A stretch of DNA of 64,000 nt from Sordaria brevicollis (lineage: Eukaryota; Ascomycota; Sordariomycetes; Sordariales; Sordariaceae). The stretch is from the NCBI GenBank assembly GCA_033439795.1, contig JAUTDP010000004.1:186001-250000 (forward strand), in the 5' to 3' direction. Positions 1-64,000 of this stretch are shown piece by piece (the stretch's first letter is position 1; every line of letters begins with the position of its first letter). Below the pieces are notes generated by a model. It was given only the letters and a program-made list of their open reading frames with translations. It made no database searches and was not told where the DNA came from. The position numbers and the translations under genes are program-made.

Positions 1-280
1 CGTTGAACCGCGCGGTTTGTTCGACCTCGTTTTCATCCTTTTCTTCTTCTTCTTCCTTCTTGTCGCCTCCCGCACCGGCACCAGCACCAGCGCCGGCGGT
101 GGCAGTGGCTGAAGCAACGGCCGAGGTAGTAGTACTAGCGGTGGCGGAAGCGATGGTGGTCGAAGCGGAAGCAACGACTGAAGAAGAGGCGGCGGCTTCA
201 ACGGCTTCCTTCTTGGGATGAGGGAGAGCAGCAACGGAAAGGACCTGGAGAGCCAGGAGGAGGGTGGGTTGGAACTTCAT
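1..280 (-). CDS. Secreted Ala/Ser/Thr-rich protein, N-terminal fragment
   Basis: The minus strand has an ATG at 280-278 followed by an open frame that runs off the left edge after 93 codons. It starts MKFQPTLLLALQVLSVAALP, a textbook signal peptide with a cleavage site near residue 19. A basic HPKKEA stretch, a low-complexity Ala/Ser/Thr/Val segment (about residues 27-62), an Ala-Gly repeat (about 63-72), then a charged DKKEEEEEKDENEVEQ segment follow. This layout (signal peptide, O-glycosylatable linker, then a globular domain not seen here) is typical of fungal cell-wall or extracellular proteins; the ENEVEQ...RFN junction recalls non-anchored cell-wall proteins of Sordariales, but the domain itself lies outside the window. 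The plus-strand frame over the same bases is a shadow. The start is supported by the signal peptide. Confidence 0.75.
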   Translation of the reverse strand, partial: MKFQPTLLLALQVLSVAALPHPKKEAVEAAASSSVVASASTTIASATASTTTSAVASATATAGAGAGAGAGGDKKEEEEEKDENEVEQTARFN

Positions 281-532
281 TTTGAATGAATGTTGTTTCT
301 TGTCAGGGCGTAGGGTATGAGTGAGTGAAAAGGGGGTATATCCAGCGAGCGAAAACTAGAAAATATTCAAATGATGGTATCGAAGAATGAATGTCGGGGC
401 CAGCCACCGAAAGAAACGAATCGAAATGCAAGGGAGGGGAAGTGAAGCCTGTGAGAAGAAGATGTCTGTGATGATGATGATCAGAACAAGACAAGAGTTC
501 ATCCCAAGCAGAATGTCGATCACACCGAGCTC

Positions 533-538
533 TTTATA
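533..538 (-). promoter_or_regulatory. TATA-like box for the minus-strand secreted-protein gene
   Basis: On the minus strand the sequence TGTATAAAGAGC occurs about 255 bases before the ATG at 280. A TATAAA match at this distance suits a highly expressed secreted-protein gene with a leader of roughly 220 bases. Position and sequence are the only evidence. Confidence 0.4.
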
Positions 539-2307
539 CATCTTCCTTTCTCGTCTCCCATCGCCAAGGCGATCCCATCACTTGGCTCTTAACATGCGAG
601 AAAGCTTATCCCAAACCCAGACCCTTCATCGGTTCCAGTCAGCAAAACTCTTCATCGTCATACCCGCACTTTCCAAACCAGACTGACACTTGCCAAGATA
701 CAGTCAAGACTTTGCCAAGTCAAAGAAAATTTGTGCAGGCGGTGCCGAGATGCCGGCTTGGAGGTAGGAAGTAGAGATGAACTGGTTGTTACTGCATGTA
801 TGGTGGTTGAAGAAGAAGGATGGTCGTTGTAAATCTGGTGCACATGGACACTTGCCCAATTGAGTGCAAGTCGAAACGAGCAGGGCAAGGGGGGATGTCC
901 CATGGTTGAAACTGAGCGCTAAGTGTCTTTGCGCGGTCATGGATCTAGATAGACAAGACCTACACTTAACTGTATAATGGGGTATAGTAGAACGCAAATC
1001 CGGAGAGTTGGGCCGAATGCGTCCAGGTGAGACAAATTGACGAGGTGTCGTTGAAGTCAAAAGTGGAGCCGCCAGGGGCTGCCAAGAAAAGGGGGTTTTG
1101 TTTACTTGTGTCAGTGCGCATTGGCTGAAAAATGGTACGCTGCGACTCGACGGCAGAGAAGAAGGGGATGAGGCGGCTTGAGCTGACACATGGGGTGATC
1201 CACTTGGCAGTTTTGGGATGTCTTCTGGGCGGCTATACTACCTGCCAATCTGGTAGCTGTTGAGGTTGGGTAAATCAGTGGTTGAGGTCAGCCACATTCG
1301 TCACCCCGGCAACAGCTTTCTGGGTTCGGGTTGAGTGAGGCTCAGTTGTGTTTGGAGTGGTCTTGCCGATGAGATCCCTTATCAGATATACTTGCCAAAG
1401 ACAAAGCCATTGTTGAAAGAAAGGATCTGATAGGAGTTAAGCTAGGAAAGACTTTTCCAAGAAAAAAAGAGCCACAGACTTCGAAGTCGTCCAGTACCTA
1501 CGTATCTCGGCAGCAACCGAGTGTTGAACAAACAACATGAACTGACGGGTGACACTCCAACACAATCTGATAAAGAAGAGTGTTCTGTACCTCGAAACAA
1601 CGTTGAAATGCAGGGGAAAGCATGCGCAATCTTATCAAGGTCGCATTCGTTTCTTACAATGTCAACAAAGGGAAAAGGCTTATTCCCGCCAAGTGGAAGT
1701 CATGACATCAAAATGAGGAAAGTGATCGTGTGCTCTCTTGCCCGTTGCCTACCAAGCTTTATTGAAGCCTTTCTGATCCCCAATCTCCAAAGCTTGTCAT
1801 AGCGTTCGTCTGTTATAAACGCTCGGTAGCATTTCCGGGGGGCTCAGTCAACATCGCTGACAGGGGTGTCGTTACCCGAGCGCGACCATAGCGGCCACCA
1901 CCCCCTGCCAAGGACAGGGACCTGTAACACCACTCGTTTCCAACAGTCGAGTCGCCCCTTTGGGACTCTTCAGCAGTTCAGCTTTTCACCTCAATGAGCA
2001 CCATGGGAATTCCTTGGCGACTTCTCAAGAATTCCATCCTTGGCAGAGTCGCACCATGGCCATTGTCTGTTACAGAATCGCTGCTGTTGTAAGGAAACCG
2101 ATGGCACGCCACAACGAGGGACATGGCGGCTACGGCACGTGCTGTGATAGGGGTAGGACGTATCGTAGGTGGGTGTTACCAATGCGCTCGAAAACCAAGA
2201 ACAGGACCAAGAACGGTGCCCCTGGATGATGGCAGCTTGATATCATCCATCTCGGCGTCCTGCGTGTAAAAAAATACCCATTCGTCCTCTGTTTCTGTTC
2301 TCCTCCC

Positions 2308-2330
2308 CTCTCTCTCTCTCTCTCTCTCTC
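2308..2330 (+). repeat. (CT)n microsatellite in the promoter of the 2626 gene
   Basis: Uninterrupted CT dinucleotides about 300 bases upstream of the ATG, inside a longer pyrimidine tract (about 2280-2400). Such CT blocks are common core-promoter features of filamentous fungi. Confidence 0.85.
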
Positions 2331-2625
2331 ACACTTCTTCCTCCCCCTTTACCATTCTCCCTTCCTCCACCTTCATTCTTTTCTTTTCTTTTTTTCAAAC
2401 TAACTGCCCTGGAGGAGTGCAGCCGGTCTGCGATTATTGTTGTTTTGTTGTGGTGTTCACGTTCTTTTGTCTTGATCCTCCGTCAATGCAGTAATTCCAC
2501 TCACTTGTTTCATTCTCATCCCGTATTTCGTCTCTCCTTCCGAAATAAAAACCCACAATATCAACATCATAACATCGGCCGGCCGAAGCTCCAACTACCT
2601 TACCTACTCCACCAGAAACTTCACA

Positions 2626-5605
2626 ATGAGAGCCACAGCTCCCACCCTCCGCCGGCGGAACTTTGCCCGAGCCGAAGCCACCCGCGCCTGGGTCGAAGCC
2701 ACCAAGAGACAGGTCCTTGATCCCAACACCAGTGACGATGACAACTCTCTCAGTGATAGTGCCAACAGCCTCAACTCACTGAGTGACGACAACTCTCTCA
2801 ACTCCCTCAGCGACGACAACAGTCTCTCAGACTCTGACAATGGTCAACAACAACAACCACCTCCTCAAACCACCAACCCCCCACAACTCACCGGCGCCGG
2901 AAGGTTTCGTCAACGTCTGACTGCCGACCAGACTCAGCGTCTCCAGGCTAGACAAAACCTCCTCGACCCAAACACCTCCGACGACAACAGTCTCAGCGAC
3001 GACAACTCCCTCAACAGCAACAGCAACAGCCTCAACAGCGCCGACAGCGCCTCCTCGGCCGATGAAGCTGCCCGTCCCTTGCCCACTTCAGCCAGCAGAC
3101 GTCCTCTCAACTCCAAGACCCGCGCCCGTCTGGCCGCCAAGCATCGTCGTGCCCTCATCTCTGCTCGTCAGACACAGGCACAGGACAGTGACTCCGCCGA
3201 TAGCATCAGCGGAAACGACTCCCCTGACAGCGGCAACGAATCATCAGCCGATGAAGCCAGACCTCTTCGTCGTCCCACTCGCACTCAGAAGCGTCGTATC
3301 CGTCGTCACATCGAGGCTCGTCAGCAGGCGGTTGACACGTCGGCTGATGACAATAGCTTGTCTGATAACAGCGTTGATAGCGTCAACAGCGTCAACTCCG
3401 TCGACAGTCTTTCGGACGGTAACTCCTCCGCCAACGAGGCCCGTCCTCGTCCTACTTTGGCTCCTACCACTCCTCCCGCTCTGGCGTCCAAGAACAGGAA
3501 CGGGTTGACTGCTGGCCAACGTGCCCAACGTCGCCGTCTGGAGGCAAGACAGACCCTTTTGGACCCCAACACCTCTGCCGACGACTCTCTCTCCGATGGC
3601 AACACCCTTGACTCGCTGTCTGACAACAACTCTCTCGATTCCAACTCTTTGGATTCCGCCTCCGACTCCGACGTGAACGCCCCTCTACCCGCCAACCCAC
3701 CCAACGCGACCTCCGCCAAAGGCCCCAAGCGTCTCGGTCCTGGCGCAGCTGCTCGTCCAGCCCGCATCACCGGTGCCCCTCGTCCCGCTCCCACTGCTCC
3801 CACTGCTCCCACTGGTGCCCCCCGTCCTCCTCCTCCTCGGCCCACTGCCCCTGCTCCAACTGCTTCCCGTCCCGCCCGTCCCACTGGTACTGCCCTCTCG
3901 GGTCCCGCCCGGCCCGCACGCATCAACTCCCGCGCCACTACCGCCCGCGGCACGCGCATCCTCAAACGCGAAATCCTCGGCAAACACGCCAACCTCGTCG
4001 CCTCCGCCGAAGCAGCCGCCGCGTCCGCCGTGCCGACCATTGCTCCTCCCAATCTCGTCAACGCCCCTCTTGATCCTTCTCAGGACGTTGATGACGAAGA
4101 GGAGGAGGAAGAAGATGATGTGGAGTCGGTGTCGAGTTTGAGTAGCGGGTCTGAGGATGAGGATGAGGATGAGGATGAAGATGAAGATGAGGAGGAGGAT
4201 GAGGAGGGTGAGGAGGGGGAGGAGGATGAGGAGGAGAAAGAGGGGGAGGAAAAGGAGGGGGAAGGGGACGAAAAGGAGGGGGTGGCGCCAACTGGTACCG
4301 CCGGTGCAGGTGGTGCAGGTGGTGCTACCGCTACTGTTGGTGGTGGTGGTGCTCCTGCCACTGTTACTTCCGCTCCGGAAGATGTGTTGGCGCCGGTTAA
4401 GTCTGATGATGCTGCTGCGTTGCCGAACTTGACGGTTGCGCCTGCGCCTGAGGTGACGGCGGCTCCGAGCGGGGTGGTTGGTGCTATTAATGGTGCCCCT
4501 GGTGATGCGCAGCCGCAGGCTGATACCCAGGGTCAGCAGACGGGGGTGCCGGTTGCTAAGAAGATGGATTCGGGGGCCATGGTGGGGATTGTGTTGGGGA
4601 TTCTTGGTGAGTTTTTGGTTTTGTTCTTTCCGTTTTTGCTGTTGCCTTTTTGTCCAAGTTGCTTCCAGTCCTCGTTCCTTCCCCCGTTTCCGGTCCGTTG
4701 CCGGTTTTTGGTTTCGTTCCTTCCTTCCTTGTTCACGTCGCCTGCTCTTTCCCTCCACAATTACACTTCGTTCTTTCCTCTTCCGTTTTCCCATTCTTCT
4801 TTCCATCCGCCATTGCCTTCAGTCATTCGTGCCTTCCGTACTGACATGGACAACAGGCTTCATCGCCCTCCTAGCCGGCCTCGCCTTCCTCTTCCTCAAA
4901 TGGCGTCGCCGCCGCCAGTCCCCATCTCACCCCTCCGTCTACATAACCGCCGACGAAAAGGGCCTGCCCACCGTCCGCGAAGGCACAGACTTTCCAGGAG
5001 GCAACGTGCCCCCCATCACATTCACCCACCCCTCCTGGCCCAACAACCGCGCCTCCAACGCCACGCTCCAAGCCCAACAACGTGCCATGATGCTGGACAC
5101 CAACACCAACCAACCTCAAGGTCAGCACCAGCACGGTGATCACTACATTGACGAAAAAGCCTACGCCATGCTCGCCGGGCATCCACCCACCCCTTCCGTC
5201 GCCGGTACTGAGAAGCGGAGTGTTTCCAGATGGCTGGGAGATGTTCAAACACCTGCCACTGCCGCCCCGGGTCCTCCTCGCCAGTCCACAACGTCCAATG
5301 CTCAAAGATGGCCGTACCCGGTTGATCCACCTATGCCTTCCGCCGCTGTTGCTGCTGCTGCTGCTTCGCAGGGACCGTTGCCGGTTGGGATGCCTGGGTA
5401 TGGAAACACTGCTTCTACGACAAAGCAGAAGAGGTTGACGCCGCCTAGACTGCCGTTGAAGCCTGTGGTTCCGGCTAGTTTGAGACCGGGAGGTGGAGCG
5501 GTGGTGGGTGGTACGGGGCTGCCGCCGGGGAGTAATGTCCACCCGAGGATGACGGTGGTGACGCAGACTACTGATACTACGAGTAGTAGTGCTAGGTGGG
5601 GTTGA
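2626..5605 (+). CDS. Repeat-rich acidic single-pass membrane protein
   Basis: Two exons, 2626-4606 and 4857-5605, encode 909 aa. The 250-bp intron has a GTGAGT donor, a CTGAC branch site and a CAACAG acceptor, and it splits the membrane segment, so both halves are needed to build it (AMVGIVLGILG joined to FIALLAGLAFLFL). The N-terminal part holds about five imperfect modules of roughly 60 residues: each opens with a basic helix of the RRLEARQ type, then LDPNTS(D)D and a Ser/Asp/Asn run such as NSLSDDNSLNS. After a Pro/Ala/Arg-rich linker comes a long Asp/Glu block (about residues 486-550), a Gly/Ala-rich stretch, the membrane helix (about 650-672), a WRRRR stop-transfer signal and a Pro-rich tail of about 240 residues. 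There is no obvious N-terminal signal peptide. The topology resembles fungal surface sensors or mucins, but no known domain is recognised and the function is unknown. Confidence 0.8.
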
Positions 5606-7284
5606 GTCGGTGTCAAGTGTGTGTCCTCATCGGATCTGATGATGAATCTGGATGATGAGAGAGCCAAGACTTTTTGATATGGATGATGGTTTTTTGTTTT
5701 GCCGTTTTCTGTTAGATCAGTTCATGTGTGGAGGGGATGGATTTTGGGGGTGTTGATTAGTGGATAGTGGTATGGGGGTAACTTGTATGTTGAAGTTATA
5801 AGAAGTGATGTATGGTAGTTACCAGGTGACGATTAATAGACCGTTTCATCGGCGTAATGTGTTGGTTGTGCCACGGTCGCTTTTCTTGCTTGTGTAGTGG
5901 TTGATGGTTTGTTGTCAATGGCTAGAATGAGTTCGCTCACCTCGTTACTGAGGAAGTTCATTGTCGGTGTGAGGAAGAGAAACAGCGTCGGTAAAGAGGA
6001 TTGTCCGGGTGTCGATGGTACCTTGGCGACCAGTTTCACCTCCAAAACGATGCCGACTTTGACGGAGGTAGACGGTCGTTCATCGTCAGCGACACTCCCA
6101 AACATGGTGATCGGGCGGGCAGTTCGTAACTGCAGCACCTCGTTGTGGCATCAGAGATATTTTGCCAAACGCATTCAGAGGAAGGCAGTCGTGTCAATAC
6201 TTCCTTGAGCAAATGTTAAATGACAGGAAGGTTCATCCGAATAACGAGAAAAAAACTTGCTAATGGCAGGAGGGAATCGCGAATGAAATTGGAACAAAGC
6301 GGAAGTAACGAGGTGCCTGGGCCGGCGGGCAGTTGCGACGGGAGCTCCACTTTGTTCATCTTGCGCGGTGAAGTCCCCGCATGGTTCCAGTGTACGGCAG
6401 ATGTTAGTAGTCAGGCTCTTTATAGCTGCTTTTAGCACGCAGCGTCTAACAATCCTCTGGGATGGTGACATAAAAATGACCCGACACTCATCATGCCAAA
6501 ATGTCGCCAAGACCACAATCGACAGAGGAAAGCCGCGTAGGAAAGACCACAGGCAGGCAAAGAAAGGAAAGAACGCCTGGTGATGGCGCAGCAGCCTCAT
6601 GTCAAATCATTCACGCGATGAGGAAAGGAAGGTGCAGCAGCCGTGAATGAACAGGGTGACACTTGTCGCCGACCCAAATCCACCCACGCGCGCCGTCTCT
6701 CCTCAAGTTCTCCGTTCTTCTTCTTCTTCTTGTGCTGACCATGCACATTGTCGCAGATCACCGATCCACAACTTCATCACCACGCACCGAACAATTCGGG
6801 ACCGCCATCATTTGGCACGCCAATTCCTACGGCTACCTCTACCTTGTCTTCATTTCATTTCACCTTCTGGTATTACTTTAGCTTTCATCGTGGCGCCGCC
6901 CTCGGATTGCTGCCCTATGATTCGTTTCCCCAGCTACCAATCTCATCAGCCAACTCAGAGTCTCAGGTCCTCAGCCCCCCAGCGAGTGCCCGATAGAGTA
7001 GCGACCGACGGTGCCCAATATGCGACGGCCACGTCCACGATAACCACCTATGCACAGCCAACAACCATCCCAGTGACCTTCTGTATGGGCCCGTTTGGAG
7101 CCGAAGCGATTGAGACGAAATCTTCATATGATACGGACATCTGAAACCTCTGCTCTGGCTTTGACGTCCTCAATCCTTCGCACCCGCTCTTCAAGGCCCA
7201 AGGGAAACCAAGAACGCCTTCCTGCACGTCAAACGGAGCCGACATCGCCCTCACGATTTTCTATCGCAGCCAATCGTAACAATA
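5606..7284. other. Intergenic region and leader of the first HET gene
   Basis: No gene can be supported here. Frames such as 5897-6208 and 6647-7144 on the plus strand have no recognisable domain. The second overlaps the probable leader of the HET gene at 7285 and could at most act as an upstream ORF. Confidence 0.5.
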
Positions 7285-9870
7285 ATGGGCGAACTTCTGG
7301 ACCGATTTGACATTAAGGCTGTACCGCGACGACTCTCGGAGCTTAGAGTCAAGCTGAAACGACTGTTGAGACAGGTTGATGGTGAAACTCAAAATGTAGG
7401 TGCTCAACCACTTCCTGCCATTACTCGTCCGATTGCATAGAACTAACATGAGAGCACAGGAATCCAGAGCAACCTCAGGCAGCGAAGAATTCTGCCCGAA
7501 TTGTCAAGCAATTAGTGTGAAGCTTGAGCAAATCTTTGATCAGGGATTTGACGCCCCTGACCTAGATGACCAATATGGAGGACGGAGAATCACGGAAAGG
7601 GGTGGCATTGGTCACATCGCGAAAAGCCGAAAAAGAAAATGCGACCTCTGCGACTTCCTGTCTCACATGGTGGCAGGCTTTCAGTCAAGTCATCCATGGC
7701 CCTTTGGGCATGTTGGTGCTGTCGAGCTGTTTCTCTTTGTCGGCTCGGCAAAGAAGAAGTGCCTCATCCCATCTTCATGCCAAGTCACTGACAGTTTTCT
7801 CTTGTGGATGTGGATGTCCGAGTATCCAGACCAACTCCAAATTCTTCGTTTGCCAACTCTGCCGTACCCTACAGAAGGGGATGGGCTGTCTGGTGTGGCT
7901 GGCCTTGAAGTCAGCATTGACCCAGACCAGTTCGGCGGTCGCGTGCTCAAGCACCGTATGGACTTTCAGGTTGCCAGGTCATGGTTTGACCACTGCGCTG
8001 AGCATCACGGCAATACCTGCAGAGCGGACGCGGCAATGATACAAAACATTCCGGACTTCAAGATATTAGACTGTTCCTCTCGGAGCTTGGTCTCGTGGTC
8101 AGCGCTCCCGAAAGATCATGAGCACCAGTATGTCGCTCTCAGCTATGTTTGGGGAACCACGCACGGAACAGATGAAGCACCCACGGTCAGTTCGGACTCA
8201 ATAATCGACAATCGACTCCCTTCCCATCTTCCACGGCTCATCGAGGATGCTCTCACAGCGGTCGTCAGGCTAGGGTTCCGATACCTTTGGATTGATCGGT
8301 ACTGTATCCCGCAAGACAATCCAGAGGCAAAGCATACGCAGATTCAAAACATGGACAAGATATACGGGTCAGCATGTCTGACAATAATCGCTGTGGCCGG
8401 AAATGATCCATCCTATGGCCTCGCGGGCGTATCACCGAGGCTTGGAAGACTTGGAGCGGATGTGTCAATATCTGTCCAAATCGGTAACAAACGATTTGTC
8501 TCGATTGATACGGAAACCTTTCCCGATGACCTACGGCGGTCGAAGTGGAATAGCCGGGCCTGGACCATGCAGGAAGGCTTTCTTTCACGCCGCTCCCTCG
8601 TGCTTCTAGATCATGGAGCATACTTCCAATGCAGCTCGTCGAAGTCGCACCGGGTTGAGGCTCTCCATTATCCCCCGGCGCTACTAAAACTGCGGCATGA
8701 AGAGCACGAAGAGAAAGGGTGGATCAACCCTCTAATCCTGACAAGATAGGAAGAGTCGAGCATTCACGGTTTGACTGGTGTCTGCAGCTTGTGAAGGACT
8801 ACTATTCTCGCAACATGAGGTTCGAGGAAGATACCCTGAATGCCTTCTCGGGTATTTTGCAACATTTACAATCATTAAAGCCGCCGATTCCCAGTCTGTG
8901 GGGCATACTGCTCATCCCAAACTCTACCAAGTCCGAGGAACCAACCAGCTATAACATTGTACGCGAGCTAGCCTGGAGTAACAGGCGTGATAAGCTATTC
9001 TTTCAGAACGGATTTGGGAAGCTGGAACAACCAACCATACTACCAAGAAAAGGGATCTTTCCAAGCTGGACGTGGGCTGATTGGAGGCCAAAAACTGCAC
9101 TTGACGGCGAAGACTTTACATCAAGGCATGGATTTGAGCCCTGCCCAATTCACACAAGCTTCACTTCCCTGGTTGAAATGAGTGTGGAGCTTGACGATGG
9201 CAGGATCGTCTCCATGGGCAACGGGGACGTGTCAGATCTGTCATGGCTGACGAACCTTCCAAACCCGCCTCGAATCCTGCACCTGAATGGCTACTCGGCC
9301 AATACCCAGCTACGGTACATGGCTGAGGCGGACTGGGCAGGGTTTTGTGAAAGAACGATAATTCCTACCCAGGAAGAACTTGAGAAGTACGGTGGTGTGT
9401 CATCCGCGGTCCATTCGTGCAGCAACCCCACGGACTGGGCACTCATCGATGCCGATGGCGAGCATCTTCAGCTGCCGTTTGGGAAACAGCGGTATGAAAA
9501 GCCGTGGTGTTGGGGCACGTTCACTGGCTGGCTTGACTTGAGCATCGATGCATACCACTTTCAGAGGCAGAGAGGGCATGAGACCGAGACCGTCAAGGCC
9601 CGAGAGGGGTCAACTTTTGACTTGCGGGTCATTCTGCTGGGCTACGACCAACGTGATGTCTTTTACATGTTTCTCATGAAGACGCCCGGTACCGACGGTC
9701 AGACTGAAACCTTTGACCGAATCAATGTGGTTACATGGTCTCACCTACCCACAGAGGGGCGAACGGTGGTGGAAAACATGGAGCAGTTGTTGGCTAAGCT
9801 AACAGGAAAGCATGAGCCCCAACGTTTTCACGCAACACCATGGGTCAAGATGAGCACGAGAATAGCTTAG
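7285..9870 (+). pseudogene. HET-domain gene, apparently frameshifted near 8747
   Basis: HET proteins trigger heterokaryon-incompatibility cell death between unlike fungal strains. Exon 1 is 7285-7395 (MGELLDRFD...), followed by a 64-bp intron (GTAGGT donor, CTAAC branch, GCACAG acceptor) and a long second exon from 7460. It encodes paired CxxC motifs (FCPNC and CDLC) before the HET domain, then the three HET blocks in order: YVALSYVWGT (about residue 261), a block with RYLWIDRYCI, and SRAWTMQEGF. The frame ends at TAG 8747-8749, but the homologous C-terminal half (LQLVKDYYSR...FEEDTLNAFSGIL to ...KMSTRIA) continues in another frame to 9870. The paralogue at 11215 reads straight through the equivalent point, so a one-base deletion or similar change near 8741-8750 is the simplest reading. 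No GT-AG intron of the right length and quality removes the shift. The alternatives are a sequencing error or a natural null allele. Confidence 0.75.
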
Positions 9871-9956
9871 CAGTGATGGGATTCCTTCCAGATTAGGGCG
9901 GCAGGTGTGAGGTAGCTTGAGCTACTAAACTAGGTAGCAGACACACACTGATGGTT

Positions 9957-9983
9957 TTCCTTTTTTTTTCTTTTTCTTTTTCT

Positions 9984-10041
<58 letters not shown>
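9957..10041 (+). repeat. Long pyrimidine and poly-T tract
   Basis: A (T4-9C)n tract passes into an uninterrupted T run of about 40-45 bases, 90-170 bases downstream of the first HET gene. It is a homopolymer microsatellite; its true length is uncertain because such runs are hard to sequence. The lysine-rich frame on the opposite strand is an artefact of it. Confidence 0.9.
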
Positions 10042-10044
<3 letters not shown>

Positions 10045-11214
10045 TTTTTCCGTGTGGTTTTCACATGTCTGGTAAGGAGCCGAAGTTTGCCCAAGGTAAA
10101 AACTGCAACTGAGAAAGAGGTGGACTGCCCTACCTGTTTGTTTGAAGGAATTGGTCATTGGAGGCAATTGTTCTTCTATAGGAGAAAGAAATCGATAAAT
10201 AAATGGAAATATCCCGATTGAATCGGACATGCGATCGAGGTTTGAATAAAGGAAGCGGGCGGCAAGGAAGGACATGAAATTGACATACACTAGGTACACC
10301 CTAGTGCTGCCCGGCTGATAGTGCATAGTGAGGTGTAAAGGGTCTTACAGGGGAAGTCACCTAACAGCGGGATCCACATCGGTCCCGAGGACTGCCACTG
10401 CCAGGCAGGTCCGTGGCACAGCGGAGGTGTACTTGCCCCGGCTTCAGAGCCATTGTGATCTCTGAAAATGGAAGGCATAACCGTGCATATAGCAGGTGCT
10501 CAACAAGACATGGCAGGAAGGAAGTAGGAAGCACTCAGGGGCATGAATGCAAAGGTCAAGAGACTTGACACGTGCAAAGCCTGACAGAAAGGATGGTTGG
10601 AGACGAATTCCCGCTGTTATAAGATAGGCCTCCCCCATGCCGTTGGAGGCTTTGGGTTCGTGACGCATCATCTTTTCCTTCACACCAATGTCTTCAATTG
10701 ACACATGCCTTTTTTCGCGACTCACTAGGTATATCAGTTCTCTGCTCCCATCATATCTGCACACAACCTCGACAGCTCCAGCCGTGATGCTTGGTTATCC
10801 TCTCCATGCGCCGCCCTCTGATTCGCTCTGCAACAGGTCGCCAGCCACCGGCGCCGGGATTGCCAAGCCACCTTGCTGACACACATTACACATCCATTTC
10901 CCCTCTGTGGCTGGCGGGTGCCTTATACCCAACGACATCGACTGGCGCTGCCCAATATGTGAGCACAACATTCATAATGCGCAGTCGACAACGAGTCGAC
11001 GAACTGCTTGACAACAATTCGAGGATTTTCATCGCTCTTAACCGTCCTTGCGATCCATCTATCACGACACACAAAAGCATACGTCTACATCATACAGGCT
11101 AACAGAGCATTGTGTGCCCTTCCTCGGACATTCGATTGTCCGACAAACCTGAGGCTCTGCCGCGCACGATCCCGTCCTCCCCTCTCCTTGAGGATGTTTA
11201 CCTTTATCTCAGCA
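10042..11214. other. Intergenic region and leader of the second HET gene
   Basis: No gene can be supported here. Several short frames occur, none with a recognisable domain. The last 300 bases probably form the leader of the HET gene at 11215. A second in-frame ATG at 11194 could add seven residues to that protein. Confidence 0.5.
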
Positions 11215-13875
11215 ATGGATGATATCTCATTGACCATGGACCTGCATGACCAAGGCGATTTTCATCAGGCCTCGCCGGGGCAACTGTCTGCTCCAGATGG
11301 CGCTGGATCATCCACTGTGCGTATTCTTATTCTTCAGTTCGCGGTTTTTTCATCAGTCACGCTCACTAACACGCAAATACAGGAATCTTCTCAACCTCCA
11401 GAAACCACAAAGTTCTGCTCGAAATGCCAAGGGATTAGCGCCAAGCTCGAGGAGCTCCTTGATCAAGGGGTTTTTTCTACCGACAGGCAAACACGAAGAG
11501 TCACCAGCGAGGGCGATCTCGGTCATGTTGTCGAGCTCTCCCAGAAAGCGCAATGCAGCCTCTGCGGTTTCTTGTCCCACATGGTTGAGGCATATCGCGT
11601 CAGCCAGGGTAACTGGTGGGCTATCAGCGAAGTCGCCCTTTACGTTGGTTCAGCAAAGAGACGATACCTGGAGTGGAACCAACACGTTCCCGAAGTCCAT
11701 GACAGCCTTTTACTGTGGATTTGGCCGGCAAGAGAAAGCTTCATGTATGAGCACGACTGGGAGTTGCTATTGCCGTTCAGCCGGAGGGCAAAGTATGGGT
11801 CCGCAGGGATCGCACTTGAACTGACTGATGACCCAAACAAAATACGCGGGGAACCCATCGGCCCTCGAGCCAACTTTGAGCTTATCAGGTCATGGGTTGA
11901 CGAGTGCATTACAAACCATCAAACTAGCCCGGGGCTTCCTGATGTCTGCAAGACGAACGCATCTGTTGTGTTGGACATTCCGGGGTTCATGGTGATAGAC
12001 TGCTCATCTCGCACACTTGTCTACTGGTCCCAAATACCAGAGCGGAAGGATTGCGCTTACGTCGCTTTGAGCTACGTTTGGGGCACCAAACCTACCTCTG
12101 ATGATGAGGTTGGACCCGCTGATTCGGCAAATCGGGACCACAACATGATAAAGACCACAACGCAAAATCCGGACCCAACCAACGAGAGACAACTTCCGTC
12201 ATCTCTGCCGCCACTAATAGAGGATGCCATTACTGCGGTCATCAGCCTACGGTACAGATACCTCTGGGTGGATAGGTACTGTATTCAAAACGACCCGCAA
12301 ACGAAACACGCCCAAATTCAAAGCATGGATAAAATATATGGATCAGCCACCTTGACCATCGTCGCAGCAGAGGGGAATGACCCGTCATTTGGACTTCCAG
12401 GCGTATCCCCAAGATCCGAGCTTCCAACTTCAGTTCGCATTGGCTCCCGAACGTTTGTCACTGTGGGGACGCCTGGTTTGGCTGAGAAGGTGAAGGGGTC
12501 CAAGTGGAATACTCGTGCTTGGACGATGCAAGAGGGTTTTCTATCGAGTCGATGTCTTTTTCTCATGGAAAGTGGGGCATATTATCAATGCAACTTCCCC
12601 TTGAGTCAACGCTACGAGTCTATGCGTGAGCCTCCGGCACTGTCACGGTCCAAGGATCGATTCAACAATTGCCTTTGGGGGAATGACGATTCACTAGTTT
12701 TTACTAAAGGTGCACGATACCATGGACAGATAGTGGGGCCATATTTGCGCCTTCCATCGGGTTACTTTGTCCGCCACCTAACGTTTGAAGACGACAGCAT
12801 CAACGCATTGTCGGGTATTTTAACATACCTTAAGTCTATCAAAGTCCCTATCTACGATCTATGGGGCCTCCTAATCATTCCAGAACAAGACGACTGGACC
12901 TCTAATGGGCCGACATACAGGTACAATCTAGTACAAAGTTTGGCCTGGTCATATGTTCGTGACCAGTCATTCTCCAAGACCAAGTTGCGGCAACCAACGA
13001 TACTGCCAAGAAAACACATCTTTCCAAGCTGGTCCTGGGTCGACTGGAGGTCAAGAACTGCACTTGACGGCCAATGTTTCAACAGTACTCACACCCTCCA
13101 GCTTTCTGCACATCACTTTTTTACTTCCCTTGTGGATATCACCTTGGAGCTGAACGAGGGTGGCACGGTCCATTGGGAGAACGGGAACGTCGCTGATACT
13201 TCATGGCTGGCAACAGTGTCCCAGCATCCTCGAGTGCTCATTATTCATGGGTATAGTTGCAATACTCAATTACGAAACGTGACCGAGGAGGAATGGGGAG
13301 AGTTCTGCGACAAGACATTCCCTTCCAAAACGCCGCCTGGGAAAGAGTCTCATGAACAGGATCGTCAATCCAGCGGTCATCGGTTGGGTTGCAAGACGGA
13401 TCGCAAATGGGTCATGATCGACTCTGACGGAAAGCATCTTCAATTTCCATTCGAGATCACCGAAAATCGAAGACCATGGTGCTGGGCAGAGCGCGGGGGG
13501 TTCGTGGCTCGCAACCTCAGCATCGATGCATATCATCTCAAGCTGCAACATGAACAATCGGCGGTGGCGAACGACGAGATCTTCCACTCGACCACGTTCG
13601 AACTTCGGGTCATTCTGCTTGGGCACGATCGGAACGTAGCTTACTTTATGGTCCTCCTGAAGTCTCCAGTCACGGATACCTCCAGCCAGCAAGAATCTTT
13701 TGAGCGCGTTAATGTTGTCACATTACCGTTTTTGCCATGGAAAATTCGTACTGGTTGGAATGACGAGCAGGCCTGTCGCGAAGCAATGGAGAGGCTTTTG
13801 TCTCATCTGGAAAGAAAACACGACGACTCCTCCCCGGGGACACCTTGGGAGAAGATGACTACCAGGGTAATCTAG
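11215..13875 (+). CDS. HET-domain protein, intact tandem paralogue
   Basis: Exon 1 is 11215-11316 (34 codons) and exon 2 is 11383-13875, giving about 864 aa. The 66-bp intron (GTGCGT donor, CTCACTAAC branch, ATACAG acceptor) is a multiple of three without a stop, so an unspliced reading also stays open; splicing is preferred because the first HET gene has its intron at the same place. The protein has FCSKC and CSLC motifs near residues 44-94, which look like a small zinc-binding unit, then the HET domain (about 258-415) with YVALSYVWGT, RYLWVDRYCI and TRAWTMQEGF. A long C-terminal region follows, with the FPSWSWVDWR segment often found in this class. HET proteins act in allorecognition and regulated cell death. 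The two neighbours clearly arose by tandem duplication but have diverged strongly, as expected of allorecognition genes under diversifying selection (inference). Confidence 0.88.
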   Translation: MDDISLTMDLHDQGDFHQASPGQLSAPDGAGSSTVRILILQFAVFSSVTLTNTQIQESSQPPETTKFCSKCQGISAKLEELLDQGVFSTDRQTRRVTSEGDLGHVVELSQKAQCSLCGFLSHMVEAYRVSQGNWWAISEVALYVGSAKRRYLEWNQHVPEVHDSLLLWIWPARESFMYEHDWELLLPFSRRAKYGSAGIALELTDDPNKIRGEPIGPRANFELIRSWVDECITNHQTSPGLPDVCKTNASVVLDIPGFMVIDCSSRTLVYWSQIPERKDCAYVALSYVWGTKPTSDDEVGPADSANRDHNMIKTTTQNPDPTNERQLPSSLPPLIEDAITAVISLRYRYLWVDRYCIQNDPQTKHAQIQSMDKIYGSATLTIVAAEGNDPSFGLPGVSPRSELPTSVRIGSRTFVTVGTPGLAEKVKGSKWNTRAWTMQEGFLSSRCLFLMESGAYYQCNFPLSQRYESMREPPALSRSKDRFNNCLWGNDDSLVFTKGARYHGQIVGPYLRLPSGYFVRHLTFEDDSINALSGILTYLKSIKVPIYDLWGLLIIPEQDDWTSNGPTYRYNLVQSLAWSYVRDQSFSKTKLRQPTILPRKHIFPSWSWVDWRSRTALDGQCFNSTHTLQLSAHHFFTSLVDITLELNEGGTVHWENGNVADTSWLATVSQHPRVLIIHGYSCNTQLRNVTEEEWGEFCDKTFPSKTPPGKESHEQDRQSSGHRLGCKTDRKWVMIDSDGKHLQFPFEITENRRPWCWAERGGFVARNLSIDAYHLKLQHEQSAVANDEIFHSTTFELRVILLGHDRNVAYFMVLLKSPVTDTSSQQESFERVNVVTLPFLPWKIRTGWNDEQACREAMERLLSHLERKHDDSSPGTPWEKMTTRVI

Positions 13876-14025
13876 TTTCAAGATGGGAGGGATCAAGAAG
13901 AGTTTGAGGCGTATAGAATGGTTGGTTGTTCAGATATGATTAATGGAATTCCAGTTCCTTAGGGCTCTTTGCAATACCCGCTTCTTCTCCAGCGAACCTA
14001 TCTTTCGTCCACCTCTACTAACCTT

Positions 14026-15375
14026 TCAAACACCCCCCAACCAAGCCAAAATCGCCCTCATCATCACCCCGTCTTTGTACCCCAACGCCGCATCCAACGC
14101 CGGCTGCACATGCGCCTCCCCGACGCACTCCACCATCAACACATCCTTCCCCTTGACTTCCCTCTCCAAATCCGACGACCGATCCACCACCACCGTTTTG
14201 CCCCGCACGCACTCCCTCCCAAACCGTCGACAACTATCCAGCAACACCTCTGCGGTACCAACCGTCACCAACGTCTTCCCCACCATCGCCTTGTGTCCAC
14301 CCTTCCTTCCAAACACCCGTCCCCAAACCTCCTCCTGTTCTCCAGCATCAGACGAAAACCCGCACAGGTTAGCCCACACCTCATCCACCCTCGGCGCCCA
14401 CAACTCCTGAAACCGGCCCCCCTGGTTGCGGGATAGGTAATCCCACTTGTCATCTGCCTCAATCACATCACCCTCTCGTTGCATGCTCGCCCAAGGGGAT
14501 ATGAACACGGCGGCTTTGAACTGATCTTCCCCTTCCTTCCAACCTTGGACCGGTGGGGCATAAGGGCTGGGGTGGGCGAGATGGGCAAGTAGGGCTCCGA
14601 CTAGCTGACCGCCTGCGCTATCGCCTGCTAGGATGATGTTGGATGGGTTGAGTTGGCCGAGGGCGGAGGAGGGGGAGAGGAGGTAAGAGAGGGTGGCGGC
14701 TGCTTGGATTAGTTGGGAAGGGTAGGGGTACTCGGGGGAGAGGGCGTATTCGAGGATTATTGTCCTGGTGGTGGTACATGTGGCGCCGGAGGAAGAAGAG
14801 GAACGGGAGGAACGGGAGAGGGACTGGGAGAGGGAGAGAATAAAGGGCATGTGCCCTGTGGCGCGGAGGGGGTTGACGTAGCCGCCGCCGTGGAGGTATA
14901 ACAACGTTGTTCCGTCATCCCTTCCAGTTGCACCCTCCCCTTCAATAGGCAGAGGTGTCAAAATATGCAACACCGGCTCTGGAAGCCCCCTCAACTTCAA
15001 ACCCGGCGATTCTGGCAACGGGACGGTAACGGTCGTATAAGCGATATTTGGATGTTTGCTGGAAAGATAAGAGGCGATTGCGCGGCCGGTGGGGGTGCGG
15101 CGCGCTTGTAGGTGCAGGTATTTGGCGGAAAAAGTGGCGCGGGAGAGTTTGAGGTAGGCGAGGGCGAGGTTTTGGAGGGGGTGGAGGGTGGGGTTGCGGT
15201 GGAGGAGGAGGAAGGTTAGGAGGCGGATGGCTTTGGGGGGGTGTTAGTGAGGTGGTCGATGAGAGGTGAGGATGGGAGCGGGGGATGGGGACGAACCGAA
15301 GAGTGGGAAGAGCCAAATGAGGGAAAGTTTCTCCCACAGGGTGAGGGATTCGGATGGGGGTTCGTCGGCTGTCAT
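14026..15375 (-). CDS. Alpha/beta hydrolase, hormone-sensitive-lipase class
   Basis: On the minus strand exon 1 is 15375-15297 (MTADEPPSES...) and exon 2 is 15230-14026, giving 427 aa. The 66-bp intron has a GTTCGT donor, a CTCACTAAC branch and a CAAAG acceptor. The oxyanion-hole motif HGGGY and the nucleophile elbow GDSAGG identify the alpha/beta-hydrolase-3 (HSL/steryl-acetyl-hydrolase-like) group. A later Asp (TAEVLLDS) and a His near the end (EAHVQP) complete a plausible Ser-Asp-His triad. The likely role is hydrolysis of small esters such as acetylated sterols or xenobiotics; the substrate cannot be read from sequence. The hydrophobic N-terminus (LSLIWLFPLFAIRLLTFLLL) across the exon junction suggests membrane anchoring. 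Its 3' end converges with the HET gene, only 150 bases away. Confidence 0.88.
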
Positions 15376-16522
15376 TTTTGGTGGTTACTTCCTCACCAAA
15401 CCGTTATAGAACCATGGCAGTGGTGATGTTGAAGAAGTGAGGTTGAGAAGCGGGGACAGCGACACTGGTGATGTTTTGTTACGTTACCACGGGATGAATT
15501 GTACCGAGGTAACTTTCACTGATCAACTGGGCAACCGCAGCAGGCGGGGCTTGGCGATGACGCAGTTACCCGCTGTAACGGTGCTTAGTCAGGCACCTTT
15601 AGCACCGTGGGCGCTGTAACTTCCACTGTTCGCCGTCGCCAATATCGCTGGAAGTTTTCGAGAACAAACGCTTCCACTGGGGCTTCCCAGAACAACTTGC
15701 GAAAGAAAACACCAACACTTTGTCCAACATGATCACCATGTCAACAAAATCCCCTTGAACAACCACAGAAGTCGCAACAGAGGTTGATCCGTTCCGCTGC
15801 AAACCGGCATGCGTCACACCCGCTGGATTCCGTCACTTTCCGGTCGCCGTCATCAGGGCAGCGTGTTCCCCGCATACGATGGCAGTCACAGTCCGACATG
15901 ATGCATTCTCTCTATGTGCAGTACCTTATCGTGTGTCAAAAGGTCCAGACTCTCTCTATTCAGCTGCTTATGGTACAACTAATTCGAAATCCTTCGCGCC
16001 CTTTGAATGACAAGATGCCATCCAAACCCTGAGAGTCAGAGCGGTCAAAACCGGGTTATCACGGTTTTGGAAGGTCTTTAACAACCTACCGACAACGGGA
16101 CAGTTGATAGCGTTGAACAACACGAGCAGCATCCACACACCAATGGTGTTGACAGGTAGGTAGCAAGCAGAAAGAGAAAACCAAATCAAATGTCCATGTA
16201 AAGTTCATGCCTGCGCATCACGTACCCTGTCCCTGTCAGATGCACCGGACGAACAGGACCCCGCAAATGACAAAACATCCGACGATCCGGTTCGGTTCGG
16301 CAAAGAATCCGATTCTACCGATGAGCGGCTGAGAGCGGGCCAGATGGAGTCACCGACATGGCGACATGTATCACATGTGGGGTAAGCATTGAGTCAGTGA
16401 TAACGTCGTCTCATTATGAGTTTTTATATGTAGACGCGAGCTCGCTCACTCACTCACTTTCCTAATCGCAAACATCGTCATCAACTTTCGTTGCTCAACG
16501 TGGGTAGCGGCAAACAGCAACA
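15376..16522. other. Divergent intergenic region
   Basis: This 1.1-kb interval separates the starts of the hydrolase (minus) and the PLP enzyme (plus). No gene is supported. The last 90 bases are pyrimidine-rich with a CTCACT repeat, consistent with the core promoter and leader of the PLP enzyme gene. Confidence 0.5.
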
Positions 16523-17995
16523 ATGGTCGCCACAACCGTCGAGCTGCCATTGCAGCAAAAGGACGCCGCGGCGGTGGGCGAGAACAAGCCCGGGCCCGTG
16601 CAATTCGGCAACTCCCTCCTCAAAGAATTTCTTCACGACCCGGATTATCGGAATCTTAACCACGGTTTGTCTTTCCCCCTCCCCCCATATTCCCCTCCAA
16701 CCACTAACTTTTCTCAAGGCTCATTCGGCACCATCCCCTCTGCCATCCGCCACCACCTCCACCACTACCAATCCCTCTCCGAATCCCGTCCCGACCCATT
16801 CATCCGCTACCGCACCCCCGCCCTCCTCGACGAATCCCGCCTCGCCGTCTCCTCTCTCCTCAACGTCCCCCTCGAAACCGTCGTCTTTGTCTCCAACGCC
16901 ACTTTGGGAGTCAACACCGTGTTGCGCAACATCGTCTGGCACCAAGACGGGCTCGACGAGATTTTGTACTTTGACACCATCTACGGGGCGTGCGGGAAGA
17001 GTATTGATTATGTGGTGGAGGATAAGTTGGGGGTTGTGCAATCGAGGGTGGTGAACCTGACCTACCCCGCCGAAGACGAGGAGGTTGTCTCCGCGTTCAA
17101 GGAAGCGGTTGCCGCTTCGAGGAGGGAGGGGAGACGGCCGCGGTTGGCGGTCATAGATGCTGTTAGCAGCATGCCCGGGGTGCGGTTCCCGTTTGAGGAT
17201 GTCGTCAGGGTGTGTAAAGAGGAGGGAATCATGTCATGTGTCGACGCGGCGCAGGGGATTGGGATGATTGACCTTAGGATTGGTGAGGTTGATCCGGATT
17301 TTTTGGTGACGAATTGCCACAAGTGGTTGTTTACGCCGAGGGGGTGTGCGGTGTTTTACGTGCCTGTTCGGAATCAGCATTTGATACGGTCGACGTTGCC
17401 GACGAGTCATGGGTTTGTGCCGAAGACGGGGGAGAGGTTTAACCCGCTGCCGCCGACGGAGAAGTCAGAGTTTGTTAATAACTTTGAGTTTGTGGGTACT
17501 GTTGATAATAGTCCGTTTTTTTGCGTCAAGGACGCGATTAGGTGGAGGAAGGAGGTGTTGGGTGGGGAGGAGAGGATTATGGAGTACACGACCAACTTGG
17601 CGAGGACGGGAGGACAGAAGGTGGCGGAGATTTTGGGTACGAGGGTGTTGGAGAATAAGAAGGGCACGTTGGTTAGGTGCGCCATGGTTAATATTGCGCT
17701 GCCGCTGGTTACTGGTCCGGATCCGAAGACGGCTGTGACGTTGACGGAGGAGGAAAAGAAGGAAGTGGAGGGGATGTATGAGATTCCGGCTGAGGAGGCG
17801 AGCAAGGCGTTTAATTGGATGTATAAGGTGTTGCAGGAGGATTACAACACTTTCATTCCGATGACCTTCTACAGGAGGAGGTTCTGGGCGAGGTTGAGCG
17901 CGCAGGTGTATTTGGAGGAGAGCGATTTTGAGTGGGCGGGCCAGACGTTGAAGGAGCTTTGTGAGAGGGTGGCGAGGGGGGAGTATAAGCAGTGA
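16523..17995 (+). CDS. PLP-dependent class V enzyme, Egt2-like C-S lyase
   Basis: Exons 16523-16664 and 16719-17995 encode 472 aa. The 54-bp intron (GTTTGT donor, CACTAAC branch, CTCAAG acceptor) interrupts the conserved N-terminal NLNHGSFG motif, and splicing restores it exactly. Its length is a multiple of three with no stop, so the unspliced frame is also open. The fold is aminotransferase class V (isopenicillin-N-epimerase/cysteine-desulfurase type): a cofactor Asp in [10 protein letters not shown] and the Schiff-base lysine in [12 protein letters not shown] (about residue 249). Fungal proteins of this length and motif pattern include hercynylcysteine sulfoxide lyase, Egt2, which cleaves the C-S bond in the last step of ergothioneine synthesis. 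Another cysteine-lyase-like activity (LolT/epimerase group) is possible. The family is certain, the substrate is inferred. Confidence 0.85.
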
Positions 17996-18166
17996 TTGCG
18001 CTTGGAATTGGGATTGGGATTGGGATCGAGATTCGGAGAGAGGGCTTGGAAAGGGTGTTGGATATGGAAGCGGCTTCACTTTGGATATGACAGCGGTTCG
18101 TTCAATCTACCTTACTTCCCTTACTCGGTCCTCGACGCAGTGATTTACAGAGATGACACCACAGAT

Positions 18167-19399
18167 CTAGTTCGGCAAAGCATTATCCTCTGGCGGACGA
18201 TGTCCAGCAATCACCGGACACCCCTCCCCAACAATTCCCATCCGTCTCAAGCTCATAACCGTATCAGCCACGCTCTGATCCATCTCTCTATACTCCAGCC
18301 CTAGCACCTCCTTGCTTCTCCTGTTGTTATAAAACCAATGTTTACCCGGCATATCATCCTTCGTAAAACAACGCATGCAGTACCCTCGATGCCTGTAGGG
18401 CTCCAAACTTGGAGACATCACATGTACGATCCCCGCAATACGAGGATTACTAAACGTCCCTCCAACAACATAGAACCGTTTCCCGCCAGCCTCGGGTCTG
18501 ACCATCGCTCGCACATGCGCCACCGCGACGTCGCGCACGTCTACAAAGGTGAACACTGGTGCCGTCGGTGGCATCCTTTCAGCCCATTTGCCCTGCAAGC
18601 AATCGACAATTCTCTGGTTCGACGTGTTCACCTTTACCTTCCCCTCGGAGCTGAGGTCAAGACTCCTAGGCAGCGGCCCGAATGTGTAGGTATTGCAAAT
18701 CGTCGCCAGGTCCCATGCCGGTTTGTTTTTCTCCATAAACTCCCACGCTGCCTTTTCCGCATATTTCTTTGAGGCGCGGTAGGTCGTGTCGCCCGGCGCC
18801 TTGGGGTCGGTGGCCATTTCCCAATTGAGAGTCTCGTCGTCGGGCCAGGAGGACTCGTCGTACCTCTCGCGGTGGTTGGGCGGGTTCAGGATGGCGGCGC
18901 TGGAGGAGGTGTAAACGACCCGAAGTAACGAGGGAGAGGCGTGTTGTTGGAGGGAGGATAAGAGGGAGGTGGTGCCTCTGACGGCGGGCAGGAGACAGTC
19001 GTTCAGGGGATCGGAGAAGGATAGTTGGTAGGGCGAGGCCGTGTGGATGCAGTAGGTGAGGGTGTTGGATTTGATGACCTGGAGAGCTAGCGATTAGCGA
19101 CGGATTGGGATGGGTGGAGGAAACCAAAGAGAGGGACAGACCTCGTCAAAGGCTCCATCTTCGGCAACATTCTCGACCACGGCGTATGTCACCTTGCAGC
19201 CGACGGCATTGACAACATTCGGACTGTTAGCAATGGAGGCGAGGATGCGCTCTCCTTTGGCTTGGGAGCGGGCGGTCACTACCACGTCGAAACCGCATTC
19301 GAGGAGGTGGTCGAGGATGTGTGAGGCGATGAAGCCGGTGCCGCCGGTGAGGAGCACTTTGCTCTTGGGATGGCCTGGGATTCCTCCTAGCATCGGCAT
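18167..19399 (-). CDS. NAD(P)-dependent extended-SDR reductase, GRE2-like
   Basis: On the minus strand exon 1 is 19399-19142 (MPMLGGIPGH...) and exon 2 is 19078-18167, giving 389 aa. The 63-bp intron has a GTCTGT donor, a GCTAATC branch and a CTCCAG acceptor. The N-terminal TGGTGFIASHIL is the extended-SDR dinucleotide-binding loop, and YRASK carries the catalytic Tyr and Lys. VYTSSSAA supplies the Ser of the catalytic triad. Similar fungal proteins are ketoreductases and aldehyde reductases of the methylglyoxal-reductase (GRE2), dihydroflavonol-reductase and cinnamoyl-CoA-reductase class. The substrate is unknown. It is transcribed away from the FAD monooxygenase at 19833, so the two may be co-regulated. 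Confidence 0.87.
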
Positions 19400-19832
19400 G
19401 GTGATGTTGTTGCGGGAGCTTGCTGGTCGTGCTGGTGTCGAGTGTGGATGGCGGGAGGCCAAGGTCGTCACTTGAGATGTCTTGGAGGAAAGTCGGATTG
19501 GGCCGGTGTCGCACAGCAGCAGTCTCGTTGATCAATTGGCATCCGGACGTCCCCCACCCAAGTCCCGATCCGACACGCCCACCCGCGTCAGTGTGCAGGA
19601 GCGTGTCTCACTTTGCACCTTCCTTCGTCACCGTCATGCCTTCCCTGCGGTGCAATATGCAATATGCATTCCAATGCCTGATTGGTCTCAGCATTGCACA
19701 AAAATGATGCCGGCCCCGATCATCTCGCGCGAGTCCTTCAACTTCCTGACCTCTCACCATCCGTTTCAACCACTCGACTCCAAACTCCTCCACGACCACG
19801 ACGACCATCAACATCCTTAGCCTCCGTCCAAA
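19400..19832. promoter_or_regulatory. Shared promoter of the reductase/monooxygenase pair
   Basis: This 433-bp interval lies between two divergent redox genes, so both promoters must lie within it or overlap the coding starts. It contains several CGG/CCG-type triplets typical of zinc-cluster regulator sites, but no defined operator can be named from sequence alone. Confidence 0.5.
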
Positions 19833-21347
19833 ATGCCCTCACTTGCCGACAACCACCCCGCCTCGGGCTCCTCCGCCCCCCTCCACGTCGCCATCATCGG
19901 CGGCGGCATAACCGGCATCAACCTCGCCCTCGGCCTCGAACGACGCGGCGTCTCCTACACGGTCTATGAGCGCTCTCCCGGCCTCCGCGAAATCGGCGCC
20001 GGAATCGGTTTCTCTCCCAACGCCGAAGAAGCCATGAAGCTACTCAACCCCGACATCTTTTCCACCTACAAACGAACCGCCAACCCAAACGGCGAGGACA
20101 AGTTCCAGTGGATCAACGGCCTGACGGATGAGCTGCTGTACTCGTTGCCTGTACCCAAGGATGGGTTCCTAGGATGCAAGAGATCCGAGATCTTGGAGGA
20201 ATGGGGAAAGCTAGTCCCACCAGAGAAGATCCGGTTCAACAAGACCGTCCAATCCGTTCTCGAACCTGTAGACGAGGGGTATGACACCAACGCTGGCGGG
20301 AAGGTGCTGGTCAAGTTCACGGATGGTTCCACAGAAAAGGCCGACCTCGTCATAGGTTGCGACGGCATCCGCTCCCGGTTGCGCACCCACATCAACACCA
20401 GCCTCTCGCCGTCACCGTTCGGACCTACGGCCAAACCATCATACACCCACAAATTCTGCTACCGCGCCCTCATTCCTATGCCTCTGGCCGTCGAGGCGGT
20501 AGGACAGTACCGGACGTCAACGAGGTTCATGTACAACGGTCCAGGAGCGCACATCATCACCTACCCCGTCGGCAACAACTCGGTTCTCAACATCCTGGCC
20601 GTCATCAGCGACGCGAACGAGTGGGCGGATGAGAAGATACATGTCCTACCTGGCAACAAAGACGACATCCGCCAGGCGTTCAAGAACTTCCACCCCACCG
20701 TGCAAAAGCTAGCCGAGTTATTCCCCGAGAAAAACGAGGCAGCAGACGGACCAATCATCAAATGGGGAATCTTCGACACCTACGACTACCCTCTATCAAA
20801 GTACTTCGCCGGACGCGTCGCCGTCGCCGGAGACGCCGCGCACGCCACGGGTCCGCACCTGGGAGCCGGCGGCGGACTGGGAATCGAAGACGCCTTGCTG
20901 CTTGCCGAGCTGCTGCACAAGGTCACCAAGCTTCAAGCCTCGGATGGTTACGAATCTGAAGTATCCGTCGATAAGAGCTTGGAAAGGGCGCTCTGCGAGT
21001 ATAACGAGTTCCGATACAAGAGAACGCAGCAGGTTGTACGGATGACGAGGGACGCCGTGGACTTGTTCCAGTGGAAGGACGAGAAGGTGGCCAAGGACGG
21101 GAAAAAGTATGGGAAGCTGGTGACGCAAATGTTCCATTACGTGTGGCATGATGTCGACCTGAAGGAGATGGTGGATTCCGCGAAGCGAGGGCTGGAGTGG
21201 AAGGTGCTGGAGGCGGCGTTGGAGCCGTATGAGAAGGAGATGAGGGAGGCTATGGGGGGTGGAAAGTACTGCGAGCCGGATGAGGATGGGGAGTGTATAC
21301 ATTGTGGGATGGCCTGCGAGGATCGGATGTATTGCCAGGCAGATTAG
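19833..21347 (+). CDS. FAD-dependent monooxygenase, salicylate-hydroxylase-like
   Basis: A single exon of 504 aa opens with ATG in an AAAATGCC context. The GxGxxG dinucleotide motif IIGGGITG (about residues 21-28), the VIGCDGIRS (DG) motif and the GDAAHATGPHLGAGGGLGIEDA (GD) motif, in that order, define the class A flavoprotein aromatic hydroxylases. Closest in character are fungal salicylate 1-monooxygenases and related 6-hydroxynicotinate or FAD-binding secondary-metabolite hydroxylases. The reaction would be NAD(P)H-dependent hydroxylation of an aromatic acid in the cytosol. The C-terminus has an unusual Cys-rich end with an IHCGMAC pattern and six cysteines in the last 26 residues; this is not part of the usual catalytic fold. 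The divergent reductase next door suggests a small catabolic or biosynthetic unit (inference). Confidence 0.9.
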   Translation: MPSLADNHPASGSSAPLHVAIIGGGITGINLALGLERRGVSYTVYERSPGLREIGAGIGFSPNAEEAMKLLNPDIFSTYKRTANPNGEDKFQWINGLTDELLYSLPVPKDGFLGCKRSEILEEWGKLVPPEKIRFNKTVQSVLEPVDEGYDTNAGGKVLVKFTDGSTEKADLVIGCDGIRSRLRTHINTSLSPSPFGPTAKPSYTHKFCYRALIPMPLAVEAVGQYRTSTRFMYNGPGAHIITYPVGNNSVLNILAVISDANEWADEKIHVLPGNKDDIRQAFKNFHPTVQKLAELFPEKNEAADGPIIKWGIFDTYDYPLSKYFAGRVAVAGDAAHATGPHLGAGGGLGIEDALLLAELLHKVTKLQASDGYESEVSVDKSLERALCEYNEFRYKRTQQVVRMTRDAVDLFQWKDEKVAKDGKKYGKLVTQMFHYVWHDVDLKEMVDSAKRGLEWKVLEAALEPYEKEMREAMGGGKYCEPDEDGECIHCGMACEDRMYCQAD

Positions 21348-23440
21348 GATGGTGAAGAGAGACTGGATGCAGTGAATAGTTTCCTTTGTTGGATATTACG
21401 GGGTTGTGTCTGGTTCCTGTTGTTTGGTCATGTATCCTTTGTTGCTAGTGTGCGTTGTTAGAGGTCGTGTCCTGGAACGATAGACCCTGCCCAGGAGCTT
21501 GTAGCGTCGCCAGCGGCATTGCGCGACACACATCGACACAGCAACATAAACGTAGGTGCAATCAATTCCAATGTCTACACTTCATTCAGCCTCTGTGTGT
21601 ATTTCCTACACGCTGTTCCACGCGGCTTTCCTTACTTTGATCCTGTCAAGCATTCGACTGCCTTTCCTTAATTCTTGACGTTTTGTACCCAAACATCGCT
21701 GTTAGCAGGTCACCCTCATAACACACGGCAAACAGGCTGTGCACTAGCTAGCACCAAACCTCCAAAGATGGCCATGCGAAAAATCACACCGCTTCATTCT
21801 GTCCGATGGATACGGTTAAGGTATATTCATTCCCTTAGAGCCATAATGGTGAAAGCCAGTTTACCAAAGGTTCATTTGTTGACACGCAACACTAGGGCCC
21901 CTTTTCCAGGCGGAAATGCTTGGCATTCTGCACTCAAATGCCGTTGGTAGACCATGAGCGCTATCACGCGCAAAGGGTAGGGGATGTACTAACAAACATC
22001 GCTGAAAGGCACATCGAACTCCAATCTCCAAACCGCTAAATATCGCGACATTGTTTGTTGCTATGGCAACACATTTGGACTGGCGTTTTGTTATAATCGT
22101 CCTCGGGATATATACCAACCATTCCCCATCATCTCCTGGAGCCTTTCTGCTTGTTACATCCCCCCGCAGCAGATGGAGGGCTTAGCGGAGAGCAGACTGG
22201 ACTTGTTTGGTGTGCTGGAGGCAAGCAAGCAAGAACAATGCGGGGACTCCACTGGAACATTCGTGACTTCCGCTTTTTTCGACTTTGACTCCCAACTTCC
22301 ACCTGCCGTGAGCAGATTTCCCCTCACTCAAATGATGGGAAGCTTGCCGAGATTGAACATTTGAACCATGGAAGGATCGACTACCTGCTAGCTTCCTACC
22401 TACCTTAAGAAATGGGTATGGTTGGCGGGAACAATCAAGACACATGAACAGGTGCTCGTCGCCAACCACAAGCCGATATGACATAGGTAACCTCCCTGTG
22501 CCCGAGCTCACATGCATGTGATCGTGCTGCCTTTTCCCATTCAACTACCCACCTCCACACATCCGTTCATCTAGGTGGTGTCCATCTACATCGTTCAAAC
22601 ACATTTTCATCTGCATTTCGAAAAGGCCGGCCATCGCGTGTCCTCTTTCCCCACCACGGAGCGTCAACATTCGACAATGTTGGCATTGCATATTCAGCAT
22701 GTCTCTCCACGACGCGCAACCGGTCGCGCAATCGACCTTCTCGGTTCGGCCCTGGTTGTTGGTATACATGAACCCTTTTTCCACTACTTTGATGCCGTTT
22801 CACTGACTTCAACTCTTCTTTGTTAGGTTTTACTGTTCGTCGAGCATTTGCATGCCAAGTGGCTTCCATGGACTGGGCGCGTTCTCATCATCTCATGCAA
22901 GTCTCGCCAAGCGGTAAATCCTTGGCACGCTCACTGTCAAGCGCCGCTGTTAGACGCCGTACGCTATAACGCGCAAAGGACAGTTGGTGCACTAGCAATT
23001 ATCGCTAACAAGCAAACAAACTCCAAACTCCAAACATCATCCGGTTCAATATCGCCATGTGGCACAGATTTGAGCTGGCGTCTGATCATCCTCTCTGAAA
23101 CATACAAGTACAAAGACCTCATTGACTAAAGTCCCTTTCCAATGAATATTCAACATATACCGTCTTACTGATCTTGTCTAGGCGTCCTGGTCGCCAAATG
23201 GCGAGTGTCTACCATGCACTGGGGCTCTTGGCGAACCTTCAAACGCCTTGCCTCCCCGTTCGCATATCCTGTTGAGAATATCGCAAAGGTTCTCGTCGGT
23301 CCACTTTTTCCACTCAAGGCCATTATGAATGAGGCTGTTAAGGACCTCGGCGCTTTACTGTTCCTATGACTAGGTAAGCATGGGCGGGGGCGTGTGAAGG
23401 TCCAAGTGGATTCCGTCCTCAAATTTCTGGTGTGGTTCTT
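21348..23440. other. Intergenic region, no gene supported
   Basis: Two kilobases of GC-richer, non-RIP sequence without a convincing gene. The frames present are short, lack domains and several start at non-ATG codons. From about 23400 it passes into the promoter region of gene A. Confidence 0.5.
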
Positions 23441-23455
23441 CAGGTTCTATTCCGC

Positions 23456-23470
23456 ACCTTGGGAATGCCT
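23456..23470 (+). promoter_or_regulatory. 15-bp element shared by the A and B promoters, A copy
   Basis: ACCTTGGGAATGCCT occurs here and, identically, at 25698-25712 upstream of gene B. In both places it follows a TCAGGTTC sequence. Relative to each ATG it lies about 368 bases upstream in A (after subtracting the MITE) and 328 in B. It may be a regulatory site or simply conserved paralogous promoter sequence. Confidence 0.55.
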
Positions 23471-23655
23471 GCACCGGGTCACCCAAGGTTACGCTTCAAA
23501 TTGGATTCTTTGACACTTCAAATGGCAATTCCGCTCGGGAATCCCATTTCACTTTCGAACCTTGGGGGTGCCTTCACCCATGCTGCATTCACCAAGGAAT
23601 GGCGCTTCACTTCGCGAGGTGCCCTTCATGGCACCCGATATGCGTTCCTTTGACT

Positions 23656-23663
23656 TATATAAA
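23656..23663 (+). promoter_or_regulatory. TATA box of gene A
   Basis: TATATAAA lies 536 bases before the A start codon. Subtracting the 362-bp MITE and one 6-bp target duplication leaves 168 bases, the same spacing as the TATATA box of gene C to its ATG. This supports both the box and the insertion of the MITE in the A leader. Confidence 0.6.
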
Positions 23664-23806
23664 TTTCCCTTATCTCTGACATTGCTCATCCAGGAACTCT
23701 CCCTTCCTTACTTTCAACAACCGGCCAAGTGACCATTCTCGAGCGAGTCTCACGCTCGCCAGAAACACTCAACACAAGCCACCCCTTTTACACAATCACC
23801 CCCAAA

Positions 23807-24168
23807 GCAGCGTGTCATATAAATCAAATCAACTCAAATCGAGGTCTCGATTTGATTGCCCCACTCAAATCGGCACTTCGATTCATTTGCCCAAATATTT
23901 TATTTATTTGGTCAAATATCCCCAAATCGGGTGGGTCCTACCAAAATCCGGACCCTGGCTATTGCCGGTTCCATTCCGGTCCGGGCTCCAGTCATTTTTT
24001 CCTATATAAAAAGATTCTGCCGGTACGCCAAGAAGGCGGCCAAATCGGCCAAATCAAATCGGGGTTTGGATTTATTTACTTAACTCGGAAATGAACCCGG
24101 ATTTATTTACTTGAATTTGATTACTTATTTAATTATGCTAAGAATATTTGATTTATATAACACGCTGC
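23807..24168. mobile_element. 362-bp MITE in the leader of gene A, 6-bp TSD CCCAAA
   Basis: The ends are inverted repeats of about 23 bp starting GCAGCGTGT and continuing ATATAAATCAAAT, with one C/T mismatch. The direct repeat CCCAAA lies at 23801-23806 and 24169-24174. There is no coding capacity. Internal sequence is AT-rich and includes a short palindrome (CAAATCGAGGTCTCGATTTG). Deleting the element and one repeat rejoins a leader that resembles the leader of gene B (CTTTTAC, then C-rich CACCC). The superfamily is unassigned; a 6-bp duplication is unusual. Confidence 0.85.
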
Positions 24169-24191
24169 CCCAAAGAACGACCGTCCTCGCA

Positions 24192-24962
24192 ATGGCACCT
24201 ATCAGTAATAACATCACTGACACAATCACCACCGCCATAACCAACGCGATTGAGGGCCTCCCCAACTCGCCGCCCAAAGTTCCAATTACATTCAACTTCT
24301 ACCTCTCGCCCGGCCCCGAACCCGAACAATTCACCACGGCCCCCATCGACCCCGACCTCATGGCCGTTTCCACCATTTACGCCTCCTTCGCCAATTCCTG
24401 GATGGGGACAGTTGCCTTCGCCTCCTTCATCATCGGATTAGCCTCCTGGATTTGCTGGTTCCTCTGGCACCAGGACATGAGCGAAATGACCTGGACCTGG
24501 CGCTTCTGGGATAACTTCCGTTGGCCCATGACTGAGAAACGACAATTTCGGGCAGACCTCAAGGGAGGTGTCACGGACCTTCTCAACGTAACCGGCGACA
24601 CATATCGCCTAATGAAGGAAGGGTTCGGTGTCCTTGCGCACCAGAATGACCTGCTGTTGGAACAGAAGGGAGTCAAGATCCGACCGTGCATCCATCTGAG
24701 GGGGGAGGGCTGTGATTGTGGGCCCGACAGAGTGAAGTTATGGGTGAGCTCGGTGTGGGATGTGGGTCCGGGCCGGGGATGGAGGACTGATGAGGGTAGT
24801 GAGGGTGAGGGCAGTCAAGAGACTCTGCTTTCTCAGACATGGGCAGATTTGGAGCAGGGACTTGGGGCGGATGGGAGGAGTGATGAGACGCTGGTGGACG
24901 ACGAGCAGGAGGCAAGTTGTTTGCCTTTGGGACTCATAACCAAGATACGAAAGCGTGACTAA
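24192..24962 (+). CDS. Gene A: small membrane protein of the array family
   Basis: A single exon of 256 aa. The start MAPISNNIT is chosen because paralogue B also begins MAP and the leader resembles that of B; an upstream in-frame ATG lies inside the MITE. The N-terminal 70 residues are Thr/Pro-rich with an APIDPDLMA segment matching GPIDPNTAA in B. One hydrophobic helix follows (about residues 72-92, rich in Ala/Ile/Trp), then TWRFW...WPMTEKRQFR, which matches SWRFW...WPKTAKQESR in B. A helical stretch ends in VLAHQNDLLLEQKGVK and then RPC, the family motif. The C-terminal 75 residues are acidic with CDCGPDR. No known domain is recognised. It probably sits in an internal or plasma membrane with its long C-terminus in the cytosol (inference). 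The gene appears intact, but a MITE lies 17 bp before its start. Confidence 0.75.
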   Translation: MAPISNNITDTITTAITNAIEGLPNSPPKVPITFNFYLSPGPEPEQFTTAPIDPDLMAVSTIYASFANSWMGTVAFASFIIGLASWICWFLWHQDMSEMTWTWRFWDNFRWPMTEKRQFRADLKGGVTDLLNVTGDTYRLMKEGFGVLAHQNDLLLEQKGVKIRPCIHLRGEGCDCGPDRVKLWVSSVWDVGPGRGWRTDEGSEGEGSQETLLSQTWADLEQGLGADGRSDETLVDDEQEASCLPLGLITKIRKRD

Positions 24963-25251
24963 ATAAGAGGACGAGAGGAGACTGGTAAATAGTCCAAACT
25001 TGCTCCACGTGAGTTCTTTCGTTGATTGATAAAGTTTCAAGTCACATACCCAAGTACATTGGACACATCCGACCATTGAAAGTCAAAAACCGAATGAATT
25101 CCTCTTATAGCCCACCTAGAGGTATCAAAGGGCGGCTCCTCAGTCCTCACTGAGGTAGCCGTGCTGGCTTGTCATGGCGCCAGTGATTTCTGCCCCGGGC
25201 TTCAGACTTTCGTTGTGGCTTTGAAGGTTCTCTTCAAGTTGGGAAATTCTA

Positions 25252-25654
25252 GACACACATACGGTGAATTCTACACGCACACACGGCTATTTTTTAAGAG
25301 ACAAATTTTCGCCCAAGAAGATAATTATCGAAGGAATAAAAAACGTTTAATAATTTATTTAGGTTAATATACCTCCCCAAATTCTTTTTCCGTTCTCAAA
25401 TACCTTTAAAGTAGTATTTTTGGGGGGGTGGGAAAAGAAGAGTAGTACGTTGCAAACTTGGACCTCGCGAATGTAATTAATTATAAAAAGGGTTAACGAA
25501 AGCTTTTTGAAATGGGAAAAAGGCCTAAAGAGGGAGAGAAAGGCGTTCTTATTAATTTTAATTCTTTTATAGAAACGAAAAGCTTCTTTGGCAAAAGCGT
25601 TAGGGTTTTAGGTTTTGAGGCGTGTGTGCGTGTAGAATTTACCGTATGTGTGTC
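25252..25654. mobile_element. 403-bp mariner-type MITE upstream of gene B
   Basis: The 34-bp terminal inverted repeats begin GACACACATACGGT and match at 33 positions, the one difference being a G/A transition. The dinucleotide TA flanks both ends (25250-25251 and 25655-25656), as expected for Tc1/mariner-class insertion, although the flanks also allow a 3-bp duplication. There is no coding capacity. The interior is AT-rich with few CpA/TpG, so it has been RIP-mutated. The 12-mer TCTCTTCAAGTT occurs just outside both ends. Confidence 0.85.
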
Positions 25655-25697
25655 TAGATTTTCTCTTCAAGTTATCAGGTTCCACGTTCTCGTCGGA

Positions 25698-25712
25698 ACC
25701 TTGGGAATGCCT
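25698..25712 (+). promoter_or_regulatory. 15-bp element shared by the A and B promoters, B copy
   Basis: Identical to 23456-23470. It is followed at 25721-25743 by a 23-bp segment starting TGTAG and ending CCGTGGAA-like (here GCGGTGGAA) that recurs with 19 of 23 matches at 42018-42040 upstream of gene C. Confidence 0.55.
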
Positions 25713-25807
25713 TCACTACATGTAGCCCTTCACTGCGGTGGAACTGGCAACGCCAATTCACCATGCGCGCATGCGGCCTTCCTACCGTCAGAAGAAAGCA
25801 TCTTCTC

Positions 25808-25816
25808 TAAATAAAA
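25808..25816 (+). promoter_or_regulatory. TATA-like box of gene B
   Basis: TAAATAAAA lies 218 bases before the ATG of gene B, in the position where A, C and E have TATA-type boxes. Confidence 0.4.
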
Positions 25817-26025
25817 TTTTCTGAACTCTGTGCCTCGCTTACACACCTGCCTCTAGTCCAGTACCACAATTCTTGTTTCCATGTTGTCAACGACCGACAA
25901 ATAACAGGGGCCATGAAGCATTTCTAGCAAGGCCTCGCACTTCCACTTGTCGAACACACCCGACACAACCCACGACTTTTACGCAGCCCAGTCACCCACA
26001 AAAATCACTCAACTAGCGGTACACA

Positions 26026-26976
26026 ATGGCACCCACCGGAGCCCCCACTGCCATCGCCGAAGCCGTCACATCCGCAATCAACAACGCCCTCCTCCAAAAC
26101 CTACCTCTACCCAATGGCCCTTCCGACGCCACGGCCACGCTCAACAAAAACACACAAATCAGCACCACGATAACCTACACACAATTCAACAACACCTTCA
26201 ACCTCCTCCCCGAACCATTACAGGTATCCTCCACCACAAGCGGCACAGCCACCGGCCCCATCGACCCCAACACAGCAGCCATCTTCTCCTTCCTAGCCTC
26301 CCTCGGCAATGCCTGGACAGGCGGCGTCAGCTTCGTCGTCGTCCTCTGCTGTCTAGTCTGGGCCCTCTCCAAGCAGCACTGGAAACGCATGTGCAGGGGC
26401 AGGGGCATGATGAGCTGGCGCTTCTGGCGGAGTGGTTCCATGAGTTGTCTGGTCTGGCCCAAGACCGCAAAGCAGGAGTCGCGAGAGGCTATCGTGGAGA
26501 TTGGCAGGCGGATCAAGAACGAGAACGCGGAACATTATGGCAAGGTGGATGACCGGTTGCAGGTCTTGGTGAACCAGTTTGATGTACTTCTTGGTCATTT
26601 GGGGGTGAAGAAACAAAAACGGGACAAGCACGAGCCGTGTCTGGCAGTGCAGGGGCACTCGAGGATGGAACCTGAATCTTGCGGCCCGAAGAGAGGATGC
26701 GACCATTCTAGAGGTACATATACTTGGGAGCGGGAAGAGTCGAGACCGGCGGCGGCGGCGGCGGGCTGGGAGGTCAGGAGCATGACGACGCTGGTGGGTG
26801 CTCCAGCACCTGAGGTTGAATTGCCTAGTGCTTGGAAGAGTGTGTCGGAGGTAAGGGAGGAGAACCAGAGCTTGTCGGATTTTGGAAGTCAAGAGAGGTT
26901 GGTGTGGTTAGGAGGGAGTGGAGAGAGTTTGGAGGCGGTGGGTCGTGTTGGTAGGACGAAGCGGAAGGAGGCTTGA
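26026..26976 (+). CDS. Gene B: small membrane protein, paralogue of A
   Basis: A single exon of 316 aa with a CACAATGGC start context. The N-terminal 95 residues are Thr/Asn/Pro-rich, with possible glycosylation sites and a GPIDPNTAA segment shared with A. One membrane helix follows (about residues 97-116, VSFVVVLCCLVWAL), then a basic KQHWKRMCRGRG flank, suggesting the C-terminus is cytosolic. SWRFW and VWPKTAKQESRE match A, and a helical stretch ends VLVNQFDVLLGHLGVK, the family motif, followed by PCL and SCGPKR. The last 100 residues are polar and probably disordered. No known domain is recognised. The Copia element at 26983 inserted only 6 bp after the TGA, so the original terminator now lies beyond 41969. 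Confidence 0.78.
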   Translation: MAPTGAPTAIAEAVTSAINNALLQNLPLPNGPSDATATLNKNTQISTTITYTQFNNTFNLLPEPLQVSSTTSGTATGPIDPNTAAIFSFLASLGNAWTGGVSFVVVLCCLVWALSKQHWKRMCRGRGMMSWRFWRSGSMSCLVWPKTAKQESREAIVEIGRRIKNENAEHYGKVDDRLQVLVNQFDVLLGHLGVKKQKRDKHEPCLAVQGHSRMEPESCGPKRGCDHSRGTYTWEREESRPAAAAAGWEVRSMTTLVGAPAPEVELPSAWKSVSEVREENQSLSDFGSQERLVWLGGSGESLEAVGRVGRTKRKEA

Positions 26977-26982
26977 AGTTAC

Positions 26983-27177
26983 TGTTGAAGTGGATGGAGG
27001 AACGAGAGGAACGAAGGCATCACGAGCAAAGAGTGTGTGTAGAATGGTGGTGAATTTGTTAATTGAAGAAGAAGAAAGAGGAGGAGAGAGGGAAAATCCT
27101 TCGATATATATATAAGAATAAAATTTATATATAAATCGAGAATACTAAAATAGAGTAAATAAGGGTACCCTTTAATA
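26983..27177 (-). repeat. Copia LTR, left copy
   Basis: 195 bp. The outer (left) half is nearly free of RIP, whereas the inner (right) half is strongly AT-shifted relative to the copy at 41774-41968. It ends TTTAATA where the other copy has CTTCAACA. Confidence 0.92.
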
Positions 27178-28785
27178 TTCCCCTTCGAGCAAAATATAGT
27201 CCCGAAGTAGTAAAAGTGAAGTTATTCCCAAATTTCTAAATTCGTCCTCTTTTTCTTTCTTTAAAGTATTAAATATTAAATCGTAGGCTAATAAAAAATT
27301 TAAAGGGAAAAAGGTTTCTACGAAATAATAACTAAAATTTTCTAAACTTTAGAAATAAAACCCAAAACTTTTATTAAAAATTAGAAAATATGAAAATATT
27401 TCGTATAAATAAAATATCGAAAAACCGATAATAGATTTAATAAGAGTTCGTTAAATTAAATAAAATAGTAGTAATAATATATACGTTTAATTAAGAATAG
27501 TCGAGAAAATTATTTATAAATTGAATTAGGATATTTCTTATATAAAATGAATTTCGCAGGATTTGAAAAATCGCGATTTAAGTCGTCGGTTCGGATATAT
27601 AATAGATTGAAGGGTATTAAATTGATAAAGGGGATAACCCTTATATTTCTTTAATTGAAGAAATTTAGTAAATAAAAATTAGTTTAATATTATATAACCG
27701 GATAATATTAAAAAATGATAATAGTAATTTATAGGGAGTAATATAAAGTATATAGGCGTTTTTAATTTTAAAATCATAAAAATTATTATTTTAAAGTAAA
27801 TTTAATAATATAATGAATAATTAATATATTTGTAATTAAAAATTAACGTAACCCTAGATTCTATTTAAATTAGAAGAATTTATTAACGGGTAGCGCTTTA
27901 GTAAAATTATTAATAATTTATTTATTAATTAAAATATCTTTAAAATCGACTTCTCCGGAAATTTATTTTTCGCGGTAGAAAAAGTATTAAATATCGATAT
28001 ATTTAATCCTAATATAAAATTTAGGGTTTTTAATTAAAATAAAGGCTTTTTAATTATTATTAAAAATAATAATTATTAATAAGTCTTTTAATTATTTATT
28101 TAATTCCTTTAATAATCGTTGTAATTAAATTACTTCTTTAATAATTTAGGTTTATTTAATTAATTTTACTTCGTAAAAAGATAGGGTAATAATAATTTAT
28201 TTTTTAGAGTTTTAATTAATAATTACGCTTTTAATATTAAAAATATAACCGGATATAGACCGACGTTTTTGGGTATTATTAATCTAATTTGCGTTAGTAA
28301 AATTGGATAGGGATTTAATATTCTTTATATAAATAAATTTTAGGTTAATTATATTTTAAAAATATTTAAAAATGCGTTTTATTATATTAATATATACTAT
28401 AATTAATTTTATTATATAACGGCTATAGAAGGATATAGCGAATATAATATTTAGACGTACATTGAATATAACGTATATTAATAATCCAATAGCGTTAATA
28501 TATTAAGTCTTTATTTTATTATTAATAATAAAATCGTTAAGAGGTTTAAGGATTTTTAAAATTTGTATTAATATTTTAATATATTTAATATCCTAGAGCC
28601 CGAATTATTTAATAATTTTTTTTAAATAATTTTTTTATAATAATTTAATAATATAAATAAGGCGATCCCAGGAAATAATTATCCCGAAATAATATAAATA
28701 AGGATTTATATTTAATATTTTAAAGCGTTCGTTAAATAAATTTTTTAATAATTTTATTTTAATTTTAAACGGATTAATAATTAAT

Positions 28786-29110
28786 AAATTATTAACGTAA
28801 ACGGTAATATAAATATATTCTTTAACGAAAATACTATTATTAGTAATAAAGGTAATAAAGCCGAATTGCTTTAAAAACGTAATTAAAATATTATATTATA
28901 TTCGAAGGGATTATTTAAAATTATATAGGGCCTTATTAAATTTATAAATAAAGTTTAAGTCGTTATTAAAGCTAAAAAGTTATTCTATATAAATATTTTC
29001 TTCTATTACGTTATAAAGAAAAATAATTTGGATATTTATTTACTCTAATTTTAAATCGAAAGCGGTAATAATAGCGAAAATAAATTTATAATTTATTAAT
29101 TTAACGACGG
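28786..29110 (-). pseudogene. Copia reverse transcriptase remnant
   Basis: Read on the minus strand in one frame, with RIP stops at former Gln and Trp codons, this segment shows the Copia RT landmarks in order: an A-F-D-L-K-L-E block, a KALYNFK-stop-S segment (KSLYGLKQSPR in intact copies), a TFLKQFGF segment and finally TVYVNNLLII, the mutated YVDD active site at about 28788-28802. Asp to Asn changes are the expected G-to-A RIP outcome. Confidence 0.85.
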
Positions 29111-29609
29111 TAGCGAATATTTTATTATAATTAATCCTTTTTTCTTATTTAAAATTACGGACGATTTATCGAGCTTTATAATAGATAATTTCTTTATTAA
29201 CGCTTATTTTAATTTTATAGACCTATTTTCCCAAAAGAATACGGCGGTTTAATAGCGCGGGTATAAAATTCTATATATTATTATCGATTAAAGATTTATA
29301 TTTACTATTTATTATTTACTTTTAATTTAGTTAATAGGGGTTTTATAGCGTTTTTTTATAATTTTATAATTCGATAGAAGGGTTAACGATAATATTAATT
29401 ATAATATAAAATAAAATAATTATAATATTAAGGGTGAAGTATAATAATAATAATATATATAATTTAAAATAATAATTAGTAACGGTTTTAATATATTATT
29501 TATTATAAAGGTTTAACGTACTTCCGATAATAATAATATTAAAGGTAATATTTAAAAATATAAATAAAGGTAATATTAAAGATAGTAGGGATAATAAAAT
29601 AAAGGGATT

Positions 29610-29865
29610 TGTGAGAGCGTGATTCTACGAGAGATAAACTGCAAGACTAGAAGCTACAATTCAAAGTAAAATTAAGTGTAAAGAAGGAAAGGAAAAGTTA
29701 ATAAACGAAGGTATTGTGAATTTAGTATATAAGCCAAGTTTTATTATCCTATATCGCCTTCCTAATCCGGATCTATTTTATCGATAAGAAGTTAAGCTTT
29801 ATTTTATCCAATATATCTTAGGTCTAGTACCCTATCCTTAGTACCTATCCTGCTATATTATAATA
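29610..29865 (-). repeat. Gypsy LTR, left copy
   Basis: 256 bp. The outer (left) third retains CpA and TpG dinucleotides, while the inner part is AT-shifted compared with the right copy. Confidence 0.9.
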
Positions 29866-32829
29866 TTACCCCCCCTCCGGAAGAAGGTTTAGTCCTAGAG
29901 CCGAAAGAAAGAAAAGAATAGAAAGGATGAATAATTAATATTAAATACCGTAAAACGCGCGTCCGATTTTAAAAATATTGGACGGAAGAGTAAAATTAAC
30001 GTTAGAATCCCTTTATTTTATTATTATTATTTGTTTATTATTTTTTTAACCCGATTCTTTTATTATTTTTTTCTAATATTTTTTTAATATCTTCTTTTTT
30101 ATACTTTTATAAATATATTTTTTAATTTCGATTATTATTAGCCCTAAAAGGGGTATTATAGGGACGTTTATAGTATAACGGTTTATTATTAACGAGTAAT
30201 AGCCGTTATTAGTATTATAAATTATAGAATTTTGTATTCGATTTTTATTTATATTAAATATAATTGTATTTTTCGATTTCCTTATAATTATTATTATCCT
30301 ATTAATTTTAAATTAAAATATTATATAAATTATAAGCGTAAGCGAAGGTAAAGGGGAAATACGCCGCTATAAATAATACGCTATCCTTTATTTTTTATTA
30401 ATATTTCGTTATAAAGTTTAAAGTATAAGGGATTCGGGCGGGGCGTACAATTAAAATAGGGGAACTTCCTTTTTTATTACTTTTTTCGCTATAATCGTTT
30501 AAATTTTTTACCGTTTAAGGAATTTTCCGTTAATTTATTATCGTCCGTATATTTTTTTATTATAGTATCTTTTTTTATAATTTTAAATTAGTAATATAAT
30601 TACTTAGGTAGTTTTAATTTATTTTTATTTACTATATAGTACTTTTAAAGCTTTTATATTACGTTTTTAAAATTAAAAGTTTTATATTATATTGGATTTG
30701 GGTCTTATCCCTTTTAATTAATTTAGTACTTTAAGTATTTCTTTATTAATTTATATATAACGATGTTTTTAATTTTTTATTCTTTTTCGTTATTAATAAT
30801 TTCTCCCGTTAGGTTTTTATTGCTTTGTCCTAGAAGAGGGTTATTTAAATTTTTATACAATTTATTAGCGTAAAATACTTTAGATCCTTTTTAAATTAGT
30901 AGTATATTAAATTCGTATAAATATTTTTTTATTATTATAATTTTATATAGTATTTTTATTAAGGGGAAATTTAATTTATTATTCGGGCGGTTAATTAATT
31001 ATATTTTTTTAATAATAAAGATTTTATTTTTTATTTTAAAGTTTAGGATTTATTAATATCGATTGGCCTATATTATTTATTTTATTTATACTTTTTTTAT
31101 TATTTTCTATACTTTATTTTAGGTATTGTATAATCTTTTTATTATTTCCCTAATTTCGTTTTTGGATAATTTCTCTTTCGTTATTCCGTTAATTATTACG
31201 TTGGTTTAATTAATTATTAGGAGAAATTTTCGATAACCTAAAGTAATTTCGTATAGTAATAATTTATTTAAATTCTTATAGGGGAGGGTATTTTATACGA
31301 AATTTATAGCGGGTAGAAGGTTTAATTAATTATTTTAATTATATAAAACGAAAGGCTTTAATCTTTAATTTAAGTATTAGTTTATAATTTCTATTTATTT
31401 TATTGTTTGAAAGTATCCCGTTGTATTTAATTTTTAGCGAATATTAAATAATTGTAATAATTTTTATATAAATTCTAATATAAATTATAGCTTTTTGTTA
31501 TTAATTATTTTTTTAGGTAATTTTATTAACCGGTAGGGTCCTTATTAATATAATAGCGCCGCTTTAACGTTAATTACTATATTTTTATAGGGGGCGTACT
31601 ATAACGTTTTAGAATATCGATTAATAATAATTAGTATATTATTATAGTTTTTCTTATTTTTAAGTATATTTTTGAAGTTTATTATTAATAATTCTTAGGT
31701 TCTATATTTATTTTTTAGTAGTTTTATTTTTAGTAATTTTAGAATTTTATTTTTAAATACTTTTAAAAATCGGTAAGTTTAGTAATTATTTATATAGTAA
31801 TTTATATCGGTTATAAGTTTTAGTTATTAATATCGTATTATTAAAATTATTTTAATTTTATTTCTTCTTAGGTAGGCTATTAATAAAATATTATAGTATT
31901 CTTTAATAACCTTCGTACGTAAGTTATTTATATCCGGTATAATAAGTTTCTTATTATAAAATATTAGGTCCTATAATTTAGTTAGGCGATTATTTCCCTT
32001 TTTTATTTTAATCCGGTAAATAGAGATAGAATCGTTTATTCGGTTAATTTTTAAAATTTATTCTATTAGGATATTATTATCGATATTATATTTTGGTTTT
32101 TCGTTTAATAATATTAATAAGGTAAATTCCGTTATTTCGGTTAATTTTTCTCCTTTATTTTTTATATAGACGAATATTTCTCCTTCTTTCTTTAATAATT
32201 ATAATATTCTTTATGCTTCTTTCCTTTCTACTATTATTTTAATATTTTTTAATTTCTTTAATAAGGCGTTAGTAATTATATTATTTTTCTTTAAACGGTA
32301 AATTATATAGAAATTATACGTTAAGTGTATTTTTAATTAAATAATTTATTTTGAATTTAATAATTTCTTTATTAAAAAGTATTTTAATATTTAATAATTG
32401 GTAATAATGGTGAATAATTTTTCGGTATTAATTAATTTTAATTTCTATACTTTTATTCCTTTTATTATAATTAGAAATTCTTTATTATAAATAGGGTAAT
32501 TAAGTTTTACGGGTATTATTATTTCCGAATAGAAGGTTATTAGGTATTAATCCTTTTTATTATTAATAGTTTTTTTTTAAGAAAATACTCTTATATATAC
32601 CCCATTTAAAGTATTTATTTTTATTTTAATTTCCTTTTTATATTAATAATAAATTAGTATTAGGGCGTTTAATAAGGTTTCCTTTAACCGTTCGAAGGTT
32701 TATTAATATTCTTTTATTTATATAAATATTTAATCTTTTTTAGTTAAATTATTTAGTAATTGTATTATATATCCGAAGTTTTATACGAATTTGTAGTAGA
32801 AATTATAAAAATTTATAAAAATTTAAATA

Positions 32830-33180
32830 CCTTTTAAATTTTTGGGGATTACTTATTTTTTAATAATTATTACCTTCTTAAGGTCGATTATAATACCGTT
32901 TATATTAATAATAAATTTTAGGAATTTGGTTTTTATTATATAGAATTTATATTTATTAATATCCGTTTGGAGCCCCGTTTTTTATAATTATTTTAGGATT
33001 TATTTAATATATTGGACGTATTCCTTTTTAATTTTTAAAAACATTAAAATATCGTCCAAATATATATTATAGAAATATTAACCTTTTATTAAAATATCGT
33101 TAATTAGTTTTTAAAAGGACGATAAACTTCCGTATAATTTAAATAGGAATATATTATATTTATATACTTTAAAATTTATT
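32830..33180 (-). pseudogene. Gypsy reverse transcriptase remnant
   Basis: On the minus strand one frame gives KLINDILIKG, then YNIYLDDILM with the intact catalytic LDD at 33051-33059, then KTGLQTDINKYKF, TKFLKFIININGI and VIPKNLKG. This is the standard order of the Ty3/Gypsy RT (INDVLR, YLDDIL, NGLQ-KCEF, KFLGFI, PKNLKGVQ). Cys to Tyr and Gln to stop changes fit RIP. Confidence 0.9.
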
Positions 33181-36100
33181 TTGAATATTATTAAATCCTT
33201 ATAATTTAAAGCTATACGAATTCGGTAGAATATTTATTTAATATCGATTTTCGTAAAGATTTTAGTATTAAAAATGCGGGTTAAGGTTTTTTCGATTAAG
33301 GGTAACGGATATTAGTCTTTTTGGGTAATAATATTAAATTTTCGGTAATTTATATAGAATTTTAGACTTTTATTAATTTTAGGTATAAATAAAATAAATA
33401 TTATTTAAAGTATTAAATTCGCTTCGATAAAGCCTTTTTATAAATTCTCTATAATATATTTTTAATACTCTTTTAATTCCGTAATTATTATTCGATATAG
33501 CGGGTTAATATTTAAATCCTTTGGTCGTTTGCCTTCTTCGAATTTAATTTTATAATTTATATTTAATTTATATTTAAGTAGTATATTAGATTCTATTTTA
33601 TTAAAGATTTTTAATTCCTTTATTTTATAATAATTTAACGGAATTTTTATTAATACCGTTATTATATTTTTTAACGTATTTTTTAATTTTTCTTACCTTT
33701 TTTTTAGGGTATCGATAATACCGTTAATTTCGTATAAATTAATAATTTTAAGCTACGCTTTATTCTTATAAATATAATATTCGAAAATCTCTATTAAGAT
33801 TATTACTAAGTCCGTTAATTTTATTTTAATTTATACCTATTTCCTTTCTAATTTATAAGGACCCTTTGCATTTTTTAAGGGGAATAGTTTCTTGCCTAAT
33901 TCCTTTTTCTTTTTTTTTCCCTATTATTATTGTTTTTCTTTAATTAGAGGTTTTATTTCGTATAATTCTCTTTCTATTTTCCTTATAGTTTATTCTTCGG
34001 AGGATAAAGATAATAAACGATTAAATCGTATTTATAAGATTTTTAAAGGTCGGTATTTATTATTAAAGATTTTTTCCTTAGGTTTTATCTTTTTTTTACC
34101 CAATTTATCCATTTTTATTATTAATTCTTATATTTTCGATTAAATCGCTTTCTTATCTTTCCTCTTTTTATCCTCTTTGGCTATTTTTCGTTCTCTTTTA
34201 ATTATATCCCTCTAAAATTGGTTATCGTTTAATAATTCGATTAATTTATTTATTAAAATATTATTATTTTCTTTTAAGATTAGGATAGTATTTTTTATAA
34301 ATATTAATTTTCTTATTTAGTAATCCGGTAATATATTATTTTTTACTAATTATATTTTTCCTAAAATTATATCCTTCTTTAGTTGCAATAGTATTAATAT
34401 TTATTATCGGTTGTATTATATTCTTTAAATTTGGATAGCTCCTTTTATAGCCTTATTAATTTAGTCGGGTTATATTTTTTTAAACCTAGTAATATAATTA
34501 GGGTTAAAATTGTTATACTCTTTTAAACTTAATTTTTTGAATTTATTATTAAATTATTTATTTATTAAAATATATATATTTATTTTAATATCGACGAGTA
34601 CATTGTCGGTAATAATAGAGAATTTATTATTAATTATAATATATATAATAAAAAATTATTTACCGTTCTTTAAATAATTATTTAAATCGAAATTTAGGTG
34701 GGTTTAATTTAATTAATATATTAGAATTATTTCTTTTTTACTTTTTATATTTTTAACCGATATTTTTCCTAAAGTAGAAATTCTTCTTTAGGCGTTTAAT
34801 TTTCCGATTCCTAAAGGGAATTAAATTTATTAATATAATTTCCCTCTTCTTTAATTAATAGTTATTTATTTTAATTAATCGGTTTAGAATTTTGTAACGG
34901 TCTTTAAATTTGGTTAGCAATGGTATTTAATTTAGTTTTTAGTGCGTTAATATTATTAATTTTAGCTTTATTGGGATAAATTATTAATTAATATCCTATT
35001 TTATAATAATTGAAATAGCGGTTTTTAGTATTTAATTTCTTTATTTCTTCGAATGTAAATTATTAATATTTAGGGGTAATAATATATTAGGGGGAGGGTT
35101 TATTATTAAAAGTAAATAATTTCCGGTCTTATATTTTATCTTTAGAATATTAAGTATTTTTAGATTTTTATTCCTTTCTTTTTATAATTGTATTTAAGGA
35201 TTGAAGTAAATAGTAATACGATTCGAACGTTATTTTGGGGTTAAAGTATATAATTTCTATAGGGATTTTAAATTCCCGAATTATTTTCCGACGGAAATTT
35301 TACTTTTAAAGGTTATAAAGTAATTAACGGAGTTTAGCGAAATGTACGAATTTAATTTTGAAGTCGGTAAACGATTTTATAGCCTTTATTTTAAATTGTT
35401 TATAATTACTAATAGTTTTTTTATTAATATTATAATTATAATAATTATTCTAAAGTTATTCTAATAATTTATTAATAATTTTAATAGCTTCGGGATAATA
35501 GGGATTTAAATAGGGGAATATACCGTCGGTTATAGTTCCGCCTAACCGTAATATTATTTTATTTATACGGGCGTTTTTATCCTAGAAGTAGTTTCTATTT
35601 TATTTAAATTTATTTTTTATTTGGAAAATTTATATATCGAAAGAAATTTTATTTTAGGATAAATTATTATTCAATATAGGGATATTGGGGATTTTAGTAG
35701 ATTTTTTATATTTGCGTTTTTGGGGGACTAAAGGTCCGATAAGGGTATATTTATAATTATTTTAGTCCCGAATAGGAGGGTTCTTTTATTTTAGTAATTA
35801 GGCTCTTTTAAAGTTATTATCCTTATTATTATAATTAGAATCGTTTCCGGGTTCGTTGGGGTTTTTTTTGTAGTCCTTAAGATTTTGATTTAAAATAGCG
35901 TATTATACGGTAGTCTCCCGTTTGTTTATTTCGGCTACGGGAGTAACTACTTTAAGGATATTAGGAAATTATTTACCGCTTTTCTTTCTTATAGGAGGGG
36001 CTTTATTAATTATTTTAATACGTTTATTAATTAATTATTTGGTTTCCGATTACCTTTCTTAAAAATTAGGTATAGTATTAGCGTAAATTGCTATTATAGA

Positions 36101-37694
36101 GTCTATTAAAGTTATTACTATACGAATTAGGAAATGATTTTAATTATTTAATATTTAGATTTATTTTAGCATTTTCGGGTCGGTAGGAGTAATTATAATC
36201 TAATTAATATTTTAGGGTTTTTTTTTATTTTATTATAGGGTAGTAACTTCTTTATTAATTTTATTAAATTCGTTAATTAAATAATTATTATTTTTAAGTA
36301 AATTATTAGCTTTTTTAGCGAAGTAGGTAATTTAAATATTTAAACGGGTAAAGTCTTCCCGGGCTAAATTTATAAGCGTAAAAAAGTTTTGAATTATATT
36401 TTTAAAGGTATCGTTAAATATAAATCGGAAGTGTATTTCGTAAAAGATAGCGTCCGGATTTATAATATAGGCCCGATAGAAATCTTTTTTATTAATAGAA
36501 TAATATTGGATATTAAGGCTATTAATACCGAAGGCCTTTAATTTAATTATTATTCTAAATATAGGATCGAAGAAAAGAATTTCTTTATTTCTTAAATACT
36601 ATTTCCGGTTTAATTAACGAATACGCTAATAAATATTAAAATTAATTTTATTAAAGGTAATTTAATATTAGGGGTTTTTTATATAAGGGTAAATCTTTAA
36701 AAGGTAATTGGCGATAAAATTTTTAAACGTAAATTAATAAATTTAAAGGTTTTAATTATATTATTTATTTATAATAGCCTAATTTACGTCGTTTTTAATT
36801 AGAATTTTTAGCCCTATAATAGTTTAATTATAGAATTTCGTTTTTATATTCTTGTTCGGAATTTTATAGGGGGAATTATAATAGAAATTATATTTTATAT
36901 TAATAATTTTATTAGGATTAAAGATTAAATTATTAAAGGTTTTAGAGAATATTTTTAATATAATAAATATTATATTAATTAGGGTTTTATTGGGTCCTAC
37001 GAATATAATAAAAATTTCCCTCAATTTGCTTTTATTTATAGAAAGAATTTTAAAAGGGTTATTACGTAGTAAAGAGGTAAGAGCGTTAATATTAATATTA
37101 ATTTTTTTCGCGGGTAGGATATAGGGTACGGCCTTAATATTTTTATTTAATAATTCCAACGAAGATTTCTAAAATTTATTAACTATTAATACGGGGGTAT
37201 TATTTTCGTTTAGGTATTGCGATTATTCTTCGGTGAATTCTTCTTTATAATTAGTAATTTGGAGGTTATTAAAGGGTAATTTTAGGGATGAATTTAAATA
37301 ATAGGAGGAATATTCGTTAGTATTTATATTAGAATTATTTTGTAAATATCCTTTAATAAGGTTAGGATTATTAATAAGGTCGTTATTTTCGTTTACTTCG
37401 GTAATAGGAGTAAGACGGAATTATTATTATTAGGAGGGGGAATTTTTGGTATTAAATATTGTAAATTTGGTTTAATTTGAGGCGGAGGCGGGGGGGGGTA
37501 GAGTATTCAATTTAATAATACCTTTTATATTATAGTTATTGTAAAATTTAGCGAACCTTTTTTGAATTAAGGTATTATATTGGGCTGGTCGACTTTGTTC
37601 GATATAGGGAATTAAATGAGAATTAATTATTCGGTATTAAATTGGGTAGGATATTATAATATTGTCTTCGATAAAAGGATAATATTTAATTTTA

Positions 37695-37950
37695 TATGAG
37701 AGTATAATTCTATGAGAGATAAATTATAAAATTAGAAGTTATAATTTAAAGTAAAATTAAGTATAAAGAAGGAAAGGAAAGGTTAATAAATGAAGGCATT
37801 GTAAACCTGGTATATAAGTTAGGTCTTGCCGTCCTATATCGCTTTCCCAATCCGGATTTATTTTATCGATAAGAGGTTGAACCTTATTCCATCCGATGTA
37901 TCCTGGGTCCAGTGCCCTGTCCCTGGCACCCATCCTGCTATGCCATGACA
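37695..37950 (-). repeat. Gypsy LTR, right copy
   Basis: 256 bp. The inner (left) half is strongly RIP-mutated and the outer (right) half is GC-rich and almost unmutated, the mirror image of the left copy. Confidence 0.9.
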
Positions 37951-40900
37951 GGATTTACAGGCTTTCAGGCTTCGATAAATAAAGGATTTAAGGGATCCGG
38001 TAATTTAAATAACGATTTAAAATCTCCCCCTAAGTAAAATAATAAATTATTTAAAGTATAGGGGGCTTAAGGAATAAGGGAAATAATTCCCCTAAAATAG
38101 AATATTCCCCTAAAATGGGATACTCCTTTAAAAATTGCCGGTAGGTTGTACGGATTTTCTATATATTTATCGGCGGCTATAATCTTTTTAATTCCTATAC
38201 GGTTAATAATATAAGGGATTTATTTATTAAATATTATATTATTAGTAATAAAAACCCGTTTATTATTATTAATAAATATAATATAATTATAAGAATTATT
38301 ATAACCGAATAAACGATAAGGGGATTTAATAGAATATAATTTTCTATTAAAAACCTTCCCGGCTAAATAGTAAAATTTAAATGAATTTAATACCCTTAAT
38401 TATAATAAATCGGGTTTATTTCCGAATTAGGTTTTATAAGGGGTTTTATTAATAATCGAATTTAATAACTAATTACGTAAATATATAATAAATTATATAA
38501 AGTAGGGCTAATATTTAAAGGGAAATTTTATTTAATATAGTAATGTAATTAACCGCTCTAAAACAATATTATTAAATCTTTTAATTATACCGTTTTATTA
38601 ATATTATTTAATAGCCGTATATTATAATATAATATATTGGTCGTAATATTAAAAATATAATACTTCGCTTAAATTTTCGCCGGCTTAATTTAAATATACG
38701 TTAAAAACTTTACGCTTAATCGTTTTATAGCGGTTTATTTAATTAATAAAATATTCGTATAAATTTAATTTTCTTTCTAAAATATAAATTTAAACGAATT
38801 GAGTAAAATTATTAATAATAATTAATCAATAGCGCTCTTTATTTACGCCGTCGATTATTAGTAGCCCGGCGATATTTATATAAATTTATTTTAATAGACG
38901 TATACTTCGCCGAATAAAGCCAATATAAGGAATTTACATTAAATAATTAATTGTATAATTTTTATAAAAATAAATTATATTAACGGATTTTATACCCGTG
39001 GATATTATTTAAAGAGAATATAAATTCCCTTCGTCGAAGTAATTTAATTATCGGTATTATAATTAAAGAGATTAATTTAAAAGGTAGTAGATTTTTAAGG
39101 CGATACCGGTAGTAGGGTAAATAAATTAATTTAAGAAATGAAAACCTCCGATTTTAAAATTGGAAAAATGAAATTAATTATTAGCGAATATAATAAAGCG
39201 TTTATCGATAAATACAATATTATAAGAAACGTTAACTTTCCGAAGTTAAGAAATAAAAATAAAATTATAAGCGGCCGTAGGGTAAAAGTATATATTAATA
39301 AGTAGTAAATACTTTAATTTATTATTAAGAGTTATTCGGGCTTTAAATATACCGATATACGTTAATATAAATAAAAAGTTATTAATACCCAAAATAAAAA
39401 GCCTTTTATAAGGGCGAAAAAAAAATAGAATAAAATTATTTAATTAACAAATAAAATGGTTAATAATATTAATATTTAAAAAATACAGATTTTTTAATAA
39501 ATTTAAAAATAAATTAATTTTTCTTATAGTAAAGAGGGCTATAATAATTAAATTTAAGGAAGACCCTTCGGGGGGTATAATAGTAATAGATAATTATATA
39601 TTAAATACCGCTGTTATATTTAATTACTCTAATAATTTAGTTTCGGTATTAATATATTCAAATTAGTCTAGAAGAATAATTAAACGGGGGGTATCCTAAA
39701 TACAAAAACGTTTAAATAAAGGTTTATTAATATTATTAATAAAGGTAAAATTATATTTTTTAATATTAAAGGTATTTAAATTAACGTTACAGGCCGATAT
39801 ATAATTTTAATATTATTTATTAAATGAATTATTTTTCTTTTAAGGTTATTTTATTATATAATATCCAAAGCGTAATTTTCTAAATTAATTTTTCAATTCG
39901 GAATGAAATTTCTAATAATAATTATCGCTATATTTAAAATTATTATATTTATTATAAAGGGGTTAAATTATTTTACGTTTAAAATTTTTATTAGTAATTA
40001 TTTTAGTAGCGTAAAGTATTTTTCCTTTATAATTATTTTTTTTTTAAAATTTGGAAATTTATATATTAAAAATTGCTATAGAGAATAATATACTGGGTAT
40101 TATAATAATATTATTAGAACGAATAGGAAGGACGTAATTATTTTAGAAAAGGTTCTCTTTAAAATTATAATAACGGTCGTTAAAGCTTTATAAAAAGTAG
40201 GCGATAAAGAAAAGTTCGGGGATTTTAAAGGATTAATTAATTTAAATTATAGTAATATAAATATTATTATTTTTAATAGCGTAAATATTAACGTTATTAA
40301 ATTGGGATAAAAATAATATTTCTTAGCGTTAAATAAATTTTAGTAAATAAATCCAATTTGGCCGGAATTGCGGATTTTAGCCGCTAGGCGTTTAAAAATT
40401 TAATAAACGGTAATAATAAATTGTAAAAGAAGTTCGGGGGATTTAAAATCGATATAATTTTAATTTTAAATAAATATAATAATAATACCGACGAATTAGG
40501 ATTAATATATAAATTAATTAATAAAAAATTCGCAATAATTATTATTTTTCTATAAAGGTAATTATAATAGAAGGTTATTATTTAAAAAAGTAGTATTAAA
40601 GCCGGTAATACAAATATAATTATAAATAATTTTATTTTAATCGGTCTAATCCTTAATATTTTTAAATTTAAAAAAATTTTCTTAACCTTTAATATTAATA
40701 GGGATAAATATAATAATTAATTAATATTTACGTTAAAATGCGTAAATAATTACAACTTGAAAGGATTAAGTGCGGTTTAATGTTTAAAATATAATAAAAT
40801 AATAGAATTAAATAGTATCAAAATAGTAAAACTTTAAATATTAAATAGGTTAAAGGGTAAAAGGACGGTTAAAGGAGCCGAAGGGTTTAAAAAAAATAAA

Positions 40901-41756
40901 TAATATAATAATAAAACGGAAAGTAAATAGAAAAATATATTTTTAATATACGTAGAAAAGGTATTTAATAATACAATTATAATTTTTTTTATTAATTTTA
41001 AAAAATTATAAAGGTTTAAATATTTAATAATAATAAAAGGCCGAACGAAGGGCTAGAAATTATATTTTAAATATTTATAGGTTTAATCGTTTAGAAGTAA
41101 CGATTTAAATAAAAATTGCCGGTTTTAATTATTCGGGGGTAAATTATTTTATTAATTTTAGTCGTTCCGGCGGTATTTTCGGATATTTTTCTTTACCGGG
41201 CCTAATTTTTAGGACTTTAATATTTTAATACTCGTATTAATAATATAGCGAAAGCTTATTATAAGAATCGGTCGGTTAAACGGTCGGTCGATTAATCGGT
41301 CGATCGGTCGGTCGAAAATTATTTATTAATACGCTAATTAAAAGTAGGTAAAATTATAATATCTTTATAAATAAATTTTTTAATAAAAAACGTAAAGAAT
41401 TTTAATATTTTAATAATTTAAATATAATTTCGGGATTTTATATTAACGTTAAAATTTTATATAAAATTTAATATTTTACGGCAAATTTAGTAATTTAAAT
41501 TATAATATTTAATTCGCCGAATTTAAAGTAATTAATAATAGCGCGTTATTTCGACGTATACCTTCCGAAAAGGGAAAGAGGGGTAAGTATATAAACTACG
41601 TCTAATTTATATCTTTTTAGTTTTTTTAATTATAACGCGCAACGTTAAAACCGTAGGGTACCAATTTAAATACGTAAACGGCGAAATTATTCTAAGGTAA
41701 AAACGAAGTAATAAGGGTTAAAGTTGGAGGTAATTTAATTAATTATACGTATACGG

Positions 41757-41773
41757 AATCCGGGCTTATAATT
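41757..41773 (-). other. Probable primer-binding site of the Copia element
   Basis: Read on the minus strand, directly inside the 5' LTR, is AATTATAAGCCCGG. One RIP-type G-to-A change separates TTATAAGCCC from TTATGAGCCC, which is complementary to the anticodon arm of initiator tRNA-Met. Copia elements of insects and fungi are known to use this half-tRNA primer. Confidence 0.5.
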
Positions 41774-41968
41774 TATTAAAATAGATGGAGGAACGAGAGG
41801 AATGAAGGTATTACGAGTAAAGAGTATATATAGAATAGTAGTGAATTTGTTAATTAAAGAAGAAGAAAGAGGAGGAGAGAGGGAGAATCCCTCGATATAT
41901 ATATAAGAATGAGATCCATGTGCAGATCGATAATGCTAAGACAGGGTAGACAAGGGTACCCTTCAACA
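41774..41968 (-). repeat. Copia LTR, right copy
   Basis: 195 bp. The inner (left) half is RIP-mutated (it starts TATTAAAA instead of TGTTGAAG) and the outer 60 bp is intact, ending CTTCAACA before the GTTAC duplication. Confidence 0.92.
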
Positions 41969-41973
41969 GTTAC

Positions 41974-42717
41974 AGGTCTCAAGATTCAAGAACGGCTGGT
42001 GGCATGCCAACTCACAATGTAGTACTTCACTACCGTGGAAAAGAAGGAGTCTATGGAAGCTTGTGAAGAAAAAAATACGCTTTATTGAACCAATGTTGTC
42101 GTGATCAAACACAATTGATACCTACTACCTCTAGGGTTGGACGTCACTTTCGCATAATCCAACAGAGCCTTCAGCTTTTGACCACTCAAAGCCTGTGATG
42201 AAAGACTCAACTGAAACTTGGAACGCCTTCCACGAGACCACCAGAAGCTTTAATAGTGATTTGTTGTTGTTTTGTTCCTTCCAATGATCCAGCAGCGCCT
42301 TCCATATCACTTCTACTCCAAGGGCCACGTCTACATTCTCGGGGCAAGAACGCCGGTACTAGTGCCAGCCACCTAAACATGGAATGAGCGGCTTTCTACG
42401 CGAAAGGCAAAGATGCATGGATTGTTAGCGCAAGCTACCTCTATGGGCGTTGATCTCAAGAGTCCATGTGTCGTGCACCGAATATGGTAGTGCTTTCCTC
42501 ATTAGAAGGGAAGGTACCGCGCAGACAGGAATGGATTAACTTGCCGAGATATATAGAGGTAGGCACGCCTCAGCCACCCCTTCAGCTACCAGAAGTCGAG
42601 TTCAATTCATTCAGCACCCTCTCACCACCACCCCCTGACTCCAGAAAGAGCAGCACTCTGACACCATATCCCAACCAACTAGAAGCCCATCACTTCGCCA
42701 CACGCCACACGCCCACA
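41974..42717. other. Spacer between B and C, original downstream flank of B
   Basis: GC-richer, non-RIP sequence. Because the Copia element is flanked by GTTAC repeats, this is the DNA that once followed the B stop codon directly. It carries a 23-bp segment at 42018-42040 resembling one upstream of B. No gene is supported; the minus frame at 42131-42328 has no recognisable domain. Confidence 0.55.
42550..42556 (+). promoter_or_regulatory. TATA box of gene C
   Basis: TATATAG followed by AGGTAGG, 168 bases before the C start codon. The E promoter carries the same TATATAGAGG sequence. Confidence 0.6.
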
Positions 42718-43158
42718 ATGGATCCTGCCACGCCCACACTGCGTCTCGTCGACATTGTCTCCCTCGCCGTACCTTTTGTCTGTTTCCTATTTATAAGCCA
42801 ATGCATCGGCTATTTCTTCCTCCCAGAGCCCAACCTTTTCTTCATCACCAGCATAATTTCGCTTGCGAGTTGCACAATCATCTTCAGTCTCTGGGGCATC
42901 ATTGCCGTTCAGAAAGAACAACTCGCAGAGCAGAAGATGACCAAAGTGTTGGTCGCGAAGGCTGACCTACACATGTTGAACTCATTCCAATTTCTGGTCG
43001 AACAACAGAAACAACTGGTCGAAGCTATCGAGAGGATAGAATATCCGGTAAAGACTGTGGCGTGGCAGGGAGATGTGCTGCTGAGGAAGATGGAGGTGCC
43101 TGATGGTCAGAGACCGTTTGTGCCTGATCGAAATATTAAGAACTCGTTTTGGAGGTGA
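42718..43158 (+). CDS. Gene C: two-helix membrane protein with coiled coil
   Basis: A single exon of 146 aa with a strong CACAATGGA start context. An in-frame extension upstream is less likely because it would cross the TATA box at 42550. Two hydrophobic helices (about residues 11-33 and 41-64) are joined by a tight FLPEPN turn, forming a hairpin. A coiled-coil-like stretch follows (VQKEQLAEQK...FLVEQQKQLVEAIERIE, about 65-107). The protein ends with the family motif GDVLLRKMEVPDGQRPFVP. Gene E shares the FLPEPN turn, the second helix and QKEQL. There is no known domain. By the positive-inside rule both termini probably face the cytosol (inference). Confidence 0.72.
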   Translation: MDPATPTLRLVDIVSLAVPFVCFLFISQCIGYFFLPEPNLFFITSIISLASCTIIFSLWGIIAVQKEQLAEQKMTKVLVAKADLHMLNSFQFLVEQQKQLVEAIERIEYPVKTVAWQGDVLLRKMEVPDGQRPFVPDRNIKNSFWR

Positions 43159-43555
43159 AGGTGCACTGGGAGACACTCAAAGCCTGAAAGGCGAGATGGC
43201 ATAAGGACTGGAGGGAAGGTTGTAGGAATAGGGTTGTAAGATTGGTGTATGGGATAGACAGGTTTTTCTTGGCTCTCAAAGGCGACAAGGAAACAAATTT
43301 CCGTTTACAGCGGAAGATTAACAGAAAATCGACATGCGGCCCTTGAGGTCGTTTTGTGAAAGGACAAAGCAATCTACTCCTTCCTTGTTCCGTCCGCGTA
43401 TGCTCTCACCTCTTTCCTTCCCCTTCGCAACTTCCCACTGTTTCCAGGAGATAAATAGCTCACAATCCCTTCCTTCCTGACTTCAAAATTGTTTGTCACC
43501 CTAAAGCAAGTCCAACCTGAATCCTTGATACTACACTCTTCATCAAACCCACAAA
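43159..43555. other. Short spacer and promoter of gene D
   Basis: 397 bases between C and D. The last 170 are C/T-rich with the AT-box at 43452, as expected for a promoter and leader. No gene is seen. Confidence 0.5.
43452..43458 (+). promoter_or_regulatory. TATA-like box of gene D
   Basis: TAAATAG lies 104 bases before the ATG of gene D, a shorter spacing than in the other family members. Confidence 0.4.
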
Positions 43556-43978
43556 ATGGAATCCCCCCAACTCACCCCCCTCATCAACACACTACGCCAA
43601 TACCTCCCCTACCTCCCATGGGCGGTCGGCCTTCTGTCACTGATCTTCGCTACCAACATGATGATGGGCTGGACCATGACCGTCATCATTGACAAGATTT
43701 ACAAAGAGCAAACCGAGCATCTACAAGCCATATCGGTACACGCGCGTACCCACACCGAGACATTGAAGCAACTTGGGCCCATGATGGTAGCGGTGGAGAA
43801 GAGTGTCACAGTCCTGGAGACCCAGGCAAGACAGCTGGATGCACTGCTCAAGGTGTCTGGTGTAAAAGATGGAGAGAGGCCGTGGATGCCCTGTCATGTT
43901 AGGCTGGGACTGCCCAATCGTTGTGAGAAGCAAGATCGGTTGGGAAATTGTTCGGTTCATCTTGATGCCCCTGGGTAA
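43556..43978 (+). CDS. Gene D: one-helix membrane protein with coiled coil
   Basis: A single exon of 140 aa. A short polar N-terminus is followed by a membrane helix (about residues 18-45, WAVGLLSLIFATNMMMGW), a coiled-coil-like region (about 46-96, with EQTEHLQAISVH and VAVEKSVTVLETQ) and the family motif LDALLKVSGVKDGERPWMPC at about 94-113. The VLETQ...LDALLKVSGVK segment lines up with VLVNQFDVLLGHLGVK of gene B and VLAHQNDLLLEQKGVK of gene A; the DGERPWMP part lines up with DGQRPFVP of gene C. D therefore links the two subfamilies. Four cysteines lie in the last 30 residues. A GTGAGT donor at 44032 lies after the stop and may define a 3'-UTR intron. Function unknown. Confidence 0.72.
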   Translation: MESPQLTPLINTLRQYLPYLPWAVGLLSLIFATNMMMGWTMTVIIDKIYKEQTEHLQAISVHARTHTETLKQLGPMMVAVEKSVTVLETQARQLDALLKVSGVKDGERPWMPCHVRLGLPNRCEKQDRLGNCSVHLDAPG

Positions 43979-44173
43979 CGACCCGCGGAGGAGAAGTGAA
44001 AGTGGTGAGCTGGCCTCGGTTTCCTTCCCTGGTGAGTTGTTCTTCCCTTCCGACTCGACCTGAATTTGCGACGTAACTAATTCGTTCCTGACTCTTGTAC
44101 AAAAGGCACGCAAATTCGTGATTGTTCATGGGGATGGTGAAAGGGCCGTGTTGTGGAGGGAAGGTGACAAAAA

Positions 44174-47100
44174 TGGAGCTTAACTTACCGCACCGGGGTC
44201 GTTGTCCTTATACACCCTATTTTGACTTTATATACCCTCGAGGACCCACATAATAGCCGATGACACCTAATATATAATTTCCCCTATTTTATATAGTAAA
44301 CTGGCCCTATAAAATATTTTAAACATTTAACCCTATATCCGAAAAAAACTTTACAATTATTACAATACATTTACATAAGTAAAATATCCCGCAAAGCCAT
44401 CCCAATACAAATAATTTACATATACCGCACCTTATACCCTATAACCCCCTAAACTAATTGCGCGTAATCGATTAAAATTATTAATAAAATTATTTATATT
44501 ATTATTATTATCGTAATTAATTACTTACTTTATTGTAATATTTTCTCGAGCCTTTTCTCTAATTAATTTTTATACCGCTAGCGACGGCGACCGGTCCCCT
44601 CCTCTTTTTCCCTCTTCTAACGATTATAGCGATTATAGCGATTATAGCGATTATAACGATTATAGCGACTATAGCGATTATAGCGACCGCGAGCAATCCT
44701 TTATATTTAGTTAGTAATAATCCTCTATTAATATTTCTAGCGCTAGTGAAAGCGAATGGGATAATAATAGCGATTAGTCCCCTTCCCCCGACGAGCGCCC
44801 CGATAAGCGCCTTAACGAGCGCCCCGACGAGCTCTTTAATAATAGTATTGTTACCCTTACTCCTTTTTAGCCCGTTTAATCGGTCGATTTTAATAATAAA
44901 TTCTTTAATATAGGCCTTATAATATATAAAGTAATAAATAATATTGTATTAGCCTTTTGCCGCCGTTATATAATATTAGTAATAATATAACGTATACGTT
45001 CTTTAGAGGGTAATACCCGGGTAAATAATAAACTCTCTTTTAGTTAATTATAATATAAATACGCTAAATATTACGAGTACTTTATACCCAAGGAGGTTAT
45101 ACAATTTCGAAGGGGTTTTAAGAAAATTGCGCGGGGCTATCTATTTAGGCTTAATTTTAAGCGCGTTTTAATAATTAACGATAATATAAATAATAATAAT
45201 ATAAATGAATTTTATACTTTTACGGCTATTAATTTCTAATATTAAAGGTACTTTTTAATTATTATTTTAACTACCTTTCTAATTATTCGTTTCGCTATTA
45301 TAAAAGAGGAATTAAAGTATATTTATTACTTCTTTATATAATAGGAGTTAACTATCCGTATAGTTAAATAATTTATTAAACGCAAATATCCTTACTTTTT
45401 ATTAACCGTTAAAAATTATTCCAATATATAATACTACGCCCATAAAGTATAGAAAAAAGGTTATACCGATATTTAAAATTTCGTTTAAATATTCGACCGT
45501 TAAACGGATTTCGATTATAATAATAGGGAAATTATATTCGTAAAGCCTAATTTTTTAGACGAAGAGCGTATAATTTTCGATAAGGTATTTTGGGTTTTAA
45601 TTAATTAAAAGACTATTTAAAAGGATTATCCCTACGTATTAATAATTAATGTAATTTATAAAATTAATTACCTTTATAAACCGCTTATTATAAATATTAT
45701 TATTACGTTAACGTATAATACGGCGCCCGTATTTTAATATTTAATTAACGACGAATAAGAGAAGGGAGGTTTTAATTAATATTTTTAATAATTATAGGAG
45801 TTTATAAATTGGGAAGAAGTCCTTTTATCCGAAGTTATTATTATAAATAGCGATTTTCAATTTATTACCGCCCTACGCATTTATTTTTTTAATATATAGC
45901 GTTAATACTATATTTAGTATTTTAATAATAACGTTATTATAATTATTAAGAAATATTAGGTAAAGGAAGAGGTAGCGGGTAAGGTAAAGAAGGGGAAGGG
46001 GAAGGAGAAGGTAAAACGTAGTCGCTAATTTATTTAGTAATCGATTTAGTAATTATAACCTCTTTAATTTATTTAACCCCCTTAAATCGAGTTTATTAAT
46101 AATAAGGGTAATTTAGTAGAGTTATAGTATTAATATTAGAAAGTCTATATAATTATTAAAATTAGGGTATAAATAGGTTCGTTATTTAAAGAATTTGTGT
46201 AAATAAGGATTATTTTCTTTATTTATTAGTAATATATAATATTTAATAAGGGTCCTATTAAGTTTTTTAATATAAAAAATTTAATAGAAGTAACGTTTAA
46301 AGAAATTTAACCCCGTTTATTTAAATACTTTAAGGAGGAATTCCTATTTTATAAATTCGAATAAATTAATTATTATATTAATATAAATTTTAATTTTAAT
46401 TATAGGATTACTTCCCTTAATAAATTTATTAACGTTAGCGTTAAGGCGGAAAGGTTATTAGTACGTATTAATTTCGATAAGGTTTTTTAGGCCATTAAAT
46501 TTATTATTATTAAACGGTATAATACGTATAAAGAGTAAATCGCTACCTTTAATACCCGGGTATATTATAATTATTTATATAAAGGTTAGTTAAGTAATTA
46601 TACGCTTTAAATAACGGTATAAGGTTTAGATTTATTAGTAGAGTAATATAAAAAGGCTTTTATTACTATAAAATCTAATAAAAATCTTTACCCTTAAGAA
46701 TTCCCCCCTTACGGTAGTAATTTTCGAATTTAATATAGCCTCCCCTATACGTACGAACTATTAACGTAGTACGATTATAAGAATTAAGAAAAGCTATTAA
46801 TTAATAAGGTTAATTATTATTTATTTTGGTACTTCGTAAAGGAATTTAATACTTTAAATTAGTATTTATAAATTCGCTCCTCTATTAACGTAATGCCTAA
46901 GGGGCGCCCTAAAAATTAATATAATCCTTTTAATAATAAATTTATTATCCCCCCTCCTAAACGGACTATTAATTATATTAATAATAGCGGGCGAGCTAAT
47001 TGGATTTTTAACGCTATATAATATAATTTATTTCGAATAGAGGTCTTTAATTTTAATTTAAAAATTTTGGATATAGTAAATGAAGTGGCTAAAAATGAGG

Positions 47101-47970
47101 AAAATATTAGAGAAGGTATTAAAAATATTAAAGAGGGCGCTATAAAAGGTAATTATATTATTATTAGTAATAATATTTAATAATTTCAATTTTAAGTATT
47201 AATACGTATAAAGGGGGGTAGTAAAAGTAGGGGAAGTAGGGGGAAAAGGAGAGGGAAAGGTAGAGGGAGGGGCGCCGCTAGAATTACTTTAATTAGAATA
47301 ATACGTACTTTCCGTAAACGCGCCGCTTAATTATTACCCCTTAAAGATTTGAGCTTACTTCTACCCCTTCTATTTAACGATTCGAATTTACCGTTAGTCT
47401 TTATTATTAATAATAATATTATTATTTAAAAGGATATTAAAAAGGAATTTATTATTTTATTTAATTTCGCTATAGTAGTATAAAAAGAGAGGGTTATAAT
47501 TAAAAGGAGGGCGAAGGAAGAGGCGTTAAAATTTTAAAGGGTATAAATATACAATTTTAATTATTTTACTAATTTAAATCTATGTAGAGTTTAGCTAGGA
47601 GTTAGGGGTTACTTTATCGAGGTTAATAATAATAGTAATAGGGGTAACGGTAATACGGTTAGTAACGATAGTAAATAGATTTATAGAATAAGAGTAGGTA
47701 AATCCTTTAATATTACGTAGATATTATTAGATTATTATATTCAATACTATAAAATTATTATTAGATAATTTAGCGTACTACTTTTAATTTGGTATATTAC
47801 CTTTAATTTAGTATACTATGGTTTGACTTAGCGCACTATAGTATTCGAAATATTGAAAAAACGTAAATTTGTATGTAAAAACGGCTCGAAATTATAATAG
47901 CTGATATATGGTACATGAAGTTAAAAATGGTGTATGAGGATAATGACCCCGGTGCGGTAAGTCAAGCTCC
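44174..47970 (+). mobile_element. RIP-degraded 3.8-kb TIR DNA transposon, TSD AAAAAT
   Basis: Terminal inverted repeats of at least 42 bp start GGAGCTT and contain ACTTACCGCACCGGGGTC; they match at 38 of 42 positions, all differences being transitions. AAAAAT is duplicated at 44168-44173 and 47971-47976. The interior is AT-rich with CpA/TpG scarce. Plus-strand frames from about 44500 suggest one long, destroyed transposase gene. Its start encodes an acidic D-Y-S repeat. The superfamily was not recognised from the remnants. The outermost 100-200 bases at each end are much less mutated than the core. Confidence 0.88.
44622..44684 (+). repeat. 9-bp tandem repeat, GATTATAGC type
   Basis: Seven units of GATTATAGC with only two single-base variants (GATTATAAC and GACTATAGC). 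In the plus frame it reads Asp-Tyr-Ser repeats, probably an acidic Asp/Ser tract of the transposase before RIP turned Asp or Cys codons to Tyr or Asn. Confidence 0.85.
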
Positions 47971-47976
47971 AAAAAT

Positions 47977-48372
47977 GGAAAGTGGCGACGAGAATGGGGA
48001 AGCTTCATGGAAAAATCACCAGGATTCCCGCAAAATTGTATGTCGTAGAGTCTAGCGGTTCAAAGAACATCATGAACAAACTACAACTTGGGGGTACAAA
48101 GGGAACCTTTTCTATCCTCTCCCAACCAAACGAGCATTCAAATTGCCCTGCATGGCAAGATACTGTATATAGAGGAGGGAAAGTGTCGTTTCTGCCCCTA
48201 GCTAGGCGGAAGTTGTACCTATATCAACTCGATTCAGTCACTCTGATATCAGCCCAGGATCCAGTCCAAAAAAAAAGGAGAAAGATCAACTTCTCGCAAC
48301 TTTCTTCTTAACTACGTTGTAGACTCCATCAACCCCATACAGACTTTAACTTCCTCGCTACCTACCTTCACT
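47977..48372. other. Spacer and promoter of gene E
   Basis: Non-RIP sequence that before the transposon insertion lay directly downstream of gene D. A frame at 47982-48311 is open from an ATG but its product has no recognisable features and it overlaps the TATA box at 48166. It is not called as a gene. Confidence 0.45.
48166..48172 (+). promoter_or_regulatory. TATA box of gene E
   Basis: TATATAG followed by AGGAGGG, 207 bases before the ATG; nearly the same core as in gene C. Confidence 0.55.
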
Positions 48373-48815
48373 ATGAATCTCGATGAGGATTTAGAGCTTA
48401 TCGCGAATGTAGAGCTGATGTCAACTATTGCCATGCTCTGCGGCTTTAGCTTCACCATCTCTTTTCTTCCTGAACCCAACCTCAGAGCTATTTTCGCCCT
48501 CATAGCGGTATCCAGCTGGACGATCATCTTCAACTTATGGAAGCTCATCGCGTACCAGAAGGAACAACTGAGAGTCCTGCGTCGCTTGCAATAACCGCAA
48601 AGGGGTTTGAGGTAAGTTACACTTTCTTCCTAATTCCTTGTTATCATGCGGTAACCCTAATCGTTCGTTACTTTTCCAGACACACGGAAGGCAACACAAA
48701 GCGTATCTATAGGTTTTTTTCATGTTGGGAAGGTGGAAACAACGATGTTCTAGAAGACAAAGACAATGGAATAAGAAAGGAGCTAGACAACCTGCAAACT
48801 CTGCAGCCCCAATAA
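48373..48815 (+). pseudogene. Gene E: paralogue of C with an in-frame TAA
   Basis: Exon 1 from 48373 encodes two hydrophobic helices joined by FLPEPN (about residues 14-60) and then YQKEQLRVLRRLQ, closely like gene C. The frame stops at TAA 48592-48594 after 73 residues. Seventeen bases later there is a strong GTAAGT donor (48612) with a CCAG acceptor at 48679. Splicing there joins the same frame to an open stretch up to TAA 48815, so only the TAA at 48592 breaks a 124-codon two-exon gene. TAA is what RIP makes from a CAA Gln codon. The rest of the flanking gene shows little RIP. It may be a truncated 73-aa protein with a 3'-UTR intron, or a gene killed by RIP. The second exon product is polar and acidic and lacks the family C-terminal motif. 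Confidence 0.65.
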
Positions 48816-48894
48816 ATTGAGAAGATGCGAACATTGTTGTACATGCAAGGATCTACGCTGTTCAAATACTCTTGTCGTAAAGACCTGTGATATT

Positions 48895-49983
48895 TGTTGA
48901 ATCTGCACGATTGGAACTAATGGAATAAGGAGGAGGAGTGGATGAAAAGAAGGAAGAAGATTTTATTATTAAAGAAAAGGGAAGAGAGAGAGAGTTTGCC
49001 GGGTAGGTAAGCGAGCTATTTATATATATGTAATAAGAAAGATGAAATAATCTACAACTATATTACGATATCTATTTGGTAAGATCTCTAACACTCCCCC
49101 TCGAATTAATATAAGTCGTAACGATATCCCTTTTCTTCCTATTATTAAAAGAAAATTATTAATAAAAAACGCCGTAAATTTTATTATATAGGAAGAATAA
49201 AAATAATAAAAACTTTTAATTTGAACGTCCTTAAATAAAACCGATACTACTATTTTATTTATTTCGTTAATTTAAATCGAATAATAGCGTATATAAATTA
49301 GTACGATTAAAATTAATTGAAAAAAGTATTTATAAATCGAAAGTCGTAAATAAATTTCGCAGAATTACGGATTTAATATTCGGTTTATATATATCCTAAA
49401 CGAACGGTCGGTAAAATTATAAACGATTTATAATCGAAAAATAATATATAAATAATATAAGTTTAATAGTAATTATAAAAAGTAAATATAATAAATATAT
49501 ATAGTAATAGAATTACCTAAATTAATTCGAAGGTATCTTTAAATTTAATAAAAGTATTTAAAAGCAATGTTTTAGTAAATTTTTTAGCAATTTAATTTTT
49601 AATAAATATATAATAGAAATCGACTTCGCTTAAGGTTTACTTCTCGCGGTAAAAAAATCCCTAAATTTCGATATATTTAATTCGGGTATAGAATTAAGGA
49701 TTTTTAATAAGAGCAATAATTCTTTCGTTATTACTATAAATAATAATTATTTCGGGTTCGTTAATAATATTAAATTCCCGGAATAGCTATGTAAATTAAA
49801 TAACCTCTTTAATCGCTTATATTTATTTAATAAATTTTATTTTATATAATAATAGAATTATAATAAGTTATTTCTTTAAATTTTCATTAATAATACTACT
49901 ATTAATATTAAATAAGTACCCGGAGGTAAATCGGCGCTTTTAAGTATTTTTAGCCTAATTAACGTTTGTAAAATTATTAAAAT
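48895..49983 (-). mobile_element. End of a second Copia-type LTR element
   Basis: A 199-bp LTR (48895-49093) starts TGTTGAATC and ends CTCTAACA. It is followed by CTCCCCCTCGAA, the polypurine tract on the minus strand typical of Copia elements. The LTR itself is scarcely RIP-mutated, while the 890 bases of interior after it are heavily mutated. The element is interrupted at 49984 by a Gypsy insertion and its partner LTR is beyond the window. The possible duplication before the LTR is ATATT (48890-48894). It lies 80 bases after gene E. Confidence 0.75.
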
Positions 49984-50248
49984 TGTTACGAGCGACGTGG
50001 TTACGAGAAACAAATTTAATACGTTGAATCTAGGTCTATTATAGAATTACAAAATGAAGAAGAAAAGAAGAAAACGAATAAAGGGCGCGCCCCGCGCTAG
50101 GGTTTATACCTAGGCGCGGGCGACCTATAAAGGTAGTACGCAATTACGTGCGCTAAGATAGTTAACTTCTATTAGGGTAATTATTTAAATAATAACCGGT
50201 CCGCTAAATAGGGCTTTAATAGGGACCCTATCCGCTAGCGTTATAATA
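49984..50248 (-). repeat. LTR of the second Gypsy element
   Basis: 265 bp, with an unusually GC-rich core (around 50085-50125, GGGCGCGCCCCGCG) for this AT-rich region. It is not matched by a second copy in the window. Confidence 0.75.
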
Positions 50249-52904
50249 TTACCCCCCCCTTCGAAAAAGATTCGCCCCGAGTTTATGAAATATTAGAATT
50301 ATTATTATATATAAAGTAAATCCTTTACTTTTTAACGCTTACCACCCTTTTTAATTTTTTTATACCCTTCTTTAAAGGGATGTTATTTTCCGGATAATTT
50401 TTATCGAATTCCTCCGTTTTAATTTTCTATAATTATTTTTCTAAATATATAAACGGTTTTAAGTATTTAAAGTAAATTTCGTAATATATTTTTAAAAATT
50501 TAGGTAAATTTTTGAAATTTTTAGCGTCGTAAAATTTCGGGTCTAAATTATATTCTTTTTAATCTATTTAGTATTAGAATTTATTAAAATATAATTAAAA
50601 TGTTAGGATTTCTTCTATTTTTTATTCGATATTATCTTTTATATATTCCTTTACCGGCTTTTTTAATTTTTAACCGGGTAACGGATTATTAAAATATTTC
50701 CGAAGCTTATTGGTATAAAAAATATCCGTTCTTTTCTAACCCTTTAATACTTTTAATTTAAATAAATAATTATACTTTTCTTTAATTTTAAAATATTAAT
50801 TCGTTAAAGGAAAATCGAATTTATAGTTTAATTAATTTATAAATTCGTTTTATTTAATAATAAATATTTTATTATTGAATCCGAAATCCGGGATACGTTA
50901 ATATTTATTTAATTATTTAATTATCCGCTCTTAAATTTTAATAATAAATTCTCTTACTTTATTTATATATTTTCGGATTTAATTTATTAAGCTTTATACG
51001 TTTTCCCAGTTGAATTTCTCTCTAATTGTTAATTATACGCCGTTGAAATTAATTCGAGCCTTTTAATTTAAAGTTCTAAATATCGGGAATCCTTTTAATA
51101 TTTTATATAATTATATTTTACTTAAATTATCGTATAGTATTTTTATTTATATTATATTTATTACCGGGATCGCTTTTAATTAATTATTTTAGAAGTAATT
51201 AACGAAGGGACGAAAACGCTAATCGAAATATTCGTTTATAATTTCGGCCTACCCTATAATTTAATTATATCCTAAGGAGGTTAATTTCTATTTAATATTC
51301 AAAATTTTAGTTAATTCGTTTATAAAGTCCGATATAAATTAGGGGCCTCTATTCGAAATAATTTCGTTTAATAATTTATAAATATAATAAAGGCTTTTAT
51401 AATATATATAAGTTATATTTTAGGCTATTACTATTATAAAGTAAAAGATAATTTATAATATTTTATTTAATTAATTTACTATTATAAATACGTTATCGAA
51501 TTTTTATTTATTTTTAGGTATAATTTTAAAATTTATAATTAAATTCTATTAAATACGTTAAACCGTTGGGATAAATTCTAATTTACCGGGGGTCTTATCC
51601 CGGGGAATTTTCGAAATATAATATATTACGTAATTAGCGACGAAATAATTAACGTTATTAATTATTCTTAATTATTAATATTATATAAATATTAAACGTT
51701 TTATTTTATTTCGGTTTAAATAAACGGTAATAATTTTTATATATAATTTATAAATAATTTAAGTTTTTAGGGTATTAGGTAATATAATAAATTTATCGAA
51801 ATGGGTGAGAATTTTATTAGTAATAAGTCGATACCCGTTCTCCCCCCTTTTAATTATATTTCGATAGATTTTTAAATCCGGGTATATTTTATTTTCGAGA
51901 ATAAGGCGATTTATAAGTAAATAGCCTTTTAATTATTCTTTTCGAATTCCTTTTATAATTTTAGGGTTAATTTTTATAATAGTTATATTTAGAAATATAA
52001 TTAATATATAAACTGTATTAATATTATTAATTATATTATTAGGTTATATTATCCGATTATTATCGAAGTTCTTAAAGATTTAGAGGGTTTTTTATACTTC
52101 TTATTTCGCCTTTTAATTTTTTAAATCTTTTACTTTTTTTAATAATACGTCCGCTATACCGTTTTCCTTTTTTAGCCGGTAAAAAATAATAAAATAATAT
52201 TAGGATAGGAATTCGGTTTACCTAGTTTATTATAAATTTAAAAGTCTTTTAGTATTAAATTATTTAAGGGCTTCGTTATCCGTTAAAATTAAAAAGGGTT
52301 TATATAAATTAATAAATTTAATTCTTTAATATTATAAAGTTTCAATAATAGTTATTAAAATTTTATTATAAATAAAATAATTATATTTTATATTATATAT
52401 CGTTTTTAAATAAAAGGTAATTAGTCGCTATTTTTTATTAATTAATTATAATAATACGCCGGTTATTATTTTATTGGACGTATTTATTTTTATACGTATT
52501 AGGCATTTATATTAGAAATAGGTTAAAATAAGTATTAATAATGAACGATTTTTAAATTTTTTAAATGCGGTTTAATAATTTTTATTCTAATTAAAGACTT
52601 TTCCCTTCCTAATTATAATTATTAAAGGCTTCGTTATCCGATTATAATTTTTAACGAAGCGTTCATAGAAATTATAAAAATTTAGGAAAGATTATATCCT
52701 TTATATATTTATTAAGATTTATTAATCCTTTATAATTATAATTTTTTAGGGGTCTATTAATACGCTATTAATTTTAATAATAAAATTTTAGAATTGAATT
52801 TTTTTAATATAAAATTTATATTTATTTAAATCCGCCTATAAGCCGGCCGTTTCTAACTTTATTAATACCTTTTTAATATAAATTTTATATTCTTTTAAAT
52901 TATT

Positions 52905-53060
52905 CGAAAAGATAAAAATATTATCGATATACGCGTTATAAAAATCGTCGAAATATCTTATTAAAGTTTCGTTAATATATTATTAGAAAGTAAACGGATT
53001 ATTAATTAACCCGAAGGGTAGGATTTTATATTTATAAGCGCCGTATTTTATTCGGAATAT
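52905..53060 (-). pseudogene. Gypsy reverse transcriptase remnant, second element
   Basis: Minus-strand translation in one frame gives KYGAYKYKILPFGLINNPFT, then INETLIRYFDDFYNAYIDN. This is the Gypsy RT core (YEYLVMPFGLTNAPATFQ, then LDDFVVAYLDDIL). The second catalytic Asp is now Asn, a RIP-type change. Confidence 0.88.
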
Positions 53061-54622
53061 CGTTAATTTTTCGTCGTCCGGGTATATACGTATCCGGTAA
53101 AATATTTATTGGATATTTATTTTTGAAAAAATCTTTACTTAATTAATTCGAACGATAATTTTATTAATAAAGGGTAATAAATATTTATTTTTTCGAATAA
53201 TAGCGTTAAATTTCTAATAATTTACGTAGAATTTTAATCTATTATTAACTTTAGGTACGAAAAGGATAGGCGCCGCCTATAAGGCCGAATTACTCTTAAT
53301 AAATTCTTTAATTAATATTTTATTAACGTATTTCCGGCAAATTTCTAATTCGTTTATTAATATTTTATATAATAGATTATAATTAAAATCTTTAAATTTC
53401 GTTCTATTTATTAAATTAATTTTATAATTATTATTATAATAATTTAATAAAGTATTAAATTCCTTTTTATTAAATACGTTTAAATATTTATAAGCGTATT
53501 TAAAAATTTCTTTCTTAATTTATTTATATAGTTCTACTTTATTTTTAGCGAAAGTTTATCTTTTTTAATTATTAATAAATCGGTCGAATTTATAGAAATT
53601 AATAATTTTTATATATTTTCGTTTAATAAATATAAAGAAAGTATTAATACCGACGACGGCGAAATCGTTATAATATTTATATTATTTTACGCCGTCGTAT
53701 TTTAATTAATATCGGTTATATGCGTTTTCTCTTTAATAGGGATCGTTTTTTCGTTCGGTTTCGAATATTTCGATATATTCGCGTTATATAAGTATTATAT
53801 TATTATTTTCCTATTATAGGGTATATTAATTTATTAATTCGCGTTCTATTTTTATTAAATTTTCGTCCTCTCTTAATCGAATGGGTTTTTCTTTAAATTC
53901 TTCGAAGAATTTGGTCGGTCGGCCGTATTTTATTAAAAGCGATAGTAAGGGAATTATATCGGCGAAGGCTTCGAATTCGGAAATCCGTTTATTAAATACC
54001 GAAAAAATAATAATTACTTTATCGAAAATTAATTTAATATTAATAACGTCTATTAAGACCTTATATTTCTTTAGTTAATATTTACTTAAGATAACGTTAT
54101 AGCCCGAATTAACGATAATTATTACTTCTTTATCGAATTTTTAATTTTATACTTTAATTAATCCTTTTAAATATTAATCGATCGTTTCGTTATATTATTT
54201 AATATAGCCTCCTATAACGTACGGTTAAAACCCGTATAATTTTTCTACTCTTTATTTTATTATATTATTTATAAAGTCCTTATTTATAAAAATATTACTA
54301 TTTATTCCCGAATTAATAAATATATCGTTCGTAAATAAAATTTTTTTATTATTATTTATTATAATATAAAATACAATTAAAATTAACATATTTAAAGAAT
54401 TTTTTAAAAATCCTTTATTTACTTTTATTTTCGCTAATAATATTTCTTTTAAATTCTTTTTAAAATAAATATTTATTAATTCAATCCCTAGGAAGGAATT
54501 TAATATTCTTAAGGTAATTAATTTTCCGCCTTATTATTAGCCGGTTTATCGTTTTCTTTATTTTTACGATTATAATAATCGATAAATTCGTTAATATAAT
54601 TAGGGTTACTATTATAGTAATT

Positions 54623-54668
54623 AGGATAATTACGGAAATAATATCCAATTTCTTTATATACGAAATGT
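54623..54668 (-). pseudogene. RIP-altered gag zinc knuckle
   Basis: Minus-strand translation reads HFVYKEIGYYFRNYPNY. The spacing is that of a CX2CX4HX4C nucleocapsid knuckle in which the second and third cysteines and the His have become Tyr, as expected from G-to-A changes. Confidence 0.7.
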
Positions 54669-54769
54669 TTATTTTCTTCGAATAATTTATAAGCCTCTTT
54701 ACGAATTATATTAGGGGTACGACGGGAATTATTTCAATTACTACTACCGGTATTAGTACTACTATTGAA

Positions 54770-55560
54770 ATGGGGAATAAAAACAACCCCAAACAACCAC
54801 TACCACCACAACAACTGGGAAAGGAGCCATATCAAAAACTTCTGATAAGACTAAAAGAATAAAGAGGGGAGCAAATCTATAGGGGAGAAAGGAGCAATCT
54901 AACAATAGGAACATCTTTTTCGACTTAACTGTATCTTTTCTTTTACCTATTATAGAGGCAAGGTTAGGAAGTCTTAAAGACTTAATTAAGGAGTTAATTT
55001 TCACTAAATTGAAGAAGATTTTTTATTTCAAAAATTAAATAAAATCTAATTATTATTCTAACAAAAGTTGCCTAACCTTCTTTCTTTTCTTTCTAATTAC
55101 CCTTCTCTCCTTTTATTCCTTTAAAACTTTCCTTCTTTCCATATAAAAGTCCGAAATTTATTCTACAGTTTTTTTTCTTAATTTACTCAATGTACCACTA
55201 TTATACTTCCTTCAAATTAATTCATTATAATACATCCTTATCCTATACCTCTTTTCTTAAATTATAATTAGGGAAAATCCTTAGAAGAATTCCTTTAGAA
55301 TAAAAAACTACGAAAAATTTTCGAAAAAATTCGGAAAAAATTTACTATCTAGCCGTATACCCTTATACTTATTTATCCGCCCTATTTCAAACTTCCCTTT
55401 AAATTTACTTACTAATCCTATAAAGCTAAATTTATTAATAACTATTTCAATCCTTCCTAACCGACTTTTTCTTTTTTTACCTTTCTAATTTCTTAAACTC
55501 TCTTTCTCTTCTCTTTCTCTCTCTTTAAATTAGTTTACACTTTATCTTTTACCTATTTTC
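54770..55560. other. Less-mutated segment with strong strand asymmetry
   Basis: The first 90 bases keep many CpA dinucleotides (ACAACCCCAAACAACC...), unlike flanking RIP DNA. From about 55060 the plus strand is conspicuously C/T-rich (TTCTTTC, CCTTCTCTCC and similar). No gene is supported; the minus frame at 54762-55004 begins at GTG and is largely a poly-Val artefact. It may be the end of an element inserted into the Gypsy gag. Confidence 0.5.
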
Positions 55561-58500
55561 TTCTTAACCGATCTTCTTCTTATTCTAGGCTATTAATATA
55601 ATAATATATCCTATATCCTAAATATAATTTATAAATATAATATATCGAAATAATATCGGAATATATTTAATATCGAAAATTATACTACTAAATTTTCGAA
55701 ATTTATTAGTAAGCGGGAGTTAATTATTTATATTGAATTTATTAAGTAAAACGAAATTATTAATTATAACGATTTCTCTTCCCCTATAATTATTAATATT
55801 AATTATTAATATTTATCGTTCCTTTATACGCTTCTTTTTCGCTTTAGGAATTAACGGTAATAATTATTTCTTTTTAATAAGAAACGCTAAAATACTATTA
55901 TAATCTCCTCTTAATTATATATTAATAATTATTAAAGAAATATTATTAGTAAAACTATTATCGGGTAAGGTAATTTTAATTTTAGGGAGGGATTAGATAA
56001 TAGGTTTTTATTTAAGAGGACGGAGAAAATAGGGGAGATTAGCAAATTCTTATATTAATTAATATTTAGCCATTTTAATAGGGCGATATTCGTTTAAATA
56101 ACTTTTTTAATATATTAAATTCGTAAAGAATTTAAGCCGGGGATTAAAATCTTCTTCTCCGTTTTTCCTCTTTACAACCGTATAAATTAACTATTTCTAA
56201 TTTTTCGAAAATAGATTCTTTCTCATTTATTGCGTTAAAAAGGCGTTATATATTACTCTTATTTATTACCGAACTATAATATTTTTAAACCATTTTATAT
56301 CGGGGATTTAATTATATTTTTATTAATATTTACCTTATTTTTAAAATTTAATTATTATAAACCTTTAAAGTAATTTATTAATAAGCTTTCTTCGACGCTT
56401 TATTTCGATAAAGAAAATTCGGACTATTTCTAAGACCTAAAAGTTATAAATTTAAGTTCTCTATTATATTAAAAATATTATATTAAATTATTTTTAATTA
56501 TTAAAAATATTAGGGATTCGATCTCTTATCGGTATTAAAAAAATATAATTCTTAATTGCGAATATTTTATAAACTTTTATAATTTTCCGTTCGTATTATT
56601 AATTATACAAATTATCGTAAAGAAATTAAAACGTTTCTCCCTAATTAAAAATTATAAAAACGAAATAATTATTAATTATAATAAGGAAATACTAATATCG
56701 GATTAATTTTAAATTATTTCGAATATTAATATTTTTAATATAAAATTCACTACGTCTAATAATAGTAATTAAATTTATTAAAATATAAATCCAATTACTA
56801 TATTCTCGTAATATCTAATATAAATTAATATAAATTATTTCTCCTTCTTACCAATTCCTAATATTTATTAAATATTATATATTAATTAATCCTAATATTA
56901 TTATATCCTAAAATATAATCGGGGTTAATTATTTATTAAATTATCTTAAAACGGGAGGAATAATTATATAGCGGAATATAATTCTAATTATTTATTTATC
57001 GTTATCGGGCTCTCTAGTAATTAAATAGGTCGGATTCTTATCGGGGATAATATTTTATTACCGGTCAACTCTAAAGTATTTCCAATTTTAAAATTTATTA
57101 TAATAAATTAAATTATTTCTAATACGAAGGGGATAAATTTCTCTAATAACTATATTACCGAATTGGGGCCAAATTTTATTCTTTTAATTCCAACGCCGAA
57201 TAGTCTTAAAGACCGTAGGAGGGTAATTATTCGGTACTCCTATAATAAAAATCGAAGGCAAATTATTATAATTAAAATTAAAGGAATTTATATTAATTAA
57301 TATTTTAATTAATAATAAAATTCTAGGAGATAGAAGGTTTAATATAAAAGGGTTTTTAATATATAAGAAGAAGAAAAAGAAGGAAAGGAAGGGTTATAAA
57401 TAAAGGATTCTTATACCCATTTCGTAAATTATCTACGAAATCGAAAAATTGTAAATTCTTCCCTTTTTCCTAATCTCCTTTCGTAAATTACTTATAATAC
57501 TCTAAATTTACTCCTTCTAATTTTTATTTATCCTATTTATATTTAAAATTTTAAGCGGTAAAGTAAATAAATTTTATTTAATTTCCCTTAGTATAATTTC
57601 TTAGCCTTTCGGTATAATCGAAAATTTTAATCCGTAATCGAACTTTAGGATTAAAATACCTTTCCTATTATTTTTAATAAAAAAATACTTTAAAATAACG
57701 TTTATAACCCTTTTTATAATTAATTAAAATTTTAAAGCCTTACGAAATTATTTTAAATAAACGGATATTATCTTTCTTATCCGGTTTAAAGGTTTTTTAT
57801 AATCGTAGGGTATATAGTATAAATAATTTTAAGAAGATAGTTTCTATCGGTTTTTTCCTTCGAAAATTATTTACTAAAAAAATATAAAAAAGGTATATTT
57901 TTATTTATAATTATTCTTCGTTTTTCCTTTTAATAACCTTCTCCTTTTAAATATAATAAAATATTAATAATAATAATAAAAGTAAAATTATTAAGCAAAA
58001 ATTCTTCGTAATAAATTAATATAATATCTTCTTCTAATTCCAACGCCGGTTTCCTTCCTTCTACGAATAACCTTTTACTTCGCTTCCTCTAAAAGGAAAT
58101 CCCTATTAAAGAACCTACTATATTTAATTAATTTAATTTAAATATTAACGTTTTTATTTTATTTATTAAAAAATATATCGCTATTATTAATTATAATTCT
58201 CTTCGGCCGTACTTTAGCCTTAATATTTCGGAAATAATACGTTAAACTAATTCTTATCCTAATAATAAAAAGTAAATCCTCTTTAAAATCTATATTAACT
58301 TTCTATATCGACCTTTACTTCCTCTTAATACCCTTTAAAATATTATTTAGGATAATTACTTTCGGTTATTTAATATTATTATAAATATTTATTTAATCGA
58401 TAAACCTATTATTATTAATTAATTATATATAAAATAGCGTATTAATAATAACGAACTATTAATAATTATAATTATATTTTTTAATTTGTTTACTATATAT

Positions 58501-58840
58501 CGATTAACTCTAGAGCGGATATTCAATTCATTTCGCAATTTATTTAATCGCTATATCTTTATTAAAAAAAAAGGAATTTAACCGTAAAATTACTACCTTA
58601 CTTATATAAAAGCAAAGAAAAAGCGGATCCTTAAATTAATAATTTAATTATTTAATAACGAATAAATATTCTTTTATTCTCTATTAATATCCCTTTACTA
58701 ATTATTATCTTTTTTTCTAGGAATAGGATTATTTATTCGTACTACGTTAACCGATTCCGAAAAACGTATATATCGGTATATATTATTAATTAATAATAGG
58801 AATACATTTTTATCTAAATTCTTTTCGTTAATTATAAATC
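55561..58840. other. RIP-degraded AT-rich sequence
   Basis: About 3.3 kb with very high AT, few CpA/TpG and no readable domain on either strand. It is probably the body of the element whose C-terminal frame is seen at 58845-59575. Confidence 0.5.
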
Positions 58841-58844
58841 TTTA

Positions 58845-59575
58845 AGTAAGGATATTAAGGGGGGGATTTATAGCAATTATATTTAGTATAATAAAACGGC
58901 TTTAGATTATTCGGTATTTATTAAATTTTTGGGTAATTTTAAATTTGCTAAGAAGTACCCGATTAAAGGTTTTAATCTCGAATTTATTAAAATTTTAAAG
59001 TCTAATTAGGTTAAATATTTTATTTAGAGCCGTAATATTAATCGCGCCCGTTCGATATTAATCGATAATATTCTTCCTTACCGTTAAATTACTAATAAAG
59101 AACCCGTCCCCACTAATTATAAATAGTAGTTAGAATATATACGCTAAGAATCCGAAACCTTAGGGTTGAAAAGAAAAGGTATTATAATCCGCGGTAATTG
59201 CGATATATTTAAACGGTTATTAATAGTAATAAAAATTAACAATAAGGATAAGGAAATAATCGATACTAATAATAACGATTTAAATTCCTTTAGCGAGGAA
59301 TTTATTACCGGCGAAAATAATAATAGCGAAAACGAGGGTGATAATAAAGAAAATAATAAAGATGACGAAAATAACGAAAATGACGAAGATAACGAAGATA
59401 ATAAAGATGACGAAAATGACGAAGATAACGAAAATAACGAAAATAACGAAGATGACGAAGATAACGAAGATAACGAAAATAACGAAAATAACGAAGGCAA
59501 TAACGGGGATAATAACGAAGATAACGAAAATAATAAAGAAGAGGATAATAAAGATAATAAGGAAGATTTTAATTA
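58845..59575 (+). pseudogene. RIP-degraded plus-strand ORF with poly-acidic tail
   Basis: Reading TAA/TAG as former Gln, one plus frame continues from about 58845 through FAKKYPIKGFNLEFIKIL, NINRARS, EPVPTNYK and ESETLGLKRKG into a stop-free stretch of Asp/Glu/Asn codons ending at TAG 59575. Basic residues before a long acidic tail suit the C-terminus of a transposase, but the family was not identified. Many Asn codons (AAC/AAT) were probably Asp (GAC/GAT) before RIP. Confidence 0.5.
59330..59570 (+). repeat. Acidic-codon minisatellite, GAYRACGAA type
   Basis: Irregular tandem 6- and 9-base units such as GATAACGAA, GATGACGAA and AATAACGAA, encoding Asp/Glu/Asn repeats in the plus frame. The three minus-strand frames are low-complexity shadows. 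Confidence 0.85.
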
Positions 59576-62500
59576 GGAGCGTAAAATTTTAACTAATTTC
59601 GAAGGTTTTTCTAATAATAAATAGGGGTTTTATTAAAGATTATTATCAACACTTATACTATAAAAAAATAAATCTATATTTTGCGGTTTTTCAAAACTTC
59701 TTATATTCTTATCTATATAGGTATTAATTTCCGAAAAAAAATTACGAAAAACTTAATTAAATAAAGGGGATTAATAAAGTTTTTAGGAATATAATTAGAG
59801 GGAATAAAAAAGATAAATATAAAGTATAAAGTTCTATATATTATATATACTTCCCTTCGAAATTAATAAAAATTCCTACGAATTAATCTCGTATAAAAAT
59901 AAAATAATAACGAATAATAATAAAAAGTAACGAAGTAAATACTAAAGAATATATTTATCTTAATTTCGGAGGTTAATTTAAATTTGAATTTGGGCGTAAT
60001 ATTAATTTCGTTTTTAATTCGGGTTTTAATTTAAACTCTAATTCGACTTCGTCTTTATTAAAGAAATACTAAGGGCCTTCGGGCTCAACCAATTCCAATT
60101 CAATAATAAATTCTTAATTTTATTCGCGTTTTTTTTTAATATTTTAACGGGTCTAAATTTACTTTGCTTTTAATTTTCGCGCTTATTCCTATATAAAGAA
60201 TAAATATTCGTCAATTTAAATTTCTTTAAAGATTTATAAACCATTAATAGTACTAAAATTATCGAATTCTTTATATTCCTTATTAGGATTAAGGAATATA
60301 CTATTTCGGCGAATAAATTTTTTAATATTTTTAGAAGAAATTAACCTCTTAAAACGAAATCCGTCCAATTGCGCGTAATAATAAATATTCCTATTAATAA
60401 TATTAACGACCTTATAAAGACCTTTCTACCTATAATTCAACTTCTTAATAATATTTATATTAATTCCCCGAATACTATCGTAAATAAGGATAAAATCTCT
60501 AATATTAATAATAGCGTTTTTCGGTCTTATTTTATAAAAATTAATAAAATTTCTTCGCGCAGCAATTTTTCTCTTAATATCGGCAACCTTTTCGGCCGTT
60601 TATTAAAAGCGGTATTTAATATTATAATACATTTAAGCGACGGCGGCGATTAATTTATTTATCGTATATTTCTCTAAATATTTTTCCTACTTAATTAGCC
60701 TCTAAAATAAATAATCGAACTTAATAAATATAATAGGATTATAATTATAAATTAATTAAAAGGGAATAAATCCGTAATTATTACAAATAATAATACAATT
60801 AGTAAAAAGGATATAAGGGAATAAATCCCTCTATTCCTTACTAATTCCTTTTATTAATTTAACTAATATTATAATAATTACCAAATACCCTTATTTATTA
60901 ATTCTATTAATTCGGTAATTATAAAGCGCTATTCGTACTAATAAAATTTAGAAATTATTAAATACTTTAATAAATTCTCCTTAAAATTTAAAATTATTAT
61001 CAATAAAAATATTAAAAGGATATCCCCAATATAAAAATACTTCCCGGAAGAAAATAATAATATATTTCGACGTTAATATTGGAAGAACTTTTACTTTTAT
61101 ATAATTCATTAAATTATCTTTAATTTTAATTAACGTTTATCGTCTTCCTTTTCTACCTAGTAAATATTAAACGTTTAAAGTCCACCGGTTAAAAGGTTAA
61201 AGAATTGGAAATAATTATCGGTACTTATCTTTATAACGTTTAAGAACGTATATTTAACAAATAATACAACTACGGATTATATCTTCGATTTAAATATATA
61301 TCCTATATTAATAATAATATTTAATAATCCGTTTATAAATTCCTTCCCTTCTTCGATAACCGGCTTCGTTATAATAACGTTATATAATTAATTCCTATTA
61401 CGTCTTATTATTAATTAAAAGATAAAAGTAAATACGCTTATAAATTATTCGTAACTAAAATTTTTAATAATAAACGAAATATTTAAAAGCGTTTCTTTTA
61501 AAAATTTACTATATAGTAAATATTTTATTATATTATACGAGAACGCAAAGCGAAAATAAATAGCGAATTATATTTTCCGAATAATTAAAATAATCGTCGA
61601 ACAAAATCCGCTCCCCTTCTATATATTTTTCGGTAAAAAGATAATAAATTTAGGCGTTAATAAAATCGTTAATATTTTCCTTAAAGCGTTTCTCTTTTAA
61701 ATTACTTTTTCTAAAGGGTTTTTAGGAAAAGCTATTAATTACGGTATTTTTAATTCCGGGGATATACTTTACGTTAAAATCGAAATATTTTATTTAAATA
61801 ATCTACTATATAAAAAGGGCATTAAGAATATCGTTTACCGCGCTATTAAATTAATAAATAAAGATTTGAATATCTATTTTAATAATAAAATACGCTCCGA
61901 AAAATTAACGTCTCAATCGTTTAAAAATATAAAATAAATTACGAAGCTCTCGTTTAATAATATTATAACGAACTTCGGCTAGTAATTAAATACCGTTTTT
62001 AAATTTATAAAAATATCGTTTTTTATCGAAGCTAAATTATTTAATAACCGCTCCCTATCCTTTAATACAAATATTAATAACGAAATAAATAATTATTTCA
62101 CTATTATCGTAAACGAAAATTATAAGGATTAGAGTAATAGTAATTTTATATTAAAAATATTCTATAATAAATTACTAATTTTCTATCTATATTAATTTAA
62201 TTCCTTTTTTTATAATAGCGTATAACGGGATAACGATAATTCTAAAATCTTTAATCCAAATCCGGTAATAACTAACGATACTTAAAAAAATTCAAAATTC
62301 TTTAAATTCTTTTCCTCGGAGTTTAACTTTTTTAATAATATAATAAATCTATTCGCGAATCTTTTTAACTTTAATTTCATTTAGAAATTTGCCTTTAAAA
62401 TTATAAATATAACCGATTAAAATTACTTCTCATTTATACTATTAGGACTTAATTACAACAATTATTCCGCTAGCAAATTTAACATTTAATAATACTCTAT

Positions 62501-64000
62501 CGATATTAATAAAATATTTATAAATAAAGCGTCGAATTCCTTTATTATTAATTAATTCGTCGTTATACCAACTTTTTAGGCCTTTAATATAAATATCGTT
62601 AAAATAAAGTTAATATACTTTAAAAATTAAATTATAAAGGATCCTAATTATTACCTTTATAAATTAAACGATTAAATTAGTTCTTCCTTAAGGTAGCGTT
62701 ATTATATAGAATAAATTAAAAAATATTAAAAATATCATTAAATCCCGGCTTTCCTTATTAAATTAAATTTTATCGTATCTTAAGAATAAATTTAATAAAG
62801 AAAGAATTTCGTACCTAATAAAATTTTCGCTAAAAGGTTCGTATCTTAGGGGTATATTAATATTACGAATAATTATTTTATTAATCTTCTAAACGTTATT
62901 AATTAACCGGAATTTTCTATCCTTCTTTTAAATAAGAAACTAATTATTCCAATAAGAAATATAGCTTTCTTCCAGAATTCCGCGCTAAATACGCTCTTTA
63001 AATAGATTATAGACTTTTTTATATAAAATTTATAGAATAGGAATTACTTTCATTTACCAAATTAAATAAATAACCGTTTTAATCTTCTATTTTTCTACTA
63101 TATCTTTATAAATAAAACTACATTTAGAAAATTCCTAAATAAAGGCCTTTTCGCAATTAAAGAATATATAAATAAAAAGCTCAATTTCAATTTTATTAAA
63201 CAATTCATTCTTCTCCAAAATTTATTAAAATTTTTTAAACGTTAATCGGAAACCTTTAATTAATTCCGTAAATTATAGAATAATATATTTATCCTATTTA
63301 AATAAAAAATTATCTAATTATTCTTAAATTTTATACCAAATTTCCTCGAATTTCCGTTTCTTCTAATTAAAATTATTACTAGGTTTAAAACTATCCGAAA
63401 GCGCATTATCGATTAATTTTATCTTTTAAACGATTCTTTTATACAAAGTATTAATTTAAATAAACGGAGAAGAATTTTATAACGACGTAAAAAAAAATAA
63501 ATTAGCGAAGGACGGAATATCCTTCATTTTTTTAAATTTCGGGACCTTTTTCCCTTAATCCTTAGCGTTCTTAATTATTAATCTTCGTAATTCCCGAAAA
63601 AAGTTTTTACAAATCTTTTTCTTTACTCGGTTTTATACTACTCTACTTTCTAATTACTATTTTACTAGCAATTAATTTTCCAGAGGATTATTTATATTCT
63701 TCCTCTAATATTTTAAATTAATTTCTCTAATTAATTAAAAATAATCGGATAATACCTCCTCGTTATACCTTTTATTATATAATAAAATAATAATAGCATC
63801 CGTAGCTTCCTCTCCTAAAGAAAAATAATTTTTATTATTCTTATTAATTTTAATACCTTTTATAAATTTTTTATTATTTTCCTTAGGATTTATTTTAATA
63901 AATTTATAAAGCGATTTATTCGTTAGAATAGATTCCTAAGTATTATTTATAATAATAAAGCAAATAATTATAATAAAGGAATTAAACCCGCTACCCAAAG
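59576..64000. other. RIP-degraded AT-rich sequence to window end
   Basis: No gene, LTR or inverted repeat pair could be supported. The short stretch 59645-59740 (with ATCAACACTTATAC and TTTTCAAAACTTC) retains more CpA and may be an element boundary. The 94-codon plus frame at 60369-60653 is of AT-driven composition only. Old transposon sequence is the most probable content. Confidence 0.5.

Follow-up and report, generated by a model that had tools for sequence, protein, structure and literature searches.

Do five small open reading frames that follow one another on a contig of Sordaria brevicollis belong to a single family, and what might such a family do? We analyzed a stretch of 64,000 nt (the window) and searched the 53 Mb genome from which it comes. 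The five genes (A to E) are all on the plus strand, as a sequence-only reading of the DNA had reported; coordinates are given in Table 1. That reading ended the array at position 48815, which belongs to a different frame from gene E, and counted five genes, whereas the array continues beyond the window with gene F (which groups with D), then H, G and I (both of them broken copies), J, and K/L, a gene that has been split. J is possibly out of frame. We put a probability of about 55% on the reading that these genes form a family restricted to one lineage, evolving by birth and death near HET genes, whose helical proteins are tethered to a membrane.

Table 1. Genes and other features at the array. 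Positions are those of the window except for gene F, which is placed on the contig (C22).
Feature	Position	Strand	Description
HET-domain ORF	7400-8746		Upstream of the array
HET-domain ORF	10978-13872		Upstream of the array
Inverted-repeat element	23808-24167	.	360 bp; 8-bp target duplication CCCCAAAG at 23800-23807 and 24168-24175
Gene A	24192-24959 (to 24962 with stop)	+	ORF, 256 aa
Gene B	26026-26973 (to 26976 with stop)	+	ORF, 316 aa
AT-rich RIP-mutated block	27300-41900	.	B to C; GC 0.21, TpA/ApT 1.17, second index 0.27
Gene C	42718-43155 (to 43158 with stop)	+	ORF, 146 aa
Gene D	43556-43975 (to 43978 with stop)	+	ORF, 140 aa
RIP-mutated DNA transposon	44176-47969	.	Between D and E; 3,794 bp; inverted ends GAGCTTRACTTACCGCACCGGGGTC; 8-bp target duplication CAAAAATG at 44168-44175 and 47970-47977; GC 0.27, TpA/ApT 1.32
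Gene E	48373-48591 (to 48594 with stop)	+	ORF, 73 aa
AT-rich RIP-mutated block	49200-64000 (window part)	.	E to F; 35 kb in all
Gene F	C22:270153-270593		Beyond the window, past the AT-rich block after E

Each of the five proteins has one or two predicted membrane segments, and third-position GC is 0.60-0.69 in A to E. Codon-usage z scores against a composition null range from 1.6 (E) to 5.1 (B), with the caveat that one or two antisense frames outscore A, B and D. Two pairs are clear paralogues by alignment. A and B align from residue 1 with 32% identity (E 2e-9, whole genome), and the alignment bears out the earlier description of PIDP, a membrane helix, (T/S)WRFW...WPxT and VLxxQxDxLLxxxGVK as common to both. 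A has an N-terminus of ~65 residues, one predicted membrane helix (~73-91), TWRFW...WPMT, QNDLLLEQKGVK and a Cys-containing tail; in B the helix is at ~96-114, followed by QFDVLLGHLGVK and a tail of the form C-x13-C-x5-C-x-H. The second pair is C and E, which are 64% identical over 36 aa from FLPEPNL through QKEQL (E 1.5e-7, whole genome) and, as previously noticed, have in common a helix-FLPEPN-helix hairpin and QKEQL. In C, two hydrophobic segments around FLPEPN are followed by QKEQL, a stalk and a DGQRPFVP end. E has the hairpin with neither stalk nor tail, stops soon after QKEQL, and may be a remnant; a version of E reading on past its stop codon was considered and rejected by eye. D combines one predicted membrane helix and a long helical stalk with QLDALLKVSGVKDGERPWMPC and a tail of the form C-x9-C-x8-C-x2-H.

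A C-terminal motif had been proposed for all five proteins, and its distribution is narrower. A, B, D and P0007 (a protein from outside this genome) carry QxDxLLxxxGVK followed by PC. C has it in part, its tail being degenerate (EVPDGQRPFVP, with no Cys behind it), and it is absent from E and from F, which lies outside the five. Of the modular architecture of the sequence-only reading, the anchor, the helical stalk, the variable N-terminus and a recurring tail hold, but a tail common to all five does not. D was also taken to bridge A/B and C; it does have the short A/B-type motif and the DGxRPxxP end of C, and its match to C is 35-41% identical, with E 0.008-0.009 in 204 kb and 0.44-0.57 against the whole genome. 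DGxRP alone is commonplace, with 6 matches against 3.3 expected. The pattern Q.D.LL...GVK, itself derived from A, B and D, occurs exactly three times in the six frames of the 204 kb, in these same proteins, and in none of 20 residue shuffles.

The connection between A/B and D can be approached through profiles of the tail. Among 177,295 windows, a 20-column profile trained on D, P0007 and C places B at the top of the untrained ones, and a profile of the A/B tail places D second. With a 29-column D/P0007/C profile B comes third among untrained windows, and A falls outside the top 12 windows for both D/P0007/C profiles. Alignment of the A/B tail with the D/P0007 tail by hhalign gives P 7e-4, a score reached by none of 100 column shuffles, with a probability by the program's own estimate of 26%. 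Whole-protein comparisons of A with D and of B with D do not reach p 0.01, and P0007 matches A at E 0.21 and B at E 0.012. The link thus rests on ~25 residues; over this short stretch profile comparison, a kind of check that had been suggested, does join A/B with D above background in the sequence analyzed, in both window ranking and column shuffles. A, B and D also have three Cys and one His within 30 residues after GVK, equalled by 18 of 4973 background windows (hypergeometric p 0.009-0.038 per protein for Cys clustering), with spacing that differs between the proteins. Profiles or alignments above background join the A/B and D tails, and C to D, E and F. Pairwise protein comparisons give p < 0.01 for 11 of 36 pairs (G and K left out), and the weak pairs among these may reflect common hydrophobicity.

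P0007 is the one outside relative found for C to F by word-filtered protein searching. A C/D/E/F profile run against 5.8 billion proteins picks it out with E 6e-9; of 1235 candidates only four proteins had E up to 10, the other three being from this genome. It is 43% identical to D over 125 residues and resembles C between the membrane helix and RPxxP (23% identity across 119 residues; E 1e-4 as a single comparison); used as a query on the S. brevicollis genome, it matches D and F only. The similarity to D is concentrated in a 52-residue tail block in which 34 residues (65%) are identical, the rest having diverged more, and the D tail therefore looks constrained. A scan of viral contigs gave no relative of P0007. 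For A/B and H, the searches returned proteins of this genome only, with a word filter that is blind to distant relatives and, in one search, scoring of the best 7993 candidates.

Within the genome the relatives detected are confined to one place. With eight protein queries (A, B, C, D, F, H, L and P0007), all matches at E ≤ 0.01 other than the queries themselves lie within 210-276 kb of C22. Matches on three other contigs (C7, C12 and C13; E 0.3-6.7) were inspected as ORF lists and dropped by eye. Within the 204 kb, the AT-rich blocks yielded no family member at E up to 1, although heavily mutated copies could escape such a search. We considered and rejected a transposon-encoded family, as for none of the genes A, B, C, D, F, H and L did the genome searches, whose counts are lower bounds, yield a near-identical duplicate.

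No known family had been recognised from the sequence, and none emerges here: A to E have no Pfam match above cut-off and no PDB relative, searches of PDB with the A5 and A1 profiles giving nothing below E 0.09. The Pfam matches below cut-off are the rOmpB passenger for B (E 0.0017), Aph-1 for C (0.017), FAM25 for A (0.098), three families for D (0.04-0.07) and one for E (0.29), and for F, SKA2 (E 0.0007), whose 19.7 bits fall below the cut-off of 30.1. The HET domain (PF06985) is absent from A to F and P0007. As far as titles and the beginnings of abstracts show, the family has no description in the literature.

The setting is as the sequence-only reading described it, with two HET-domain genes upstream by Pfam and strongly RIP-mutated DNA adjoining by RIP indices (Table 1). 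A HET-domain gene thus lies within a few genes of the array, the nearest being ~10 kb from A on its upstream side, and four or more enzyme-like ORFs separate the HET genes from A. Neither the first nor the last 3 kb of the 4.2 Mb contig contains a telomere array, and the locus is 210 kb from the contig start. An inverted-repeat element lies close to A, a transposon has inserted between D and E, K/L is cut in two by one resembling that between D and E, and G and I can be matched to H only as disconnected segments.

On the favoured reading, a birth-and-death family, A to F would descend from old duplications at the locus and have since diverged strongly. The membrane anchor would be one helix (A, B, D and F) or a helical hairpin (C and E), followed by a helical stalk in A, B, C, D and F that would end in a small tail in A, B and D and a degenerate one in C. 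The conserved working part would be the tail (QxDxLLxxxGVK, PC and the Cys/His cluster), probably a docking or metal-binding knob, with anchor and N-terminus varying. Transposon insertion and RIP would have pushed the genes apart and broken neighbours, giving the birth-and-death pattern. The structural side is partly predicted: in a model of D, residues 7-100 form one helix at middling confidence with a poorly modelled tail, and an AlphaFold model of A from a two-sequence input (pLDDT 33) is useless. Heptad-like periodicity is seen in D, F and P0007 (p 0.004-0.04) but is not significant in A, B and C (p 0.09-0.23), so that a coiled coil in those three would be only putative. The stalks may oligomerise and the tails may bind metal or a partner. 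B has five Lys/Arg within 15 residues after the membrane helix; few follow it in A, D and F, and a cytosolic orientation, which we favour for the family, is thus only weakly suggested for these three. By analogy with other orphan genes sitting with HET genes, the likeliest role would be recognition or scaffolding at a membrane in the hyphal or sexual phase, an assignment that we nevertheless regard as doubtful. A putative allorecognition, drive or stress role is speculative, and the HET-gene setting alone is no evidence for it because in Neurospora, according to PMC10684091, orphans next to HET genes are numerous and ordinary. In that text, Neurospora lineage-specific genes resemble the array in being orphans, most of them lacking a known domain, that form groups of paralogues amid wide non-coding stretches near HET genes; the array differs from the HET-associated orphans described there in having enzyme genes between A and the nearest HET gene, and a position next to a telomere, another mark of such genes, would be only putative here.

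An unlikely but respectable alternative is an ordinary orphan neighbourhood, in which old duplicates drift under weak constraint in a gene-poor region and most copies have little or no function. The broken neighbours (G and I in pieces relative to H, the transposon-split K/L, and perhaps J) are consistent with this, as is the finding, in the excerpt of PMC10684091, that of 367 phenotyped knockouts of Neurospora lineage-specific genes three had a sexual-development phenotype. However, drift does not readily give a tail block as conserved as that between D and P0007 in proteins that have otherwise diverged more, and the frames of A, B, C, D, F and H are intact, with third-position GC of 0.60-0.72.

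It is rather improbable that this is a selfish or recognition locus in which one or more small membrane proteins act as a spore killer or incompatibility factor through membrane disturbance or aggregation, the other copies being resistance factors or relics. The small size of C with its two membrane segments would suit such a role, and broken copies, RIP-mutated transposons and HET genes are close by. Spk-1 of Neurospora sitophila, as presented in the available sections of PMC8092558, is likewise a small protein with predicted membrane segments from a diverse lineage-restricted family, but its layout (two outer flanks and a central cytosolic region) is unlike a hairpin with a long stalk, and no stalk or Cys tail is described for it there. 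The C/D/E/F profile shows no kinship with Spk-1 at E up to 10 in a database whose Spk-1 content is unchecked. Two other comparisons come from the excerpted text of PMC12881547. The t-SNARE SEC-9, watched by the PLP-1 receptor, is a vesicle-transport protein serving as an allorecognition target; unlike it, the array proteins have no SNARE or Sec20 match above cut-off, the nearest being Sec20 for P0007, whose 15.4 bits (E 0.019) fall short of the cut-off of 27. The HeLo/HELL-type domains of incompatibility proteins are helical and membrane-directed, as the array proteins would be, but the latter have no such Pfam match, and the D model runs from a hydrophobic helix into a single long helix with no bundle. 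A new allorecognition or drive locus, in which stalks pair selectively, the Cys/His tail signals, and duplication, RIP and transposons supply diversity, is a long shot.

Convergence, by which hydrophobic and amphipathic helices simply look alike and the tail motif is chance, is very improbable, and already unlikely for C to F: the weak pairs (A-H, B-E, C-L, D-E and H-L) may reflect hydrophobicity only and the tail pattern was picked after the sequences were seen, but C and E have exact FLPEPNL and QKEQL, the matches in 53 Mb are at this locus only, P0007 exists, and column-shuffle and ranking tests favour the A/B-D tail link.

Few orphans beside HET genes have an anatomy that suggests experiments, and the birth-and-death family proposed here offers one, with its layout of anchor, stalk and tail, the conservation of the tail in a second source and a clear record of transposon insertion. 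Polymorphism between strains would make the locus a direct candidate for recognition or drive; failing that, it illustrates how a duplicate family persists in islands within RIP-mutated DNA. On the 5′ side of A, the 360 bp element ends 24 bp before the start codon (context CCTCGCAATGG; that of C is CCCACAATGG), and an upstream in-frame ATG at 24135 lies inside the element.

The five plus-strand ORFs A–E proposed in the sequence-only reading exist, and with F (B0T20DRAFT_477452 in the profile search), an ORF further along the same contig (JAUTDP010000004.1, C22; 4.23 Mb of a 53.08 Mb assembly in 27 contigs), they are a real and new family in a setting of a known kind. The protein database has entries from this contig for A (256), B (316) and C (146), and for D as a short form of 104 aa. 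The 140-aa start of D is preferred over the 104-aa form because the alignment of F with D begins at residue 1. Start contexts of A–D end in CAATGG or AAATGG, the type usual in Neurospora; those of E and F are CTATGA and ACATGA.

Relatedness within the genome was assessed by whole-genome protein searches with A, B, C, D, F, the neighbouring ORFs H and L, and P0007, a relative of D from another source. With self-matches aside, A and B find each other (E 2e-9 with A as query, 2e-8 with B), C finds E (1.5e-7) and D (0.57), D finds F (0.004) and C (0.44), and F finds D (0.01) and a place on contig C7 (0.58). H matches four adjoining pieces (E 7e-32 to 0.03), L matches only C12 (0.3) and C13 (6.7), and P0007 matches D (1e-23) and F (4e-5). 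All non-self matches of the eight queries with E of 0.01 or better lie within C22:210–276 kb, and those on other contigs are confined to three places (C7, C12 and C13), all at E 0.3 or worse. Smith-Waterman z scores against 200 shuffles are 25.8 for A–B, 17.8 for C–E, 9.2 for C–D, 8.7 for D–F and 5.3 for E–F; A–C, A–D, B–C and B–D did not reach p 0.01 over their whole length. In weaker pairs the score may come from hydrophobicity that both proteins share.

A C/D/E/F profile search found a single protein outside this genome, P0007 (E 6e-9), which has 171 aa and is present on two contigs, the longest of 90,655 bases. It is 43% identical to D over 125 residues, with 34/52 identities in an ungapped block of pattern LETQARQLDALL...GVK....RPWMPC.VR.GL...CE.QD..G.C.VH. 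The match to F covers the membrane helix and the start of the stalk, the helical part that follows it (20% over 141, single-comparison E 2e-8), and that to C extends from the membrane helix through RPxxP (23% over 119). Neither A alone (E 0.21) nor B alone (E 0.012) matches P0007 convincingly.

The proposed link of A/B with D through the tail stands above background, over a short stretch. Six-frame translation of 204 kb contains three instances of the pattern Q.D.LL...GVK (in A, B and D) and 20 shuffles contain none, but the pattern was derived from those proteins and the count alone is circular. In profile rankings that kept training sequences apart from the windows ranked, B is first among untrained windows with a 20-column profile built from D, P0007 and C (177,295 windows) and third with a 29-column profile, and an A/B profile places D second, tied with an unrelated part of C; A is outside the top twelve in both D/P0007/C lists. 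Tail-to-tail hhalign gives P 7e-4 and a score matched by 0/100 column shuffles, but its own probability is 26%. A Cys/His cluster after GVK, which the earlier reading lacked, is a second, modest link of A/B with D: C-x7-C-x-C with a His in between in A, C-x13-C-x5-C-x-H in B, and C-x9-C-x8-C-x2-H in D and P0007. The cluster is absent from C, E and F. In ten neighbouring ORFs, three Cys per 30 residues occur in 33/4973 windows, 18 of them with a His, and the chance of finding that many of the protein's Cys in the 30 residues after GVK is 0.012 (A), 0.021 (B), 0.009 (D) and 0.038 (P0007). That the cluster is a metal site is a guess.

By hydropathy, C and E have two predicted membrane segments, and the other proteins (A, B, D, F and P0007) have one each. 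In the 15 residues past the last segment there are five Lys/Arg and zero acids in B, four and one in E, three and two in C, and one or two Lys/Arg versus two to five acids in A, D and F. By the positive-inside rule, the stalks of B, E and C are likely cytosolic, and this facing is more weakly supported in A, D and F. A heptad-like periodicity reaches significance in D, F and P0007 but not in A, B and C, and D is modelled from four sequences as one helix (residues 7 to 100; pLDDT 69, pTM 0.34). The proteins would be tethered to the membrane, their stalks could pair with each other, and the tail might serve a partner or a metal. Spk-1, a small Neurospora spore-killer protein, is described as having two predicted membrane segments (PMC8092558), but no sequence similarity to it came up in the C/D/E/F profile search.

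GC3 is 0.60–0.69 in A–E and 0.71–0.72 in F and H; PMC12730877 gives a Sordariaceae mean of 64%. Codon usage z scores above a composition null are 3.6 (A), 5.1 (B), 2.1 (C), 2.7 (D), 1.6 (E, the weakest), 4.5 (F) and 8.1 (H). One or two antisense frames outscore A, B and D, and both HET reference ORFs are slightly negative; the test therefore gives only modest support for coding status.

The AT-rich blocks are heavily RIP-mutated, as had been claimed, with TpA/ApT of 1.12–1.32 versus 0.51–0.86 in gene islands and (CpA+TpG)/(ApC+GpT) of 0.22–0.28 versus 1.13–1.34. The claimed HET neighbourhood is also present: two HET-domain genes lie 10–17 kb upstream of A, separated from it by enzyme genes. 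In Neurospora, orphan genes are reported to cluster near HET genes, with large non-coding spaces (PMC10684091). The frames of A, B, C, D, F and H are open, while at least three of the neighbours (G, I and K/L) are broken. H is matched by G in two different frames and by I in two pieces ~1 kb apart. K and L are read as parts of a single gene that a transposon has interrupted; the first 19 bases of this transposon nearly match those of the D–E insertion. Relatedness, confinement to the locus and the broken neighbours fit a lineage-restricted family that is duplicating, diverging and decaying in place.

Features in and around the array (C22, contig coordinates; w, window coordinates; the window is C22:186001-250000)
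Feature	Position	Strand	Description
First HET gene	w 7400-9867		two overlapping frames
Second HET gene	w 10978-13872		one frame
360 bp element	end 24 bp upstream of A start		8-bp duplication
Inverted repeat	w 25243-25663		between A and B; 46 nt arms around 329 nt
Transposon-like insertion	D-E gap		3,794 bp, single; inverted ends, 8-bp target duplication
GTAAGT...TTCCAG stretch	w 48612-48680		past E stop codon; seen by eye
H, G and I	C22:271427-275956		H open, G and I broken relatives
569 bp element	C22:272282-272850		between G and H; inverted ends CAGCGCTAGAGATAAATCAA, 8-bp duplication ATAGGAAG
H	C22:272883-273863	minus	identical to hypothetical protein B0T20DRAFT_495651 [Sordaria brevicollis]; same contig, outside window
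J	C22:276159-277339		ORF runs on in different frame; coiled-coil-like
K and L	C22:278040-278529 and 282326-282779	both on one	flank 3,796 bp transposon
RIP-mutated transposon, 3,796 bp	C22:278530-282325		between K and L; 8-bp target duplication TTTCCAAA

A second orphan family, also clustered, consists of H, G and I; a DENERFG stretch is common to H and G, and ENERFG is also in one piece of I. J has no visible intron and no segment over the membrane threshold, and its frame change may be a frameshift, an intron or an assembly error. The two frames of the first HET gene may likewise be due to either an intron or a frameshift. The inverted repeat between A and B is probably another miniature element, and the GTAAGT...TTCCAG stretch is a possible intron in the E 3' untranslated region.
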